A stretch of DNA of 64,000 nucleotides from Paramacrobiotus metropolitanus (lineage: Eukaryota; Tardigrada; Eutardigrada; Parachela; Macrobiotidae), in contig NW_026570319.1 in the NCBI RefSeq assembly GCF_019649055.1, positions 124,001 through 188,000 of the forward strand, read 5' to 3'. Made by a program: the position numbers and the translations under genes. Under the pieces are notes generated by a model. The model was not told where the DNA came from and did no database searches. It saw nothing but the letters and a program-made list of their open reading frames with translations. Every line of letters starts with the position of its first letter. The stretch's first letter is position 1. Below, piece after piece: positions 1 through 64,000 of this stretch.

Positions 1-505
1 ACCGTTTAAAGATCTCGATAAAATGTAAGGCTGCTAGTGCTGTTTAGGCTTTAGGAAGCTAAGTGAGTATGTAAACAGTGGGGGCGTTTTAGCCATACTG
101 ACATAAAGTGATCACTATTATCTTCAGTAATTGTTAATTAAACTGCCCGAGGTACATGTGCACTCAGACTTTCCAGCAACATCGGTGGATATCCCTTACC
201 ACGCTACGATGAACGTATATTAACTAACAAAAAGCAAAAACCAGTTAGGAACAAATTAATACGGTCCATGCCGCCTTTGGGTAGAAGTGTTAACACAAAA
301 TAATGGCTCATAATGTTCATGCCTGTCTGGCGAGTTAGTACTGCTGTTGATCGGCAATATTTATTTTGTCATTTTCTCGGTAATAACGCTTCTTGTCCAG
401 AAAAATACAATTACTTTTAAATATAGCTTCTCAAAGCTAATTTCGGGAGCTACATCGATGTTGCCTCCGGCAATTACAGTGCTATGCTATGATTTTATCG
501 TATTG
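1..505. other. Left host flank, no gene seen
   Basis: AT-rich sequence before the Polinton. I see no convincing open frame, RNA gene or repeat structure. It ends at the target duplication of the element. Confidence 0.6.
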
Positions 506-511
506 CTCCTA
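506..511. repeat. Target-site duplication of the Polinton, left copy (CTCCTA)
   Basis: CTCCTA lies directly before the left terminal repeat. The same six bases follow the right terminal repeat at 48774-48779. A 6-bp duplication is the size known for Polinton/Maverick integration, so this fixes both element ends. Confidence 0.93.
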
Positions 512-788
512 TGATGATAAGTGATCATTCTGGCGCCATTGGGCGCCACCCCTGATCCACTGCCCCCCAGAAGCAGTCACCCCCAACTGCCCCTGGAATT
601 AAATAATAAGTTAAAATAAAATAATAAATTATTATTTACAAAATTAAAATAAAACGTCTAAACAAATTAATATTTGAAATATTAATAAGGCCGGCAACCA
701 ACCACCCATGGGCCAAAGTGACGTAGGTCGCTACCTGCGAAGCAGGCGTCAGCCAGCCCGCGGGTGGTCAGGCTGTGCGGTACATATA
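512..788. repeat. Left terminal inverted repeat of the Polinton
   Basis: This stretch matches the reverse complement of 48501-48773. The outer 90 bases or so differ at about one position, whereas the inner part is only roughly three-quarters identical and contains small length differences. The outer part includes two GGCGCC motifs. The inner part contains a short stem, GCGAAGCAGG-like, also seen on the right. Confidence 0.93.
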
Positions 789-1408
789 GCGGTCATAAGT
801 ACTGTACTGTACTTAGTTGTCTGATCTCTGCAGCCTCAAAGAAGTGGGACGCAGTACGTACTGGCTACTCTCGCTGCTGTGCGCTGCATACGTCTACTTA
901 TTCTCTGCTGCTTGTACACGCAGGCTTATGGAAGAAAGAAAGAAAGATTGCAAGCCGTGTGCAAAGTCACAGCTGTATTGCTGGCCGCTGCTTATTTATT
1001 CAGTGTGCTCATTTTCATGTCTTCAGTGGTAGACTGATAAAAAAATACTGCATGTGGAGGAAAAAATGGCCATCTAGCTCAAGTTCTCATGGCTCTTATC
1101 AGCGTAATGAAGCGTAAACAGTGTCTTACAGCAGAGAGAATTTTAGCTGTAATGTCATCATAGTCTTATCTCCTGGTAATTTTTTCTCTTTCGAAAACCG
1201 TCGGCCCAGAGAATGAGAGGAAAAATGAGGTAAGTCGCGATGTTGAAAACTAACTCAACCATCAGTTGATTATTTGCGCATTCAATTGAGTCGTTTGCAT
1301 TTGGAATGATGTTTTGCCAGGCTAGAATACTTGTTAACAGCTCTTATGTGCCATAACTATAATAACTGTATTCATTCTAATTGACCTGTGTGTTTACCGT
1401 GCATAACA
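789..1408. other. Subterminal region, no gene seen
   Basis: About 620 bases between the left TIR and the first gene. Two overlapping open frames exist, but they lack recognisable domains and look like chance. The promoter of the following glycoprotein gene must lie here, but I see no clear TATA box close to its start. Confidence 0.4.
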
Positions 1409-4271
1409 ATGGCAGTGGTTTTTAACCTTGTTATTGCCGGGGCTGTAATGGGTGTAATTACTGTTTGCAGCGTTGCTTACGGACAGTACTATCCCATCGT
1501 CGCTACCAACACCGCCGCCGCCGCCGCTTGTCCATACTTCTGCACTTGTAAGCCTACAATCTGGCAGTGCTCAAGCAGCAGCTCGATGACCTGGCCGTTG
1601 GATAATCAGCCTCATGTAATTGTGAGAGGTGTGAAGATGTTGGACATGACAGGATCGGATGTGAATGTTCTTCCAAATTGGCGGCCTACCCATAATTTCC
1701 CGGATTTGCAACTAATCTTCCTGGTCAACACAATTTTTGACGGTTATCAATGTCGTGAATTGGAGTGCCTGGAGAAACTGGGTCTGAAGATCATCGCTCC
1801 CCGATGCGGAAAAGGTTAATTACCAATAAAAATTTTTTGTAAATAGTTTTCTTGACTCAGAATCGTTTCCCATCGAAATAAGTTTCACGCAGAAAATGTA
1901 TATCCATCCGTAGACAAACGTAACGGCTGCGCGTATGCCCCGTGCTGTCCGTGGTCCAGCCGCCCTACACCAACCGGGTTTCCAACACCCTGGCCTTTGC
2001 CATATCCGCCCAAAGTCTTCACTACCACCCATGCTGGTAAGTAAAGATTCAATCAAACATTATTTTCGATAAAAGGTTCGGATAGTTCTTGTTGTATGTA
2101 TGTAGCTGCCGCTATAACTACAACAACGGCCGGGGCGGTGGCGCCTGCGGCAAGCACAAAAATTGTGCAAGCGACGATTACATCACCTGCCCCTTTATTA
2201 ATTACGGTTAGGCAAGAGAGCAAAAGCAGTAGCAGCAGCAGTAGCAGCACCAGCAGCAGCAGCACCACCACCACGACAGAATCGGCAATTACGTCGAGTG
2301 ATGATAGCGCATACGTTGTTTCTCCTGTCTTGACCGATGCTGCTACGGCCCTGATAGATCCCACCACCATAAAAATTTCGAATTTATCGTCAACTTTATC
2401 TATGCTGTTGTCTCCACGTGCAGACATTCGTTTTGAAATAATTAATATCCACCCTTCCTCCGTCCCATTGTCCACGGAAATAGAAAATGAAATGGACACC
2501 AGCAGCATCAGCACTAGCGCGCCTGTTGCTACCACATATCAGGTGATAAACAGTTTCCCCGACGACAGCACCACGGTTCATACCCAAGTTACTGAAACCT
2601 TTATGGATGAAGGGGATAGTAGCGGGGGAGTTGGTGGCGCTGATCGGAAGGATTATGGCAGCGATCGTTCATCTGCCCCCCCGTTTTCCTCGGAAAACAA
2701 TATATCTTCAACGAGAAGCTACATACCCGATATTTTCACCACCGCTACCGCTGCTGTATTTGACCACGAGTTATCAGCGGCCATCACCACCACCACCACC
2801 ACCATCAGCACCAATTCCGTCTCTGTTATCAAATACGTTGCTGAGTCGTCGTCGTCGTCATCGACGACGACACCCGCGGCACCCGCGTCGACATTGGCGA
2901 CGGTGAACCAAACGGGAGACAATTCAAGCGTAGCAGATGTATTAATTTTGATCAGTATTGACAGCAGCGATGTAAACATATCCGGAACAGATAACAACAT
3001 GTCTAACCACTCTTACCTTCTTGAGGAGGAGGTCGTTCACCCGACTCTGCAGCTACAGCCATGTCAACCATGTCCACCGTGCTTTTTAGGTAGTAGCAGT
3101 GGCAACGACAACGATGACGACGACAACAACTACAACAACAACAAAGCCAGCCACAGCAGCAGCAGCAGCAGTGCGCCACTTTTGGATACTAGCGGAATAA
3201 TCGGGATCGCTGTGGCAATTGTCCTGCTCGTCCTGGCTATCCTGGGATGTGCGGCATCACGCTACAATTTATTTCAGCGCTGCATGGCACGGCTGCACGC
3301 ACACAGGACTGTCGATCTTTTTGCGGTTCGAATTCCCAGAACTCCATCCGCTCCGCCACATCCCTTTGGTGGCCCTGGCAACGGCCGCCAACCGCCGCGC
3401 TCATCGCGCCCATCAACATTCTTGGGATTCCATAACTCTAACGCTAATCTAAGAGGTCCCTGGCCGCCAGGATCCGCTGCAACAACAGCTCCGCCTCATC
3501 ATCCACCTCGTCCAAATGACGGTAAGTATGCGTGCATGTGGCACGCCAGCCGTGCTTTTGTGTTGCGTGTCTTTTTAGTTGATAATCATAAACAGCGCTT
3601 ACAGACGTTACCGGGTTTGACGGCATTAACACCGCTGACCCTAACCAGGAGTGGGAAAATGTGAATTTGCGACTCGACAACAGTATTAATCGTCTAGGCG
3701 AAAGAGTTAGTGTCATGCGGGCAGCTTTGTCTCGCGGAGAACAACAGCAGCCGCCGCCACAACTACCGCACCAGCAGCCGGGGAATTTTTCCCTGGAAAG
3801 CGTTTCTGGAAGCAACCCACCATCAGATTCCTCTTATCACAGCGCCATCGACCCGGAGCGATACAACAACACAGGTATCACCACAGTGTTGCTTGATTAA
3901 TTGTGTTAAACAGTTGTGTGATTTGTGTGGTAATGATATCTGTAGACCGGGAAGCTGTTAACGATAGTATGGCCCATTTCGTGGAGAATATGGATGAACG
4001 GACCAGAAGACTGTCTGCTGTGTGGAGCCGAAGCGTGACGGACCCAGCCTTTCCCGCCCATATGGCCGCCTTCTCGACCAGTATTCTGTATGATACTGTT
4101 GCAAGTGGACCGGAAGGAGAGCGTCAGATGGCTGATGGAATTCGAGCGTGGCGCGAAATGGACTTGGAAGTTCGGGCACAGGGTGGTCCAAGCGATGAAT
4201 TTGAAGCGCAGCGTGAAGAATTCAAACGTCGCCGCGAGCGTTTCAAGCGACTTCGGCGTCAGACACAGTAA
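1409..4271 (+). CDS. Spliced mucin-like type I membrane glycoprotein (Polinton cargo)
   Basis: The gene looks split into about five exons: roughly 1409-1815, 1907-2036, 2106-3520, 3605-3875 and 3946-4271. The intron borders are GT-AG, and reading phase is kept at the junctions checked. The start ATG at 1409 has a good context (AACAATGG). It encodes a signal peptide, then a Cys-rich domain (CPYFCTC near its start, ending in a CREL...C...RC pattern) that resembles an LRR N-terminal cap with one repeat. Next comes a very long Ser/Thr-rich region with poly-Ser and poly-Thr tracts, probably heavily O-glycosylated. A single membrane helix follows near 3200-3265 (IIGIAVAIVLLVLAILGCAA), then a Pro-rich and finally a highly charged cytoplasmic tail. 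I do not recognise the family. It could be a captured host surface protein or an attachment protein. Introns are unusual for Polinton core genes and favour host origin. Confidence 0.62.
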
Positions 4272-4684
4272 TTCGATCATCGGTTGCGTTTCCTTGATTG
4301 ATACATTGTATGTATATATCTATACCCACACAATTCTGTATTTTAATACCCAGAACTAAGGTTTTGAAATTCGTTACGCAATTGCTTCTTAGTTGATCTT
4401 TTGTTATATGGCTGCATAATGTTGGAGCTTTTTTGTTTCGACAATTCCTGTTATTTCCTATGCTGGATCACTTACGTTTACATTATGTTCCCGGGATGGC
4501 AAATTTGTACAGTCACTTTTTTTATTTCTTGGATGTTTCATTGGTTGAACAACAAAACATTTCCTTCGTTGTTAACAAAAGGCGGCTTATCAACTAAACT
4601 TCCACGCATATGCCCAGTTTGAATTCGTTAACAGATTCGAATCATCGTTGTCGCAACACGGCCGTTCCGTAAGTCAACCTCGTT
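4272..4684. other. Intergenic, nothing recognised
   Basis: AT-rich sequence after the glycoprotein stop. It probably holds the 3' end of that transcript and of the convergent minus-strand unit. No supported gene. Confidence 0.4.
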
Positions 4685-5070
4685 TCACACACGCTTGCAA
4701 ACAAACGTATTAGCCTGACATGCTAAGCAAATCATGCATAATTTCCCATTTTTTCGTACAATGACAGTCGAGCAGCTTCTGCAATGCTGGCACTGAACAA
4801 ATTGATTGAAGTAGTTCTTTATAACCTGGAAGATATGCCGAAGATTGAAGTGGCGGTAAAGTTCCAGGTAGTTGTATTTCTGGTAAACATCATGAGAAAA
4901 TCCTCGTGGCAGATCCACCTCTGTTCCGGTGCGTTTAATGGCTGTTGTTCGCAAAGCGTTTTGAAAATAGGTGTCCAGAGGAATGAGGCTTTATTCCATG
5001 AGGTTTTGGAATTGGTAAAAGTTTACTACGCGTGTGATGTTAATCATCGTGTAGCGGTAGCGTAGAATGG
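4685..5070 (-). CDS. Cys-rich zinc-ribbon-like protein, unknown
   Basis: The minus-strand frame ends in a cluster of cysteines (CQHCRSC, then CMICLAC, then a last Cys) spaced like a zinc-binding module. The part before it is rich in Tyr, Phe and basic residues (for example FSHDVYQKYNYLELYRHF). It lies downstream of the dsRBD unit on the same strand and could belong to the same transcript. I do not recognise a family. The gene may be incomplete. Confidence 0.3.
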
Positions 5071-5083
5071 GCTTGGGAAGAGG

Positions 5084-5422
5084 CTATATAAAAACAGAAC
5101 GCCATAAGTAACTGAAAAATTTGATATTGAGGATGTCGATAAGGCTTACCAGGATTATGGAGCACGTCTTGGTGCACAGCTGCAGCTCGTTCCGTATCTG
5201 GCCGGTGTCGAGATATCCAGTGTACTTTTCGCTGCTCCCTGCATCGGGGTGCTTTGGCGGAGTGAAATAGCTGCCGTCATTGTTGTTGTTGTCGGAAGAT
5301 GGTTCATTAGTATCCGAAGGTGAAGGGGGTGAATTATATGGCGAACGATATCGGTCAATCATACTGGGTCGGAAGCTAAATCTTTGCCGCCCGTTTGTCC
5401 TACTGTTATAACCACTGCTCAT
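5084..5422 (-). CDS. Small Ser/Asn/Pro-rich protein of unknown function
   Basis: A 112-residue frame whose ATG overlaps the stop codon of the dsRBD gene by four bases (ATGA). The N-terminal half is low complexity, rich in Ser, Pro, Asn and Arg (PPSPSDTNEPSSDNNNNDG). The C-terminal part is hydrophobic (IILVSLIDILNIKFFSYLW) and could be a membrane anchor. The tight overlap suggests it is read from the same message as the dsRBD protein, by reinitiation or by splicing. No family recognised. Confidence 0.4.
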   Translation of the reverse strand: MSSGYNSRTNGRQRFSFRPSMIDRYRSPYNSPPSPSDTNEPSSDNNNNDGSYFTPPKHPDAGSSEKYTGYLDTGQIRNELQLCTKTCSIILVSLIDILNIKFFSYLWRSVFI

Positions 5423-6150
5423 GGTGATGCCGGCGCCGTCGTCGTCGTCGGTGTCGTTGTCGATGTCGTCGCTGCCTTGGAAACAGAGGCGATGCGGGGT
5501 GGAGAATCCAAGATTTCTAATAAAAGTCGAATATAATGTACCAGTAGTTTCCGAGCAAGTAGCCTAGCAGCATCCGCTTTTGCCAGGTGTGTTGTTGGTC
5601 CGCTCCCTATTATAAAGATATCTTCGTTGGCAATTGCTGCCTGATAATTCCAGTTGTTCGCGTCGATGGACGGAAGTCGGCGGTATTCCAAATCAAAACC
5701 GAGTATGTTTGCTAGGCTTTCCGCGAGTGCCTGATAAGGCGGTTGTTTTCTCGGGGCGAGAGAGAGGGATGGATCTGGCGTAGGCGCTGATTTACTGGTA
5801 GTAGTTGTGATGGTAGTGGTGTTAGTGGATGTGGATCCTGATTGTTGCTGCCTTCTTTCGCTTTCCAACACTTCCAAGAGTTTGGTATGGTAATTCCGCA
5901 ATAAAATAGCAAGTAATTTTTTAGCCGCGTCCTGTTTGGCTGTCGCTGTTGACTTTCCAACACCTATTGCAAAAATGTGTTCAGCCAAAATGCCGGCTTG
6001 GTGTTTGCAGCAAAACGGTTCGTTAACTTTCTTAGGAACACTCTTGTAGTCAATTTTAAAAGATAAAAGTTTCCCGATAGAACTGACAATAGTTGTAAAG
6101 AAGCGGCGCACCATTCCGAAAAATCCGCAAAACTGCACTGACTGCAGCAT
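5419..6150 (-). CDS. Protein with two double-stranded RNA-binding domains, probable RNAi or dsRNA-sensing suppressor
   Basis: The 243-residue product has two dsRBD-like regions. The first, about residues 30-90, ends with the typical basic helix pattern GVGKSTATAKQDAAKKLLAIL-like (F.IGVGKS..TAKQDAAK). The second, about 135-200, has GSGPTTHLAKADAARLLA. A Thr/Ser-rich linker joins them and another closes the C terminus. Family knowledge: dsRBD proteins bind dsRNA without sequence preference. Cellular members (TRBP, Loquacious, R2D2) partner Dicer, and viral members such as vaccinia E3 hide dsRNA. In a mobile virus-like element, suppression of RNA interference is the natural inference. A TATA-like run lies about 25-40 bases upstream. 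The frame looks whole. Confidence 0.75.
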   Translation of the reverse strand: MLQSVQFCGFFGMVRRFFTTIVSSIGKLLSFKIDYKSVPKKVNEPFCCKHQAGILAEHIFAIGVGKSTATAKQDAAKKLLAILLRNYHTKLLEVLESERRQQQSGSTSTNTTTITTTTSKSAPTPDPSLSLAPRKQPPYQALAESLANILGFDLEYRRLPSIDANNWNYQAAIANEDIFIIGSGPTTHLAKADAARLLARKLLVHYIRLLLEILDSPPRIASVSKAATTSTTTPTTTTAPASP

Positions 6151-6173
6151 CGAATTACGCCGGGTGATAGCTA

Positions 6174-6190
6174 TTATATATTATACGGCT
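6174..6190 (-). promoter_or_regulatory. TATA-like run upstream of the dsRBD gene
   Basis: Read on the minus strand, the sequence is TATAATATATAAT, 25-40 bases before the first ATG of the dsRBD gene. Its position suits a core promoter with a very short leader, or a start at a later ATG. Confidence 0.4.
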
Positions 6191-6386
6191 TGCATATCGG
6201 ATCTGCTTAGTTGCAATGCTCACATGCCGTGCTGATTCTAGCCGCATCAGCCCCCTGGATCGATGGGGCCGGGTCTGTGCGATAGTTGCCCATGCGCCTC
6301 ACCCCCTGTTGTGAGACGTCCAGCGGAGTATAAGTCACAGGATGTCACCACAACTGTTTTGTGTGTTCAGCGTGTTTATCACCCTG

Positions 6387-6394
6387 TATAAAAG
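6387..6394 (+). promoter_or_regulatory. TATA box (TATAAAAG) for the integrase unit
   Basis: A perfect TATAAAAG lies on the plus strand between the divergent dsRBD and integrase genes. The integrase coding region begins about 190 bases downstream, leaving room for a leader. Confidence 0.5.
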
Positions 6395-6577
6395 CTGTGC
6401 ACAAAGACAAAGAATGACGTGTGAATAACAACTTGGCTTTTCGAGATTTCTGACAACCTTCTGCTCGTAAGCGGATGCGAAATCGAATTATATCCCTGAT
6501 CATAAATTGTTGTGTAATCAGGAAAGGCCCCCCTCCCCGCATGACTATAGATTATTTGCTGGCTGTGGAGCTGATTA

Positions 6578-7783
6578 TTGTTTTTGATACGTGGAATTAT
6601 TCAGAGAGGCTCTGCTGCTACCGCTTCCGCTTCCGCTGTTGCTAAGAAACACAAAACCCGGCAAAAAGGTAAGAAAGCTGCAATGGCGCGAAAAAAGTTA
6701 TTACCAGCAACCGCCACTGAAAGTCGGCGAAAAGCTTCCTTTCTTAAATCGCTCTATACTGATATTACGTCACCGGGGTATTTGGGTGGAACGATGACTC
6801 TATACCGGCTTGCTAAAGAGGCAGAGAAAGCTAAGCACTTGACGGTAACCCTACAGGACGTCAAGGATTTTCTTTCTGAGCAAAAGACTCATACGTTGCA
6901 CAGGCCTACCCGAATTAAATTTAAGAAATTGAAAAATTTTTGCGTTGGCGTGGATAACGTTTGGCATGGTGACCTGGTGGAGCTGCAGAAAGTTAAAAAA
7001 TTTAATGAAAAGTTCCGTTACATTCTAACGACAGTAGACTGCGTCAGTCGTTTTGCTACATCGTACCCGCTGGTCAACAAATCGGGTGAGACTGTTTCGA
7101 AAGCGCTGGATATAATTTTTCAAAAGCGGCGGCCCGTTGTTTTTGGTGAGAATGAATAACGAGACTGAACAGCACACGCTATCCTAAATATAAAGAAAGC
7201 TTTTGTAAATTTAACTGTTTTAGTTACTGATGCGGGAAAAGAGTTCATCAATGAAAAAGCAAAATCCGTATACGACAAACACGGCATACGCCACCAAATA
7301 TCGTCTTCAAGATTTAAAGCCGCGCTAGCGGAGCGTTTCAATCGAACTCTTAAAACGACATTATTCCGTCATTTTACGTTCACGAAGAGTTCAAATTGGT
7401 TTTCAGCGTTGCAAAATATTATTCAAAAATATAATGGAAGCGTACATAGTGCTGTGAAAATGAAGCCGGGAGAAATCACGGTCAGCAATCAATCGCAGTT
7501 ATTTATACTGGGCCAGGAAAAGCGGTTTATTAAGTTGCAGAAGGCAGCGTTTAAAGTTGGTGACAGAGTCCGGATTGCACTTAAGAAATCAACATTCAGC
7601 AAGGGATACACTCAAACGTTCTCCGATGAAATTTTTCAAATTTCCGAAATTTTGTTTGGGCCGGTGATAACGTATCGTCTGCAGACGCTCGATCGCGTAC
7701 CGAAAACTCTCTTGGAAGGCAATCGGCCACTGCAGTTTTATAAGGAAGATATTTCCAGAGTTGGGTCAGGAAGAATTAAATGA
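6578..7783 (+). CDS. Polinton integrase (retroviral-type rve fold), interrupted
   Basis: Family: DDE integrase of Polintons, which joins the element ends to target DNA and creates the 6-bp duplication. The N-terminal part is basic and poorly conserved. The core shows VWHGDLVEL and YILTTVDCVSRFA (first catalytic Asp region), then VTDAGKEF (second Asp) and AERFNRTLK with the catalytic Glu. The C-terminal part carries a motif typical of Polinton integrases, FKVGDRVRIALKKSTFSKGY followed by FSDEIFQISEI. The part is broken. Confidence 0.85.
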
Positions 7784-7859
7784 AATTCTGAAAATGTATG
7801 ATCAGTCAGTTGTGAACCTTTCATATTTATAAGATAAACCTGTCATTTTGTAGGAAACC

Positions 7860-8753
7860 ATGATGGAGGGAGGATTTTATACCGTACTGCATAGCGGAGC
7901 TTCCGTGGCTTATGGCTCACTGACATGCGCAACACCGCCACAATTTTCCAATAAACAACAACTACCGATTTTATCCTACTACGAACAGCAAGTGCCTTGG
8001 GAGGTTGCCCTGGTTAGAGCGTTCACTTCAGCAGAGCTCAGCACCATCCCACCTGAGCATCGGCAGCTGACAGTCTGCGTAAACAGTGCTGACAGCCAAC
8101 TTTATTTAGATGCCTACCTTGCGGAGGCCGAATTCGACAAATCGCCGCGTGACTTCGTTGCTGCCGTCTCAAAGGCAGTCCAGATGATGGTCACCAATAT
8201 GGCTGGAGTAATTGCGCCTTTAATTTTGCTGCAAGAAGGAAAGTTGCACTGGCTGAGTCAGAACGGGCAGGTGCAAATTGTCAATAGAGGTAACCTGCTG
8301 TCGGTGGTACTGGGTCTGCTCTACGATGACGATGCCGGCGTAATGCGTCAAGAAGTGGCGGCAAGCGCATATTTTCACGATCAAAACTTCCAAAAATATG
8401 GAGACACTCGGCTCATTCGAAATCGTCTGCCGGTGGACACGCAGCGGGGGCGCAAGCAGGCCATTATCTGCATGAATCAAATAGTATCTTTTGCCTTCGG
8501 AAATCGGACGGAAAATATTCTCGCGGTAGCCAGTGTCGATGATTTGAAGAAAGGTTATGAACCAAAAAGTCGCATGTATGTCCCCGTCAAAAACTGGTTC
8601 TACAAGTCCAATCCCACTGTTACCATCCAATCAGACTGGAAAATGCCTTGGAATGAAAATGCTCTAGGAGAAACCACTCTGACGCTCCATTATCGAAAAT
8701 GCCAATCCAATAATGGGAGAGCGGAAAAATCGGAGACTTCTTTTCGTGAGTGA
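7860..8753 (+). CDS. Polinton structural-type protein with WEVAL motif
   Basis: A 297-residue frame follows the integrase directly. The N terminus reads FYTVLHSGAS, then PQFSNKQQLPILSYYEQQVPWEVALV-like text with the conserved core WEVAL. This pattern (FY.TL.S..S ... F.N ... WEVAL) is known to me from uncharacterised Polinton proteins encoded next to the capsid genes in many animals. A role in the particle (minor capsid or penton-like) is an inference from position. The C-terminal two-thirds has no motif I know. The frame looks whole over the stretch seen. Confidence 0.6.
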   Translation: MMEGGFYTVLHSGASVAYGSLTCATPPQFSNKQQLPILSYYEQQVPWEVALVRAFTSAELSTIPPEHRQLTVCVNSADSQLYLDAYLAEAEFDKSPRDFVAAVSKAVQMMVTNMAGVIAPLILLQEGKLHWLSQNGQVQIVNRGNLLSVVLGLLYDDDAGVMRQEVAASAYFHDQNFQKYGDTRLIRNRLPVDTQRGRKQAIICMNQIVSFAFGNRTENILAVASVDDLKKGYEPKSRMYVPVKNWFYKSNPTVTIQSDWKMPWNENALGETTLTLHYRKCQSNNGRAEKSETSFRE

Positions 8754-8916
8754 GTAGTTCTGCGGTTTTGCTAATTTGTAACCAGCAGCGTTTTTTGTGA
8801 AACGAATGTGTGTTGCGTATTTCTTGGAACGTGAAAAGCGAAAACGTTAGTGTTTGTCTGATTGTTTGTGGATCTGCTTGATGTTTAACGGAAAAGAGCG
8901 TTGTTGCACCGCCGAC

Positions 8917-8925
8917 TATAAAAAG
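8917..8925 (+). promoter_or_regulatory. TATA box (TATAAAAAG) for the basic protein/capsid unit
   Basis: TATAAAAAG is followed about 30 bases later by an initiator-like TTCAGTCTG near 8949. It precedes the small basic protein and the major capsid protein. Confidence 0.5.
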
Positions 8926-8955
8926 AAGAAGACCTAACCATTCAGCATTCAGTCT

Positions 8956-9243
8956 GTGCTAGTAGTTTGTGTTATTCCCTTAAAAACGGCTCGCTATCGG
9001 AGAAAAACAAGTGGGAAAAGAAGAAGAAGGAGAGGGCGCATAATTAAACGAACAATTGTCCAATCAACGGCTGTAATTGGGCGAGGGCCGATATTTGGCA
9101 CGAGAAAAGACGACGAGGGCGAGGCCGACGTAGGCGAAGACGTACTTTCCGAACCGGATTATTTCAAAAGGTCACAAAGGAAAAAGTCTAGTCTAGTTCA
9201 CACGCACGCACACGCACGCAAACAGTTGGAATGGCTACCCTAA
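8956..9243 (+). CDS. Small very basic protein, core-protein-like
   Basis: About 95 residues with an Arg/Lys cluster (RRKTSGKRRRRRGRIIKR) near the N terminus and an acidic middle. It lies between the structural protein and the capsid gene. Basic DNA-binding core proteins of this size and position are known in adenoviruses, and similar small proteins occur in adinto-like Polintons. That assignment is inference from composition and order only. The frame may extend into the following region. Confidence 0.4.
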   Translation: MLVVCVIPLKTARYRRKTSGKRRRRRGRIIKRTIVQSTAVIGRGPIFGTRKDDEGEADVGEDVLSEPDYFKRSQRKKSSLVHTHAHARKQLEWLP

Positions 9244-9425
9244 AAAAACCAGTATACAATCGAGAAGTTTCCAGACGAGCTTCAGCTGTTTGATCCACCC
9301 GTATCACAATCTTCAGTAGAATCGTATCATTATACGGATGTCATGCCACTGAATCAAATTGTAAACAACACTGACGTTATTGAATTCTCATTCCTGCAAC
9401 TGAATATTACTTAGACCTGTCAGAT

Positions 9426-10902
9426 GTGCTGCTGAAAATGAAATGCCAGATTTTGGATCGTGATCCTACCAAAGTTCTTGGAGTGATCAAGGCTCAGCAG
9501 CCTATACGAGCTGTAGTTGTACCTGCACAGCCTGCTCCAGTCGTCCAGCCAGATTCTTCTGCTGACGCTGGCGCAGAAGCTTCTAGTGCATCTAATGCCA
9601 TAGTCTCACAGCACCCACCACCACCGCCACCGCAGCCGCCGCCACCGCCGCCGCCGCCACCGCCGCCGCCGGCGCCCCGGCCAAATCAACAACAACAACA
9701 GCAAGGCTTGATGACAAGCAATAGCAACGCGGCGGGGCAAAGTTACATTGACAATCCTTTAGCCGACCCATCTATTGCCCGTTTGGTAGGGGAATTAGAT
9801 TTCGCCGACAGAGGTCATTATACCAACGTGTTAAACACTCAGGGTGTGCGTGATGCGGCTCCAGTTAATTTACTATTTTACATGATGTTTGAGCGTGTGG
9901 AAATCGAAATAAATGGGACGCCTTTGTTGTCAACTACAATAATTATGGCTACAAAGGCTATATGCATACGCTGCTAAACTATTCTCGAGGAGTGAAAAAG
10001 CATCTGCTCCGACCTATAATGTGGTTCAGAGATAAGTTAAGCCGAATTCAGCCACAAAACACCATGGATAGTGTTGACTTAACGAACCCTGAATTAAATC
10101 AAGGCCTCTTGGCGCGCTACGATTTGACAAAAGAAGGAAAGGTATTCGAAATGGTGGGGAAAATAATGCACGAATTGTTCTTTCCCGAACAGTACTTACT
10201 ACCGGAAGTTTCTATTCGAATTCGACTTTTCAAGCGCAATCCTTCTTTTTATCTTATGTCTGACGATATTGCTCCTAATTATTACCTTAATTTTTTGGAT
10301 ATGCGGCTGATCACTCGTTTTGTTAAATTGTCACAAAAAACGCAGGACCAAATGCAAAAGCGGCTATTGTCACAGCCGGCGATTTATAAAATGTACGCAG
10401 CTAGCGATGTCCGCAGTCGGGCATTAATCCCTGGTCAGCGGCAGTATACGATCGACAACTTTTTTGGTTCCGAGAAAATACCAAATAGAATTGTTTTGCT
10501 ATGGTCACTCACGACGCCTATCTAGGAAACTACCGCAAAAATCCAATAAATTTCCAGCACTTCAACCTTGAGGAAATAACGCTAATAGTCGATAATCAGA
10601 TTCTATCGTATAAGCTCGATTTTAAAACGGGCACTATGCCATGCTTTACATTGCGTTGGCATGTCAACTCGGCAATAGAGATTATGCCTGCTCCACCGAC
10701 ACATCGTATGCCGACATTCGCTACGGAACGGTACAAATGATTGTTTTAATTAACGCTCTATCGTTAGAATTTTCTTATCGTTATGTAATTGATTTGTGTT
10801 TTGTGTTTTTCTCGCAGAGCATCTTCCTTTTGATTTGACGCCCAATCATGATATCGATGATATTCCGGTCGAAAGGAGACAGCTCGCCCGATTAGAGCCT
10901 TA
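9426..10902 (+). CDS. Polinton major capsid protein (double jelly-roll type), interrupted
   Basis: This region matches the protein family often listed as F54H12.2-like, which is the Polinton major capsid protein. The N-terminal part is low complexity, with a long proline run and a glutamine run. Recognisable pieces follow in order: a VEIEINGTPL segment, YMHTLLNYSRGVKKHLL, a long mid part with MHELFFPEQYLLPEVSIRIRLFKR, the FFGSEKIPNRIVL block, then NPINFQHFNLEEITLIVDNQ and a C-terminal PFDLTPNHD. The order matches the family (C-terminal motif FDLTPD). Capsid subunits of this fold form the icosahedral shell. The part is broken at a few places. Confidence 0.8.
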
Positions 10903-11224
10903 AATTCGCTGCGCCGCTAGAAGAACCTGTCGAACTGCTTGTATTTTCTGAGCAGCCGCGCATTTTTCAAATTGATAAGAGCAAGAAATTTATTAATGTC
11001 ATGTGAAGGTCACTAGCAAGTTGTTGTGTTAGTTTTGTCGTTCGGTCGTTTTCTACTACGTAAATCACCATGTGTCTGTTCTCTTAGATTATTAAAGCAT
11101 CCGAAAAGCATCGAGTCGATTTTCTGTGATTTATTAAATATCATACACACGACAGCAGATCATAAAAGACGGTATCATAAAGAAAAAACATACCTGACGT
11201 GCACAAACCATTATTACGATTTTT
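10903..11224. other. Intergenic, nothing recognised
   Basis: Convergent spacer between the capsid gene (plus) and the thymidylate kinase (minus). No supported feature. Confidence 0.4.
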
Positions 11225-11945
11225 TTACGTGTGATAGTTATCGAAAAATTCATGCAAAAGTTTACGGGACAGAGAGCAGTTTGACAGCATCAAAGGTTTT
11301 ATATACGAAACGCTTTTTACAAAAGTAGGATCGTTCAACAGTTGTTTATAAGCTTGATAAACACGACCGAGATCGTCAACAATAACCTGTTCGGGGTGCG
11401 GTGTCCCATCCGCTCGCTTAATCATGCGCCGAATAGCTTCCATAGGCTTCACATCCATAAAAAAAGGTTAAATCCGGAATAATAAAGGACGCTGAAGTGG
11501 CTTCCCTTCGCTGGTTTCAATGCTCTTCATCCAGTCCATATCATGTCCACGGGCACTGCCGTAGCCAAATCGGATAGGATATAGCGGTCCACAACAATAT
11601 TTCCGTCGGCTAAATTACTGCGAATGTCATTAATGAGTATCTGGCGTCTCGCGGAAAGGATAAGATAGGTAGCGCGGGTGTGAACAAGGTCACGGTTAGA
11701 TAAGGCAAGAACAGAGGCTCGGAATAAGTCAGGCAATGCTGGCTGGGTGAGGCAGTTCGACATGGAAAGGTCATTGTGTAAGGAAACATTATACCCCGTA
11801 TTGGCAAGCGCATCAGCAAGTATGACAGATCCATTGGTTTTCTGCGGTGTTAATTCCTTCGAATACAATTAAAAACGGCTTCGGTTTTGTCTGTTTCTGG
11901 TTGCACTGCTGCTGCTGCTGCTGATGCAACATATCCATGATCGTA
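11225..11945 (-). CDS. Thymidylate kinase-like protein, interrupted
   Basis: dTMP kinase phosphorylates dTMP to dTDP for DNA synthesis. On the minus strand the N-terminal P-loop region begins FLIVFEGIN (family: FEG.D..GK). A middle block follows with ALSNRDLVHTRATYLILSARRQ and DGNIVVDRYILSDLA, matching the family's Arg-rich segment and DRY signature. The C-terminal block PEQVIVDDLGRVYQAYKQLL resembles the family's closing helix. Together with the RNR small subunit next door it suggests that the element boosted dNTP supply. Such genes are typical of large DNA viruses and unusual in Polintons. The copy is broken. Confidence 0.6.
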
Positions 11946-11991
11946 ATGTGCTGCAAAATGAAATGAAACACTATGTAAGCTGCTGTTACAC

Positions 11992-12001
11992 GGATATATA
12001 G
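11992..12001 (-). promoter_or_regulatory. TATA-like box upstream of the thymidylate kinase
   Basis: Minus-strand CCTATATATCC lies about 50 bases before the P-loop region of the thymidylate kinase gene. Confidence 0.35.
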
Positions 12002-12093
12002 GCACAGTACTGAAAATGCTTCAGGAAGCGAAGCGAGAACGAGCTGTCTGTAGTGAGAATGAAAGAAACCTTACTTTGCTCAGTCATTCATCT

Positions 12094-12723
12094 TCATGCG
12101 TTTGGATGGTGATGGTTTCCCGCTGGTATAGTCACTCCTCCAGTTTCCTCACCGCTAGCTCCTCCTCTAAGCTGAATGGCCGGCGCATTAGCTTCGGCAA
12201 GCCGATCCGCTAGTTCAACAACAATACTTTTGATGTTGTTAGCGTAATCAGAATTCCTCCTCAAGAAGTCGGTTAAGCCCACTTCACAGAACCACTTGAA
12301 CGCTGCGTCTCGGTAAATCCAGGTTTCTCGACTCATGCCCGTCACGTGGGCTGGACCTAACACGCTGTCCCTGAGAGCGGTTGTAACACGTCGCGCCGTA
12401 TTGATTCGGTCCGCGCAACAATCTTCAGGGTCAAGATATCTGGAAAGTGGTTTCTCAGCGAGGCAACTGGATGACAGGTTTTTGGCCGGTGTAACTACCT
12501 CCTTCTTAGTGGAAACATTATTAAAGCCGGTGGTGGCATCCATTGGTGACGACGGTGGTGTAATCGTCGTGGTGGTGACAATAGGGTCCATAAAATTACG
12601 GCACGCAAAACCGTTATGATTGGGTGGAATGTAAAGCACTGAAGACATTGCCGACTGTGCTCCTGATGAAGGAGGATTTTGTTCTGCAGGCAGATGGAAA
12701 AACGACGCCATTGGATATTCATG

Positions 12724-12754
<31 letters not shown>

Positions 12755-13585
12755 GGCGGCGGGTCAGCGTGAAAGGTCATCATCCCTCCTGCAGAAGCGA
12801 ACGGTGGCGGCGCAAAGGCGAGATTCTGCATTCTGTGGTCGACAGCCGCCGACTGTTGCCACAGTGAAGCCAAAGACGGTGCCGGTGGCGGGGGCAGCGG
12901 CGGCTGAGGCTGCGGTGAAACTTTGCAGAGAACGTAGTTGGGTTGCTGTTGTTGCTGATGCTGTTGTAGGAGCTGGTCAGGCTGGTGGTATTGCGGAAAT
13001 GCAGAAAGGAATTGACTAAGAGTTGTTGCGGTTGCCGATGGCGACAGGTCCGACGGCTGCGCTGGCTGAAAGTGATTACGCAACTGTTCGGTGGCTGGCG
13101 ACATGCTGTGTGAGAACTGATGCGGATGTAGCAGTGGCAATGCTTGATGCGGGGACTTTGGAGTCCTGCTGTTGTGGCTGTTGTTGTTGCTGTTGTTGTT
13201 GCGCTACGATCATCCCGTCGGCCGTGGTTCCATAGCTGAACGGATTCTGAATATAACAACTGGCCATTACGTGATGCTGTGGTGCCGATGATGATGATGA
13301 TGTGATAACTGGAGTATACGTTGCCGCAGAAGGTATTCCGAGACTGTTGCTGCTGCTGCTGTTGCTACTACAAGTAGATTTTGCCGGCAAGAATAATCCT
13401 TCGTCAATAAGAGGAACTTTTACACAAGTATCAACTTCAGGCATAACAAAATTGTAAACTGATCGGTTTAATAAGCGACCAGCAATACTACTAATCCTCC
13501 TCCCAAAAATCCTCACGCGCTTAAATAGAGTAAAAAAGGGAGAGGATGAAGAGGCGCTCATCCAGAGTGATGGGAGGAGCTGCAC
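12094..13585 (-). CDS. Gln/Pro-rich protein with a conserved-looking C-terminal domain, unknown
   Basis: Minus-strand coding lies in two overlapping frames. Most of it is low complexity: Ser runs, several Gln runs, His and Pro stretches, like a transcription activator or phase-separating protein. The last 120 residues are different and look globular: RYLDPEDCCADRINTARRV, then TWIYRDAAFKWFCEVGLTDFL and SIVVELADRLAEAN. I do not recognise that domain. The N-terminal piece is basic and hydrophobic (FFTLFKRVRIFGRRI). It shares an intergenic region with the divergent RNR gene. The locus may be interrupted or spliced. Confidence 0.45.
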
Positions 13586-13653
13586 AGAGAGGAAGCAGAT
13601 GGGCTAGAAAGTATAGCAGGGAACCCCCGGTGCGGCTGCCAGAACAGATGGGG

Positions 13654-13660
13654 TATATAA
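13654..13660 (+). promoter_or_regulatory. TATA box (TATATAA) for the RNR small subunit gene
   Basis: GGGTATATAATCAAC is 73 bases before the ATG at 13727, a normal distance for a TATA box with a short leader. Confidence 0.55.
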
Positions 13661-13726
13661 TCAACTTACGCGGTTAACTCCCGCTAAATATTGGTATTAT
13701 TACTATAGACTGACTGCAAGGACAAA

Positions 13727-14863
13727 ATGGATAGCGGGTCAAACACCTTCGCCGTTCCTAGCGGCGCTGTCGCCAAAACTGATTTTGAAACTGGCGGTAA
13801 TGATGGTAGTAGTAGCGACAACAACAGTGACCACAACAACAACACTTGCTATAATGCTGAAATCGATAATAATAATAATAATAATAATAAAAATAATAAT
13901 AATAGCGAATTTATTGGAGAAAACAGGGAACCTGTTGTTATATCGTCTTGGAAGAGGCTAGTTATTTTCCCTATCGAGTGCGACGAGGCGTGGGAAATGT
14001 ATAAAAAGGCAGTTGCTTGCTTTTGGACACCTGAGGAAATTAACCTCTCGCATGACACACGACAGTGGCCAATGCTCAGCCAGTTTGAAAGAGATATCTT
14101 GGGAAACGTTCTGGCTTTTTTTTTGCTGCCAGTGACGGCATAGTCATGGAAAACCTTGCAGAGAATTTCCTATGTGAAGTTCAATTGCCGGAAGTCAGGG
14201 CGTTTTATGCTTATCAGATTTTCATTGAAAACGTTCACAGCGAAACGTATTCTCTGCTTATTAATACGTATTTCCAGGATTCCGAAGAAAACAGAGGTTA
14301 CTGCAAGCAATCATTAATAATAGCAATGTTATGGAAAAGCAGAGGGCAGCGCAGTACATACGCGATAAAGAGCGTTCTTTGGCGAAAGGCTAATTGCCTT
14401 CGCCTGTGTCGAGATGATATTTTCTGTGGGGCTTTTGCAGTTATTTTTTGGTTCAAGGGCGAGGCATTTTACCTGGTTTGACATATATAGTAATGAGCTG
14501 ATAGCCCGCGACGAATCTCAGCACGTTGAATTTGCTTGTTGGTTATATCTGGGATTAGTAAAATTTAAAATCCCACCTGAAGTCATTTATGAACTAGTGT
14601 TAGAAGCTGTAGAAATTGAGTGTAGGTTTTGGGAGAATGCGTTCACACATCCTCTGCGGGGCCTTAACGAAGCCTCCATGAAAACCTATGTTATGTTTGT
14701 CGCTGACGTCCTGCTGAAAATGCTGGAAATGGAGCCGTACTTTAAAGTGGAAAATCCTTTGCCCTACATGGAAACTATTTCGCTAGAGGGAAAAACCAAT
14801 TTTTTGAAAGACGCGTCTCCGAATACCGCAAGGCCTATGTTGGCCAGGGTGCCGAAGTTATGA
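13727..14863 (+). CDS. Ribonucleotide reductase small subunit (class I R2), interrupted
   Basis: R2 houses the di-iron centre and tyrosyl radical that let the large subunit reduce ribonucleotides to deoxyribonucleotides. After an Asn/Ser/Asp-rich low-complexity N terminus, the family pattern appears in order: FPIECDEAWEMYKKA, WTPEEINLSHD, QFERDILGNVLAFF, MENLAENFLCEVQLPEVRAFY, FIENVHSETYSLLI, FSNELIARDESQHVEFAC-like text and a C-terminal SLEGKTNFLKDASP. Several metal ligands of the family (Glu and His in ENVHSE and ESQHVEFA) are visible. The length is close to a complete R2. No large subunit was found in the window, so the product would have to pair with host R1. The copy is broken at a few places. 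Confidence 0.85.
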
Positions 14864-14932
14864 AAGAATTTACAACTGAAGCAACGTTCTAACGAATGCT
14901 TTAGGTTAAATGAATTCTTGATTTCTTTGAAT

Positions 14933-15795
14933 TTAAAACAGAAGCAACGTCTTGACTGCTCTCGTCGTTCTAATGTTTTTATTAGTTTCTATAATGTTGT
15001 TTTTGCAAGGAAAAACGATAGTAAAAGCGAATTTGCATTGAAAAGCATCTTTATTCGTAGTCGTCATGTAAAAGCATATTATTGCAAAACAATCTTGGCG
15101 GTCTGCTATCATAGGGTGGTACATTTGATAGCGGTGTACGCGGCCATGGCTGTAGTTTTTAAGTATTCCACGCACTGTATTTCCTCCCATTTCCGTCCAA
15201 TCACATTTTGGGTGAGCGCATTGTATAATATTGGTTGCATGGAATCCGTGAGCAAGGAGAAATTCGATATCGTTTAGATCAGGCAATTCTTTGTTGTCGA
15301 ATGTCCTACGACGACTTTTGTAGGTCCGGCGGCGTAGAGCGCCGAACTCTACAGGATCCGGGTCGGTTAGGGAATAGTTTTTTAGATCTTGGCACTCTCG
15401 CTCAAAATGATGAATTATAGCAGCTGTATCGCGCCAGTACAATTCCTTTTTACAATGATTGCAGCGTACAGTGCCTTTGAAATTGTATCCCCATGATGCC
15501 AGTACAAACCGCGTCCACTCTGATGTGCGGAACATAAGCAGAAAAGAATCTTTGTGCTGTTGATACATAGGGCATACGGCAGCGGTGGCCGGGGGGTAAA
15601 CATCCAGGTCAGTGGTAGACGAGTCAGCATCAGCAGTAACAGGATCATCATCATAAGCTGATGATGACAACCGGCTTTCATTGTAATTGCCGGCATCATT
15701 GTCACTGCCTTGTTTAACAACTGCTGTTGTAATCTTTGCGCTGCAGCAGTGGACTCCATAATTGAATTAATAGAAATGAGCAGCAGCTGCAGCAC
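14933..15795 (-). CDS. BIR-domain (IAP-like) protein 1, possibly interrupted
   Basis: Inhibitor-of-apoptosis proteins use zinc-binding BIR domains to restrain caspases. The minus-strand product has two BIR-like units. The first reads TSEWTRFVLASWGYNFKGTV then CNHC, W and H...C (HHFEREC), the BIR C..C-W-H-C layout. The second, from LPDLNDIEFLLAHGF to a CAHPKC, W, H pattern, is degenerate. The N terminus is acidic and Ser/Thr-rich. No RING is visible. The upstream TATA box is at 15835-15843. The relation to the second BIR protein at 37144 is visible only in domain layout. Confidence 0.6.
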
Positions 15796-15834
15796 AGCAC
15801 TAACCAGGCTTCATCAAACGCATCGAGTCAAGCT

Positions 15835-15843
15835 GTTTATATA
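15835..15843 (-). promoter_or_regulatory. TATA box upstream of BIR protein 1
   Basis: Minus strand TATATAAAC, about 40-60 bases before the likely start of the BIR gene. Confidence 0.45.
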
Positions 15844-16000
15844 CAAACTGCTAAAACGTTTAGTACACAATAGTGATATTCCCGCTGAGCGAGATCCCCA
15901 CTGAGCGGAAAGCCACCTCCTTCTAACTGATGGTGCACCGCAGGGCGCCGCAAGCACTGGGTAAACATGACATTAGCGCGTTGTGCTTTGCCGGGATGCA

Positions 16001-16010
16001 TATATAAATA
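16001..16010 (+). promoter_or_regulatory. TATA box (TATATAAATA) for the DNA polymerase gene
   Basis: GCATATATAAATAAGC on the plus strand lies 80-100 bases before the open frames that lead into PolB. It forms a divergent promoter pair with the BIR gene. Confidence 0.5.
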
Positions 16011-16078
16011 AGCTGACTAATGTATGTCACCCCGCAGAGTAAAGCTGCTCACCATCCGGTCGCTAACGAGCGATCATC

Positions 16079-17409
16079 ATGACGCTGTTGTTTAGGTTAT
16101 TTGTTTCTAGCTTTAGATTCAGTGTTCACACCTGTTGTCCCAGTGTTAGTGGTGGAAGAAGAACGACATCATCAGCATCAGCAGCTGCCATCTGCGTTAA
16201 CGATGAAAATGAACCCGAAAAGCAGCAGCAGCAGCAGTCAGCGCGGCAAAAGCTTAACCAAATTACCGAAGAATTTATTGCACGAGAGAAAAGGTCACCA
16301 GCAACACCCCACCACAGACGAAGTCGCAACGACAAACGACAGCGGCAACAAAAGATTCGATGGGAGAAGCGAAACTAAAAGGCTCTACAACAAACGCAAA
16401 AGACGTGCAAGCAGCATCACTTTTGTTTCGGCAAACGCGTCACATTGCATTCTCGTACAAGTTGTTTTACCAACAATTAAAAAACCTGACTGGTGGTGGT
16501 GGTGATAATAAAAGTAGTGGGCCTATGAACACGAAAAATCAAAACAGCTGCTGGTGACGGAGCCAGCGCCGCCAATAACGACCGTATTGACACCGATGCT
16601 GAAGAAGAAAAACAAGAAAATCGTGTCGCTCTCGACGTCATAAAAAATCCCGCGCAGTTTTACGCTCTGAAATCAATAACGTCGCGGCATAGCAAAAAAG
16701 TTTAATGTCTGGGCAGGGAATTTTCAGCTAAAAATTGAGTCTCTACCGCTAGAGGGAATCGATACGGTCTTGCCTATTTTGTTGGCGATATTGGAAGATT
16801 TATTCAGCAATCTTCGCAGCTACATTCCAAGTAAAGAAGATCTTGTTAGCGTGTCGCTGGAATCTAGTCAGCTATCCCATCCTATACAGATGCGTCTAGC
16901 CGCACAAGACCAGGTTAATGCAGAAATGTTTCTCTATCTTATTGCCAACGCACTAACTTCAAAACTGAATTTTCGCTTGATTGGCCGGTATATATCAACC
17001 TTACACGCGTGCCAAAGCGTCCAGCTGGAGGTTGCGATCATGACAAAAAATAATAATAATGATGATGATGATGGTAAAACTAGAAAAAAAATAAAAAGTA
17101 ATGCTGCTGCGCGCCAACACCACCTACATAACCTAATCTGAACCCCTATGGCGGCGGGATAATTAACGTGCGCAACAACGATATGCTATGCTTCGGGCGT
17201 GCCCTAGCTATATCAATGGCATTTGTTAATAACCTTCCTGCGCAGGATGGGGAAATGGAAACAGCTCTGCGATGCGGAAGAAAAAGCGGTTCAAAAATTG
17301 AAGCGATAAAGCTGTATCAGCAGGCCATGGTACCCTTGCTCAGTGACATCTGCGCAATATACAGCCTTCCGAAAACCTTCTCGCCCCTAACTATTGCCTT
17401 AAAATCTAT
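16079..17409 (+). CDS. Protein-primed DNA polymerase B, N-terminal part (upstream of the LTR insertion)
   Basis: The first part is a Ser/Lys/Gln-rich leader typical of the variable N terminus. The conserved Polinton PolB start follows: FRLIGRYISTLHACQSVQLEVAI, then NNDMLCFGRALAISMAFVNNL and EAIKLYQQAMVPLLSDICAIYSLP. The gene is cut at 17409 by the nested LTR element and continues at 31008. The enzyme copies the element's DNA from a protein primer at the termini. The part also carries further breaks. Confidence 0.8.
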
Positions 17410-18013
17410 TGTCAGATAGCGTAAAGCTACTGATGGTTTATGGTGGCGAATGACCTTACTGAATAGCTAACTCAGATGCGACGCTAACCCAATCGACCTG
17501 ACCACTTTGACCTTTATTAGTTAATCAAAACACAGTCATCACTGGACTACTATTAGACTATAGAAAAGCTTCCATAGAAAATATTCCACTATCCAACAGT
17601 TGAAAGGTGATAACTAACTCTCTTCAGACTTGCTCTTCTTCCATCACACTCAACAGTGATCTTTCATGCATTTTACAAAAAACACACAAATGACACGCCT
17701 CTAAAATAATATGTACTCATAGACAAAACATTGGACAAGCTTTTATCGACCACTTTTTAGAGATTAAAGTCCACTTAACACGATGTTAATTGGTTGACAC
17801 TTTCTGGCCACTTCCTTGGTCTTTTTCCTGTGGTTCTCATAGGACAATCTCAGCACCCATACATATGTACTCCGATTATTGCTGTCTGTTGTCTGTCCAC
17901 AATGTACTTATACAAATCGATAAGGCAATGATTCATACACACTGATCCCTTCCGGTAATATCACGATATGACTGTCCATACAAACTGTACTTCAACCAGT
18001 CATACTCGTGACA
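17410..18013 (-). repeat. LTR copy (3' LTR of the minus-strand element)
   Basis: It starts TGTCAGATAG and ends CTCGTGACA on the plus strand, so the termini are TG...CA with a 5-bp inverted repeat (TGTCA/TGACA). It matches 30404-31004 almost perfectly. A purine-rich tract (minus strand AGAGAAGGAGCG, 18014-18025) abuts it and fits a polypurine tract. Confidence 0.92.
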
Positions 18014-18365
18014 CGCTCCTTCTCTGGACTGTGACGTCCTCGGCACAACAATCCACATACGATGCATCCAAGGAAATACAATGAGCAATAAGAATGAGCA
18101 CATTACTCGTACCAGAAGTCAATCGTGACGGTGCATCGTGCGCCGGTAACCAACACGATGTGCCACAACCAACTTTTGAAACATCAGGCGCCGGCAGCCA
18201 ACCTGATATTTCTCCAAATTAACTTCTAACTTTATCCTCGATCCAAGCGGGCGCTTGAACCAACCCGCTACTGTCCAACGGGCGCTAAATTACCAACCCG
18301 TTAATCGAATTCCAGTCCCATCTTGGCGTCCTGTATCTCTTCCACTCGCGTCCGCGTCGGTCCAA

Positions 18366-19138
18366 TCAAGTCTCCAGTGTCGCACTCTCCTTCCCAGTTT
18401 CTTCTCCCTCTCCCTTAACGGCGCTGAAGAGTGCAGTAAGACGCTGCTCGTCCATGGGAGGTAATGGCATTCCCTGGGATATTCCAGTCCTCACGCGACA
18501 ACCTTTCAGTAAACCAGCGATACGGAAAAAAAAGTACCGTGGATACTCCGGCACTGGACGAAACTGATCCTTTCCCATATCGCGATAAACAAATCCACGC
18601 CAACATTCGCGACGCATGACTCCATCAGAACCCGTATGAAATGTAATGCTGATCTTGGAATTTATCGAAATCTTCAAAGAAGATGTATTTGATTTCCACA
18701 TTTGGCCATCCATCCTGACGAAATACCGCCCTCAGGCATAAACATTTTGGCATCTTCTCGCGTTGAACGTATCACTCCCAACATACTGAGAATTGACTTC
18801 CGACGAGGCCTCATCTCTTCCGTCCGAATGCCACGCTTGAGGATAGCTTCTGCCTTCGCCAGCAGGTGTATAACTGCATCACTGTCAGTGATTGTACCCA
18901 CAGACGCTGCACCAGACTGCGCTAAATCACTAACAGTTACTAGCATCGATCCGTCCTTTTCCTTGACCCTCGACGCCCGTCCAACCCAAATTGTAGGAGG
19001 CTCCAATCGGGAATAGTCACAACGCTCCGCACCTGAACAACCTGCTGCTCTGGATGCTGCTGCATGAACTCTTGAGACGTGACCCAATGGTCGTCGCCTC
19101 GCCGTCCTAGCTGCCCGCTTCTGCTCACGTGGAGTCAT
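18366..19138 (-). CDS. Accessory frame(s) of the LTR element, downstream of envelope
   Basis: One frame of 154 residues starts with a strongly basic stretch (REQKRAARTARRRP). It continues with a globular-looking part containing DAVIHLLAKAEAILKRG. A second overlapping frame follows towards the LTR. I do not recognise either. Their position after envelope and before the polypurine tract recalls regulatory genes of complex retroviruses, but that is analogy only. Confidence 0.35.
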
Positions 19139-19763
19139 CTGATGAGACTACAAAGAAATCCACCCAACCTTGGCGCTTCGTCCCGCACAAGGCGCTTACC
19201 AGTACAAGTGAGATCACAGAAAGCCGTTCGCGCAGAGAAAAATGAGTAATAATAAAATTTAAGCAAAACAAAAGTAAATTGTAATAACTGTTACTTCTGA
19301 AAATTCCAACACAATACAAAATAAAATTTGTAAACAAAAACAAAAATGATCCCTGAAAGTTCCATAACTAGTATGCACGAGCTAGCATGCAAACTTAAAA
19401 CGTAAATAAAAGATAAGGGCAAGACGGTCTGACTAGAGCAACTCAAATTTCATATGGCAGCTAAATATTATAAGTAGTAGTTTTTTTAAGATTTAGTGGT
19501 TTAATAAGTTTGATATAATTTTGTTCATACAAAGTACAACCTTGGACGTACCTATAAAATATATAGCTTTGTACATATTTACATATTCATTTCCATTGAG
19601 CTATCCCTCAGAGCGAAGTCGCACGCCGCACTTCATTTAGTGCACCGTGACTCATACCCTGGGTGCTATCACCCTTCTGATCCTCCATGACCACCTCAAC
19701 GTGGTCACACTCTGTGACTTCCGCTTTTGCACATGATACGTGCACAACAACGACAACAAAGTC
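19139..19763. other. Spacer within the LTR element, nothing recognised
   Basis: AT-rich spacer between the envelope region and the basic frame. No supported gene. Confidence 0.35.
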
Positions 19764-21589
19764 TCACCAGTAAACAAATTGCTCTGGCGGTGCACTGAAA
19801 AACGGAGTGTACTTAAACAAGAAGAATGCCAACCCAGCTATCAGACTACAGCTGACAAACGCGCTCAACGTTGCCTGCACTCTAGATAATATCGAGTGAC
19901 GTTCCTTGACCTCCGTCGTGTTAAAAGCGTTCCCCAAAATAGTTAGCAACCGACTCACTTCCGGATTCGATAACAAGCCCATTAAGTTCACCCATAAGCT
20001 GAACTAACTCCATGGGATCGGCTCTAAGACCGTGAGAAAAAATGCTATTGCTGTTATCCTGAACTGCCATAAATTTTGACCGAACATGGAGAAACTGAGA
20101 CTGGCGAGTTGGCTCCACTCGCTGCCACCTGCCATTACGGTATGTATGAATGATTCCACCAAAATTTACAAAAGAGTCGCGGAACACGCAAACCCCACGT
20201 TTTGTTAAAGTTACACCATCCTGGCTTAAAGTGAAATTTTTCCACACTGGCTGATGACCACAATGCGGGTTACGAGTAGCCGAAAAGTTAGCTCTCACTT
20301 CTTTACACTTTGCCAGGATACCAGGGCCGTAAGAGCGCAAAGAGTAGCACGGCGGATAATTTAAAATTTTGCGGCTAACACTGAGCTGAATTTCGAAAGT
20401 AACATTACAAACTGCATTCTCATCATATCTACCACACAGTCAATCTCCTTGATCTCATCTTGTACATGATTTAAATGTTTCACAGTTTGGTCTTCATAAA
20501 ATTAAAGTGTGCTGCTAGATATGCGGCAATTGATGGCAATGAATCATTACTTTTGCTAGTAAAGGTTTAGACGCAACTTGAATGTACACATGCGGCTCAG
20601 ACTCAACTGGGAAAACTGTTTCTTGACATTTAATTAATTCGGGAAGCAGCTTGAAATCCATTTGTCCTCTTGCGTCATGCAAGTAACTTGCATTATGACT
20701 GTCAGTATGCAGCTTCCCAACCCTTGATACACGGTTTGCAAATTGCAGTAGCTACTGCCATGATCTGACGTTTTCGGCCAAACAAATGTTGTGCCGTGCT
20801 GCACTGCGAAACCTTGCAATCTATGACTTGCCAATTTACCGGTGGGACTCATTATGGACAAGTCATTGTAATGCTGCTCGAAAGTCATTTTTTCATAGAA
20901 GCAACACGTTACTTCCGTTTGAATAGTTCGAAGATAACTTGACTGCGCCACCGGCGTTATGCAAAATTTATGCACTTCATTTTCTATCGTCATCGACTGG
21001 CCTTTACAGCGATTTGTAAAAACCATATTCCAGCAGTCGCCTGCACTAACCTTGAGTTGGACCTCTTTACCTACTGTGTCAGTGCCGCCCGTCCAGAAAG
21101 ACGAAACAGTTACCACCTTCAGGGTCATCCGACATGCATACCCATGAATTAGTTCCGCCTCTGGTTTGTACTCTATAAGTCTATAATGGACTAAGGACGC
21201 GTTTAACCTGGGTTTTGGAATCCCACAACTGTGAAAATTATTTAGCTGAACTGTGCCTTTGTATTCTGGATTGCGGCAGTCACATGCCGTCATCAAAACT
21301 GCTTGACAATCCGGAGGCAACATAGCCATTAGAAGGCCTAAAGTAAACATAGCCGCCAACCTCTTTCCTTTACCAGCAGGAGCTGGTTTAGCGGCAACTC
21401 ATCTTCCGAAGAGGACTCTGAAGATGACTCTAAAAGGCGGCGCTGTAGGTACGACCCTCCTGACTTTTCCTCAGACCATTTACAACCGGTCTGACATGCA
21501 AACGGAAGTATGCGAAACCAAAACCGCCAACCGTGCAATAGCGCGTTGTTCCTGCACCGGTAATTCAACAAACTTCCCTTCCCGATCAT
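19764..21589 (-). CDS. Envelope-like glycoprotein region of the LTR element
   Basis: The minus-strand frames contain a hydrophobic leader (MFTLGLLMAMLP) followed by a Cys-rich ectodomain (TACDCRNPEYKG, NFHSCGIPKP, GYACRM, GDCWNMV, then TFVWPKT). Possible N-glycosylation sites follow (NFSATRN, NFTLSQ). A C-terminal membrane helix (SCSLIAGLAFFLFKY) ends the region near 19800. The Cys spacing and the TFVWP...C block resemble class III glycoproteins of chuvirus or related mononegavirus type, which are known to be captured by LTR elements. That family call is tentative. The region is spread over more than one frame. Confidence 0.5.
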
Positions 21590-22550
21590 TCAGACAACTG
21601 CAGGCCTGTTTAGCTGCAATATGATGCTTTTCATCTGTACAGTACAGAGATATTTTCCGACACTCTGGGCAGCGAAAATAATGCGAGGTGTAAAAGTTCT
21701 GTCGCCGCAACTCTTCGATGTTCGCCAAATCAGCACGGACAACTGTACATTTTAGAATAAATGCTTCTTTCCCACGATTATTACATGGGTAATGCGGACA
21801 GCTATTAAAGCAACGCTTATGATACGCGTGATACAACTTATCACAATAGGTGACATCGTCCTCTGTCACCCATGCGTTCATCTGCATTATCCCGCAAGGA
21901 CATGTTGTATGATAATGAAGCGCACACACATGCTCTGGGCAGAAGTACTGCTTATACTTCAATTCTCCCACATAATTCGGAATTCTGGTATACATAGCTA
22001 CCTGCGAAGCCTCAGATGTACATTCCTGGTTTTCACTACGTGCATTGCACTTTAAAGGAGGACCGAACCGCAAAGTTATTACATTCCCATGAGGAGTGAT
22101 ATCATACGCCTCCTGGAAAACGCCGCACGGGCAAGCAGGGGCAGCTAATGCCTGTACACGAAGTCGTTCCGCTACATCAGAGACACCCGGCTCTCGTACA
22201 GTTTTCTGAAGTGCATAAATAGCTAGCAAACCTTCCAACGTCTTCTGACTGTCTTCTGTAAAAACTGCTTGAGATATCGCCGAAATTATTAGCATTGCCA
22301 ACTCATCTGATTCTAGAACAGCTTCCATCTGATTTTTAAAAAGATTATTTTTAAAATCAGAATAATTCAAAATATTCCGAATTACTTGAATTAACTGATC
22401 GTGATTATTGATCTCGTGCACGACGGTTATTTCTATCGTGTCCTCACTTGTCCTGTTCACTTCTCTCACTTGGTTGAAATGAATACGAACGGTTTGATGA
22501 GCTCCGGCCGGTGCGAGCGCCTCCGAAGAAGCTTGACTGTCAGCATCCAT
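21480..22550 (-). CDS. Cys/His-rich protein of the LTR element, unknown
   Basis: A 356-residue frame starts with ATG at 22550. The first 130 residues are helical and acidic (HEINNHDQLIQVIRNIL). The rest has repeated cysteine-histidine clusters (CPCGVF, CPEHVCALHYHTTCPCG, CFNSCPHYPC, CPECRKISLYC), so several zinc ions are probably bound. The layout is RING-like in places but not a textbook RING. A minus-strand TATA run lies about 50 bases upstream. It overlaps the start of the envelope region. No known family recognised. It is an extra gene for a Ty3/gypsy element. Confidence 0.5.
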   Translation of the reverse strand: MDADSQASSEALAPAGAHQTVRIHFNQVREVNRTSEDTIEITVVHEINNHDQLIQVIRNILNYSDFKNNLFKNQMEAVLESDELAMLIISAISQAVFTEDSQKTLEGLLAIYALQKTVREPGVSDVAERLRVQALAAPACPCGVFQEAYDITPHGNVITLRFGPPLKCNARSENQECTSEASQVAMYTRIPNYVGELKYKQYFCPEHVCALHYHTTCPCGIMQMNAWVTEDDVTYCDKLYHAYHKRCFNSCPHYPCNNRGKEAFILKCTVVRADLANIEELRRQNFYTSHYFRCPECRKISLYCTDEKHHIAAKQACSCLNDREGKFVELPVQEQRAIARLAVLVSHTSVCMSDRL

Positions 22551-22596
22551 GTTCTACAATATTTGTTATCAATGTTACTGATCCTGCATCATGCTG

Positions 22597-22611
22597 CATA
22601 TATATAGATAG
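22597..22611 (-). promoter_or_regulatory. Internal TATA-like box of the LTR element
   Basis: Minus strand CTATATATATGCAGC, about 50 bases before the ATG of the Cys-rich frame. It could give a separate transcript for the 3' genes. Confidence 0.35.
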
Positions 22612-24350
22612 CCCGTCACCGGAAGAAAAAACTACTACAAACGATTATAAGTCCGTCACCAAAATAAATGACAGCAGCATGCAATTTTTTTTTATTTACG
22701 CTTTGTACTGTGTTACTGAATAATTTTGTTTCTACAAATACACGAAGTTGTTTTATCACTGCCAAAAACTACCGGTCTGACATGTCCTCACCGAAATATT
22801 ATATTTCTACTGGCTGTATGGAACCAGTCACTACCGGCTATGAAGTTTGGCAAATTCAAACGTGCAATCGCATACGATGCCCGCCATGGGGTATTGTCGA
22901 AGAGCGCAGCAGCTGCGCGGCAACGGTCGGCTGCTTCCACCGCGCTGCGCATGCTGGTTGGCTGGAAAGTATAGCACTGTCGTTCCGGCTGACTTCACAG
23001 CATGCCCCACGGTATAACAATCACAGCCCTACAGGCACGGTGCCATACACTACAGTATTTCTGTATTAGCCGCCGATAAACTTCGCCTTTTAGTCAACCA
23101 CTCCATGTACCGCAGCACGACTTCGCCAGCAGTTTCATTTTTATTTTTGCTTTCTGCAAGGAATTCGTGTCTGTAGACTCAAAACCGAACCCTGGTTTTT
23201 GACGATGTCGGCATGAAGATACGTCATTGACTATCAGGGTTTCGGGCATCCCCCACTTGCAGCCCGTCTGTCATGGACTCTTGCGAAGGGGTAGCGAGTT
23301 TACTGGGCACCGCGCGACGGTGTTCCTGCCATCCCGAGTATAGAAATTGCCAGTCAAGCTGCGCCCCGGCGCCATTAGCTTGGCTTTTCATACTGGCAGT
23401 CGTTTTCCTGGGCAGTTACTAGTGTTGACAACGAGTTTTGCGGACTCTTATACCTGGTACAGAAGTTAGTACAGCTTTGCTCTACACTTCTAGCACTTTT
23501 GTGCACAGGGATAAGATAACCTGAACTCGGACAAAACACGACGCCGACACGTTTGTCACGTCAACACTAGGCACATAACTGTCAGTGATAAATACTTCAA
23601 AATCTAGTATATATTCTCTGTTAACGGTCCAAGCATATTACGACACCAAGGACGGCTCCTTTATTGTGTCGAAACACTCCACGAAGAAAAGCTCTCATTC
23701 GGTTTGTACTCGATTGACTGTTCGGAATGTTATTTACCGTTTGCATAATGGTGTTTATACCGTAACATTTCGAAATTCATCTTATGTATATTGGTAAGTA
23801 CTTGCCTTCGTATCAACGATGTAATGTACCTTCTGGTTCATACTTTTAATCAGCCGGCTTTATAATACGTTTGATACGGGTATCTTACTCACGCTTGGCA
23901 TTGTGAATTCAAGTACAGTAACATATAACATAAACTCAGTAAACTTGAATTGAGTAAACAGATAACTATGTACTGTACATGTTATGCAGTCGCAGATAGG
24001 TATTACATGGCGTACTTATACACCAACACCTGCTTACAGTCTTTCATTTAATTTGCTAGTACTTAGTTTATTGGACAATGTCATGCGTCGATAGATTAAC
24101 TAGTTCCTATACTGAGGCGATCAAGAATTCTCAATCGAACAACAACGTTTTATTCTAGGTATTGTATATGGGACTAGTTTCAGCGCTGTATTTATATACT
24201 GGACTGAATAAGCTTTGTATAATGGTAAGTACGGACAGTGTACCTTGCAGATTGGACACCATACGGTTTTAGCACACTGCTCATGGAAAGCCGTATTTCT
24301 CCACTCTTTTTACATTCCTTCGCGGTCTAGATAACTCAGCCTCAGGTTGA
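22612..24350. other. Long spacer between pol and the 3' genes of the LTR element
   Basis: About 1.7 kb with no supported coding region on either strand. Only short chance frames are present. Confidence 0.35.
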
Positions 24351-25720
24351 TTTTTTAGTAGTGTAGCATTCTTTTGAGCTGGTATTTCTGCCTCATCAAA
24401 TAAACCACGCACTGCTGAATCGTTCTCTTCAGTATTGACAACTGGCTCTAATAACTCCGGATCACTTTTCTCATTTTCATCCCGGAGTGAAATAGTTTTA
24501 GCTTTTCAATGTGAGCTATAAATGTTTTTTTCTTTTGTTACCAAGTTGTTGTAATTCATAATTCACATCGGAAATTTTATTTACAATTTTAAACGGACCT
24601 TTCCATTTAGCAATAAGTTTGTGTGCCACGCCTTTACCGGTACACGCTTATTTATTAATACTAAATCACCTATGTCCAAAGACTGATCTGATCGTTTACT
24701 GTTAAAGCGCATAACTTCATGTTCATATAAGTCATTCGACCTGATTTGAGCAATCTCCCGGGCTTTACTATCCAGTCCTGTTTCAGATCTATGTAGTCTT
24801 TCAAGTTTTCTAGATCTTCTACTGAATTATAGTTTAACGCTATGTCCAACGGTGACTGAGGTGATCGCCCATAAACGAGCTCAAACGGCGTATATTTTGA
24901 AGTTTCATTTCTAGACGTGTTCATGATAAATTCTATAGGTGCCACCAAACGGTCCCAGTTTTTTTGATTGTCACTAACATAATGAGACAGAATTTGTTTG
25001 AAAGTTTTGACAGCTCTCTCTGCTAAGCCATTGCTCTGATGGTGAGCGGTCGTGCATAGCATATGGTTTATACCAAATAACTTAAAAATTTCTTGAGTGA
25101 GGGATCCTGTAAAACAGGTACCTCTGTCAGTTACCACTTCCCGCACAGCACCGTGTACTAACAATATTTTCTCGACGACAAAATGAGCAACATGAGCCGC
25201 TGTCGCAGCTGGTATAGCCCTCAGCATGACAAACTTTGTGACCTGTTCTACGGCTAACACTAAATACACGTTTCTACGTTTCGTTATGGGAAACGGCCCT
25301 GCGAGGTCAATGTGGACCCGCTGGAAAGGCCCTGCAATATCCATGGGCTGAAGATACCCTTTCAACTTGCCTGTTGGGTCTTTTATTGCCTGGCAGCCCG
25401 GACAAGAAGCTACATACCTAGCTACTTGTTCTAGGCAACCCGGCCAATAAAACTTATTTTTATTTTGTCGTATGTTCTACTAATACCCAAGTGGCCTCCC
25501 CCAATACTACTGTCATGAGCTTGACGAAGAATATCACGTTGAATGCTTAGAGGAGCAACTAACAACAACACTTGAGTGCTTTCTCTTATAACACGCCGGT
25601 GTAAGACTCCGTTTTTAAGTACGTAATGCAAAATCTTTTCCCGATACACTAATGACGTGGGATCACCCTGTAGAATATCGATCAGTTTTTACAGTACATG
25701 TCTTTTTGTTGCAGTGCTTT
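24350..25720 (-). CDS. Ty3/gypsy integrase region
   Basis: Minus strand, in order: an H-H-C-C zinc region (AHDSSIGGGHLGISRTYDKIK), then the rve core with VHIDLAGPFP (first Asp), VVTDRGTCF (second Asp) and HHQSNGLAERAVKTFKQ (Glu). The core is followed by NTSRNETSKYTPFELVYGR and a GPY/F-type C-terminal segment (PFKIVNKISDVNYEL). The enzyme inserts the reverse-transcribed DNA. This is the classic Ty3/gypsy order with integrase after RNase H. Confidence 0.85.
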
Positions 25721-27240
25721 TATGTCATATTCCTCTCGAAGAAAAAAGCATCTACAGGATGTCTTGACAGACAATCTGCTACTACATTTTCTTTTCCCTT
25801 ACGGTATTTAACTTCGAACTGATATGGTGCTAGTCTGAGTAGCCATCTGGCTAACCTTCCGTTTAAATCTTTTGCTTTAATTAAGTAACCGATTGCTGAG
25901 CAGTCCGTTATCACTGTAAACGGGAGACCGCCTGCTAAGTAAGTATGAAACTTTTCAATAGCATATACGATCGCTAGCAGCTCTAAATGCGTGGCGGCAT
26001 AATTCCTTTCACACTTGCTGAGAGTTCTGCTACCATAAGCAATTACTTTAAGGGTACCTTCTTGTAGCTGCATTAGTACCGCACCCAATCCCACGCAACT
26101 TGCGTCCGTATGCAGCTCTAGAGGCAACGTAGGGTTGAAAAAGGCTAATATTGGTGCTTGCACTAATCGATTTTTAAGAGCCTCAAAAGCTGCTAACGCG
26201 CTTTCACCAATAACAAATTTTTCGTCTTTACATAAGAGCCGCGTTAACGGGTCGGCAATAGTGGCATAATCCTGTATAAATCTACGGTAATAACCGGTTA
26301 GACCTAGAAAGCTTTTGAGTTTTCGAACAGTATTAGGAACCTGCAACTCCTTAATAGCTTTTACCCTGTCCGTGTTTGGCTTTATACCGTCGCCGGAGAT
26401 TTCATGACCTAGAAAATTTAACCTAAAATATCCAAATGAGCATTTTTCTATCTTCAGTTTCATTCCTGCCACCGCAACGCGCTTTATTACTTCCTCCAAA
26501 TGCTCAAAATGATTTTCCAGTTGTTCATCATATATCGTAAAGTCATCAAAATAGGGTAAGACAAAACTTCCCGCTATATCCGCAAACATGGCGTCAACGA
26601 CGCGTGCAAAGGTGCCGGAGCCCCTTGTAGACCAAAAGGCATTCGTTTGAACTGGAATACCCCGCCTTCCGGTCCAGGAACCCGAAAGCGGTTTTGGTCT
26701 GTCTTCTTGTTTTACCAGAATGTTCCAATAACCACTGCATAAGTCAAGTCCAGAAAAAACTTTAGCCCCTAACAATTTGTCAAATAAAGACTGGGCATTT
26801 GGAACTGGATACTTGCATGGTTTCGTTATTGAATTTAACGGTTTATAATTAATTGCCATCCGCCAACTCAGTGGCTGGCCCGGTACTGGTTTTTTCTTAA
26901 CCAGTACTATGTTGGAGCTCCACTCTGAATTAGATGGCTCCACTACATCCAACTTCAACATTTCTTTTACCTGTTTGGTAATTTCGGCTAGTTCCCAATT
27001 AGAATACCCCCTTACAGGAGATGTTACTGGTAGACTATTTCCTGTGTCAATTTCATGAAATATATTAAGCTTGCAGCAGCCCAAAGTGTCTTCCCCAATT
27101 GGAAGAACAGAGCGATATTTATTAAGAATCGACTTAATTCGCTGTTGTTGCTTCTCGGTCAATTCATTATTAATATTAACCACCTGCCATACCCTGGCAT
27201 CTGATTTGGGCTCGTCACCGTTATCGACCGGCCAATACAT
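25720..27240 (-). CDS. Ty3/gypsy reverse transcriptase and RNase H
   Basis: A 506-residue stretch. The RT part shows SEWSSNIVLVKKK, MAINYKPLNSIT, FSGLDLCSGYWNI and the active-site block VLPYFDDFTIY (FDD variant of YxDD), then KCSFGYFRLNFLGHEIS and LKSFLGLTGYYRRFI. The RNase H part shows LELHTDASCVGLGAVLMQ, ERNYAATHLELLAIVYAI and FTVITDCSAI, ending with RKGKENVVADCLSRHP. All are diagnostic of Ty3/gypsy pol. Confidence 0.93.
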   Translation of the reverse strand: MYWPVDNGDEPKSDARVWQVVNINNELTEKQQQRIKSILNKYRSVLPIGEDTLGCCKLNIFHEIDTGNSLPVTSPVRGYSNWELAEITKQVKEMLKLDVVEPSNSEWSSNIVLVKKKPVPGQPLSWRMAINYKPLNSITKPCKYPVPNAQSLFDKLLGAKVFSGLDLCSGYWNILVKQEDRPKPLSGSWTGRRGIPVQTNAFWSTRGSGTFARVVDAMFADIAGSFVLPYFDDFTIYDEQLENHFEHLEEVIKRVAVAGMKLKIEKCSFGYFRLNFLGHEISGDGIKPNTDRVKAIKELQVPNTVRKLKSFLGLTGYYRRFIQDYATIADPLTRLLCKDEKFVIGESALAAFEALKNRLVQAPILAFFNPTLPLELHTDASCVGLGAVLMQLQEGTLKVIAYGSRTLSKCERNYAATHLELLAIVYAIEKFHTYLAGGLPFTVITDCSAIGYLIKAKDLNGRLARWLLRLAPYQFEVKYRKGKENVVADCLSRHPVDAFFFERNMT

Positions 27241-27334
27241 CTCGGGTTTATCTTCCTCTTCGTTCAGGTTTTCATCAAATTTTATTAATTCCTTTGATTC
27301 CGTTCTTTATTCCCTTCAGTAACTTTATTGTCAG

Positions 27335-27960
27335 TTACTTCAACCATTTGGATTTCTTTGACTTTGCTGGCTTTTCCGGTACCTCCTGACAAAGATCAAT
27401 CACAGGCGTCCCCATGATAAATCTGTCTTGAGAACTAGTGGCACTAGATATTATCTGGTTGACAGGCGTCCCCATCCACCAGTTTCTTACCACATCGTCC
27501 TTTGAAGGTCCAATCGTGGTTACTAAACCATTAAGGTCACTTAAAAAATTTTTATTTAAATCTTGTGAAATAATATTAGTTGGGTCTTCTGCGTTGACGA
27601 TAATTGCCCGATCGAAGCACACCCAAAAAGGCGTTGTTGACAAAAAGTCAACACCCAGTAAAAGGTCATGCGGAAAGCTATCCAATACCACACATCGACC
27701 AACAAATTCACATCCTAACATATTGATTACCAACTCACACTTTTTTTGTAGCCGATAACACGGCTCCGTTTACCATTTTCAGCGCAGGGCCTCGCTGTCA
27801 ACAGTATCTATCTCATTTTTGCTAACAAATTCGCCGCTAACTACTGAAATGCTGCTACCGGTATCAATAACAGCCTCTGCTACTATATTAGCATTTACTT
27901 TAACATTACAACATACGACACCTCGCAGTAAGTAAATGGGCAAAAAATCGTCCTCGCGCC
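27335..27960 (-). CDS. Retroviral-type aspartic protease region
   Basis: Minus strand: an active-site segment AEAVIDTGSSISVVSGEF near 27880, then the flap/C-terminal part with LLLGVDFLSTTPF near 27660. It processes Gag-Pol. It lies between gag and RT as expected. Confidence 0.75.
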
Positions 27961-27987
27961 AACTGCCTGCCCCCCAATTGGGCGCTT

Positions 27988-29473
27988 CTAGTTTAACGGA
28001 ACTTGTGCCGAACTAGCCGGCACATTAGTCTGAGTAGGTTGCGGCTGTATATCCTGCACATATTGGATAGGTAAAGCCGGTCTATTCATTGTTGGTCGTG
28101 CCGATTGCTCATACGACATTGGCATATACCTTGGCTGTTGGTACGAATAAAAGGGTGGCTGATTTCCATATCTACCCTGCTGTCCCCACTGAGGCCTCGG
28201 TCTATAATTATGTTGAAAACTGTTACCCGCCATAAATTGCCTGTTTACAGTATTATTCATTCTGCAATTTCTCATTAAATGCCCCTGCCTTCCGCAAAGA
28301 TAACAAGACCTTTGGTCAAATACAGCTCTGCTATTGCCGAAGTCATTACGGTTTGGTCCATTACCTCTGCGACCAAAATTATTGTTTCTAGGTTCGAACC
28401 GTTCCTGTACCGGTCGCCTATCCTCTAGTCGCTTATTCATGTCACTGAGTTCTTGGCCCATGCGATTCACTTTGCCGCCAGTTGACTGTTATCTTCTTGA
28501 GACTGAAAGTAAATCTCGTTTTTACCACTGCTTTGCAAAGATTTTTCCAGCTTATTAGTAAAATTCTTATCAGCAACTGACAAATATTGCTGTTTTCTTT
28601 TGACGTCCTTTAATTTTTCAATAAATTCATCTACAGTGTCCGGCTTATTCTCAATTACTGCAGCTTTAAGCTCTGGTGGAAGATGTTCGAAAATCACTCG
28701 AACTTTCTCCTGCTCAGTAGCTGTAGGATTGGTAATGTTTATATAATCCAGAATTTCAAAAATATAACCCAAAGGGTTTTTGGTTGGGTTTTTAGAAATA
28801 TCCAACTTTTGTAAATCTAGATCGTATGCGCTTTTTCCAAATGCTTTGATGAATTCTGATTTCATATCATTCCAACTTCGCAGTTTATTTTTATTAGTGG
28901 TAAACCACTTTATAGCATCTTTGTTCAAGCACATCGGAAATATTTCCTTAAACTTGTCATCATCCCATTCTAAGTATTCTCCAAATAGATTATACTTAAT
29001 TAGGAATTCTTCTGCAGATTCGTGGGATTGACCCGAGAATGTAGGTAAATCTTTTAGATGAAACTTTTTCTCCACATCTTTGGGCTCTAATTTTACTAAA
29101 GCATCCGCCAATTTTTTTACCGCCTCTGCATCCATTTTAATTTTGTACGTCTCTATTTCACCGTTTAATGCTTCTTCATTAGCCTTATTATCCGCCACAT
29201 TAACTACATCTATCTTTCGCAGCTGAAAATCTTGAGTTTGCAAATTAAAAAATCTGATTGAGCATCCAGAAAAGTGCTATTTAAATCTTTTGTGTCCGAT
29301 TTAGAAGAACTTGCTGGTTCAGATGTGCTTCCTGGTTTAATCTTATTCTTTCTCTTAATAGCTGCTTCAGATTTATCAATAAGTTCTCTGTGACTTACGT
29401 GTGTTAAAGGCGCTATCTTTCTTGTATCTGGCATAGCCTTTGATAATACACATTGTATCTTCGATATCAGCAA
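27988..29473 (-). CDS. Gag region with zinc knuckle
   Basis: The minus strand starts with a Lys/Ser-rich segment. A capsid-like helical domain follows (FSGQSHESAEEFLIKYNLF, WFTTNKNKLRSWNDMKSEF, PLGYIFEILDYINITNP), matching the retrotransposon Gag family. The C-terminal nucleocapsid part is Asn/Gln/Arg-rich with one CCHC knuckle, CYLCGRQGHLMRNC, near 28290. Gag packages the RNA genome. It is spread over adjacent frames. Confidence 0.85.
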
Positions 29474-29723
29474 ATAGAAGAGAAATTATTTATAAGACTA
29501 TTTACTGACTTGTAATCAGCATTGTAATTAATTAGTCTTGCCGCAACTTAATTTCCGCCGCTGTTTTCATGATCTCCATAATTACTCTTTTTTTTTTAAA
29601 ATCGGAATCACAAAAGCTGTTGACAAATACGAAATATGCCGGTCAAGATCATGGTTACGAAAGCAATTAAAAATGCCACAGTTTCAAGAATAATATTCAT
29701 GATTGAGACAGAACTTCTAAACG

Positions 29724-29948
29724 TTATGCCTGCATGACTTCCTGATTCAGTGGATACATTGTTCTTACTGTTCCATCTGAACTGACAACTTCTACTCTAC
29801 TCACACACGAAAAATATGCACACACACTGCTCACATAACGCACTAACTGTTGCGGTCCGTTGCAGCTCACTTCAGTTTCTATCTTATCACGCCACTCGCC
29901 GTTATTAAGAAAAAACCTCAATTTGTACAGCACTCGCTGGCGTGCCAT
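29724..29948 (-). CDS. Small 5' frame of the LTR element before gag
   Basis: A 74-residue frame with ATG, evenly mixed composition and three Cys (SVCAYFSCVSRVEVVSSDG). It lies between the 5' LTR and gag. It could be a real leader protein or chance. No family recognised. Confidence 0.3.
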   Translation of the reverse strand: MARQRVLYKLRFFLNNGEWRDKIETEVSCNGPQQLVRYVSSVCAYFSCVSRVEVVSSDGTVRTMYPLNQEVMQA

Positions 29949-30403
29949 TGAATGTCACGTAAAACCAAAGATAAAAGTGAGAATCTTCATGCAGAAAATA
30001 AAGCAACATGCAAAACAACACGACCCGGCTCCCCTCACAGACAGAATGACTCATTTGACTCCGAAACGTGAGAGCATGCTGGCTAGACGACAAGTATTGA
30101 TTTCTGACTTACACCATCCATCATGGCTGACGCTTTTCTTCAAACAAAGAACCCAACTTGTTTGCTTTGCTGCGATCCAAACCGAGACCGTCACACTGAG
30201 AAAACCCAGTGGTCAACCGAATCTCGCTCGCTGACGTGTGGAAACAACCCGGTCCGACGTACGGTGGTATCCAACCGAACACCAATGTGCAACAATATGG
30301 CAAAGGTCACCCACAAAACATTGAATCACGTCGAATTAAAACAAATAAAATTTGCGACTCTAGCAAGGAACCATGCCACAACTTCACCACCAAATGCCCT
30401 CCA
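29949..30403 (-). other. 5' leader of the LTR element with a primer-binding-site-like start
   Basis: Directly after the 5' LTR on the minus strand comes TGGAGGGCATTTGG, which begins with TGG as a tRNA primer-binding site should. The rest of the leader holds no supported gene. I cannot name the tRNA. Confidence 0.45.
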
Positions 30404-31004
30404 TGTCAGATAGCGTAAAGCTACTGATGGTTTATGGTGGCGAATGACCTTTACTGAATAGCTAACTCAGATGCGACGCTAACCCAATCGACCTGACCAC
30501 GTTGACCTTTATTAGTTAATCAAAACACAGTCATCACTGGACTACTATTAGACTATAGAAAAGCTTCCATAGAAAATATTCCACTATCCAACAGTTGAAA
30601 GGTGATAACTAACTCTCTTCAGACTTGCTCTTCTTCCATCACACTCAACAGTGATCTTTCATGCATTTTACAAAACACACAAATGACACGCCTCTAAAAT
30701 AATATGTACTCATAGACAAAACATTGGACAAGCTTTTATCGACCACTTTTTAGAGATTAAAGTCCACTTAACACGATGTTAATTGGTTGACACTTTCTGG
30801 CCACTTCCTTGGTCTTTTTCCTGTGGTTCTCATAGGACAATCTCAGCACCCATACATATGTACTCCGATTATTGCTGTCTGTTGTCTGTCCACAATGTAC
30901 TTATACAAATCGATAAGGCAATGATTCATACACACTGATCCTTCCGGTAATATCACGATATGACTGTCCATACAAACTGTACTTCAACCAGTCATACTCG
31001 TGAC
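30404..31004 (-). repeat. LTR copy (5' LTR of the minus-strand element)
   Basis: Nearly identical to 17410-18013. It drives transcription of the element on the minus strand. Confidence 0.92.
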
Positions 31005-31007
31005 TGG

Positions 31008-34000
31008 TCTATCAGGTAGTGAGGACCAGCAGGTGCAGCAGCCGCTTGTCTCTACAAGCAAAGATGTGTACCTGTTCTTGTCGGATAACCACTATACAGC
31101 AATAACAAAACCCGCTCGATTTTTTGGTAAAGCTAAGCAATGTCAACACTGCAAAAAGTTCTGCTATAGGCTTGGTGCGGCGCACCACTGTCCGAAAATG
31201 TGTCCGAACTGTCAGCGCCCGGAATGCTTCTTTGAAGTGGAGAAAATCTGCGGCTTGTGTAATCGCGCTTTTCAAAATAAAGTCTGTTTTCTCTTCATCG
31301 CTCCAAGGTGGTGGACATAGGAACGGGAATGACTGACTGTCAAATGAGACAGAAATGCCTGGATTGCGGCCTGATTACCAATGCAAACAAAAGACACGGC
31401 GACAATCCGGTGCATTGTTGTGGTGAATATTTCTGCAGAAATTGTAAGATGGTGGTGGGAAAACTTCACCGCTGTTTTGTACAAGTGCACAAGGCGACAC
31501 CGAAACCTGCACGGCCGTTTTTGTATTGTGATTTTGAAGCGGACATTAGCGGCGATCAGCATGTTCCAATTGCAGCAGCAGCAGTAGATGATCAAGGCAT
31601 CGCAACGTCATTTTGGCCCGAAGGCCGGAATCCAGTTTTGTAGCTGGCTATTTGCTCGCTCCCATCTTAACCATATCGTCATCTTCATAATTTAATGGGA
31701 TACGACGGCAATTTCATTATGCAGTTTCTGCATACAAAGCAAATCTGGCCACAAGTCATTATGCGGGGATTAAAATTTCTCCAGATTTATGTACGAAGGT
31801 TGCTCTGTTATTGCTCTGTTGTTGTTGTTATTGTTGCTTGTTACTTTTACCTAATCCCCCCCCCCCGACTTTAACTTAAATCGTGTGTTAACATTTTAGG
31901 TGCCCAAGTTTAAAATAACATTGCGTGACTCTCTGGCCTTCCTACCGATGAGCCTTAGCGAAATGCCGGCTGCATTTGGATTCCCAGCTGCAAAGGGTGT
32001 TTTCCGTTTCTTTTGCGCGGTCGGAAAACTTCAATTACCGCGGAAAATTCCCGATGAGCAGTACTATCTTAGCTCTCAAATGAAGTCAAAAGAATACGCT
32101 GCCTTTAAAAGTGGTACGATGAGGAAGCTCTTCAGACAAATAAACGTTGGGTTTTGAGAAAGAAATTATCAAATACTGCATTAACGATTGCCGTATTCTA
32201 CGCGATGCTTGTCAGCGTTTTGTACTAGCATGGCGGCATTGTCAGGCGGGTACAACCCACTAGTCGAGTCCGTATCCCTACCCAGCTTCGTGAATACCGT
32301 ATATCGAGCACGCTTCATGCCCGCTGACAGCATCCAGTTTTTTACATATCGTGATCTTCACACGCATCGATCTTATTCTTTGAGAGCCTGGAATGGCTGC
32401 ATTATGTGGCAAAGTCAGAACAAAATCAATACGTCACGCTCGCAACCATCCCGAAGGTGAAAAGCAGATTGGGCGCTTCTTTGTGGATGGGTTTGATGAG
32501 GAGAATAATGTGGTGTGAGTATCACGGGTGCTATTTTCACGGTTGCCCAGCGTGCTATACTAAGGACGCCAAAACATATGGAGGGCAGTCGATGTCACAG
32601 CTGTTTCATTCAACCATGCACAAGCAGAAATGTTTAGAATCACGGGGATTTGTATACCGTTCAATTTGGAGCTGTCAATGGCGCGAGCTCAAGCGGCAGC
32701 AGCAGGAGGCGGTCCAGCAGGCACTAAACGATTTCTGCCATGTGGCACCAATGAATATCAGAGATGCGCTTTTCGGTGGGCGGACTGAAGCTTTTCGATT
32801 GTTGGCTCTGCCAGACTCTTCAAAGGGTGAATATGTATCATACTTGGATAAAAATTCTCTGTACCCTGCTGTGTGTAAACAGAAAAGCTACCCGCTGGGT
32901 ATTCCGGAAAAGATACTCAGTAACTTCAAACCATTAGAAGAGTATTTTGGGATTGCCCACGTGCGCATTTTGCCCCCTGTCAGCTTACATCTGCCTGTTT
33001 TACCCCAGCGGATCAATAACAAATGCTTATTTACGCTTTGTTGGCGCTGCGCCGAGCTGAACAATCAGGATGCCACATGTGGGCACACTGACGAACAGCG
33101 ATGTTTCAATGGGGTGTATACAACACCCGAGTTAACACTGGCCATGTCGTTGATATACTTTAATTAAAATCCATGAGATCTGGCATTATCCGCGACAAGG
33201 GATCTTTTTCCCATTATATCAGTACATTTATGGCCGAGAAAGCGGCTGCCAGCGGTTACCCTGCCGGGTGCATCAGTGACAGTGACAAAAGAGCCTATTT
33301 GCAGCTGCTGTACGATCGCGATGGTGTAGTGGTTGATCCGTCCCGCATGGAAAATAATCCCACTAAGCGCTTGCTTTCCAAGCTCATGCTTAATACGCTC
33401 TGGGGACGTCTGGCAATTAAGGAAAATAAAACACAATTCGAATATGTGAAAGATATGAAACGATTTAATGATCTCTTCTATTCCGGTACTTACAACGTTT
33501 CTTACGTAGACGTTCTGAGCGATGACGTTCTGCAGGTGCAAAGTAGTTTTACTTGCGATGTTGACGGATCAGATCTGCATGCGAATGTAGTCATTGCGAG
33601 CTTTGTGACTAGTTATGCGCGCCTCGAATTGTACGCAGGAATGGCGTATGTGGGAATAGAACGGCTGCTGTATGTCGACACTGATTGCGTAATTGCTTTA
33701 GAGGGACAAAACTTGAAGAGCCTACCTGTTGGCGAGTGTTTGGGAGAATTTAAGTCGGAGATTGGTGAAGACCAAATTATTGTGTTTGTCTGTGGAGGTC
33801 CTAAAATGTATGCCTATCGAACGCGCAAAGGTTCTGAAGTATTTAACCTGAAAGGAATCAGCATAAATCAGGGTAATAAAGATTTGTTTACCGTGGACAC
33901 GCTTGAGAAAATGGTGCGAGATCCCAGACTGGTTAAGCATTCCGTGAACCCATACAAGATATTCCGGATTAAAGGAAAATGGCAGTTAAAATCCAGTGAA

Positions 34001-34096
34001 CAACGCAAAGTTATTCGTTTCACTTTTGACAAGCGCAGAATCTTAGAAGACTTTCGAACGGTGCCTTTCGGCTACCATCCGTTAGCAGAAGTATAA
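31008..34096 (+). CDS. Protein-primed DNA polymerase B, exonuclease and polymerase part (downstream of the LTR insertion)
   Basis: The order matches Polinton PolB. First come Cys/His clusters (CQHCKKFCYRLGAAHHCPKMC, CGLCNRAF). The exonuclease motif with FLYCDFEAD near 31530 follows, then HNLMGYDGNFI near 31685. Next are KITLRDSLAFLPMSL and NIRDALFGGRTEAFRL, polymerase motif A DKNSLYPAV near 32860, motif B KLMLNTLWGRLAI near 33380 and motif C LYVDTDCVIAL near 33680. A C-terminal segment with KGISINQGNKDLFTVDTL closes it. The catalytic Asp residues of motifs A and C are visible. The gene is interrupted at a few places in addition to the LTR insertion. Confidence 0.9.
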
Positions 34097-34099
34097 AAG
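34092..34099 (+). promoter_or_regulatory. TATA box (TATAAAAG) for the packaging ATPase
   Basis: It overlaps the stop codon of the polymerase gene (GTATAAAAG) and lies 62 bases before the ATPase ATG at 34154. Confidence 0.6.
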
Positions 34100-34153
34100 C
34101 CAGAAAGTTAAACACTTGCCAATTGTTCTGCTCCGTTACTGTTACCGGAAAAA

Positions 34154-35043
34154 ATGTTTGAGCAGTTTAGTTTTGAGCCGCTTCTTGTGCACCCGTTCAA
34201 CTTGGTCTGCAGCTGCCAAAGCCAAGGTGGCAAAACATACTGGATTTCGCGGCTGCTCGAAATGCGCAAGATTACTCCTTTTCCTAAAAAAATCTATTTT
34301 ATTTTCTCTTACGAGTCGGCTTTTTTTAAAACCATGAAACGTCATACGAAAAATATTGTTTTATTAAAGATATTCCAAGCGATATTGCAGAGGAGAGTTT
34401 TACTAATAAATGCGAGCCATCACTGATTATTTTAGACGATCAAATGCAAAATATAGATAAAAACGTAGTGTCACTTTTCACTCGCGGCACCCATCATCTC
34501 AATCGTTCAGTAATTCTGACAGTACAGAACGTATTCTACCAAAATCCCTTTATGAGAACCATTTCGTTAAATGCGCATTATTTAGTGTTGTGGAAGCAGC
34601 CGCGCGATATGCTGCAAATCGAGATTCTCGCTCGACAAATGTACCCTCGTAGTTCTAGTTTTTTTATGGAAGCATATAAATCTGCGACCGCTCGCGATTA
34701 CGGTTATTTGTTCTTGGATTTCAAGTCCTGTACGCCAGATGTTCTGCGCGTACGTGCTTGCATTCTAAACGAAACCAGTGACCTTTACCAGCGCATATAC
34801 GCCATAAATACAACATCTATGGAGGAATTTGCTCTGGTCCCTGTAAAACACTTGACGGCCATTGGATCAAAAATGGTGATGACACGAAAGAAAAGTAACG
34901 GAAGCGGGAGCGGCGCCGGTAGTTCAAAGAGTCACACCAAGAGCAGTAACAAAAGCAGCAGAAAAAAGAAGCTGAATGCTGGCAAAAAGAAACGTCAAAA
35001 AGTGGTAAAGAATGCGCTGGACTGGGGATCGCTAGCTAGCTAA
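34154..35043 (+). CDS. FtsK/HerA-type DNA-packaging ATPase, interrupted
   Basis: The ATPase pumps the genome into capsids. The N terminus FEQFSFEPLLVHPFN leads into a Walker A-like CQSQGGKTYW. Walker B appears as SLIILDDQ near 34430, followed by the sensor region VSLFTRGTHHLNRSVILTVQN typical of Polinton and adenovirus-like ATPases (RG.HH ... QN). The last 70 residues are an unusual Ser/Lys/Gly tail (KKSNGSGSGAGSSKSH), probably nucleic-acid binding. A polyadenylation signal follows at 35128. The part has about one break. Confidence 0.87.
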
Positions 35044-35127
35044 AATGGATCTGTCTGTTTTTATTGTAAATAGCAGAGACAGTAAAATAATGTCTTTATG
35101 TATTACTGCATGGTGGCTGTATATGTC

Positions 35128-35133
35128 AATAAA
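35128..35133 (+). terminator. Polyadenylation signal (AATAAA) after the ATPase
   Basis: AATAAA, 85 bases after the ATPase stop codon. Confidence 0.45.
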
Positions 35134-35287
35134 GTTTAAATTATGAAAAACAGATGGGTCACTACCGTCAGAGCGCTGAGATTTTATTGATCTTTGTTCA
35201 AATGTTCATCGCCTTTTTGCTATTGACATGACAAACACACAAACACATACACACGCACACACACTCATTCAAACACAGGTACGAACA

Positions 35288-36416
35288 TCATTTCTTCACA
35301 ATCTCACAAACTTCACTATCATCACCGTCAATAGCATCTCCATCATCATCGTCATCATCATCATCATCATTCACATCACCCTCATCGTCGTCATCCCCAC
35401 CTTCAATATCACTACCGCAGTTTGCTTTAGTGGAAACAAGGTCGACGCTATCCGTAGTCTCATCATTATCATCATCATCATCATCATCACCATTGTCATC
35501 GACAAAACCGTTGTTATTGTGGCCGCCAGGTTTATTACTATTTCGGATTTTATAATTCGTCCTTTTCTTCGGGTTTCCGGTTTTGTTGCCGCTGAATTTT
35601 TGCTTATATTGCTGCTTTTTCGAGGAATAAGGTGGTTGCTGAGATGATTTTCCTTTCCGTAAAACTGGTTGGGGCTGACAAAACTTATTATCCTTCTGCC
35701 ACTCTTTTACTTTTTCTCTGAATTTCTGGAGCGCGTTACTGATTTCCGAAAGGTACTGCAGGGGAAAATGTAGTCCACATCTAGTAGCTACGTATTCGTC
35801 CTTTTGTTGAGATCTGACGATAAGCCGAATGTCTGCTCGCGGCTGGTTCTCTACATAGGTGCTCAGGCTTAGCATTACCTTGGTGGGCTTGTGCTGCAAG
35901 CAAGCAGGGATATTTAGTAGTGCCTGTACTACCGCTTCTACTGCGTAGTGACGGAAATTCGTCTTTATGTAAAGTAGAGCTCATAACAATAGGCGGAGAT
36001 TGCTGAATGATTTCGCTGATGTTTTTTTCCGTGGGAAAAAGAATTATGTCCAGGCGCGGCTCGCCTTTCAACCAGCTATTTGTAAGAGCAGTTATATTCA
36101 TTTGATAATTTAAGGTTTTTTCCGAGAGTGCTCGTATTAGCCTGTTAACGGACCCATTCAGCGGTCTGAACATCGAAAGAATATTTTCGACACCGCGACC
36201 GTTTTTTAAAATTGCCAAGGTGTCATTAATAAAACTGCTAATTAAAAAAGATTTTCCGTTTAGAACGGCAGCAGTCTCATTAGTAAATTGATTAAGCATT
36301 CTCCCGCTTCTCGTAAAAAGGCACAGCGTTGTTAGTTGGGTTGCAAAAATTAAAACTAAAAAGGTCGGTTGGCTATAGCGATGCCAAGCGGAAATAAGAT
36401 ACTCATGAAAGGTCAT
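35288..36416 (-). CDS. Membrane-anchored N-terminal frame and PC4-like acidic protein
   Basis: Two overlapping minus-strand frames. The upstream one begins with MTFHEYLISAWHRYS, a membrane helix (FLVLIFATQLTTLCLF) and a helical ectodomain with several N-glycosylation sites (NETA, NDTL, NITA). The downstream one contains VMLSLSTYVENQPRADIRLIV, then TRCGLHFPLQYLSEISNALQKF. This resembles the PC4/p15 single-stranded-DNA-binding fold (V.LS.Y...VDIR ... T..GL.L), followed by a basic Lys/Gln region and a very acidic Asp-rich tail. They may be one interrupted gene or two genes. A role in DNA replication or transcription for the PC4-like part is inference. Confidence 0.45.
35335..35500. repeat. ATC/GAT trinucleotide tracts encoding the acidic tail
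   Basis: Two interrupted (ATC)n tracts on the plus strand, read as poly-Asp on the minus strand. They are part of the preceding coding region. Confidence 0.6.
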
Positions 36417-36488
36417 TTTAGCAAATGCTTAAGTGCCCAGGGGCGGCAGAAGAGCGCAACTGTTCTCGACAGCTCCGCTCTCCTTCCG

Positions 36489-36496
36489 CTTTTATA
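36489..36496 (-). promoter_or_regulatory. TATA box (TATAAAAG) for the minus-strand membrane/PC4-like unit
   Basis: Minus strand GGATATAAAAGCGG, about 75 bases before the ATG at 36416. Confidence 0.55.
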
Positions 36497-37074
36497 TCCA
36501 GCACAATCATCATTCCGCCTATGCCAAAATATTATTGTTGAAAACCCTGCATTTGTTTACAAAATGTTTACAGAGAAGGGTTATTGCATGCACTTACAAC
36601 AAGAATGAACGGGGCGGTATTCAACAGCGTTTCGTATTCCGATCCTCCAGCATCGTCTTGGCTTAAAATTTTCAGATTACCACTACCAGCATTGCTCTTA
36701 GTATTTCCATGTGCCATTTTTCCGTAATGCCAAGCAAAGTGAATTTCGCGCATTCAGCATATTGCTCAAATAGCCTTTTTATTGAGTAGGGTAATATAAG
36801 TAGGTCATGATGTTAAATTGTCAACGCCTCCTGCTGCCTGTTGGGGCAGACTGGAAAAGCCTTTGTTATTGCCTGGCAGCAGCTGCATGGCAGAAGGCGC
36901 ACAGCTTGTCGTCTGGCAGGGGCGGAGCATGTCCAGCTGGCTGTTGTTTACGGCCAGATGAACGCAGCTTACCGCCCGCTGCTTCCATGTCGGTGAATTG
37001 ACTCATGCAAGAGCATAGGGCGGCTATGGAACCCACCCCCCACCGCGCAGAAAACTACCATTATAGCGGAAGCG
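36497..37074. other. Divergent intergenic region
   Basis: It lies between the TATA boxes of the PC4-like unit and BIR protein 2. Short open frames are present without recognisable domains. I see no other feature. Confidence 0.35.
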
Positions 37075-37082
37075 TATAAAAG
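37075..37082 (+). promoter_or_regulatory. TATA box (TATAAAAG) for BIR protein 2
   Basis: GCGTATAAAAGCAAAAC lies 69 bases before the ATG at 37144. It is followed by a TTTCAG initiator-like motif. Confidence 0.6.
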
Positions 37083-37143
37083 CAAAACCGTAACTATTTC
37101 AGCTAGCTACTCGATCAAGTTGTTCAGCGGCAAATTTCCAAAA

Positions 37144-37783
37144 ATGTCCGATTTTAGTCCGTTTATTCAGCAGGATACAGAGCTTGGTCTGAAAATTGTT
37201 TGGCCCGGGAATTACGATGAAGTAGCTATTAATCAGCTAAGGGCAAATGGCTTTACCCCTGTTAATCTTCTCGATTCCTACTTATGCGCTTATTGTGGAC
37301 GGATAGACGTTGGATTAACTACGCAAGCCAATCCAATCATTTCTCATATTCAGAAATATTCTGATTGCGAAAAACTCCGTGAAATGTGTATGGATGATGC
37401 GGATGATGATGAGCGCCCTATTAAGCTCAAGTTACCGGAGTTTCCAGCTTTTCAGAACCTGGACGATCGCCTGAAAAGCTATGCCCATTGGCCCGCGAAA
37501 ATTGCGAAGTCTCCCTATGAACTTGCACAAGCAGGGTTCCACCACGATGGTTAAGTGCTTCTATTGTGGACTTATGGTCAGTGGGTGGATTAGCTCGGAT
37601 GTTCCGCTGCTGGAGCATCTGCGCTGGGCCCCCAGTTGTCTCTACGTTCTCCTTAAGCTTACGGATCGTCGCATGCCACCCATATATGCCACGTGCTGCT
37701 CACCAACAGACAGCGAACCATCATCATCGACAGCTATAAGCCCCAGATCGCCACCCACAGCCTTCTCTGACCCGAAAAACTGA
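37144..37783 (+). CDS. BIR-domain (IAP-like) protein 2, interrupted
   Basis: ATG at 37144 (MSDFSPFIQQD). The first BIR-like unit has NQLRANGFTPV, CAYCG and H...SDC. The second is closer to the consensus: RLKSYAHWPAKIAKSPYELAQAGFHH, then CFYCG, W and LEHLRWAPSC. The zinc ligands C-C-H-C of that unit are visible. A Ser/Pro-rich tail follows and no RING is seen. Viral IAPs block caspases, so this is probably an anti-apoptotic factor. The copy has about one break. Confidence 0.75.
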
Positions 37784-38204
37784 CCACCACTAAACAAGCT
37801 TAATTAAACGTATCGGACTTGCTTCCTATCACTGAAGGTCATTGAAGATTACTATCAGCAAAATAAAAACCACCGCTGCAATGAGTTCCTGGCTGTTTAC
37901 TATTCAAGTTTGAAAAAGGTTTCTGATTCTAATCGGATTGCATGAAACAATAAAATAAAGACGGTACCAGTAAGTTGTCGCCGGCGCAAAAATGTTTGTA
38001 AACCCTAAAAAGTTCATACGATACCGTTCTTTCAAGATTAAAAACCAAAACAAGTAGCCTGTAAATTGAAAGATTTGACCCTCATTGTCAGCTATAACAA
38101 CTAACTGAGCAGTAAGCCATCGCCAGTAAAGGAGGAAATGTACTGCCGCAAAAACAAAAAATTCAACAATATCTTCCCATACAGTAGCGGGAGAAAAACG
38201 ATTT
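37784..38204. other. Convergent intergenic spacer, nothing recognised
   Basis: It lies between BIR protein 2 and the 3' end of the JmjC/OTU gene. A polyadenylation-like AATAAAATAAAG occurs near 37950. No gene seen. Confidence 0.4.
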
Positions 38205-41200
38205 CTAAAACAGCTGAAGAAATTGTCCCGGACGATATTCCTTGCAGTTGGTTTTCTTAGGAATTACGGCGTAAAAGTGGCGCTGGATCTTGACGTTCAT
38301 GATGCGCAAAATCGGAAGTGATTTATCCACGACACCATCTTTGTTCGGGAAACAGGGGCGAAAATCGAATGCTACCGATCCGTTTTTCGTGGGAAATAGG
38401 AGAGCTTTCCTTTTCGTCTGCAAGGAATATTTTTGCTATTTTTACATTTGACAAAAATAGAAAACCAATACGAAAATTGCTTACTGGGCAGTCCAGTGGC
38501 AGAGATCCAGGATCAATGAAAGCACTGTAGCCATCATAGCTGTAAATCGCTTGTCCGATGAAAAGAGCTATTCCGCCGCCATGTCGCTCCATACCATATC
38601 GATCTGCGTTCACTGAGGCCGCGGAAGACTCTTTCTTAGAGAGGCAGGCGATTTTAAGGAGTTCGGGGAAGGTACGCGGCTTGGATTTCGGATGCGAATT
38701 CTCATACAGCTGCTCGAATGCCTGACCATAATGGAGCATTCCAAAGACGGCAGCCAGCCGCATCGCAAGGTAGTGCTCGTCACTTCCCGTCTTTGCCAGT
38801 GAGATGGCTCAAAAAAACAGTTGCCATCGCCAGGCACGTTGTATGCTGTGTACTCTTCACAAAACTCCACTGATTGCAGCATTTCGTAGTGCCATTTGCA
38901 GCCCACATGCCGCGAATCGACATTTTCTACCAAAATTTGGCGTGAGGCAGCCTGGGACGTCAAGAAGTCCTTTAGTTGTTCCGCGATATTTCCATATTGC
39001 TCTTTAATGAGCTACAAAAACGTAGGGAAAAAATGAAAAATCACGCTCATTGCTAACCCACATATACGCACACATGCGACACAGACACAAACACACACAC
39101 AAACACAGGGTTTAGTTGTTATCCTTACAGTAAGGACAGCAAGGTGGAACTGTTCAGCCGCAAGCAGTGTGGCGTCGACACAACATCTGTCGACCAATTC
39201 CAACACATCCACAATAACGTTCCGAGTGAGCGATAATGGGGAAAGAAGGGCAGAAGTCAGCTGCAATTTGCAAGATGCCGCATATTTCTAAAGAACAAAA
39301 CAGAGAAATTCTGATGATTCTGTGCAAATATCTCAGACGGATTTGCCGGCAAAGCAGTGCTTTTTACCTCCTGGTCAACAAGCGCGCTCATCAAATGGTT
39401 GAAAGCGCCGCGACGGTGATCGGCAGAGGCGGTGCCTGCCAAGAGCGGCAAATGAACCTCGTCCGGATACAATGTGCATAGCTTGCTGAGAAGATGCTGA
39501 TTAATATCGACTTCGATTGTGAAACTCGGCTTCTTGACTTCGCTCAGAATCTCGTTCCCGGATTTGGAGGGCGACGACAGTGAATCACAATCATCAATGG
39601 GGATGATATTCTGCAAGCATTTTGTGTGTACAGGCTACAAACGTAGCAGTGAATCCTAGAATCATACCTCTTCAAGGACCATTTCAGGACCTTCCTTCGG
39701 CTCTACGTCGATGACTACCGCAGGAACAACGGGCAAAAGATCGCGAACGTCTACTAGCGCTTCCATGCTTCCACTGCTTTGTACGACTGGCCCCAAGGGT
39801 GTTTCGGCGATTAAGCCTGCAGCGCCGTCATCAACCACCAAGTAGCCGCTAGCGCCACACTCGTAAATGCTGGAATAAGACTTCAAATCGGCTTTCACGG
39901 GCTCGAGGGCATCAAAACTCGACGAAACATCAAGGAGCTTCTGGCGGTGCTTGTACAAATCAAGCTTCTTTAGCTCGTTCCCAATTTGTTGTAAAGTCTG
40001 GGGTTTCTCCGCCAGTAGCTGCCGGTGTGCTGCATTTCGGTCCGTGCTTTGGGGGTGTGGATCGACAGTTTCTACCGCCTGTTTTTTCGGACCACTTGGC
40101 TGCTGCAAACGATTGAGCCATTAAAACTGAAACGTGAAAAACTTAAACGAGCATGTTTTTCACATACTTCGGTTGCGTCTTCAGCATCATTTTTGGCGTT
40201 CACTGCCAGCGAAAAACCAAAGTGAGGGGGATTGGGTTCAGAGCCAGAGCCGCGACCGCTATCCTGCAGAGACTGCGCTTCCGCATCGGGCTTCACGGAA
40301 TTCGGAAGCCATTGTGACGTGCTGGCAACTTCCATTTCGTCATTGGGAGGAATACTGTGAGTAGGGGATTGTTCTTCTTCCACAGCATCCAATGAGGTTG
40401 ATGACGGCGACGGTGTCGCAGTGCCCGGTTCCTGTCCGGCAGACGCGGTAGGACACTGTTCTGCTGACACAACCACCGAATCGCTGCTGCCTCCATCCTC
40501 GGACAACGACTATAAAGGCACGCACATTATTAACAACGGGAAGAAAATTTACGAGCTTGGTACTATGGATACAGTTCCGGCAACGCACCTTGATTGTCTT
40601 TCTACGTTTGGCTGATGGCTCCTCATCGCCGGTGGAAGGATGATGCGCTTCTTCCTGCTTGTGGTCACCATTGTGCTCATGCTCCCCGTCGTCTTCAGTG
40701 CTCTTAATAGCACTCACATCCGCCCCGAAGTGCTCGTCCAGTGTGCGGCAGCGTTTTCCTGAGCTTGCCGGCAGCGGTGTGGAGTGGCGCATATCACCGG
40801 ACGATGACGTAGTGGAGGTAGTGACGGGTAGAATAACAGGTGGCTGTTTAGAAGCTGCTGCCCTGCTATACGCTGTCCGCGTTGACCGAGTCGCACCTCT
40901 CGAAAGCTTCACAGTGGACGGACGTTTCTCTTCCGGCTCTGGCAGCGCCCGTTTTGTCGTTGGCCAGGGGACCTTGCGCAATTTTTCCCACCGCTTTTTC
41001 TGCATGCAAGGAATAGATCAGTCAAAAATGTTGCAAAAGAGAATCAATCGCGTTTTCAAATATCTTACCACTACATCCGGCTTGCAGGCCTGAATGATGC
41101 TCAGGCTCCCATCCAGAATCCGATTCAATGCGAAATCGACCATGGGCCAAGGATCATCTTTGCGTAATTGGCGCAGGTCGTGCAGCTTTCGAGGGGTTAG

Positions 41201-43939
41201 AAGAACACAGAAGAGGCTGCCCAGTTTGTTTTCACGCCGGGCCAGGTTATCGACAGCCGGCTTTGCCCTTCGCTCCACTAGATCCCAGAGTTGATCGAAT
41301 TTCGACTGCAGCGCGCGCGGATAGCAGGCAATTTTGAGAAGCCAGCCTATCGCTTCGGACTGATCTTTCGTCAGAGCCTGATGGTCATCGCAAATTCCAG
41401 GCATTGCGGGCTCAAGATTTACAAAAGCGTTGGATAATGCTTAATAAACAACAGCTTAGCTGACGCGAGCGGCTTGCTTTGTTGAGTAGTTTGAACTGGA
41501 GAGAAATGAAAGCGGTGGTCAGGATTCGTAATGGGAACGGTGTCCGGTAGATCTACGGTATCATCCACGGCCTGGTCATCACTGAACGGAACAGGAACGT
41601 TATCTGGAATCCCAAGCTCTTGTGCATGCTGTCGTGCAACTACTTCGACACATCTCCTGGCTGTACTGAAAAGCTGCTTGCCCGTGTACTGCAGGGCGAC
41701 CTGCGCGTTGACTTCCTGGGCTCGACAACACAAAAACTTCTGCTCTTCTGCCGTGGGATTCAGGTACAGACAAACCTGCACAACAAAAACAAAGAATACA
41801 AATGTGAATTTTTGAATAAGGCATTGCGAGGACTGATGAACACGCACGTCCAGTTCTTCCCATCCCATCATTTCCGCCGCGGCGCACCGCTGTGCACCTG
41901 TAAGAGTAATCCTGTTAAATACTTTTTCTACATGATGCGCCTAGCATAGTTCGAGAATGCATACCGTCGTAGATGGAAATCTTGATTTTGCCATTATTGA
42001 CCAGCTTTTCCACGTCTTCCCATGTACCATCCGGTTTATTGTAAAACACTCCCGTAACTGTCCAGCCAACTGTGTCGGGAGTTTCGTCTGTTCGATGGTT
42101 ACGTAAATGGTGGCGTAGATCATTGGCATAGTTTAAAGAGACTGGCCGGACATCCGGGTGCGGGACCTTGCTGCCCCAGACCAGGCAACTAAGAATAAAT
42201 TTTCGCCTAACCAGGAACCGCGTTGTCAGAGCCGGTGGTTCAAAAGAAGTGGGCTTTTCTGGCAACAAGATATCGTCCGGCTTTAGGCGCTCCTGAGCTG
42301 CATATGCCCGACCGGAATAGTGGTACCATTCCACTGACTCCGGGAGCGGAAGATTAGAAGTCAGGTCAAGCTGGGGATTATTTGTTGCCTTGGCAAGCTG
42401 GTCTCGGGCGTTTAACCAAGTTTCCATCTGAAAAACTTCCATTCTGCACATTCCGCGGGAGGTAGCCTTTGGATCTGTATTGTTGGCAATATCGTCAGGG
42501 CATTGACGATAGAGATCCGTACCGATAACTACATCTCTGTAGTTATGGATATCCGCAAAGTTTCCTGCAATGGCTTCATTACGTCCAATTTGACCGCCTT
42601 GATGGATCACCCCGCAGCCGACAAGAACGAGATCTCCCGGTCCCTGCTCGATGTACCATGCATGACCTCCTTGCCGCAAGAAGTCTCTCCAGTCGGCCAG
42701 GATGAGGAGTTTGTGAAGATGGTTCACGCCGATATCGTCACACGTTGCGGTGTCTGGCGCGATAACTTGAGCGTACTTGTCTATTAAAAATATTAAAAAC
42801 AAACAAACAGATGACACCTAAGGACGTTCTCATATGGGAGCCACACCCGTTGCAATTATTCTATCGCTTTCTTACCTGCAAATATTTTCTTGGCCAGTGG
42901 AAAGTGCTCAACCGGAATTCCCATCCATGACTTAATGACGCTTTCTAGTGTGAACAGGAAGTTGAAAGACGCGAGCATCCCATCTTCACAGTGAGAACCG
43001 AACCCGGTAAGTCCGGCTGATACGAGCAGCTGATTTTTGGTAATGCCGGGCCGAGGACCGCGCTTGAACATCCGGTCAAGCTCTTTAAGCACACAGGGCA
43101 CTTCGAAATCGCACAACTACAAAAAAAAAGCAACAATGATTCCCCTACGTTTACTTAATTCCCCTACGAAGATGACACTTAGCAAAAAGGACGCATGCTT
43201 TAATTATGCTTACTTCTGGAACAATCTTCACTTCGTCTACAAAGGCATAATAGCCGACGTCTCGGGATGCTGCTTGTGAATGGCGAAGTGCGGCAAAGAA
43301 TCTCACGCCGGCCTCAGCATCGTGCTGCCCGGGATTTCCCTTCAGGACATCACTGGCATCTAGCTGGCGTAAAATGTTGTTCTCTGATTTCCAGAGCGCA
43401 CGTTTGGCACATTCATCCCAAGATAACCGTTCATCAAGGGGACAGTACTGCTTGCCAGCATTTTGAATAACGACTAAGCCGTTAGGATTGGCCGTGAAGA
43501 ACTGTTTGGAATACGTTAGCTGTCCGTTCCTTTCAAACTCTTTGAACGCGGGATGTTCCTGCATATCATTTCGCGATATGCACAGATGTTTGTTACCGGT
43601 CACCTGAAGATGTTCAGATGGATGTTTTAAGAAATAATTATCGTGGAAGTTTTACTAGCACAAAGGTTATGGGATAGGCGTTCAGCAGGCAGTTTATAGA
43701 CAGACACACACCTTCATAAACAAACTGCGTGGGAATTGGTATTGACCGGGGTTTTCTTTCATTTGAAGATATTCACGCTTAAACAGATCGTAAATCTGCG
43801 GTCCCACATTGTTCCGATCGAATTTACATTCCACCTCGCGCGCTTTGTGCAGCTGACCAGGAAATTCAACGTCAAGGTTGGCAATATCGCTGTTGGATAA
43901 GCAGCCCATGGGCACTGTTGTTGCAGCGGGGAACGACAT
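38205..43939 (-). CDS. Intron-rich JmjC demethylase-like plus OTU protease-like gene (Polinton cargo)
   Basis: On the minus strand about 13 coding blocks of 50-820 bases are separated by short GT-AG introns of about 60-110 bases, from an ATG at 43939 to a stop at 38205. The first two blocks are unassigned. The next two match JmjC dioxygenases: KSWMGIPVEHF preceded by GSHCEDGMLASFNFL (iron ligands H and E/D), then EQGPGDLVLVGCGVIHQGGQIGRNEAIAGNFAD with the distal His. The middle blocks are helical, then charged and Ser/Pro-rich, with KRRK nuclear-signal-like text near 40640. The last blocks carry an OTU cysteine-protease pattern: YNVPGDGNCFF (catalytic Cys) and QRHFYAVIP (catalytic His). JmjC enzymes remove histone methyl marks and OTU proteases cut ubiquitin chains. 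One gene is the simplest reading, but two adjacent genes are possible. There is about one break. Confidence 0.65.
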
Positions 43940-44559
43940 TGTTGAGGAATTACTGGGGAATACATGAGCGTGAGCGTTAATTCTAAATGTTACAAGAGTA
44001 TAATTATGCTGGTTTTTTAATTGGCTACACGATGGATACAGGGCAGTGTGTCTTTAAACATGCTGTTCCTAATATTATTAACTGCAGAAATTTACCTAAT
44101 CCGTACATATATGTTTGACAACTGCCACAGGTTGGTATAGGTTAGAGTTATTGACACTCGTGTTTTGCTGATAGACTTCCAATTCCATTCCACTTCCTTA
44201 CCATCATCACACATTCTTGTTTTGAACAAAGAATTACATACAGCCCAGTATTAAAAACAAAACAATCAAAAAACTAATAACTGTTATTAGAAATCTATAC
44301 CAATCAGCCATGAACAAGATACACATCATCAACGTTAGCATGGAAAAGAATCAGGAAACAAAGGTTTTAACACAAATCCAAATCTTCATTCCACTCTCCG
44401 CTGGTCCATCCTTCACCATCAGATCTACAAAAATGCCGTGATAGTTAGAAAATAACTCAACAGACTGCTGCTATGTGGCAAACGATGCAGCGGAAAAAGA
44501 TTACTGCACCTAAATAATAATATTCTACTGTTAATATTATCATTTCTTGTCTCACCTTA
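43940..44559. other. Intergenic, nothing recognised
   Basis: AT-rich sequence between the JmjC/OTU start and the SGNH/coiled-coil 3' end. It should contain the promoter of the former. I see no clean TATA box. Confidence 0.35.
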
Positions 44560-45940
44560 CTACTGCTGCTGCTTCTTCTCGTTGACCTTCTTTTTCTTGC
44601 GCCGATCATTGCGGAGACCTGTGCCAATGTTACTCCCGTTCTTGGCCACGGTCTGCCGCTCTTTCCGCTGCTTCTCGGCACGGTGGGCACGGACGGCAGC
44701 TTTGTGCTTCTCCTCGGATTCCTTCCGCTCTTTGGCGGCGCGCTCATCAGCATCCTTCCGCGCCTCAGCCGCTCGCTCATCGGCCGCTTTCTTCTCCCGC
44801 CGTGCTCGCTCATCCGCATCCCTCTGCTCCTGCGCTTCCCGCTCTTCCTTTTCCTTTTTTGCCCGGGCAGCTCGCTCATCTGCCGCCTTCTGCTCCCCCT
44901 CGACCCGCTCCGCCACTTGGTGCTTCTCCGCTGCCTCACGCTGCGCCCGTTTTCTCGCCTGCAGTTCGGCTGTACGCTCTGCCACAGACAAACAATTAGC
45001 ATTAAAAACTAAGAGAACATAAATTTGACACAGAACCGAATCTTTAATTCACTGCACTTAGCATCATACTTTGGGCGACGCGCTCAATGGCTCTATACAT
45101 GGCAATGTACAGCCGATCGCCCATGGCGGGAGCAATATGCACTTTATCTGTGTGCAGGAACTTGTCCTTATGGATGGCGACATTCCCAAGCTCGAAGGCA
45201 GGCATGTTGATGAAATGCCAGTTGTTCCGGGCATTTTCGCCCTCCACGCAAAACTTCCGCAGGCTCTCGTTGATATAGCGGATGGCGATATTGCAGTGGG
45301 GTCGGTTGATCTCGGTCTCCGGCACTTGCATCACAAAAATTGGGCTATAATAATGCTGCAGGGCGTTTTTAACAGCATTTAATTGGGTGATTATGTCGGA
45401 TGCCGGCTTGTGGTGATGGGTAGTACTTAAGCGCTTCCCGTACCAGAAATTCTTCACATCGTTAGTGCCGGCAAGGAGAATGAGCTTCTTCCGACGGTCG
45501 GCAGGAGGCAGCGCAGTCCCGTAGTGCTCGCGGGCCAGCTGGATCATGTTCCACAGGACTTGGTTGAAGGTGGCCCCGGCCTCCACGTGGAATAGGGCAT
45601 CGCGCTTCGCAATGGTTGGGTAGCGGCGGTATACTACGGTGGTCGAATGGCGCCAGCTCTTCCCGGACTTGATCCAGCTGTCCGTGACAAGGAGCGTACG
45701 GCGGCCCTGGGAATCTGTTCCGACAACGACCTTCACCTGTCCATATTCGCCCACAACGTCAGTACTGTTGAGGCGCTTCAGCTTCGTGAATGCTTCTTCG
45801 CTCAAGAAGCGGTATTGGGATTCGTGTTCCTCAAGAGGTGGACGCGGATGGACCAGGTAATCGCAGTTCGCGGCTTCAGCATCTGGAATTGGGATGTGTT
45901 CGTCCCCCAACGTGTCGATGGGCAACAGTTCTGACTCCAT
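44560..45940 (-). CDS. SGNH/GDSL hydrolase-like protein with coiled-coil tail (Polinton cargo)
   Basis: Minus strand. The 298-residue first part has block motifs of SGNH hydrolases: VTDSWIKSG (candidate catalytic Ser in a D-S context), ILLAGTNDVKNF (block III, GxND) and FLHTDKVHIAP (block V, D..H). These enzymes act as esterases or lipases. The second part (44560-44991) is an extreme Ala/Glu/Arg/Lys coiled coil built on a repeated ADERAA unit. A GT-AG intron between about 45053 and 44994 would join the parts in phase; otherwise they are two genes. SGNH domains are known in some transposons (for example CR1-type LINEs), but this combination is new to me. Confidence 0.6.
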
Positions 45941-46300
45941 AACGCAGCAGCTACTACCTGCAAAAAGCTTTCAAGACACGCAATATAATTAGTACGTACT
46001 ACATACGTACGTATTGTATGCAGTCTATGAAAGTACTTGATTATCATTATTATTACGAGTGAATAATATTTGTGTTAAATTAGAAATTGCTTAATTTAAA
46101 TACTAGTAGTACGTACGGATCCATCGTGTGCCATGCAGAATACCTATAGTGTACAGACAGATACTACTTACGCGTACACTTCCGGGGAGGATATGGAAGG
46201 CTACCCGTTTGTCCGTCCGTCCGTCACAGCGGCGAGTCCAGGTCGCGACGCCTGCACTACTACCACCCAACTTTATCAGTCAGGTAGCAGTCTCTGTCCG
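45941..46300. other. Upstream region of the SGNH gene
   Basis: Repeated TACGTA/GTACGT palindromes lie around 45990-46010 and 46105-46115. A probable 3' splice site lies just before the SGNH ATG, so a non-coding first exon may lie here. No gene supported. Confidence 0.3.
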
Positions 46301-46301
46301 G

Positions 46302-46523
46302 TAAACCGATTGTGAGTCAGTTACGCGGACTGCAGGCGGTGGCACACCGACCGATGCGCTGCTAAACCAACGGTTAGTCAGTTGCCACAACGCATCAATC
46401 GGCAACTGGTCCCTGATGGAGAGGTGCAGGACAGCAGGTGGCTGGAATACGGCACGGACACGTCGCGGCGAAGAGGGCAGGAGGCGATGCTGGGATTGCT
46501 GAACCAACTGTAAAAGTCAGTTA
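46302..46523. repeat. Three degenerate direct repeats near the right end
   Basis: The unit AACCRA(Y)xGT..AGTCAGTT is present at 46302-46324, 46363-46386 and 46501-46523, with GC-rich text between. The function is unknown. Confidence 0.4.
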
Positions 46524-46819
46524 CCGCAATACCCCCGCACTACCGGAAGGAGCTGGCTTGGACAGAGACTGCGGAGCGAGGAACGGCCGGCACTGATCAG
46601 TCAGACGATTCCGGTGGAAACTGCAATAGAAAAAACACTGGTAAGATACAAGTATTGGTACACGTACACCTACACCACTACTGCTCTACGAAATATGCAC
46701 AGAAAATATTCACATTAGCTTTCCTTGTTGCCAGTATACTAAAGTATTAGATAAATCAGTACTGTGACTACTTGCATAATGTGCAGATAGAACCCACCGC
46801 AACCGCCCGCGCGTTGCAG

Positions 46820-46890
46820 TGGTCTGAACACTGACTTCGCTGGTTGCGAAGTTGGTCACTACAGCCCGTGGGTGGCTGGTAGCTTGCCCG
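46820..46890. repeat. Degenerate extra copy of the inner TIR segment
   Basis: The segment with CTTCGCTGGTTGCGAAG and CCCGTGGGTGGCTGG resembles the inner right TIR (48540-48590: CTTCGTTGGTAGCGAAG, CCCGTGAGTGG) in the same orientation. Confidence 0.5.
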
Positions 46891-46899
46891 CCAAATACA

Positions 46900-48460
46900 C
46901 TTACACATAAATTCCACTGTAATAAAATTAGTTCTTAAAAAGCTCAACAATCAGATATTTCTGCTAAAAAGCCAAAAATAAATGAGATATTTGGATTCAA
47001 GTGTGGGCAGTAACAAAATATTCCCCCTTGCTCCCATTGAACAACAAAATCTTTTTCTTATTTTTTGTCTGATAGTTCTTATTCTAGCGCAACTTTTGTA
47101 GTCATATTTCTGTGGTAGGAGTTAACACGGAGAGAGCGGAAGCGGAATTTTTTACTTCCACTTTTTCCCCCAAAAATCGCTGCTTAATAAGGAATATTCA
47201 TGTCCAGTCAATAATTTTTTAAAAACATTTAGACGCGCGAGAACCATCAAAGAATATTGCGGTTTTCTTGTGGCCCTTTTCTTGTGGCCCTGGCCCCTCA
47301 AAGAACCATTCAAAAACTAACTTTACCCTCTCCTATTAACCCCAGCCTTACTCGTTCCGGGCGCATCAACGGGTTTCAATTTTGACATGACTGGATCCGC
47401 AATAAAAAACTGCACTAACGAAATTGAAAATAAACACCAAAATTGTTTGTAGAATTATTTTTCGAATTATTTTACTCAACTCCCCACACTTGATGCGATC
47501 AACCTGTATTCTTGATTTAACTGATTTTTTTTAAAAATTCAAATAAAATGGAAATTTAAAAAATCAGTGACGAACCCGATAGGTGAGCGAGAAACAATCC
47601 GAGCGCTGACGGATGATCAAGAGGCAGGAAGTTACTCCGCGGTGTTATCGTGTAGCGGATTGCCCAGTGTGCAACTTATGGTTTTATCCGTTCAGCTTGT
47701 TTTATTCTTTCCCGGATGGCTAATTTTTTCCTGTAATACCAAATAAAACCCATATCCACTTTATGCATACATCAAACACTGGATCACGACGCAACCCCGA
47801 CAGCAATACGCAGACACAGGGCAAAGTGAAAGCTGTACCGTTTACATGCACACTCTCGGGGCTGGAATCCAAGGTTGGCAGATGCTGAACGGTTAAGGAG
47901 ATGCTCCCGTAGACGCGGCAAAATCAGCCTGCCACACAATTTCGACTGGATAGCGAATTCTAGAATACGTAGTAGAAATGTACGTGAAAATATTGTGACA
48001 GATCTTAAAGTCGCTTCCGCCTTACGATGCTACAATTCTATAAAAACAAACCTAAAAACCTGGAGAGCCATCATTTCTGTCACTTACGAAGCAAAATAAA
48101 AATCCTTACCGGATAAAGATGGCTAATCCAAGAGTATGGGGAAGATTGAGCAGCCACAATAACCACCACAGGTAAATCGAGACCAAAAAAGAATCAGGGA
48201 TATAGCGCTGTTTGCTTGTCGTAAACACTATGGGACACCATCAATTCCCTATTGGCACAGCATAATTTACACGGTTAAATAACGGAAAACCTTAAAAACA
48301 CGTGGGATAAACTTGAACTGGGCTGATTTAAAAGCCTTTAAAGACATCAGCGGGTTCTTCTTTTGCTGGGGACTCCAACGCAGTTGCAAACGCAAAGTAC
48401 CGTGTGGCAAAAAGTGGGCCGTGTGCCTTGGCAACTGGGCGCAGGGTAAAATGCAGGTAA
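46900..48460. other. Subterminal non-coding region
   Basis: About 1.5 kb of AT-rich DNA with one open frame (47875-48099) that lacks any recognisable domain. Nothing else supported. Confidence 0.4.
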
Positions 48461-48466
48461 AGCTGT

Positions 48467-48499
48467 CTGCGCTGTATCTCTTACACAGATACAGCGCAG
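48467..48499. repeat. Perfect 13-bp stem with 7-base loop abutting the right TIR
   Basis: CTGCGCTGTATCT and its exact reverse complement are separated by seven bases, ending one base before the right TIR. Confidence 0.7.
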
Positions 48500-48500
48500 T

Positions 48501-48773
48501 TATATGTGCGGCGCAGCCTGACCACCCGCAGGCTGGCTGACACCTGCTTCGTTGGTAGCGAAGTACGTCACTTTGGCCCGTGAGTGGTTGACGGCTTTAT
48601 TAATATGTTAATTTAATATTGATTTATACAGATGTTTATTTTAACTTTGAAAATAGTATTATTTAATATTTTATTTTATTATTTAATTCCAGGGGCAGTT
48701 GGGGGTGCCTGCTTCTGGGGGGCAGTGGATCAGGGGTGGCGCCCAATGGCGCCAGAATGATCACTTATCATCA
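48501..48773. repeat. Right terminal inverted repeat of the Polinton
   Basis: Reverse complement of 512-788, with the outer 90 bases almost identical. It is followed by the CTCCTA duplication at 48774-48779. Confidence 0.93.
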
Positions 48774-48779
48774 CTCCTA

Positions 48780-49227
48780 CATAGTTCTCATTGTTAAAAG
48801 AAAACTGCGCCCTCTTGATTGTCTCCGTTACATGCAATATCATTGTGGAACTAGCAGAATTTGTAAACGAAAATTTCACTCTTTGAAAACGTCAGTACCG
48901 GCGATGTCAGCGACGACAATACCAGCTGCGAAAATGATTTCCAGCGGACCGTACAGACTACAGACCGCTGAAAACTGTTCAGGAAAGCGTCCTGAATGCA
49001 CAAATGCACAGGTAGGCACTCAAGTGACTCAACAGAGCATCTACCGGTAGTTATTGCTGGATCCAAGCCGCCTCTCCCGTACAGCTTATTATGCACCTGT
49101 ACGAGCGTCTAACAGAATGGGCTAATGGTGTGTCGTATGCAGGTGCAGGCCGGTTAATCCAGGCACGACGCATTTCCTTGCCAAATGAGACTACGAGTAC
49201 GAATAGCGTTCACTCACTCTCCAGTCA
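48780..49227. other. Right host flank before Ig gene A
   Basis: No supported gene. Part of 49090-49227 is similar to the upstream regions of Ig genes B and C (TGTACGAG...C, ATCCAGGCA, CATTTCC.TGCCAA). Confidence 0.45.
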
Positions 49228-49247
49228 CATTCCATTCTCTGCACACG
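49228..49247 (+). promoter_or_regulatory. Conserved upstream block of Ig gene A
   Basis: CATTCCATTCTCTGCACACG lies 228 bases before the ATG. Near-identical blocks lie 199 bases before gene B (54351) and 237 before gene C (58555). Confidence 0.5.
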
Positions 49248-49455
49248 GCACGCAGATTATTTATCACCTGAGTTCGATTTGGCGCAGTGGCATGGCCGAA
49301 ACGGTTGCATCATAATTTTTGTTTTGTCTACGGACAGAAAATTTACAGCTGCCAATTTCGTGAATTTATCCAAAGTATGATCGATATTTAATTAGGTGCG
49401 ACTTTTTGGCATAAGGTCCTAACCTAGGGTTGAATAATAAGTACTCTCGAGATCC

Positions 49456-52400
49456 ATGGCGCTGGATTGGAAGCTGCTATTGGTGATTACGAGCATGGCC
49501 CTCGTCATGCGATGTCCCTCCGGGACCCGTGGCTGTCCTCGACCACCGTCGTCCCGACCCTGGTTACTGGAGCCTTATAATAGCCGCGCCGGGCACTGTT
49601 CATGGATGTATTATGCGCCGACGCCGCAGTACAGGAATCATTACCAAATCACGTTGTGGAGAAAGAGCCCTCATTACCACGAGCAACTGCTGTGCTTGAT
49701 TAACGCCCTGACTGACGGTAGGTTTAATAACGTTACGCAGTGTCCGCAAACATCAGGGCTTTAATATCATTGCATTAGTGGCTGTTCATACAGTGTAGCG
49801 TTGGTTCATACACTGCATTATATCTTATATGGCACTGTACCGTAAGTAATTTCATATACTCGTACCGTAATTATCGAATGCTCTGCATTTTATTATAGCC
49901 CAGAGTGCTCCAGTTACGGGGATGACTTCTATTGTGGGAGGGCCTATAATTCGATAATTACGGTACCTACTAAAAATTCTGTATTTAAAATAATACGTGT
50001 TGGTAGAAGATAATTATCATACAATTGATACGTACAGAGTACGTTGAGAACATAATATATATACATATTTGGCTTTATTACGGTATTTTACCGTTTCTGC
50101 CTCGTGTACATGTAGACCGCCTGCCACTGTCCAAAAAAGTTGATTTCATAACGGAAGGCAATCCTGTTCGATTATCCTGTCATCCACTGGAAAATGTCCA
50201 CCGGAACATTCACATCATGCCCGACCATTTTACCGGCTTTTATGACCATGGCACCGGTCTCTACTTCTGGACCAAGGACTCGCGGCATTTCTGCGAAAAA
50301 TGGGAGCGGACTCATAAAGATTATAAGTGCCACGGGGCCGTTGATCGTAACGCGCCGGATGGCGAACTATGGATCAAGTCTTTCACAGCGGCGGACGAGG
50401 GCGACTACGCCTGCGCGTTTATCGAGAAGTGCGAGATTGAGGGCTGGTGGTGTTCGCTTCGTGTGGGGCTGGCTTACCGCCTCCGTGTGGCGCCCAAAAG
50501 TGAGTATATCAGCTTATAGCACAAGAAAATTCATTATTTTTCTATCCAGTTAATTAGTTTGCAGCTTTGCACCCCGAATTAAACAGATTAAAATAAAATC
50601 TTCATACAAAATATAATTCTCATCGCTATAATTATTTTTTTACTATCAGCAATTTTTTGTAGCATGTTCCTTGGGTCACACTCTTTCATTATTGACTGAT
50701 TTTATTATTCTGTTCAGAGAAAAACAATTTTTATGGTATCGACTGGACTAACGTCGTCGATGTGCTTTGTAAAGGATTACCGGCGCCGTAACTTAATAAA
50801 CGCTCCGGGGCGATAATTTCGGGGGGGGGGGCTTTTATTATTTCGTGGCCTACGGGAGGGGGCGTTTAAAACCGCACGGGGCGTTAATTTCGGGGGGGGG
50901 GCGTTAATATCGGGTTTTACGGTATGTGGTATTTTTATTATTAACAGAAACTGCAGTGCCGGCGCGTACCACCCCTGGTGCAACAAAGTCCTATCCACCG
51001 ACAACTCAGAAACAAATTCAGCCGGTATCATCGGCTAGCTTCATCACACCGCCGACCGCTTTACTGCCCACACAGTGGTTTAGCACAGATACCACAAAGG
51101 GAGAACAAGCTTCCAGCGCCACTCAAACGACAGGTACACGCCCTATTTAGTTGGCAAAAAATTTTTGCGAACATTTTCTTTTTTCGCGAATATTTGCGTT
51201 TAGTTATGTACATTTCTTGAACCGGCATTTTTTCCGCGTTTTTTTCGGCGGGTTACAGTCTGACAAATGCAACCGCTCAAAGGTTTGCATCACATTTTCT
51301 GATTTTCCCAATACAGGTGAAAAAATTATTAACTTTTGGAAAGAGAAATGCAGAGATAATATACGCGGCACCGAGTTATCTCGATGAAGTGGATGCTTTT
51401 TACAATTTTAGCGGGTTTGATGGGAAATACGACATCAAGTGACACCACAGCGTTCTGGACAACAGCGATATCAGACGTCTCAGCAGCGGAAATAATCGAT
51501 AGCAAAGATCTGTATTCAAGCCTTGGAGAAACACCTACAGTATTTCAGCTTCCTGGTAATTCCTGTTTTGATGCAGTTAATAAATAAATATAAAATTCGC
51601 AATCCGAAATCAAACCATCATAATATTCTTTATTTATTCAATGAGTAAACATAATTTTACCGATATTTTTGATATTTTTGTTATATTGTTTGATCTTATT
51701 CTAATTAGCATTTTTAAGCAGCGAGCAGGAATGCAATCGTAACCGCTTCCATCGCTAGTGCCACATCCCCATCTCCCAGTACCGGTAAAAAAATCATTAT
51801 TTATTGAGCTTACACTTTTACTTTTATTGCAAAGTAAGTCATCAGTCTGAATTATTGTTTGGCTATAATTTTAGCGCAGTTGGTGGGAAACGTGACATCG
51901 ACTGTCTACATGGCGACAGCGACCGGGCCAGCGACGTCGCGAGACACCTCGTCGGCTCCAATAAGCATCGTTTCTGCTGACGACGAATCCCGAAACTCGA
52001 GCGCGGACGGCATATTTCACCCGCTCGGTAATCCTTCAGTCGATTGCATCAATATACATATACATATTTTTTAACGTTTAAAATTTGATCGTTTTAATTA
52101 GTGTAAATCTGCGCAAGCGTACTGACATGCGTACTGGCGGCTGCCAAAAAAACTATCAGAATATACATATTCACATGATTTCACTGGTTTGCATGGCTGC
52201 TGATATTATTGAGTCAATTATCATTGCATAATCATTGCTGTTTATTAGTATTAAATTTATCGAGATCAGTATGATTTATAATTTAAAATTATAAATCATA
52301 CTGATCTCGATAAATTTAATACTAATAAACAGCAATGATTATGCAATGATAATTATTAATTTTCTTTCAAAGTCGCCTTTAACAGTCATAAGAATTTAGT

Positions 52401-52833
52401 TTTATTACGTATTTTTATGATACAAGACTATTCCATGATAAAAACTTTTGATGGTATCGGTGCAGGGCGATGCAGTTTGTTAAACGTAGTGAATAAATTC
52501 ATAAATAAACTATAGTACAAATGCAGTGTTCTCTGTTTTCTGCCTGGTACTTTAATTAAAAACCGCATTTTCCTTTTCATATATGCAGATGAAAATAACT
52601 CGTCGATCAGCGAAACGGTCTCAGTAGGCACTCCGCTGTCCACCGTAGCCAGCTCGACCGTCACTGAAGAAGAAAATGTGTCCACAGAAACCGTAAACGA
52701 TACGGAGGAGGTCACCGAATTCGACTGGGTTCCGTCGGATCAGCGCCGTCACACCATGTACCCGTCCGAGTGTCCGGCCTGCACCGGGAACTGTCCTTGT
52801 CCGCCATCGAAGCGCAAGCGCAAGCATTTATGA
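49456..52833 (+). CDS. Secreted Ig-domain protein, paralogue A (7 exons)
   Basis: Exons: 49456-49717, 50116-50499, 50948-51133, 51412-51555, 51722-51784, 51875-52027 and 52589-52833. All introns are GT-AG and phase 1. Exon 1 encodes a signal peptide (LLLVITSMALVM) and a short Pro/Cys module ending LLCLINALTD. Exon 2 is one V-like Ig domain: Cys in VRLSC, Trp in YFWTKD, and FTAADEGDYACAF with the second Cys, plus an extra Cys pair (FCEKW, YKC). Exons 3-6 are a Ser/Thr-rich stalk. The last exon ends with ECPACTGNCPCP and the basic KRKRKHL. No membrane helix is seen, so it is probably secreted. Gene A is the first of three tandem copies. Ig plus mucin-like stalk suggests adhesion or recognition, but I do not know the family. 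Confidence 0.8.
50777..50940. repeat. G-rich repeated block in intron 2 of Ig gene A
   Basis: Units like GGGCGTTAATTTCGGGG recur with runs of 9-11 G. The block starts TACCGGCGCCG and ends TTTTACGGTA, so it may be a small transposon with weak inverted ends. Confidence 0.35.
51412..52027 (+). repeat. Duplicated small phase-1 exons of the stalk
   Basis: Exons 51412-51555 and 51875-52027 share the junction ATTTTAG/CG and the start GG(G/A)AA...ACATC. Gene B has a third relative at 56893-57000. They code for A...N.TS-type glycosylation segments. Confidence 0.6.
52216..52354. repeat. Perfect 139-bp palindrome
   Basis: Two exactly complementary 69-base arms (52216-52284 and 52286-52354) flank one central base, in the last intron of Ig gene A. 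Confidence 0.9.
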
Positions 52834-53320
52834 AATTTTGGTTCGGTCGATTTCTCATGGCACTGCCACTGTGCTATAGTCAGGTTAAGAAAAATTAGCG
52901 CTAAGTTATGTTCTCCATTTGCTATGTCAGAAACTGTTATACCAATAAGCGTTGTTTTGGGGAAAATATCGGAGCGGCTGTTTTTCTACTGCGTGATGCA
53001 TGGATAAGTTTCAGTAATTCGATAAACTGGTGATTCTTAGCGGTCGGCAACCAGAAACCAGAATGAAATAATCGTAATAAAAGCTGCGATGATTCCGCTG
53101 CACTGATTAATTTTATTTTAATCGTACTGTCGTGCAACGATATCGCGCACTTTCTTACGTTTTATTGTACGCTCTACAAATCAACGAGACTAATGTAAAA
53201 TTAATATTGTAAATCACACTAAGGTAAGTTGTTAGCAAATAGCAATTTATGCACACTAAGGCAAGTTGAATAAACGCCGAATAAACCGCGCGCAGCTTAT
53301 TTCGCCTGTTAAAAAAGCAC
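52834..53320. other. Intergenic after Ig gene A
   Basis: AT-rich, no supported gene. Confidence 0.4.
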
Positions 53321-53322
53321 AT

Positions 53323-53600
53323 TTACTGTTTGGCGTTCGGAAATTTTGCATTTCGATTTCTCCCACCTGGGACAATGGACGGAATGAATGAATGGATCGA
53401 ACAATTTCCGAACGCGTCGTACTGGCTGTGGAGGGCAGTGCAGGAGCAGCGATCGATCGCCGTCCTAGTTTCGTTGCCAAAACATCCTTCTGTCGTCCAG
53501 TTTCCAGCGTTATCTGTACGCATGATACGCAGTAGCCAACTAACCGGGCCGAAACAAATACCTTCGTACAAATTAACTGTAAATGCTGCATTATGCCGCG
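53323..53600 (-). pseudogene. Possible GPS-motif fragment of an adhesion-GPCR-like gene
   Basis: Minus strand frame with GNWTTEGCFGNETRTAIDRC, then CSCTALHSQYDAFG. The pattern W...GC ... C.C ... H ... F resembles the GPS autoproteolysis motif of adhesion GPCRs and polycystins. No seven-helix region or flanking exons were found, so it is a lone exon or a relic. The plus-strand frame over the same bases looks like its shadow. The call is weak. Confidence 0.3.
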
Positions 53601-53842
53601 CTTCTTTCGTGTATCCCAGTACCGCAGAACGTCATACAGGCGATTTTCTGGCGGTGATGTTCAGTGGTATTGTGCAAGAAGAACGGCTTTCATTATTTTA
53701 TTTAACACACATGCTTGCTCTTTCGCTTCCTTTTTTTCTGCGTTGGAAATCAGAAAAAAATGCAATCGAGTGACATGATTGTCACACGACAAGAACTGTT
53801 TACATGTTGGCCGATACGGTTAGTGCTCAGTAGATAAACGCC

Positions 53843-53916
53843 GTACGCAATATCGTACGCAATATACGCAATATACTGTACGCAATATACGCAATATGCG
53901 CAATATCGTACGCAAT
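53843..53916. repeat. Tandem repeat of (GTA)CGCAATAT units
   Basis: Irregular tandem copies of TACGCAATA and CGCAATATC lie about 630 bases upstream of Ig gene B. Confidence 0.7.
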
Positions 53917-54350
53917 CAGCAGAACAATCCTCGTTCCATGCCGGTTTTGAGAAAGTGCTGCCGAACATGAATAATATTATTAAGCCCCTGTACGAGTGCG
54001 TATTGGCTGTCGTAGGTGAGCCGAGAGAGCGTCAATCGGGGCAATACATACACATTTCCATGCCAATGTGCACTAACGCAGGAATATCGATAGTACGCAT
54101 TCCAGAGAACATTCCTGAACCCTTGGCTGCCAGCCAGTGCCGTATTTAATAGGGATGTGCTGTCGTACAATCGTACTGTTCGTATACGAGCGCCTGTAAG
54201 AAGTACAGTACAGGTGTAGAAGCTGTAGGTGGATTATTAATTGCGTTAATAAAGGCGTGTCTTGTACGGGTGTGTGCTTATCCAGGCACCAAGCATTTCC
54301 ATGCCAATCGAGACTGTGTGACGATCTTTTCAGCTCTAAGTCTATTCCTG

Positions 54351-54370
54351 CATTCCATTCTCTGCACACG
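54351..54370 (+). promoter_or_regulatory. Conserved upstream block of Ig gene B
   Basis: Same CATTCCATTCTCTGCACACG block as in front of gene A, 199 bases before the ATG. Confidence 0.5.
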
Positions 54371-54549
54371 TCACTGATTGCTTGACAATTACCAGTTCGA
54401 TATCGCGCAGTAAATTACTGCGTTTTGCATCATACTTCCAGTTAAGGAAGGGAACGCCTATGATTGGGAAACTCCTGCCAATATCACTGCCAATATTGGG
54501 AATATCGCTGCCAATTGGGAAACACATCTGCAGTGTGGCCCAGTGAGTC

Positions 54550-57500
54550 ATGGTGCCAGATTGGACAGTTGTAGCGCTGGTAACGAGTCTGGCCGTCGTC
54601 CTGGAATGTCCCTTAGTACACGCCTGTTCCCAGGCGCCCCCCACTCCGCCATGGGAACTGGAGCCCTACAAGAGCCGAGTCCGACACTGTGTAATGCGGC
54701 ATTGGGTGCCGACGCGTCCGCCACCGGCGTATTTTAACCCAAGCTCTTTTACGTTTTGGAGTAACCACCCTCGTTATCCCGCTCAACTGCTCTGCTTGAT
54801 CAACATCTTGACCAGCGGTAGGTCGCATACCCGCAGTGATCGCCTTCCTGACAGGGAATTTTCCTCGTAATTATTAGAATATTTTTTGATAAAAAATGGA
54901 AAATTGTGAAGTTCTTGATAGATATCGCTTCACTTTGTGCGCTCGCACTGTCCATTTACTGCTGCCGTTTTTTGGATTACATTATCGTACTAACTAGTAA
55001 GTAATATTTTATTATGATGTAATTTTCACTACTATTGCTAGTTGTTGTTATTATTTTTGTCTGTAAATACAAGCGTCTTACTTGTACATCCTTCTACCCT
55101 TGCGTTAATGTAGATCGTTTGCGATCTTCGAAACGGGACGTGTTTATAACCGAAGGCGAACCTGTGCGCTTATCCTGCCATCAGCTGGAAGATATTCCAC
55201 GGAACATTCACATCATCCGCGACCATTTTCCCGGCTTTCGCAGCGATAGTACCGGCCTCTACTACTGGACTAAAGATAAGCGACAGTTCTGTGAAAGATG
55301 GGAGCGGACTCACCGCCATTATAAGTGCGACGCAGCCGTTGATCGGAGCGCGCCGGACGGAGAAATGTGGATCAAGTCCGTCACCGCGGCTGACGAAGGC
55401 GTATACGCTTGTGCGTATATCGAGAATCTCGGGAAGTGTGCCGGTAACTGGTGTTCGCTACGTGGTGGACGAGAATACCACCTCCATGTTACGCCCAAAA
55501 GTGAGTAAAAATAATATCGATATACTGTAATTACGCTTTTTGCCACGTATTCAGCTGGCTGCCTTATTTCCAATTTGAACAAATAGAAAGCAGATCGTTT
55601 TGCTCCCTAAATACTGCATATCCAAATAAAAAATATTATGGTGCCTGTAAAATCGAATAAGATATTTCAATGCATAATAAAAAAATTGCCAACAGACTGT
55701 GCTCTCTGCAATATGTAGTAGTCTTATTTAATAATGCAAAAACCGGAGTTTTTGCATTATTACTTCACATACAAATAATTATATATGTATTACACTAATC
55801 GCACACTATTTCATCGACGTTAGTCAGTGTCCCTTGCAACGTTCTCGGCGGGCTATAAGATGGAGCGCGTGCCATTTTTATTTTCAGAGACAATGGTGCT
55901 TGATACTCCGGTACATGTTACCAGTGCTGTGACAAAACCCTCCACGCCGATCAGTCACACGGAAACTGCCCCGCCCGTTTCGTCGGCTAGTGTCATCACA
56001 TCAATTGTCGCGCTGTGGCCCGCCCAGTGGTTCAGCACAGTTTCTACAAACGGCGTGCAGTGGAAAGAGCACGCTACCGGCGCCGTTCAAACGACAGGTA
56101 ACCAAGCTACGTGTCTGGCAAAATTTAAAATTTAAGTCTCTCCAATCGATGAGTTAAAACCGAGATTATTTTCCATCTAGCTTCGAGCAGCAGCTTGACC
56201 AGTAGAACAGCTCAAAGCACGACATTTCAATCTGTCCCCTCAGGTGACTTAACGGCTTGGTAACTATCACACCAAAAACATAACGATTGTGTGTTTTTAG
56301 TTAGAGATTTTTCGACTTTCTAATTTAAATTTTTTATTGTCATTTTTAAAAAAAAATGATTTTAGTGGAAACCAGCGCGATGCCCTTGTCAGCGGCATTG
56401 CCGGACTCGGAAACCATAGACGACTATTCCGAAGAAGACTATTCGGATAACGTTGGCGAAATATGTAGGTAGTTCGCGCGGCTGGTAATAAGCCTGAACA
56501 CTGCATTTATATTATTCACGTCATTTGGTTACTTATTTTTTTTCTTTTTGTAGTGAAACTTGTGGCCCCCACGGTTGCCACCAGAGCACCGCGAGTTGGT
56601 AATTATGCTGATATATAACTAATTATTTGCGCTCCTTTTGCAAGCGATATTAAAGAGTTTACAGTATCTTAGGTTTTTCCAGTCGCCCTAATAAATTTAA
56701 AAATTAATAAGAAAATATTTATTATTAGAATCAATTATAAATATGTGTTTAACGAATAAACAGAATTTCTCTGATAAATTTTGATCGGTTTTGTGCTGCT
56801 CATGTTGCAACCTGGCCTGCTTGCTTGATGAAATTCAACTGCACATAAATTTGTTTGCACAGAAAATAACAGTTTGGCTGTGACAATTTTAGCGGATTCG
56901 AGGAGAAACGCGACATCAACGGGAAGTATGGCGTCCCCGTCACCGACAACGCCGGACACCGCACCTATGGCAGTAGACGGCGATTCTGCCGAATACGAAG
57001 GTGAAAGTTATAGCATATGAGTCAAACTGGACACCTCCCGGCTCGTCCCATTATAATAATATCATAATGTGCAATATAACTGTTAGTGTTTTTTTTAATT
57101 TAGAAGAATTAGAAAATTATACCTACAAACTTGATAATCAACATACTCTGTATATTAGCTTTAATCATCGAAATCCTGTAATCATTTTATCAATTGTTTA
57201 TTAAATTGTTTGGTTTTATTATTTTGTTACCAAATTTATATAATTCATATCATTATTATATTGAGATCACGAGAATTTTGTAGTGCATAATTTTTATTAA
57301 TCGTTAATACCGTACTTATATGGAGAGGTATAACTGTATTTAACTTGATTAAGTATCAGTTTAGATGTTTTCTAAACGAATTTACGGATTGATCTTCTGC
57401 AGATGCAGATATCGCGTACGCTGAAGGCTTATCGATGAAAGAAAAGGAAGGTAAACCACCGTTCACTGTGCCGCGGACTGAATTCAGCACGACAATCGTG

Positions 57501-57668
57501 GATGGAGAAACGGTGTCGACCGCGGGCATGAATGAAACGGAGTACGACGCTGATTACGATCATGCGCCGGGGGATCAGCGCCGCGCGAGTAGTTTCCCGC
57601 CCGAGTGTCCGCCCTGTACCGGCAACTGTCCCTGTCCGCTCTTCAAGCGCAAACGCAAACATCTGTAA
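54550..57668 (+). CDS. Secreted Ig-domain protein, paralogue B (8 exons)
   Basis: Exons: 54550-54817, 55114-55500, 55888-56097, 56181-56243, 56366-56464, 56554-56598, 56893-57000 and 57403-57668, again all joined in phase 1. Exon 1 encodes a signal peptide (VVALVTSLAVVLECP) and the module ending LLCLINILTS. Exon 2 is the Ig domain (VRLSC, YYWTKD, VTAADEGVYACAY, extra Cys in FCERW and YKC). The stalk has five short exons, one more than gene A, including an acidic DDYSEEDYSD segment. The tail ends ECPPCTGNCPCP and KRKRKHL like gene A. Exon 3 (PVSSASVIT ... QWFSTVSTN) is clearly homologous to exon 3 of A. The differing stalk suggests exon gain and loss between copies. Confidence 0.8.
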
Positions 57669-58554
57669 ACAATAATTAATATGGTCGAGCTTTACCTGTA
57701 TCACACTCATATGCAAATATTATCAGAATATGCACCGAAAACTGCCGCCTTCCTGTATTGTAGGGTTGTTCTGGCCTTTGCGCACCCGACGAAATATATA
57801 CATAAAAACAGTTTGCACAACCGCGCCTGATTTATCTTGCTTTCTGCGCAGCACTTAGCTTGTCAGTGATACCTCGTATAAGGCCCATAGCCAGATTTGT
57901 TTGCTGTTGGTCATTAATTAAGTAAATCCTTGTCAATCGGCCAACAGGAGCCTGACCAATTAAGATTGAATTAACGTACAGCAAAACTGGTTATGGTGCT
58001 GCTGCAAATATTTAAAAAAAGGTGTTTATTTTGGAGTACCCGTAAGTAGTTATCTGCGGCTGATGGCAACTCTTTCGACTGTCCCGCAGGCTGAGAACCG
58101 TGCAATGCTTTCTTGTTCGAGTCTATCAAAACGTCGAAGAAAGTACATAGAGAGTTTCGCATATAGAAAAAGAATAATCCATCGATTGACATGATCTTCA
58201 TGTGATAGTTTTTTACTCAAATGGCCACTTTGGATTATTCGGTTCGGTTTATTCGGTTATTGTAGTGGATGGGCTATAAAGCGATACAGGGATGGCGCCC
58301 TATACAGTATACATTCCAAGGAGACATTTCTGGCTGTAAGCCAATGGAACCCAGAAAATACTGTCGTATCACGCACCTGTAATATGCCTGTATGAGAATC
58401 TAACAGGGCGCATTTATATCATGGCTATTGTTGGGTGTGTCGTCACTGTCGTGTACGAGTGCTGGCTGATCGAGGCAGGCCGCATTAACTTCCATGCCAA
58501 TGCGATAACGTAAGCACCGAGACGATTTTCCCAGCATTTACGCTCTCCTAACCA
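57669..58554. other. Intergenic between Ig genes B and C
   Basis: No supported gene. The part from about 58380 is related to the upstream regions of A and B. Confidence 0.4.
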
Positions 58555-58574
58555 CATTCCATTCTCTTCACACG
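58555..58574 (+). promoter_or_regulatory. Conserved upstream block of Ig gene C
   Basis: CATTCCATTCTCTTCACACG, one base different from the blocks of A and B, 237 bases before the ATG. Confidence 0.5.
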
Positions 58575-58791
58575 CCACGTCGATAGTTCTGTTCGATTTC
58601 CGCATCAGCATGTTAATTGTTATAGTCGACAGACTCGACACGTTCTTCATCCGAAATCTTCTTACGGAGGGAAAGCACACCTGTTCGATACTGCTTTCGT
58701 TTTGCACGTGCGTACGGATCATCGTTTTGACGGTTTGACCTAACTGGTAACTTGTTGATTGTATGTGTAATATTGCATCAAGAACACAGCG

Positions 58792-61404
58792 ATGACAATG
58801 CTGTTGGTGCTGTTTACGTGTCTGACCGTTTTGGGAATCCCCTGTCCGGCGCAGGGCTGTCCCCGGCCGCCGCCACCACCATCAAGAAAAACCTTCCCGT
58901 TAGATCTGTATTGGAGCTATTCGCGAAAGTGTCAAGCACCCGGCAAGATGATTTACCCGCAGCCATCCCGACCGTTAATCTGGGCGCCGTGGGCAATAGA
59001 CCGTCGTTATCCCGATTATCTGCTGTGCATGATCAACATGCTCTCAAACAGTAAGGCTGGTATCTTCTACCGTAATGCATTACAGCATACAGCTAGCTAT
59101 ATTTCTGAATTTTACATTTCATACCTCGTCATAATCGTTTACATTTTAGAAGCTATATTGACAGAATTATATTTCCTACATTACTTGTATTTTACTGTTT
59201 TTTCCTGTCTTGTCATTTTGCATTTTATTGGTTTATATACAATGTCTATCATCACTATATTTCGACCAAGTTGGTAGGGAATGCTTATATTATTATATTG
59301 GCAGGGAATTCTTATATCCTATGTTTTCTTGTTTTCTGCTTTTATAATGCTTCTAGATTTAACTTAATTGTCACGTGCTTCAAGATATTATCTTGTACTT
59401 TTTATTTGTATTTGTTATACCCATTCGGCTTATAGAAAACAATTAACGTCACAACGCAGTACACATGTACGTGTACGTGTACATTCCAGTGCAATAAATC
59501 AGGTTAACTGTACATACGAAACAATGGCACGTCCTTATACACATACTCTGTACTGTATGAGTAAAAGATGTTGAAAATGTACTGCACTACTGTACAAGAA
59601 TATGCTGTAATTTTGGAATGATCTGCTAATGTGGCTGGCACTGGCTGCACAGTGCCAGACCTGGGCAGTTATGAGATTTCGACTCATAGTTAGAGTTAAG
59701 AATTAATCGCAGCTCGCGAGTTACGCTATGAGTTAAGTTAGCCGCAATAACTAGAGTTAACTGGAGTTAACTTCTAATAAAAAAATTTATGATTTTAGTA
59801 ATCAGCTTCAAGTAGTCTTTTATGCATGCCGATATCAGTTTTTCCAGACTTGCGACACAGACCATTATTAGTTTTTCAATCTTAAAACTGATTTTTTAAA
59901 TTCATGCTTTTTCTCTTGTTTCTTTTTCATGCTTTTCCTGAGGGAGAGAGCGACAGACGCAGTGTTCTTGAGAGAAGAAGATAAAGTATAAATGAAACAT
60001 AAGAAAGAATAAGAATGAAACAAAAGAATGAAACATAAGAAAATATAAATGAAACAAAAAGAAAGAATAAGAAACAAAAGAATGAAACATAAGAAAACAT
60101 TCTTGTGTTTTTTGTGTTTTGTTCTTATTGTTTTTCCTGCCTGTTTTCTCTCTCCCTCAAGAAAAAATCAAACATAAAAAAGTTCTTATCTGATAAAATT
60201 CCTCCTTCTTTTTAACCACACAAAAATTCCTCCCTCTCAAAAGTTCTCTCTCTTTTTGACCCTGGTTTTTTGGGGCCGAGCGCCGGCAACGCTGAACTTT
60301 TTTTTATGATTTCGCTTCACAATGGCTACCGAAGTTAGTGTAGCTGTTTGACAGCGTTGACCGCATTATTACGCTTCCCTTATGGGCAGGTAGCGAAGAC
60401 GCATAGGCGATCAATTCCCGTGTGATTTTGGTCGAACATGATTTGTGCTCTCGATGACAAAATTTTGAAAAATACGTTCTCTGCACGCTGTTAATTAAGC
60501 TCAAATTGAACGACCACACTCACTGTCAGCATGGACTCCCCGATGCATATTCACCTAGTCAAAGCCTTGGGCGGTCGTAGTGTACGTCGGCTCGAGGAAT
60601 TGTATGCACATACTTTTGTACACACATACTTTTGTAATTATGGCAATTTATGCGATCCAAGGTTAAAATAACATTTTTTCTGATATTTTCTATATTTTAA
60701 TTTCATTTTTGCTTTCAACTGAAATCCGCAGAGTTACGCTAAACTCGAGTTGCGCTTTATTATTTCTGAGTTGCGCTAGAGTTAAGTTTTCGTCCTGGCG
60801 AGTTAAGCTTCAAAGTTAAGTTATAACTCGTTAACTCGAAAAAAACTCGCGCTAAGTTAAATAGTTGAAATTAACTGCCCAGGTCTGCTGCACACTTTCA
60901 CAATTATTTTGAGGAACAAAGCAAAAATGCGGTACTTGCTATCATCAAACGCGATGCAAACTTTCCTCGTCCTCCTTGCAGATCGCTCACCATCATCTGA
61001 ATTCGAGTTGCACGTCACCGATGGCGCCCCGGTAAAATTAAGCTGCCAGCCGTTAGAGACGTTCGAACGGGGAATTCACATCGAGCACCAGCATGTTCCG
61101 GGTCTTGGGGAACATCGAAGCGGCATTTACTACTGGACTAAGGATCAGCGGAAATTCTGCGAAAAGTGGGAGCGGAACAGTGAGAAAAACAAGTGCGATG
61201 ATGGCGTCGATCGTAGCGCGCCGGACAGTGAAGTGTGGATCCAATCCTTCACAGCGGCTGACGAGGGCGTCTATGCCTGTGCGTATATGGAGAACTGTAT
61301 CAATGAAGACAATAGACACGTGCACCTGCACTATTGTCCGCTACGTGTTGGACCAGCTGTCCGCATCCATGTTGTGCCCAAAATTTCAGTTGTGCCCAGT
61401 ACAA
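58792..61404 (+). CDS. Secreted Ig-domain protein, paralogue C (first two exons only seen)
   Basis: Exon 1 is 58792-59050 (MTMLLVLFTCLTVLG signal peptide, Pro-rich, ending LLCMINMLSN). Exon 2 is 60982-61404 (Ig domain with VKLSC, YYWTKD, FTAADEGVYACAY, and a longer Cys/His loop before the last strand). Both end in phase 1 like A and B. Intron 1 is enlarged to 1.9 kb by a hAT-like element. No stalk or tail exons are recognisable up to the window end. A MULE-like element sits 210 bases after exon 2. The tail exons may lie beyond 64000 or be lost. Confidence 0.7.
59656..60887. mobile_element. Non-autonomous hAT-like element in intron 1 of Ig gene C
   Basis: Both ends carry CAGACCTGGGCAGTTA as an inverted repeat, a typical hAT terminus. 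They are followed by subterminal regions rich in GAGTTAAGT/GAGTTACGC motifs in mirror orientation. The length is 1232 bp and no transposase is seen. Its middle has purine-rich AATGAAACATAAGAAA-like tandem repeats (59990-60095). The target duplication is not clean (GCACAG versus GCACAC). Confidence 0.65.
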
Positions 61405-61612
61405 GTGAGTAGTTCAGCTCAGTTCAGCATACAAATAGTATATGTAAAGTTTATCACATCCATTTTATCCATTTTATCGCTCACAATTCTTATTTTTTTC
61501 TGGACTATACTGTTGCATCTTGAGGGATTATATCTTAGTAATATAACTACAATACCGACAGAAAAGCCATTTAATTATGCGTTGAAACGCGTCATGCAAT
61601 GGTCGCCTTAGG

Positions 61613-63663
61613 GGGTATTGCTAAAGTCTGTGACTGTGACTGGGTGGGACTGGGTGGGAGTGGGAGTTTATGTGACTGGGACCTTCTGTAACTGTGACCG
61701 TCTGTGACTGTGCCGGACTGGGCCTGGGAGCGATTGGGACTGTGATCATTTGGGACTGGGACTAGTGTGCGCTACTTTACGCCAAATTGACCGAAAGCGC
61801 ACTTCCGGCCAGTTTTTTAACCGAAGTTAAAAATGCGTGTGTTTAAACTGCAAACATTTTAATCGAAATTCGTCTGGCCAATCAGAAAGCTAAGGCGGTA
61901 GCTCTGAACGATTGAAAGTGTCCGTGTGTTTGAGGCCATCAAATAGCAGCTTTTTAGATCGCCTGTTTAAACAGCACAACAGTTAATTTATTTTTACCTG
62001 AAATTGTGTGATGTCAGCGTATTTTTTTACGAAAGCAAATTCTTTAATTTTTTATGAATGAATATAATTTACAAAAAAAGAATTTTTTGAAATTTGCAAT
62101 TCGTCAGCAGTGGTACGGGCCACACACCTGACCATGAGCTTGAGACTCGTCACTCGTGTACATGCACGAAAACTTACACTTTCGCGCACTCCCAAACGCA
62201 TTTTTGATTCGGTTATAATATTCTGTAGCCAGAAGATTTGTATACGCTGGCGTGGAAACCGTTTGTGCGCGCAACATCCGGCGTGGCCATAACACCGTCG
62301 CCTCGTTTGCAGAGGATGGTTTTTTGTGATTTTCGATGTATCTGTCCAATTAACTAACAGCATAATTTGCGCAAAAAAAGATTTCAGAATACGAACTAAA
62401 AAGAATTGAAAATACGAAATGCATATTACGAGTATCTAGTTAAGTAAATTAGTGTTTATTGCTTGATAATTATGAAGTAACTGATTTCTTAACAGTAGAA
62501 AATTAGTACACCGATAACCATAATTTACGTTTTTCGGCAACTACGTATTTACTGTGAGTCTGTGTTACTGTACATAACTGCGGTCAGTTTAAAACTCATG
62601 AGTGTTTGGAAAAATTATCGGAAAGATGAAATTTCTGTACGCTGTTATAGTATTATCAAAGGCATTCAAAGTGGACCTATTTATATGAGGCAGCATTGAT
62701 GCCTAACAATAAAATTTGTTGCATGGATAACATTTATAATAAGGATACAATTTAAATATACAATTTGCTAGAAGATGGGATGGATGCTGTTGCCAGCAGT
62801 GCAACTGAAGGCACCGGCAGCATTTAGACCAGAATCACCAGATGTATAGAACAATATTATGATACTGTATTGTGCACAATTTACAGTGAACTGCACATGT
62901 ATTGGCTGTAAACATATAGTTCGGACAGTACAAATTTAATACGAATTAAAATGTCGCATTAATTGTAAGAATAAGGTATATTCTAGAATTTGGTGGTTAA
63001 TTCGCGCAGAAATAGCCTATAAAAGATTTTCCATAAATCACGTAAGCAAGGTAAGTAATTTACTGTACTTAGTTAATTTCTTTCGTGCAGTTTGCGCGGG
63101 GTTTACTAGTCAGAAAACAATACTAGAAGAGCACACGTGTCACTTCGCTGCAGAACTTACATGGGTTACTGTTAACGGTAAGTAACGGTTATTTTGCCAC
63201 TTTCTTAAAAGGCGTTTCCTAGCCTCCTGTGCTTGTACATCCAGCCACTGCTCCAGTCAATATCGCGCGATGCGCTGTTACATATTTCAGAGTTCATGCA
63301 GTTTTTGAATTATTGTTTTTTTTTATGGACAAGACCAGGGAGAGACCAGGGCTTGTATGTTGTAAAATTTTATTATTAAAAATTTTGTTGTGTAAACTTT
63401 TATTGACGACAACCATTAATGCATTAAAGGTGCAAAACTTTAAAAAAAAACTTCAGTTTAAATCTGGCTGGAAGTGCGCTTTCGGTCGATTTGGCGTCAA
63501 GTTGCGCACACTAGTCCCAGTCCCAAATGGTCACAGTCCCAATCGCTCCCAGGCCCAGTCCGGCACAGTCACAGACGGTCACAGTCACAGAAGGTCCCAG
63601 TCACATAAACTCCCACTCCCACCCAGTCCCACCCAGTCACAGTCACAGACTTTAGCAATACCC
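61613..63663. mobile_element. Non-autonomous DNA transposon with long inverted repeats (MULE-like)
   Basis: Terminal inverted repeats of about 215 bp (61613-61828 and 63449-63663) begin GGGTATTGCTAAAGTC. They are full of TGTGACTG/TGGGACTGGG short repeats. Flanks carry a 9-bp duplication CGCCTTAGG (61604-61612 and 63664-63672), which fits Mutator-like elements. The exact length is 7 or 9 because of a G run. No transposase is visible in the 1.6-kb interior. Confidence 0.8.
63091..63177 (+). other. Candidate exon inside the MULE-like element
   Basis: An 87-base open stretch between a good acceptor (TTTCTTTCGTGCAG) and a strong donor (GTAAGT). It is open in phase 1-1, like exons of the Ig genes, and encodes an unrecognised segment with two Cys. 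It may be a captured exon or chance. Confidence 0.25.
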
Positions 63664-63672
63664 CGCCTTAGG

Positions 63673-64000
63673 ATAGGTGCCTGCCTGCCATGTAGTGTTT
63701 TGTAAGAAAGGATTGCTCCACCACCTATATTGTGGTTTGCGAGTGCTGTACTATAACTATGCTCGTACAAGTATTCCTAGTTGGTATAGTACAAAACGTT
63801 AGCACACCAAAAGAGTACGATATACAATCGCTATTATCGGAGGGATATTACGAAGTTCGGCAAGAAAAAGGGTTCATAATCACTTTCCTCCTCATTTTTG
63901 GTATCTAGCTTTTTTCCTAAAATTCTAAAAAGTGACAATTTTTCCCGGTCGGAAAGCAAAGGGATACACGAGTAGCGCTAGTATCATGATCATTCTACAA
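63673..64000. other. Right end of window, nothing recognised
   Basis: AT-rich host sequence without a supported feature. Confidence 0.4.

Follow-up and report, generated by a model that had tools for sequence, protein, structure and literature searches.

A putative lineage of 34-kb Polintons with virus-like cargo genes in the tardigrade Paramacrobiotus metropolitanus

We analyzed a 64,000-nt stretch of the Paramacrobiotus metropolitanus genome (the window). With a probability of roughly 0.87, it carries one copy of a ~34-kb Polinton, an endogenous DNA virus of the Maverick/adintovirus type, whose diverse lineage comprises about two dozen loci and in which an integrase would insert the genome, a DNA polymerase B (PolB) would copy it, and cargo genes would aid replication and block host defences.

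Ends, size and copies of the element

One insertion spans positions 512-48773 of the window, bounded by terminal inverted repeats (TIRs; 244 of 282 columns identical, E = 2e-84, with a nearly perfect match over the outer ~100 nt) and a perfect 6-bp target-site duplication (TSD; Table 1), which confirms the original prediction of a single large element; its accessory genes are virus-like, as predicted. Exact inverted pairs of the outermost 24 nt, ~34 kb apart, occur at four further genomic places, and a reversed control pattern has zero matches in the genome, so the tips are not due to chance; three further tip matches are unpaired, with 1-2 mismatches each. The predicted total of 48 kb was too high, because 13.6 kb of it is a later LTR retrotransposon sitting in PolB, while the figure of ~35 kb without that element holds (~34.7 kb for the Polinton itself). 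The two LTRs, at 17410-18012 and 30404-31004, share 99.2% identity, and the insertion site is empty in three other Polinton copies. Because the retrotransposon interrupts the PolB gene, the window copy is unable to make PolB. Scans of the window for tRNAs and Rfam families gave no matches.

The suggested search by TIR tips recovered further copies. Three of these, read at both ends, share largely the same gene content, are 34.1-34.6 kb long without an LTR element, exceeding the 15-25 kb that is typical of Polintons, if not strictly defining, and have perfect 6-bp TSDs of their own, all different (GGTATC, TACGTT and CCTGGC); in a fifth copy, identical tips are separated by 34.1 kb. The different TSDs rule out allelic duplicates for the four copies read. 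Across almost the whole of 512-46915, C57 and C13 align collinearly to the window at 97.5-99.6%, with some exceptions.

From 36 rows anchored on the major capsid protein (MCP) or PolB, we counted 24 capsid-bearing loci, which carry thymidylate kinase (TMPK; 24/24), PolB (24/24), the ribonucleotide reductase small subunit (RNR2; 23/24), a dsRNA-binding-domain (dsRBD) protein (23/24) and an IAP-like protein (20/24). Order and orientation of the dsRBD, TMPK, RNR2 and IAP genes are constant and their offsets similar, and the PolBs are 60-98% identical to that of the window. The count leaves out two MCP places on C9 without a partner gene, a C99 row that repeats the window as an effect of the LTR insertion, and seven rows that are anchored on PolB and lack an MCP of their own (two on C185, one each on C165 and C442, and three on C55, of which two draw in genes from the adjacent C55:838323 locus); the C19 and C294 rows were told apart. 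Since the pairs C55/C382 and C74/C32 are close in MCP (dS 0.056-0.064) and could be haplotypes, the figure of about two dozen may shrink.

Table 1. Features of the window copy
Feature	Position	Strand	Basis
Left TSD, CTCCTA	506..511	.	Direct repeat of 48774..48779
Left TIR, tip TGATGATAAGTGATC	512..788	+	Self-alignment, tips at other copies
Candidate surface glycoprotein, two ORFs	1385..3661	+	By eye only
dsRBD protein, candidate RNAi suppressor	5422..6180	-	Pfam dsrm 4.3e-6
Retroviral-type integrase, two open pieces	6575-7156 + 7169-7780	+	Pfam rve
Candidate minor capsid protein	7854..8750	+	Position between integrase and MCP only
MCP, two open pieces	9384-9974 + 9893-10522	+	Homology to P0003/P0004
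TMPK, three pieces	11228..12070	-	Pfam
Gln/Pro-rich protein	12097..13603	-	ORF; no Pfam match
RNR2, three overlapping frames	13709..14860	+	Pfam Ribonuc_red_sm
BIR-like zinc-finger protein	14936..15766	-	Motif by eye; Pfam weak zf-BED only
PolB, N-terminal part, cut by LTR insertion	16083..17409	+	ORF, copy comparison
Nested LTR retrotransposon, foreign to Polinton	17410..31004	-	LTR pair, empty site elsewhere
PolB, remainder	31004..34093 (31281-31640, 32355-33164, 33164-34093)	+	Pfam DNA_pol_B_2
A32-like packaging ATPase, C-terminal piece	34330..35040	+	ORF; no Pfam match for piece
IAP-like protein, two BIR domains, two pieces	37030..37780	+	Pfam BIR
OTU-like cysteine protease, two overlapping frames	38326..39011	-	Homologue matches, motif
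JmjC-domain protein (best support in the C-terminal half, 41918-42817)	41918..44053	-	Pfam
SGNH/GDSL hydrolase	45047..45970	-	Pfam
Right TIR	48501..48773	-	Pairs with left TIR
Right TSD, CTCCTA	48774..48779	.	Direct repeat of 506..511

Backbone and cargo genes

The first integrase piece matches Pfam rve (3.5e-7; 30.9 bits, slightly under the cut-off of 32.6) and the second matches rve_3/rve (0.009/0.03); the D and E motifs of the rve-type integrase of Polintons and Mavericks are present. The candidate minor capsid protein has no Pfam match, and its single-sequence model is unusable (pLDDT 32). The MCP is homologous to P0003/P0004 over nearly its whole length (hhalign probability 100) and, from this sequence homology, is of the double-jelly-roll type; the fold itself is seen only in a low-confidence model of P0003, whose first PDB matches are double-jelly-roll capsids (TM-scores ~0.2, mean pLDDT 43). 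When the PDB was searched with a profile of the MCP alignment, the best E was only 0.53. The top match in the fold search of the P0003 model, R9XLG5 (30% identity), is presumably tied to a Maverick within a Cotesia bracovirus genome, and the C-terminal motifs of P0003 resemble those of Polinton MCPs. A GT...AG intron is predicted at one position of the MCP gene in 9 of the 13 loci that have both anchors (14 were examined), and the other four lack it.

The last two PolB pieces match DNA_pol_B_2 (3.3e-12 and 5.7e-8), and the protein is a predicted family B polymerase of the protein-primed type, matching animal PolBs of the same kind; the 498-aa N-terminal PolB ORF of the C7 copy, where we looked for the OTU-like domain of Adintoviridae, has no Pfam match. 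The packaging ATPase is recognized in the C7 copy (Pox_A32 1.6e-5; 24.9 bits, cut-off 22.8) with Walker A/B motifs. None of the selected ORFs scanned matched a maturation protease of the adenovirus type, a search that small or spliced genes could escape, and a PHROGs search of six proteins gave matches for PolB only.

At least eight accessory genes had been predicted. Seven have domain matches in the window or in another copy (dsRBD, TMPK, RNR2, two-BIR IAP, OTU, JmjC and SGNH), with OTU not significant in the window's own subfamily, and an eighth is reached only by way of the BIR-like zinc-finger and mucin-like membrane proteins picked out by eye. The RNR2 frames match Ribonuc_red_sm at 1.5e-17, 1.1e-21 and 5.6e-24, with the conserved motifs found in the C7 copy, and TMPK is weak in the window (0.0029) and strong in C7 (1.3e-18); both genes have open frames at other loci. 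The BIR match of the IAP-like protein is 6.1e-9 in the window and 7e-26 in C7. OTU has no Pfam match in the window pieces, 0.16 in C57 and 7e-5 in the C7 homologue, and both of the latter contain the motif GDGNCFFRA. JmjC (0.0012) and SGNH/GDSL (0.0013) fall below the cut-off in the window and reach 1e-9 and 9.9e-10 in C21; the nearest PDB entry to the C7 JmjC homologue is KDM4 (3e-7). In the candidate surface glycoprotein region, ORF 1385-1816 is Cys-rich with a hydrophobic start and ORF 2045-3661 is Ser/Thr-rich with one hydrophobic stretch; neither has a significant Pfam match.

At least three versions of the right arm occur, and their divergence is too great for DNA alignment. JmjC and SGNH occur in the same order in the three versions read, with SGNH 2.3-2.8 kb from the tip, and OTU occurs in two. 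This variation has the look of divergence with recombination rather than of insertion.

Age, selection and affinities

The window copy could belong to a long-dead fossil family with decaying cargo: its integrase, TMPK, RNR2, IAP and OTU frames are split and its PolB is disrupted. However, C13 and C57 differ by only 87 substitutions in 33972 columns (0.26%), which indicates a recent insertion, and their 195 indel events, 92 of them in homopolymers of 4 or more, outnumber the substitutions. This excess fits the error signature of ONT/Canu, on which the P. metropolitanus assembly is described as based (PMC11191345), and the frame breaks would in part be assembly error. Moreover, of 18 TMPK loci with no more than 34-45% identity to the query, 15 are free of stops throughout the matched region. 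We consider a fossil family unlikely. Judged by dN/dS, MCP and PolB evolve under purifying selection in most pairs: PolB gives 0.045-0.124 in all six pairs, and MCP gives 0.039-0.331 in seven of the eight pairs with finite dS, where four further pairs are saturated and some frames include in-frame intron sequence that may inflate the ratio. The MCP pair L038/L039 gives 2.1 at a dS of 0.004.

The original prediction was that the element may represent a lineage between Polintons and larger viruses. RNR2, TMPK, IAP, JmjC and dsRBD indeed form a set resembling the auxiliary genes of large DNA viruses. At 34 kb the element also exceeds the reported range of vertebrate Mavericks (12.7-24.6 kb; PMC8097293), although size alone is not unique, since protist relatives are given as 14-40 kb (PMC10120064) and the Amoebidium insertions as ~30 kb (PMC11244446). 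Against a true intermediate, PolB groups within Polinton/adintovirus diversity, its nearest outside rows being of the same PolB kind. Twelve lineage rows and proteins P0008-P0012 form a clade (support 100) apart from the three of the host's ordinary Polintons sampled; the tree was made by a quick method, has several long branches outside this clade and holds no large-virus rows, so that it does not by itself decide against an intermediate. We also inspected 16 kb around 70 ordinary-Polinton PolBs of the host (rows of 29-46% identity, with weaker rows and some fragments left out, from a search in which 128 of 592 candidates were scored). TMPK or dsRBD occurs at none, as expected for a later gain, and RNR occurs once, as a fragment. 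No late transcription factor/VLTF3, D5 helicase, RNA polymerase or mRNA capping gene was matched among selected ORFs, which did not include every small one. An intermediate position is thus very unlikely; the element looks like a new Polinton lineage whose large-virus-like cargo appears convergent.

That the lineage is little described is borne out by its 24 loci and by the closest PolBs outside the host, which are 42-46% identical; MCP and PolB profiles found no relative in pattern-limited IMG/VR scans, and a search of the partly accessible literature found no paper on tardigrade Polintons. The host's ordinary Polintons resemble the lineage in PolB (~30-46% identical) and in a BIR/IAP gene at 31 or more of the 70 places, a lower bound because the IAP list was thinned, and differ in their separate PolB clade and in lacking TMPK and dsRBD nearby. 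According to the excerpts cited here, vertebrate Mavericks (PMC8097293) share TIRs, the 6-bp TSD, rve integrase, PolB, packaging ATPase and MCP, as well as the order integrase, candidate minor capsid, MCP. Their commonest end motif is AGTAGT, whereas the tardigrade tips read TGATGATAAG, and their intact MCPs are reported as intronless, in contrast to the intron predicted here. Unlike them, the tardigrade lineage has conserved RNR2, TMPK, dsRBD, IAP, OTU, JmjC and SGNH genes and no recognized protease. Adintoviruses (PMC11071296, PMC8363768) are likewise animal-associated and combine PolB, integrase, capsid and FtsK/A32 ATPase, but three Drosophila-associated ones have 13.3-14.6 kb and 10-12 proteins, and the excerpts do not mention the tardigrade cargo set. 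Adintovirus-like insertions of Amoebidium (PMC11244446) are also complete copies in a host genome, but the host is a protist, their VLTF3 and Dam genes are unmatched in the tardigrade ORFs scanned, and JmjC demethylases are described in co-resident giant viruses, not in these insertions. The Cafeteria virophage EMALE07 (PMC8547959) is a small relative with an RNR small subunit, there unique to one element type, whereas 23 of 24 tardigrade loci have TMPK beside RNR2.

Growth of an ordinary 15-20-kb Polinton through unrelated genes or elements that inserted into it separately is scarcely credible: one nested element is indeed present and the right arm varies, but JmjC and SGNH keep their order there, and the fixed order and orientation over 24 loci reject this model for the core cargo, which is instead ancestral to the lineage, and the separate insertions of dsRBD, TMPK, RNR2 and IAP that would have spoken against the original prediction were looked for and not found.

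Proposed biology of the lineage

In the Polinton reading, the integrase would insert and the protein-primed-type PolB would copy a linear genome, and RNR2 and TMPK would raise the dNTP supply, allowing replication in non-dividing cells. The dsRBD protein may block RNAi, the BIR proteins apoptosis, while the KDM4-like JmjC protein may remove silencing histone marks and OTU may edit ubiquitin. Overall, the cargo probably blocks RNA interference, gene silencing and cell death in the host, functions read from domain matches of which several are weak in the window copy itself. The right arm (OTU, JmjC, SGNH) would be a fast-changing, recombining host-interface region. Transcription would be nuclear, because the capsid mRNA would need splicing. 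At even odds, these loci represent a separate, recently active family of tardigrade DNA viruses, in which a 34-kb Polinton backbone became independent of the host's cell cycle (RNR2, TMPK) and of its silencing and death responses (dsRBD, KDM4-like JmjC, BIR), with spliceosomal introns in the capsid gene and with a right arm that co-resident strains swap as a host-interface cassette.

In the evolution of eukaryotic DNA viruses, Polintons are often placed close to the root. With about two dozen syntenic loci beside ordinary Polintons in one 170-Mb genome, it would be possible to test directly how a small virus-transposon acquires an auxiliary gene set of the large-virus kind, and the order of gene gain is testable, as IAP is common to many ordinary Polintons and the RNR2-TMPK-dsRBD set, bar one RNR fragment, is not.

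Ends of the window element and its nested retrotransposon

We examined the Polinton in the window (G000:C99:124001-188000, in a Paramacrobiotus metropolitanus assembly of 169.8 Mb), which had been proposed to be one element bounded by terminal inverted repeats (TIRs) and a 6-bp duplication. Both its inverted arms and its flanking duplication bear this out (see table). A 13.6-kb LTR retrotransposon, bounded by two direct repeats, is nested within it on the minus strand, and because the insertion sits within the PolB frame, the window copy is unable to make PolB. The retrotransposon is young: a single substitution and a few gaps separate its two LTRs. Its insertion site is empty in three other Polinton copies; at the insertion, the window lacks 25 bp of the target and there is no duplication. 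Coding matches are to RT/RNase H, with weak gag-like ones, and the Cys-rich ORFs might include an env-like gene. The same LTR family occurs on contig C85, with a spacing of 13.0 kb.

Features of the window (window positions) and sizes of the other full-length copies
Feature	Coordinates	Details
Inverted arms of the window element	512-788, 48501-48773	244 identities in 282 aligned columns
Flanking duplication, CTCCTA	506-511, 48774-48779	Same on both sides
LTRs, direct repeats	17410-18012, 30404-31004	99.2% identical, 1 substitution, 3 gap openings
LTR retrotransposon	17410-31004	Minus strand
Cys-rich ORFs of the LTR element	19924-21398, 21483-22553	No significant Pfam match
Three diverged ~300-nt direct repeats	50100-50399, 55098-55397, 60966-61265	~5-6 kb spacing, right of the Polinton
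Perfect 69-nt palindrome	52216-52354	Outside the Polinton
Inverted repeat, 205 nt	61612-61816, 63460-63664	97%, outside the Polinton
Element on contig C7		34.5 kb
Element on contig C57		34.6 kb
Element on contig C13		34.1 kb

Other copies and their right arms

A genome search for copies with the same TIR tips, suggested as a check on the original prediction, did return them. The left TIR has eight matches, forming four paired elements (the window, C7, C57 and C13), and the outer 24 nt add a further pair on contig C21 (spacing 34.1 kb) and three unpaired matches with 1-2 mismatches on C55, C10 and C95. All four elements read at both ends have a perfect 6-bp duplication, each its own.

As far as 46915, the C57 copy aligns with the window in blocks that are 97.6-99.6% identical. 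The C13 copy aligns in blocks of 97.5-99.1% to 45904 and at 94.8% over 46294-46915; two stretches are absent from it, 35209-35267 (~0.06 kb) and 45905-46293 (0.4 kb; window coordinates). The subterminal stretch 46916-48398 of the window, beside the right TIR, is unmatched in both copies, and the sequence on both sides of it matches, with 96.0% identity at the right end from 48399. The C7 match spans 512-37966, excluding the LTR element, which C7 lacks; its identity in 200-column bins is 92-99%, then 88.5, 85.5 and 80.5% just ahead of the match end. Past that end, C7 carries OTU, JmjC and SGNH genes of its own, ordered as in the window and similar at the protein level only (SGNH 35%; JmjC 39% over 96 residues). 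The right arm of C21 contains JmjC (Pfam 1e-9) and SGNH (9.9e-10) genes and no identified OTU, and it shows no similarity to the window or C7 arms beyond 42-43 nt of the tip (blastn 1e-5, tblastx 1e-6). From the SGNH end to the tip, the distance is 2.3-2.8 kb in the window, C7 and C21. At least three strongly diverged versions of the right arm are attached to near-identical or related left parts, an arrangement for which recombination among related elements is the best explanation.

The published P. metropolitanus genome was reportedly assembled with Canu, using ONT data (PMC11191345). Over 33972 columns, C13 and C57 differ by 195 indel events, 92 of them in homopolymers of at least 4, and by 87 substitutions. 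When the window is compared with the others, substitutions outnumber indels (328:128, 342:148, 347:227), and assembly error therefore accounts for only some of the differences between copies. The window's frames are broken in integrase, TMPK, RNR2 (ribonucleotide reductase small subunit), IAP and OTU; open frames of the last four are present at other loci. Because error contributes to the differences between copies, these breaks cannot simply count as decay.

Gene complement and PolB grouping of the large lineage

An MCP piece matches 26 places in the genome with at least 48% identity; two of them, on C9, lack partner genes and were excluded. Across the remaining 24 loci, the cargo has a single order and orientation, with TMPK and PolB at 24/24, dsRBD and RNR2 at 23/24 and IAP at 20/24. 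Since our queries missed the JmjC and SGNH genes of C21, the right-arm counts are lower bounds (OTU at least 10/24, JmjC at least 11/24, SGNH at least 7/24). Two extra loci, on C19 and C294, have RNR2, PolB, IAP, JmjC and SGNH matches and no MCP match. One member, G000:C55:838323-848016, has an MCP-PolB distance of only 5.4 kb and no RNR2, and is a probable deletion derivative. For MCP, dN/dS is 0.039-0.331 in seven pairs and 2.1 in one (dS 0.004), two being saturated; for PolB, it is 0.045-0.124 in six pairs, with two saturated. At 14 loci examined for an MCP intron, 13 had both flanking motifs, and a predicted GT...AG intron occupies one position in 9/13 and is absent from 4/13.

We sampled ordinary Polintons of the same genome at 70 PolB places (29-46% identity), checked by position within 16 kb. 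TMPK or dsRBD lies near 0/70 by large-lineage queries, which distant versions could escape, and RNR near one, as a fragmentary match. At least 31/70 have a BIR/IAP match, 14 of them at 12.3-13.4 kb; IAP capture seems common in Polintons of P. metropolitanus. In a quick-method PolB tree of 59 rows, the 12 large-lineage rows form one fully supported group, which joins the PolB proteins P0008-P0012 (support 100, stem 0.9), and three ordinary PolBs of the same host form their own group apart from it. The original prediction is supported as to a little-described lineage and not as to a position between Polintons and larger viruses; the tree had no adenovirus or large-virus rows.

Cargo proteins and precedents

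The closest solved structures to RNR2 are eukaryotic-type R2 proteins, and the C7 protein carries conserved R2 motifs. TMPK matches Pfam at 1.3e-18 and the NCBIfam dTMP kinase at 2.8e-20 (72.9 bits, below the cut-off of 83.25). The C7 JmjC protein has a WHxED motif and KDM4 demethylases as its best solved structures (3.3e-7). IAP has two BIR domains (7e-26); OTU reaches 7e-5 in C7 and is not significant in the window subfamily. MCP relatives number one by single-sequence search and three by profile search. Judging from domain identity, the cargo genes may serve replication in non-dividing cells, and may also act in RNAi suppression, anti-apoptosis and anti-silencing.

The element has the Polinton-defining features save two: no maturation protease was recognised in the ORFs scanned, and the minor capsid protein is a candidate by position only. 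The large lineage differs from vertebrate Mavericks, as these are described, in size, tip sequence and predicted MCP intron (PMC8097293). Reported precedents include adintovirus-like insertions of ~30 kb (PMC11244446), protist elements spanning 14-40 kb (PMC10120064) and, for the RNR small subunit, EMALE07 (PMC8547959). In the literature sampled, texts pairing Polintons with thymidylate kinase concern other subjects; histone demethylases appear there as giant-virus genes or in a reference title, not in Polintons; RNR is attributed to giant viruses, phages and EMALE07, a prior mention in a Polinton being possible; and nothing on tardigrade Polintons was found under tardigrades with Polintons or endogenous viral elements. 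The kind of element is already known; this cargo combination, fixed across an element lineage in an animal, appears to be new.
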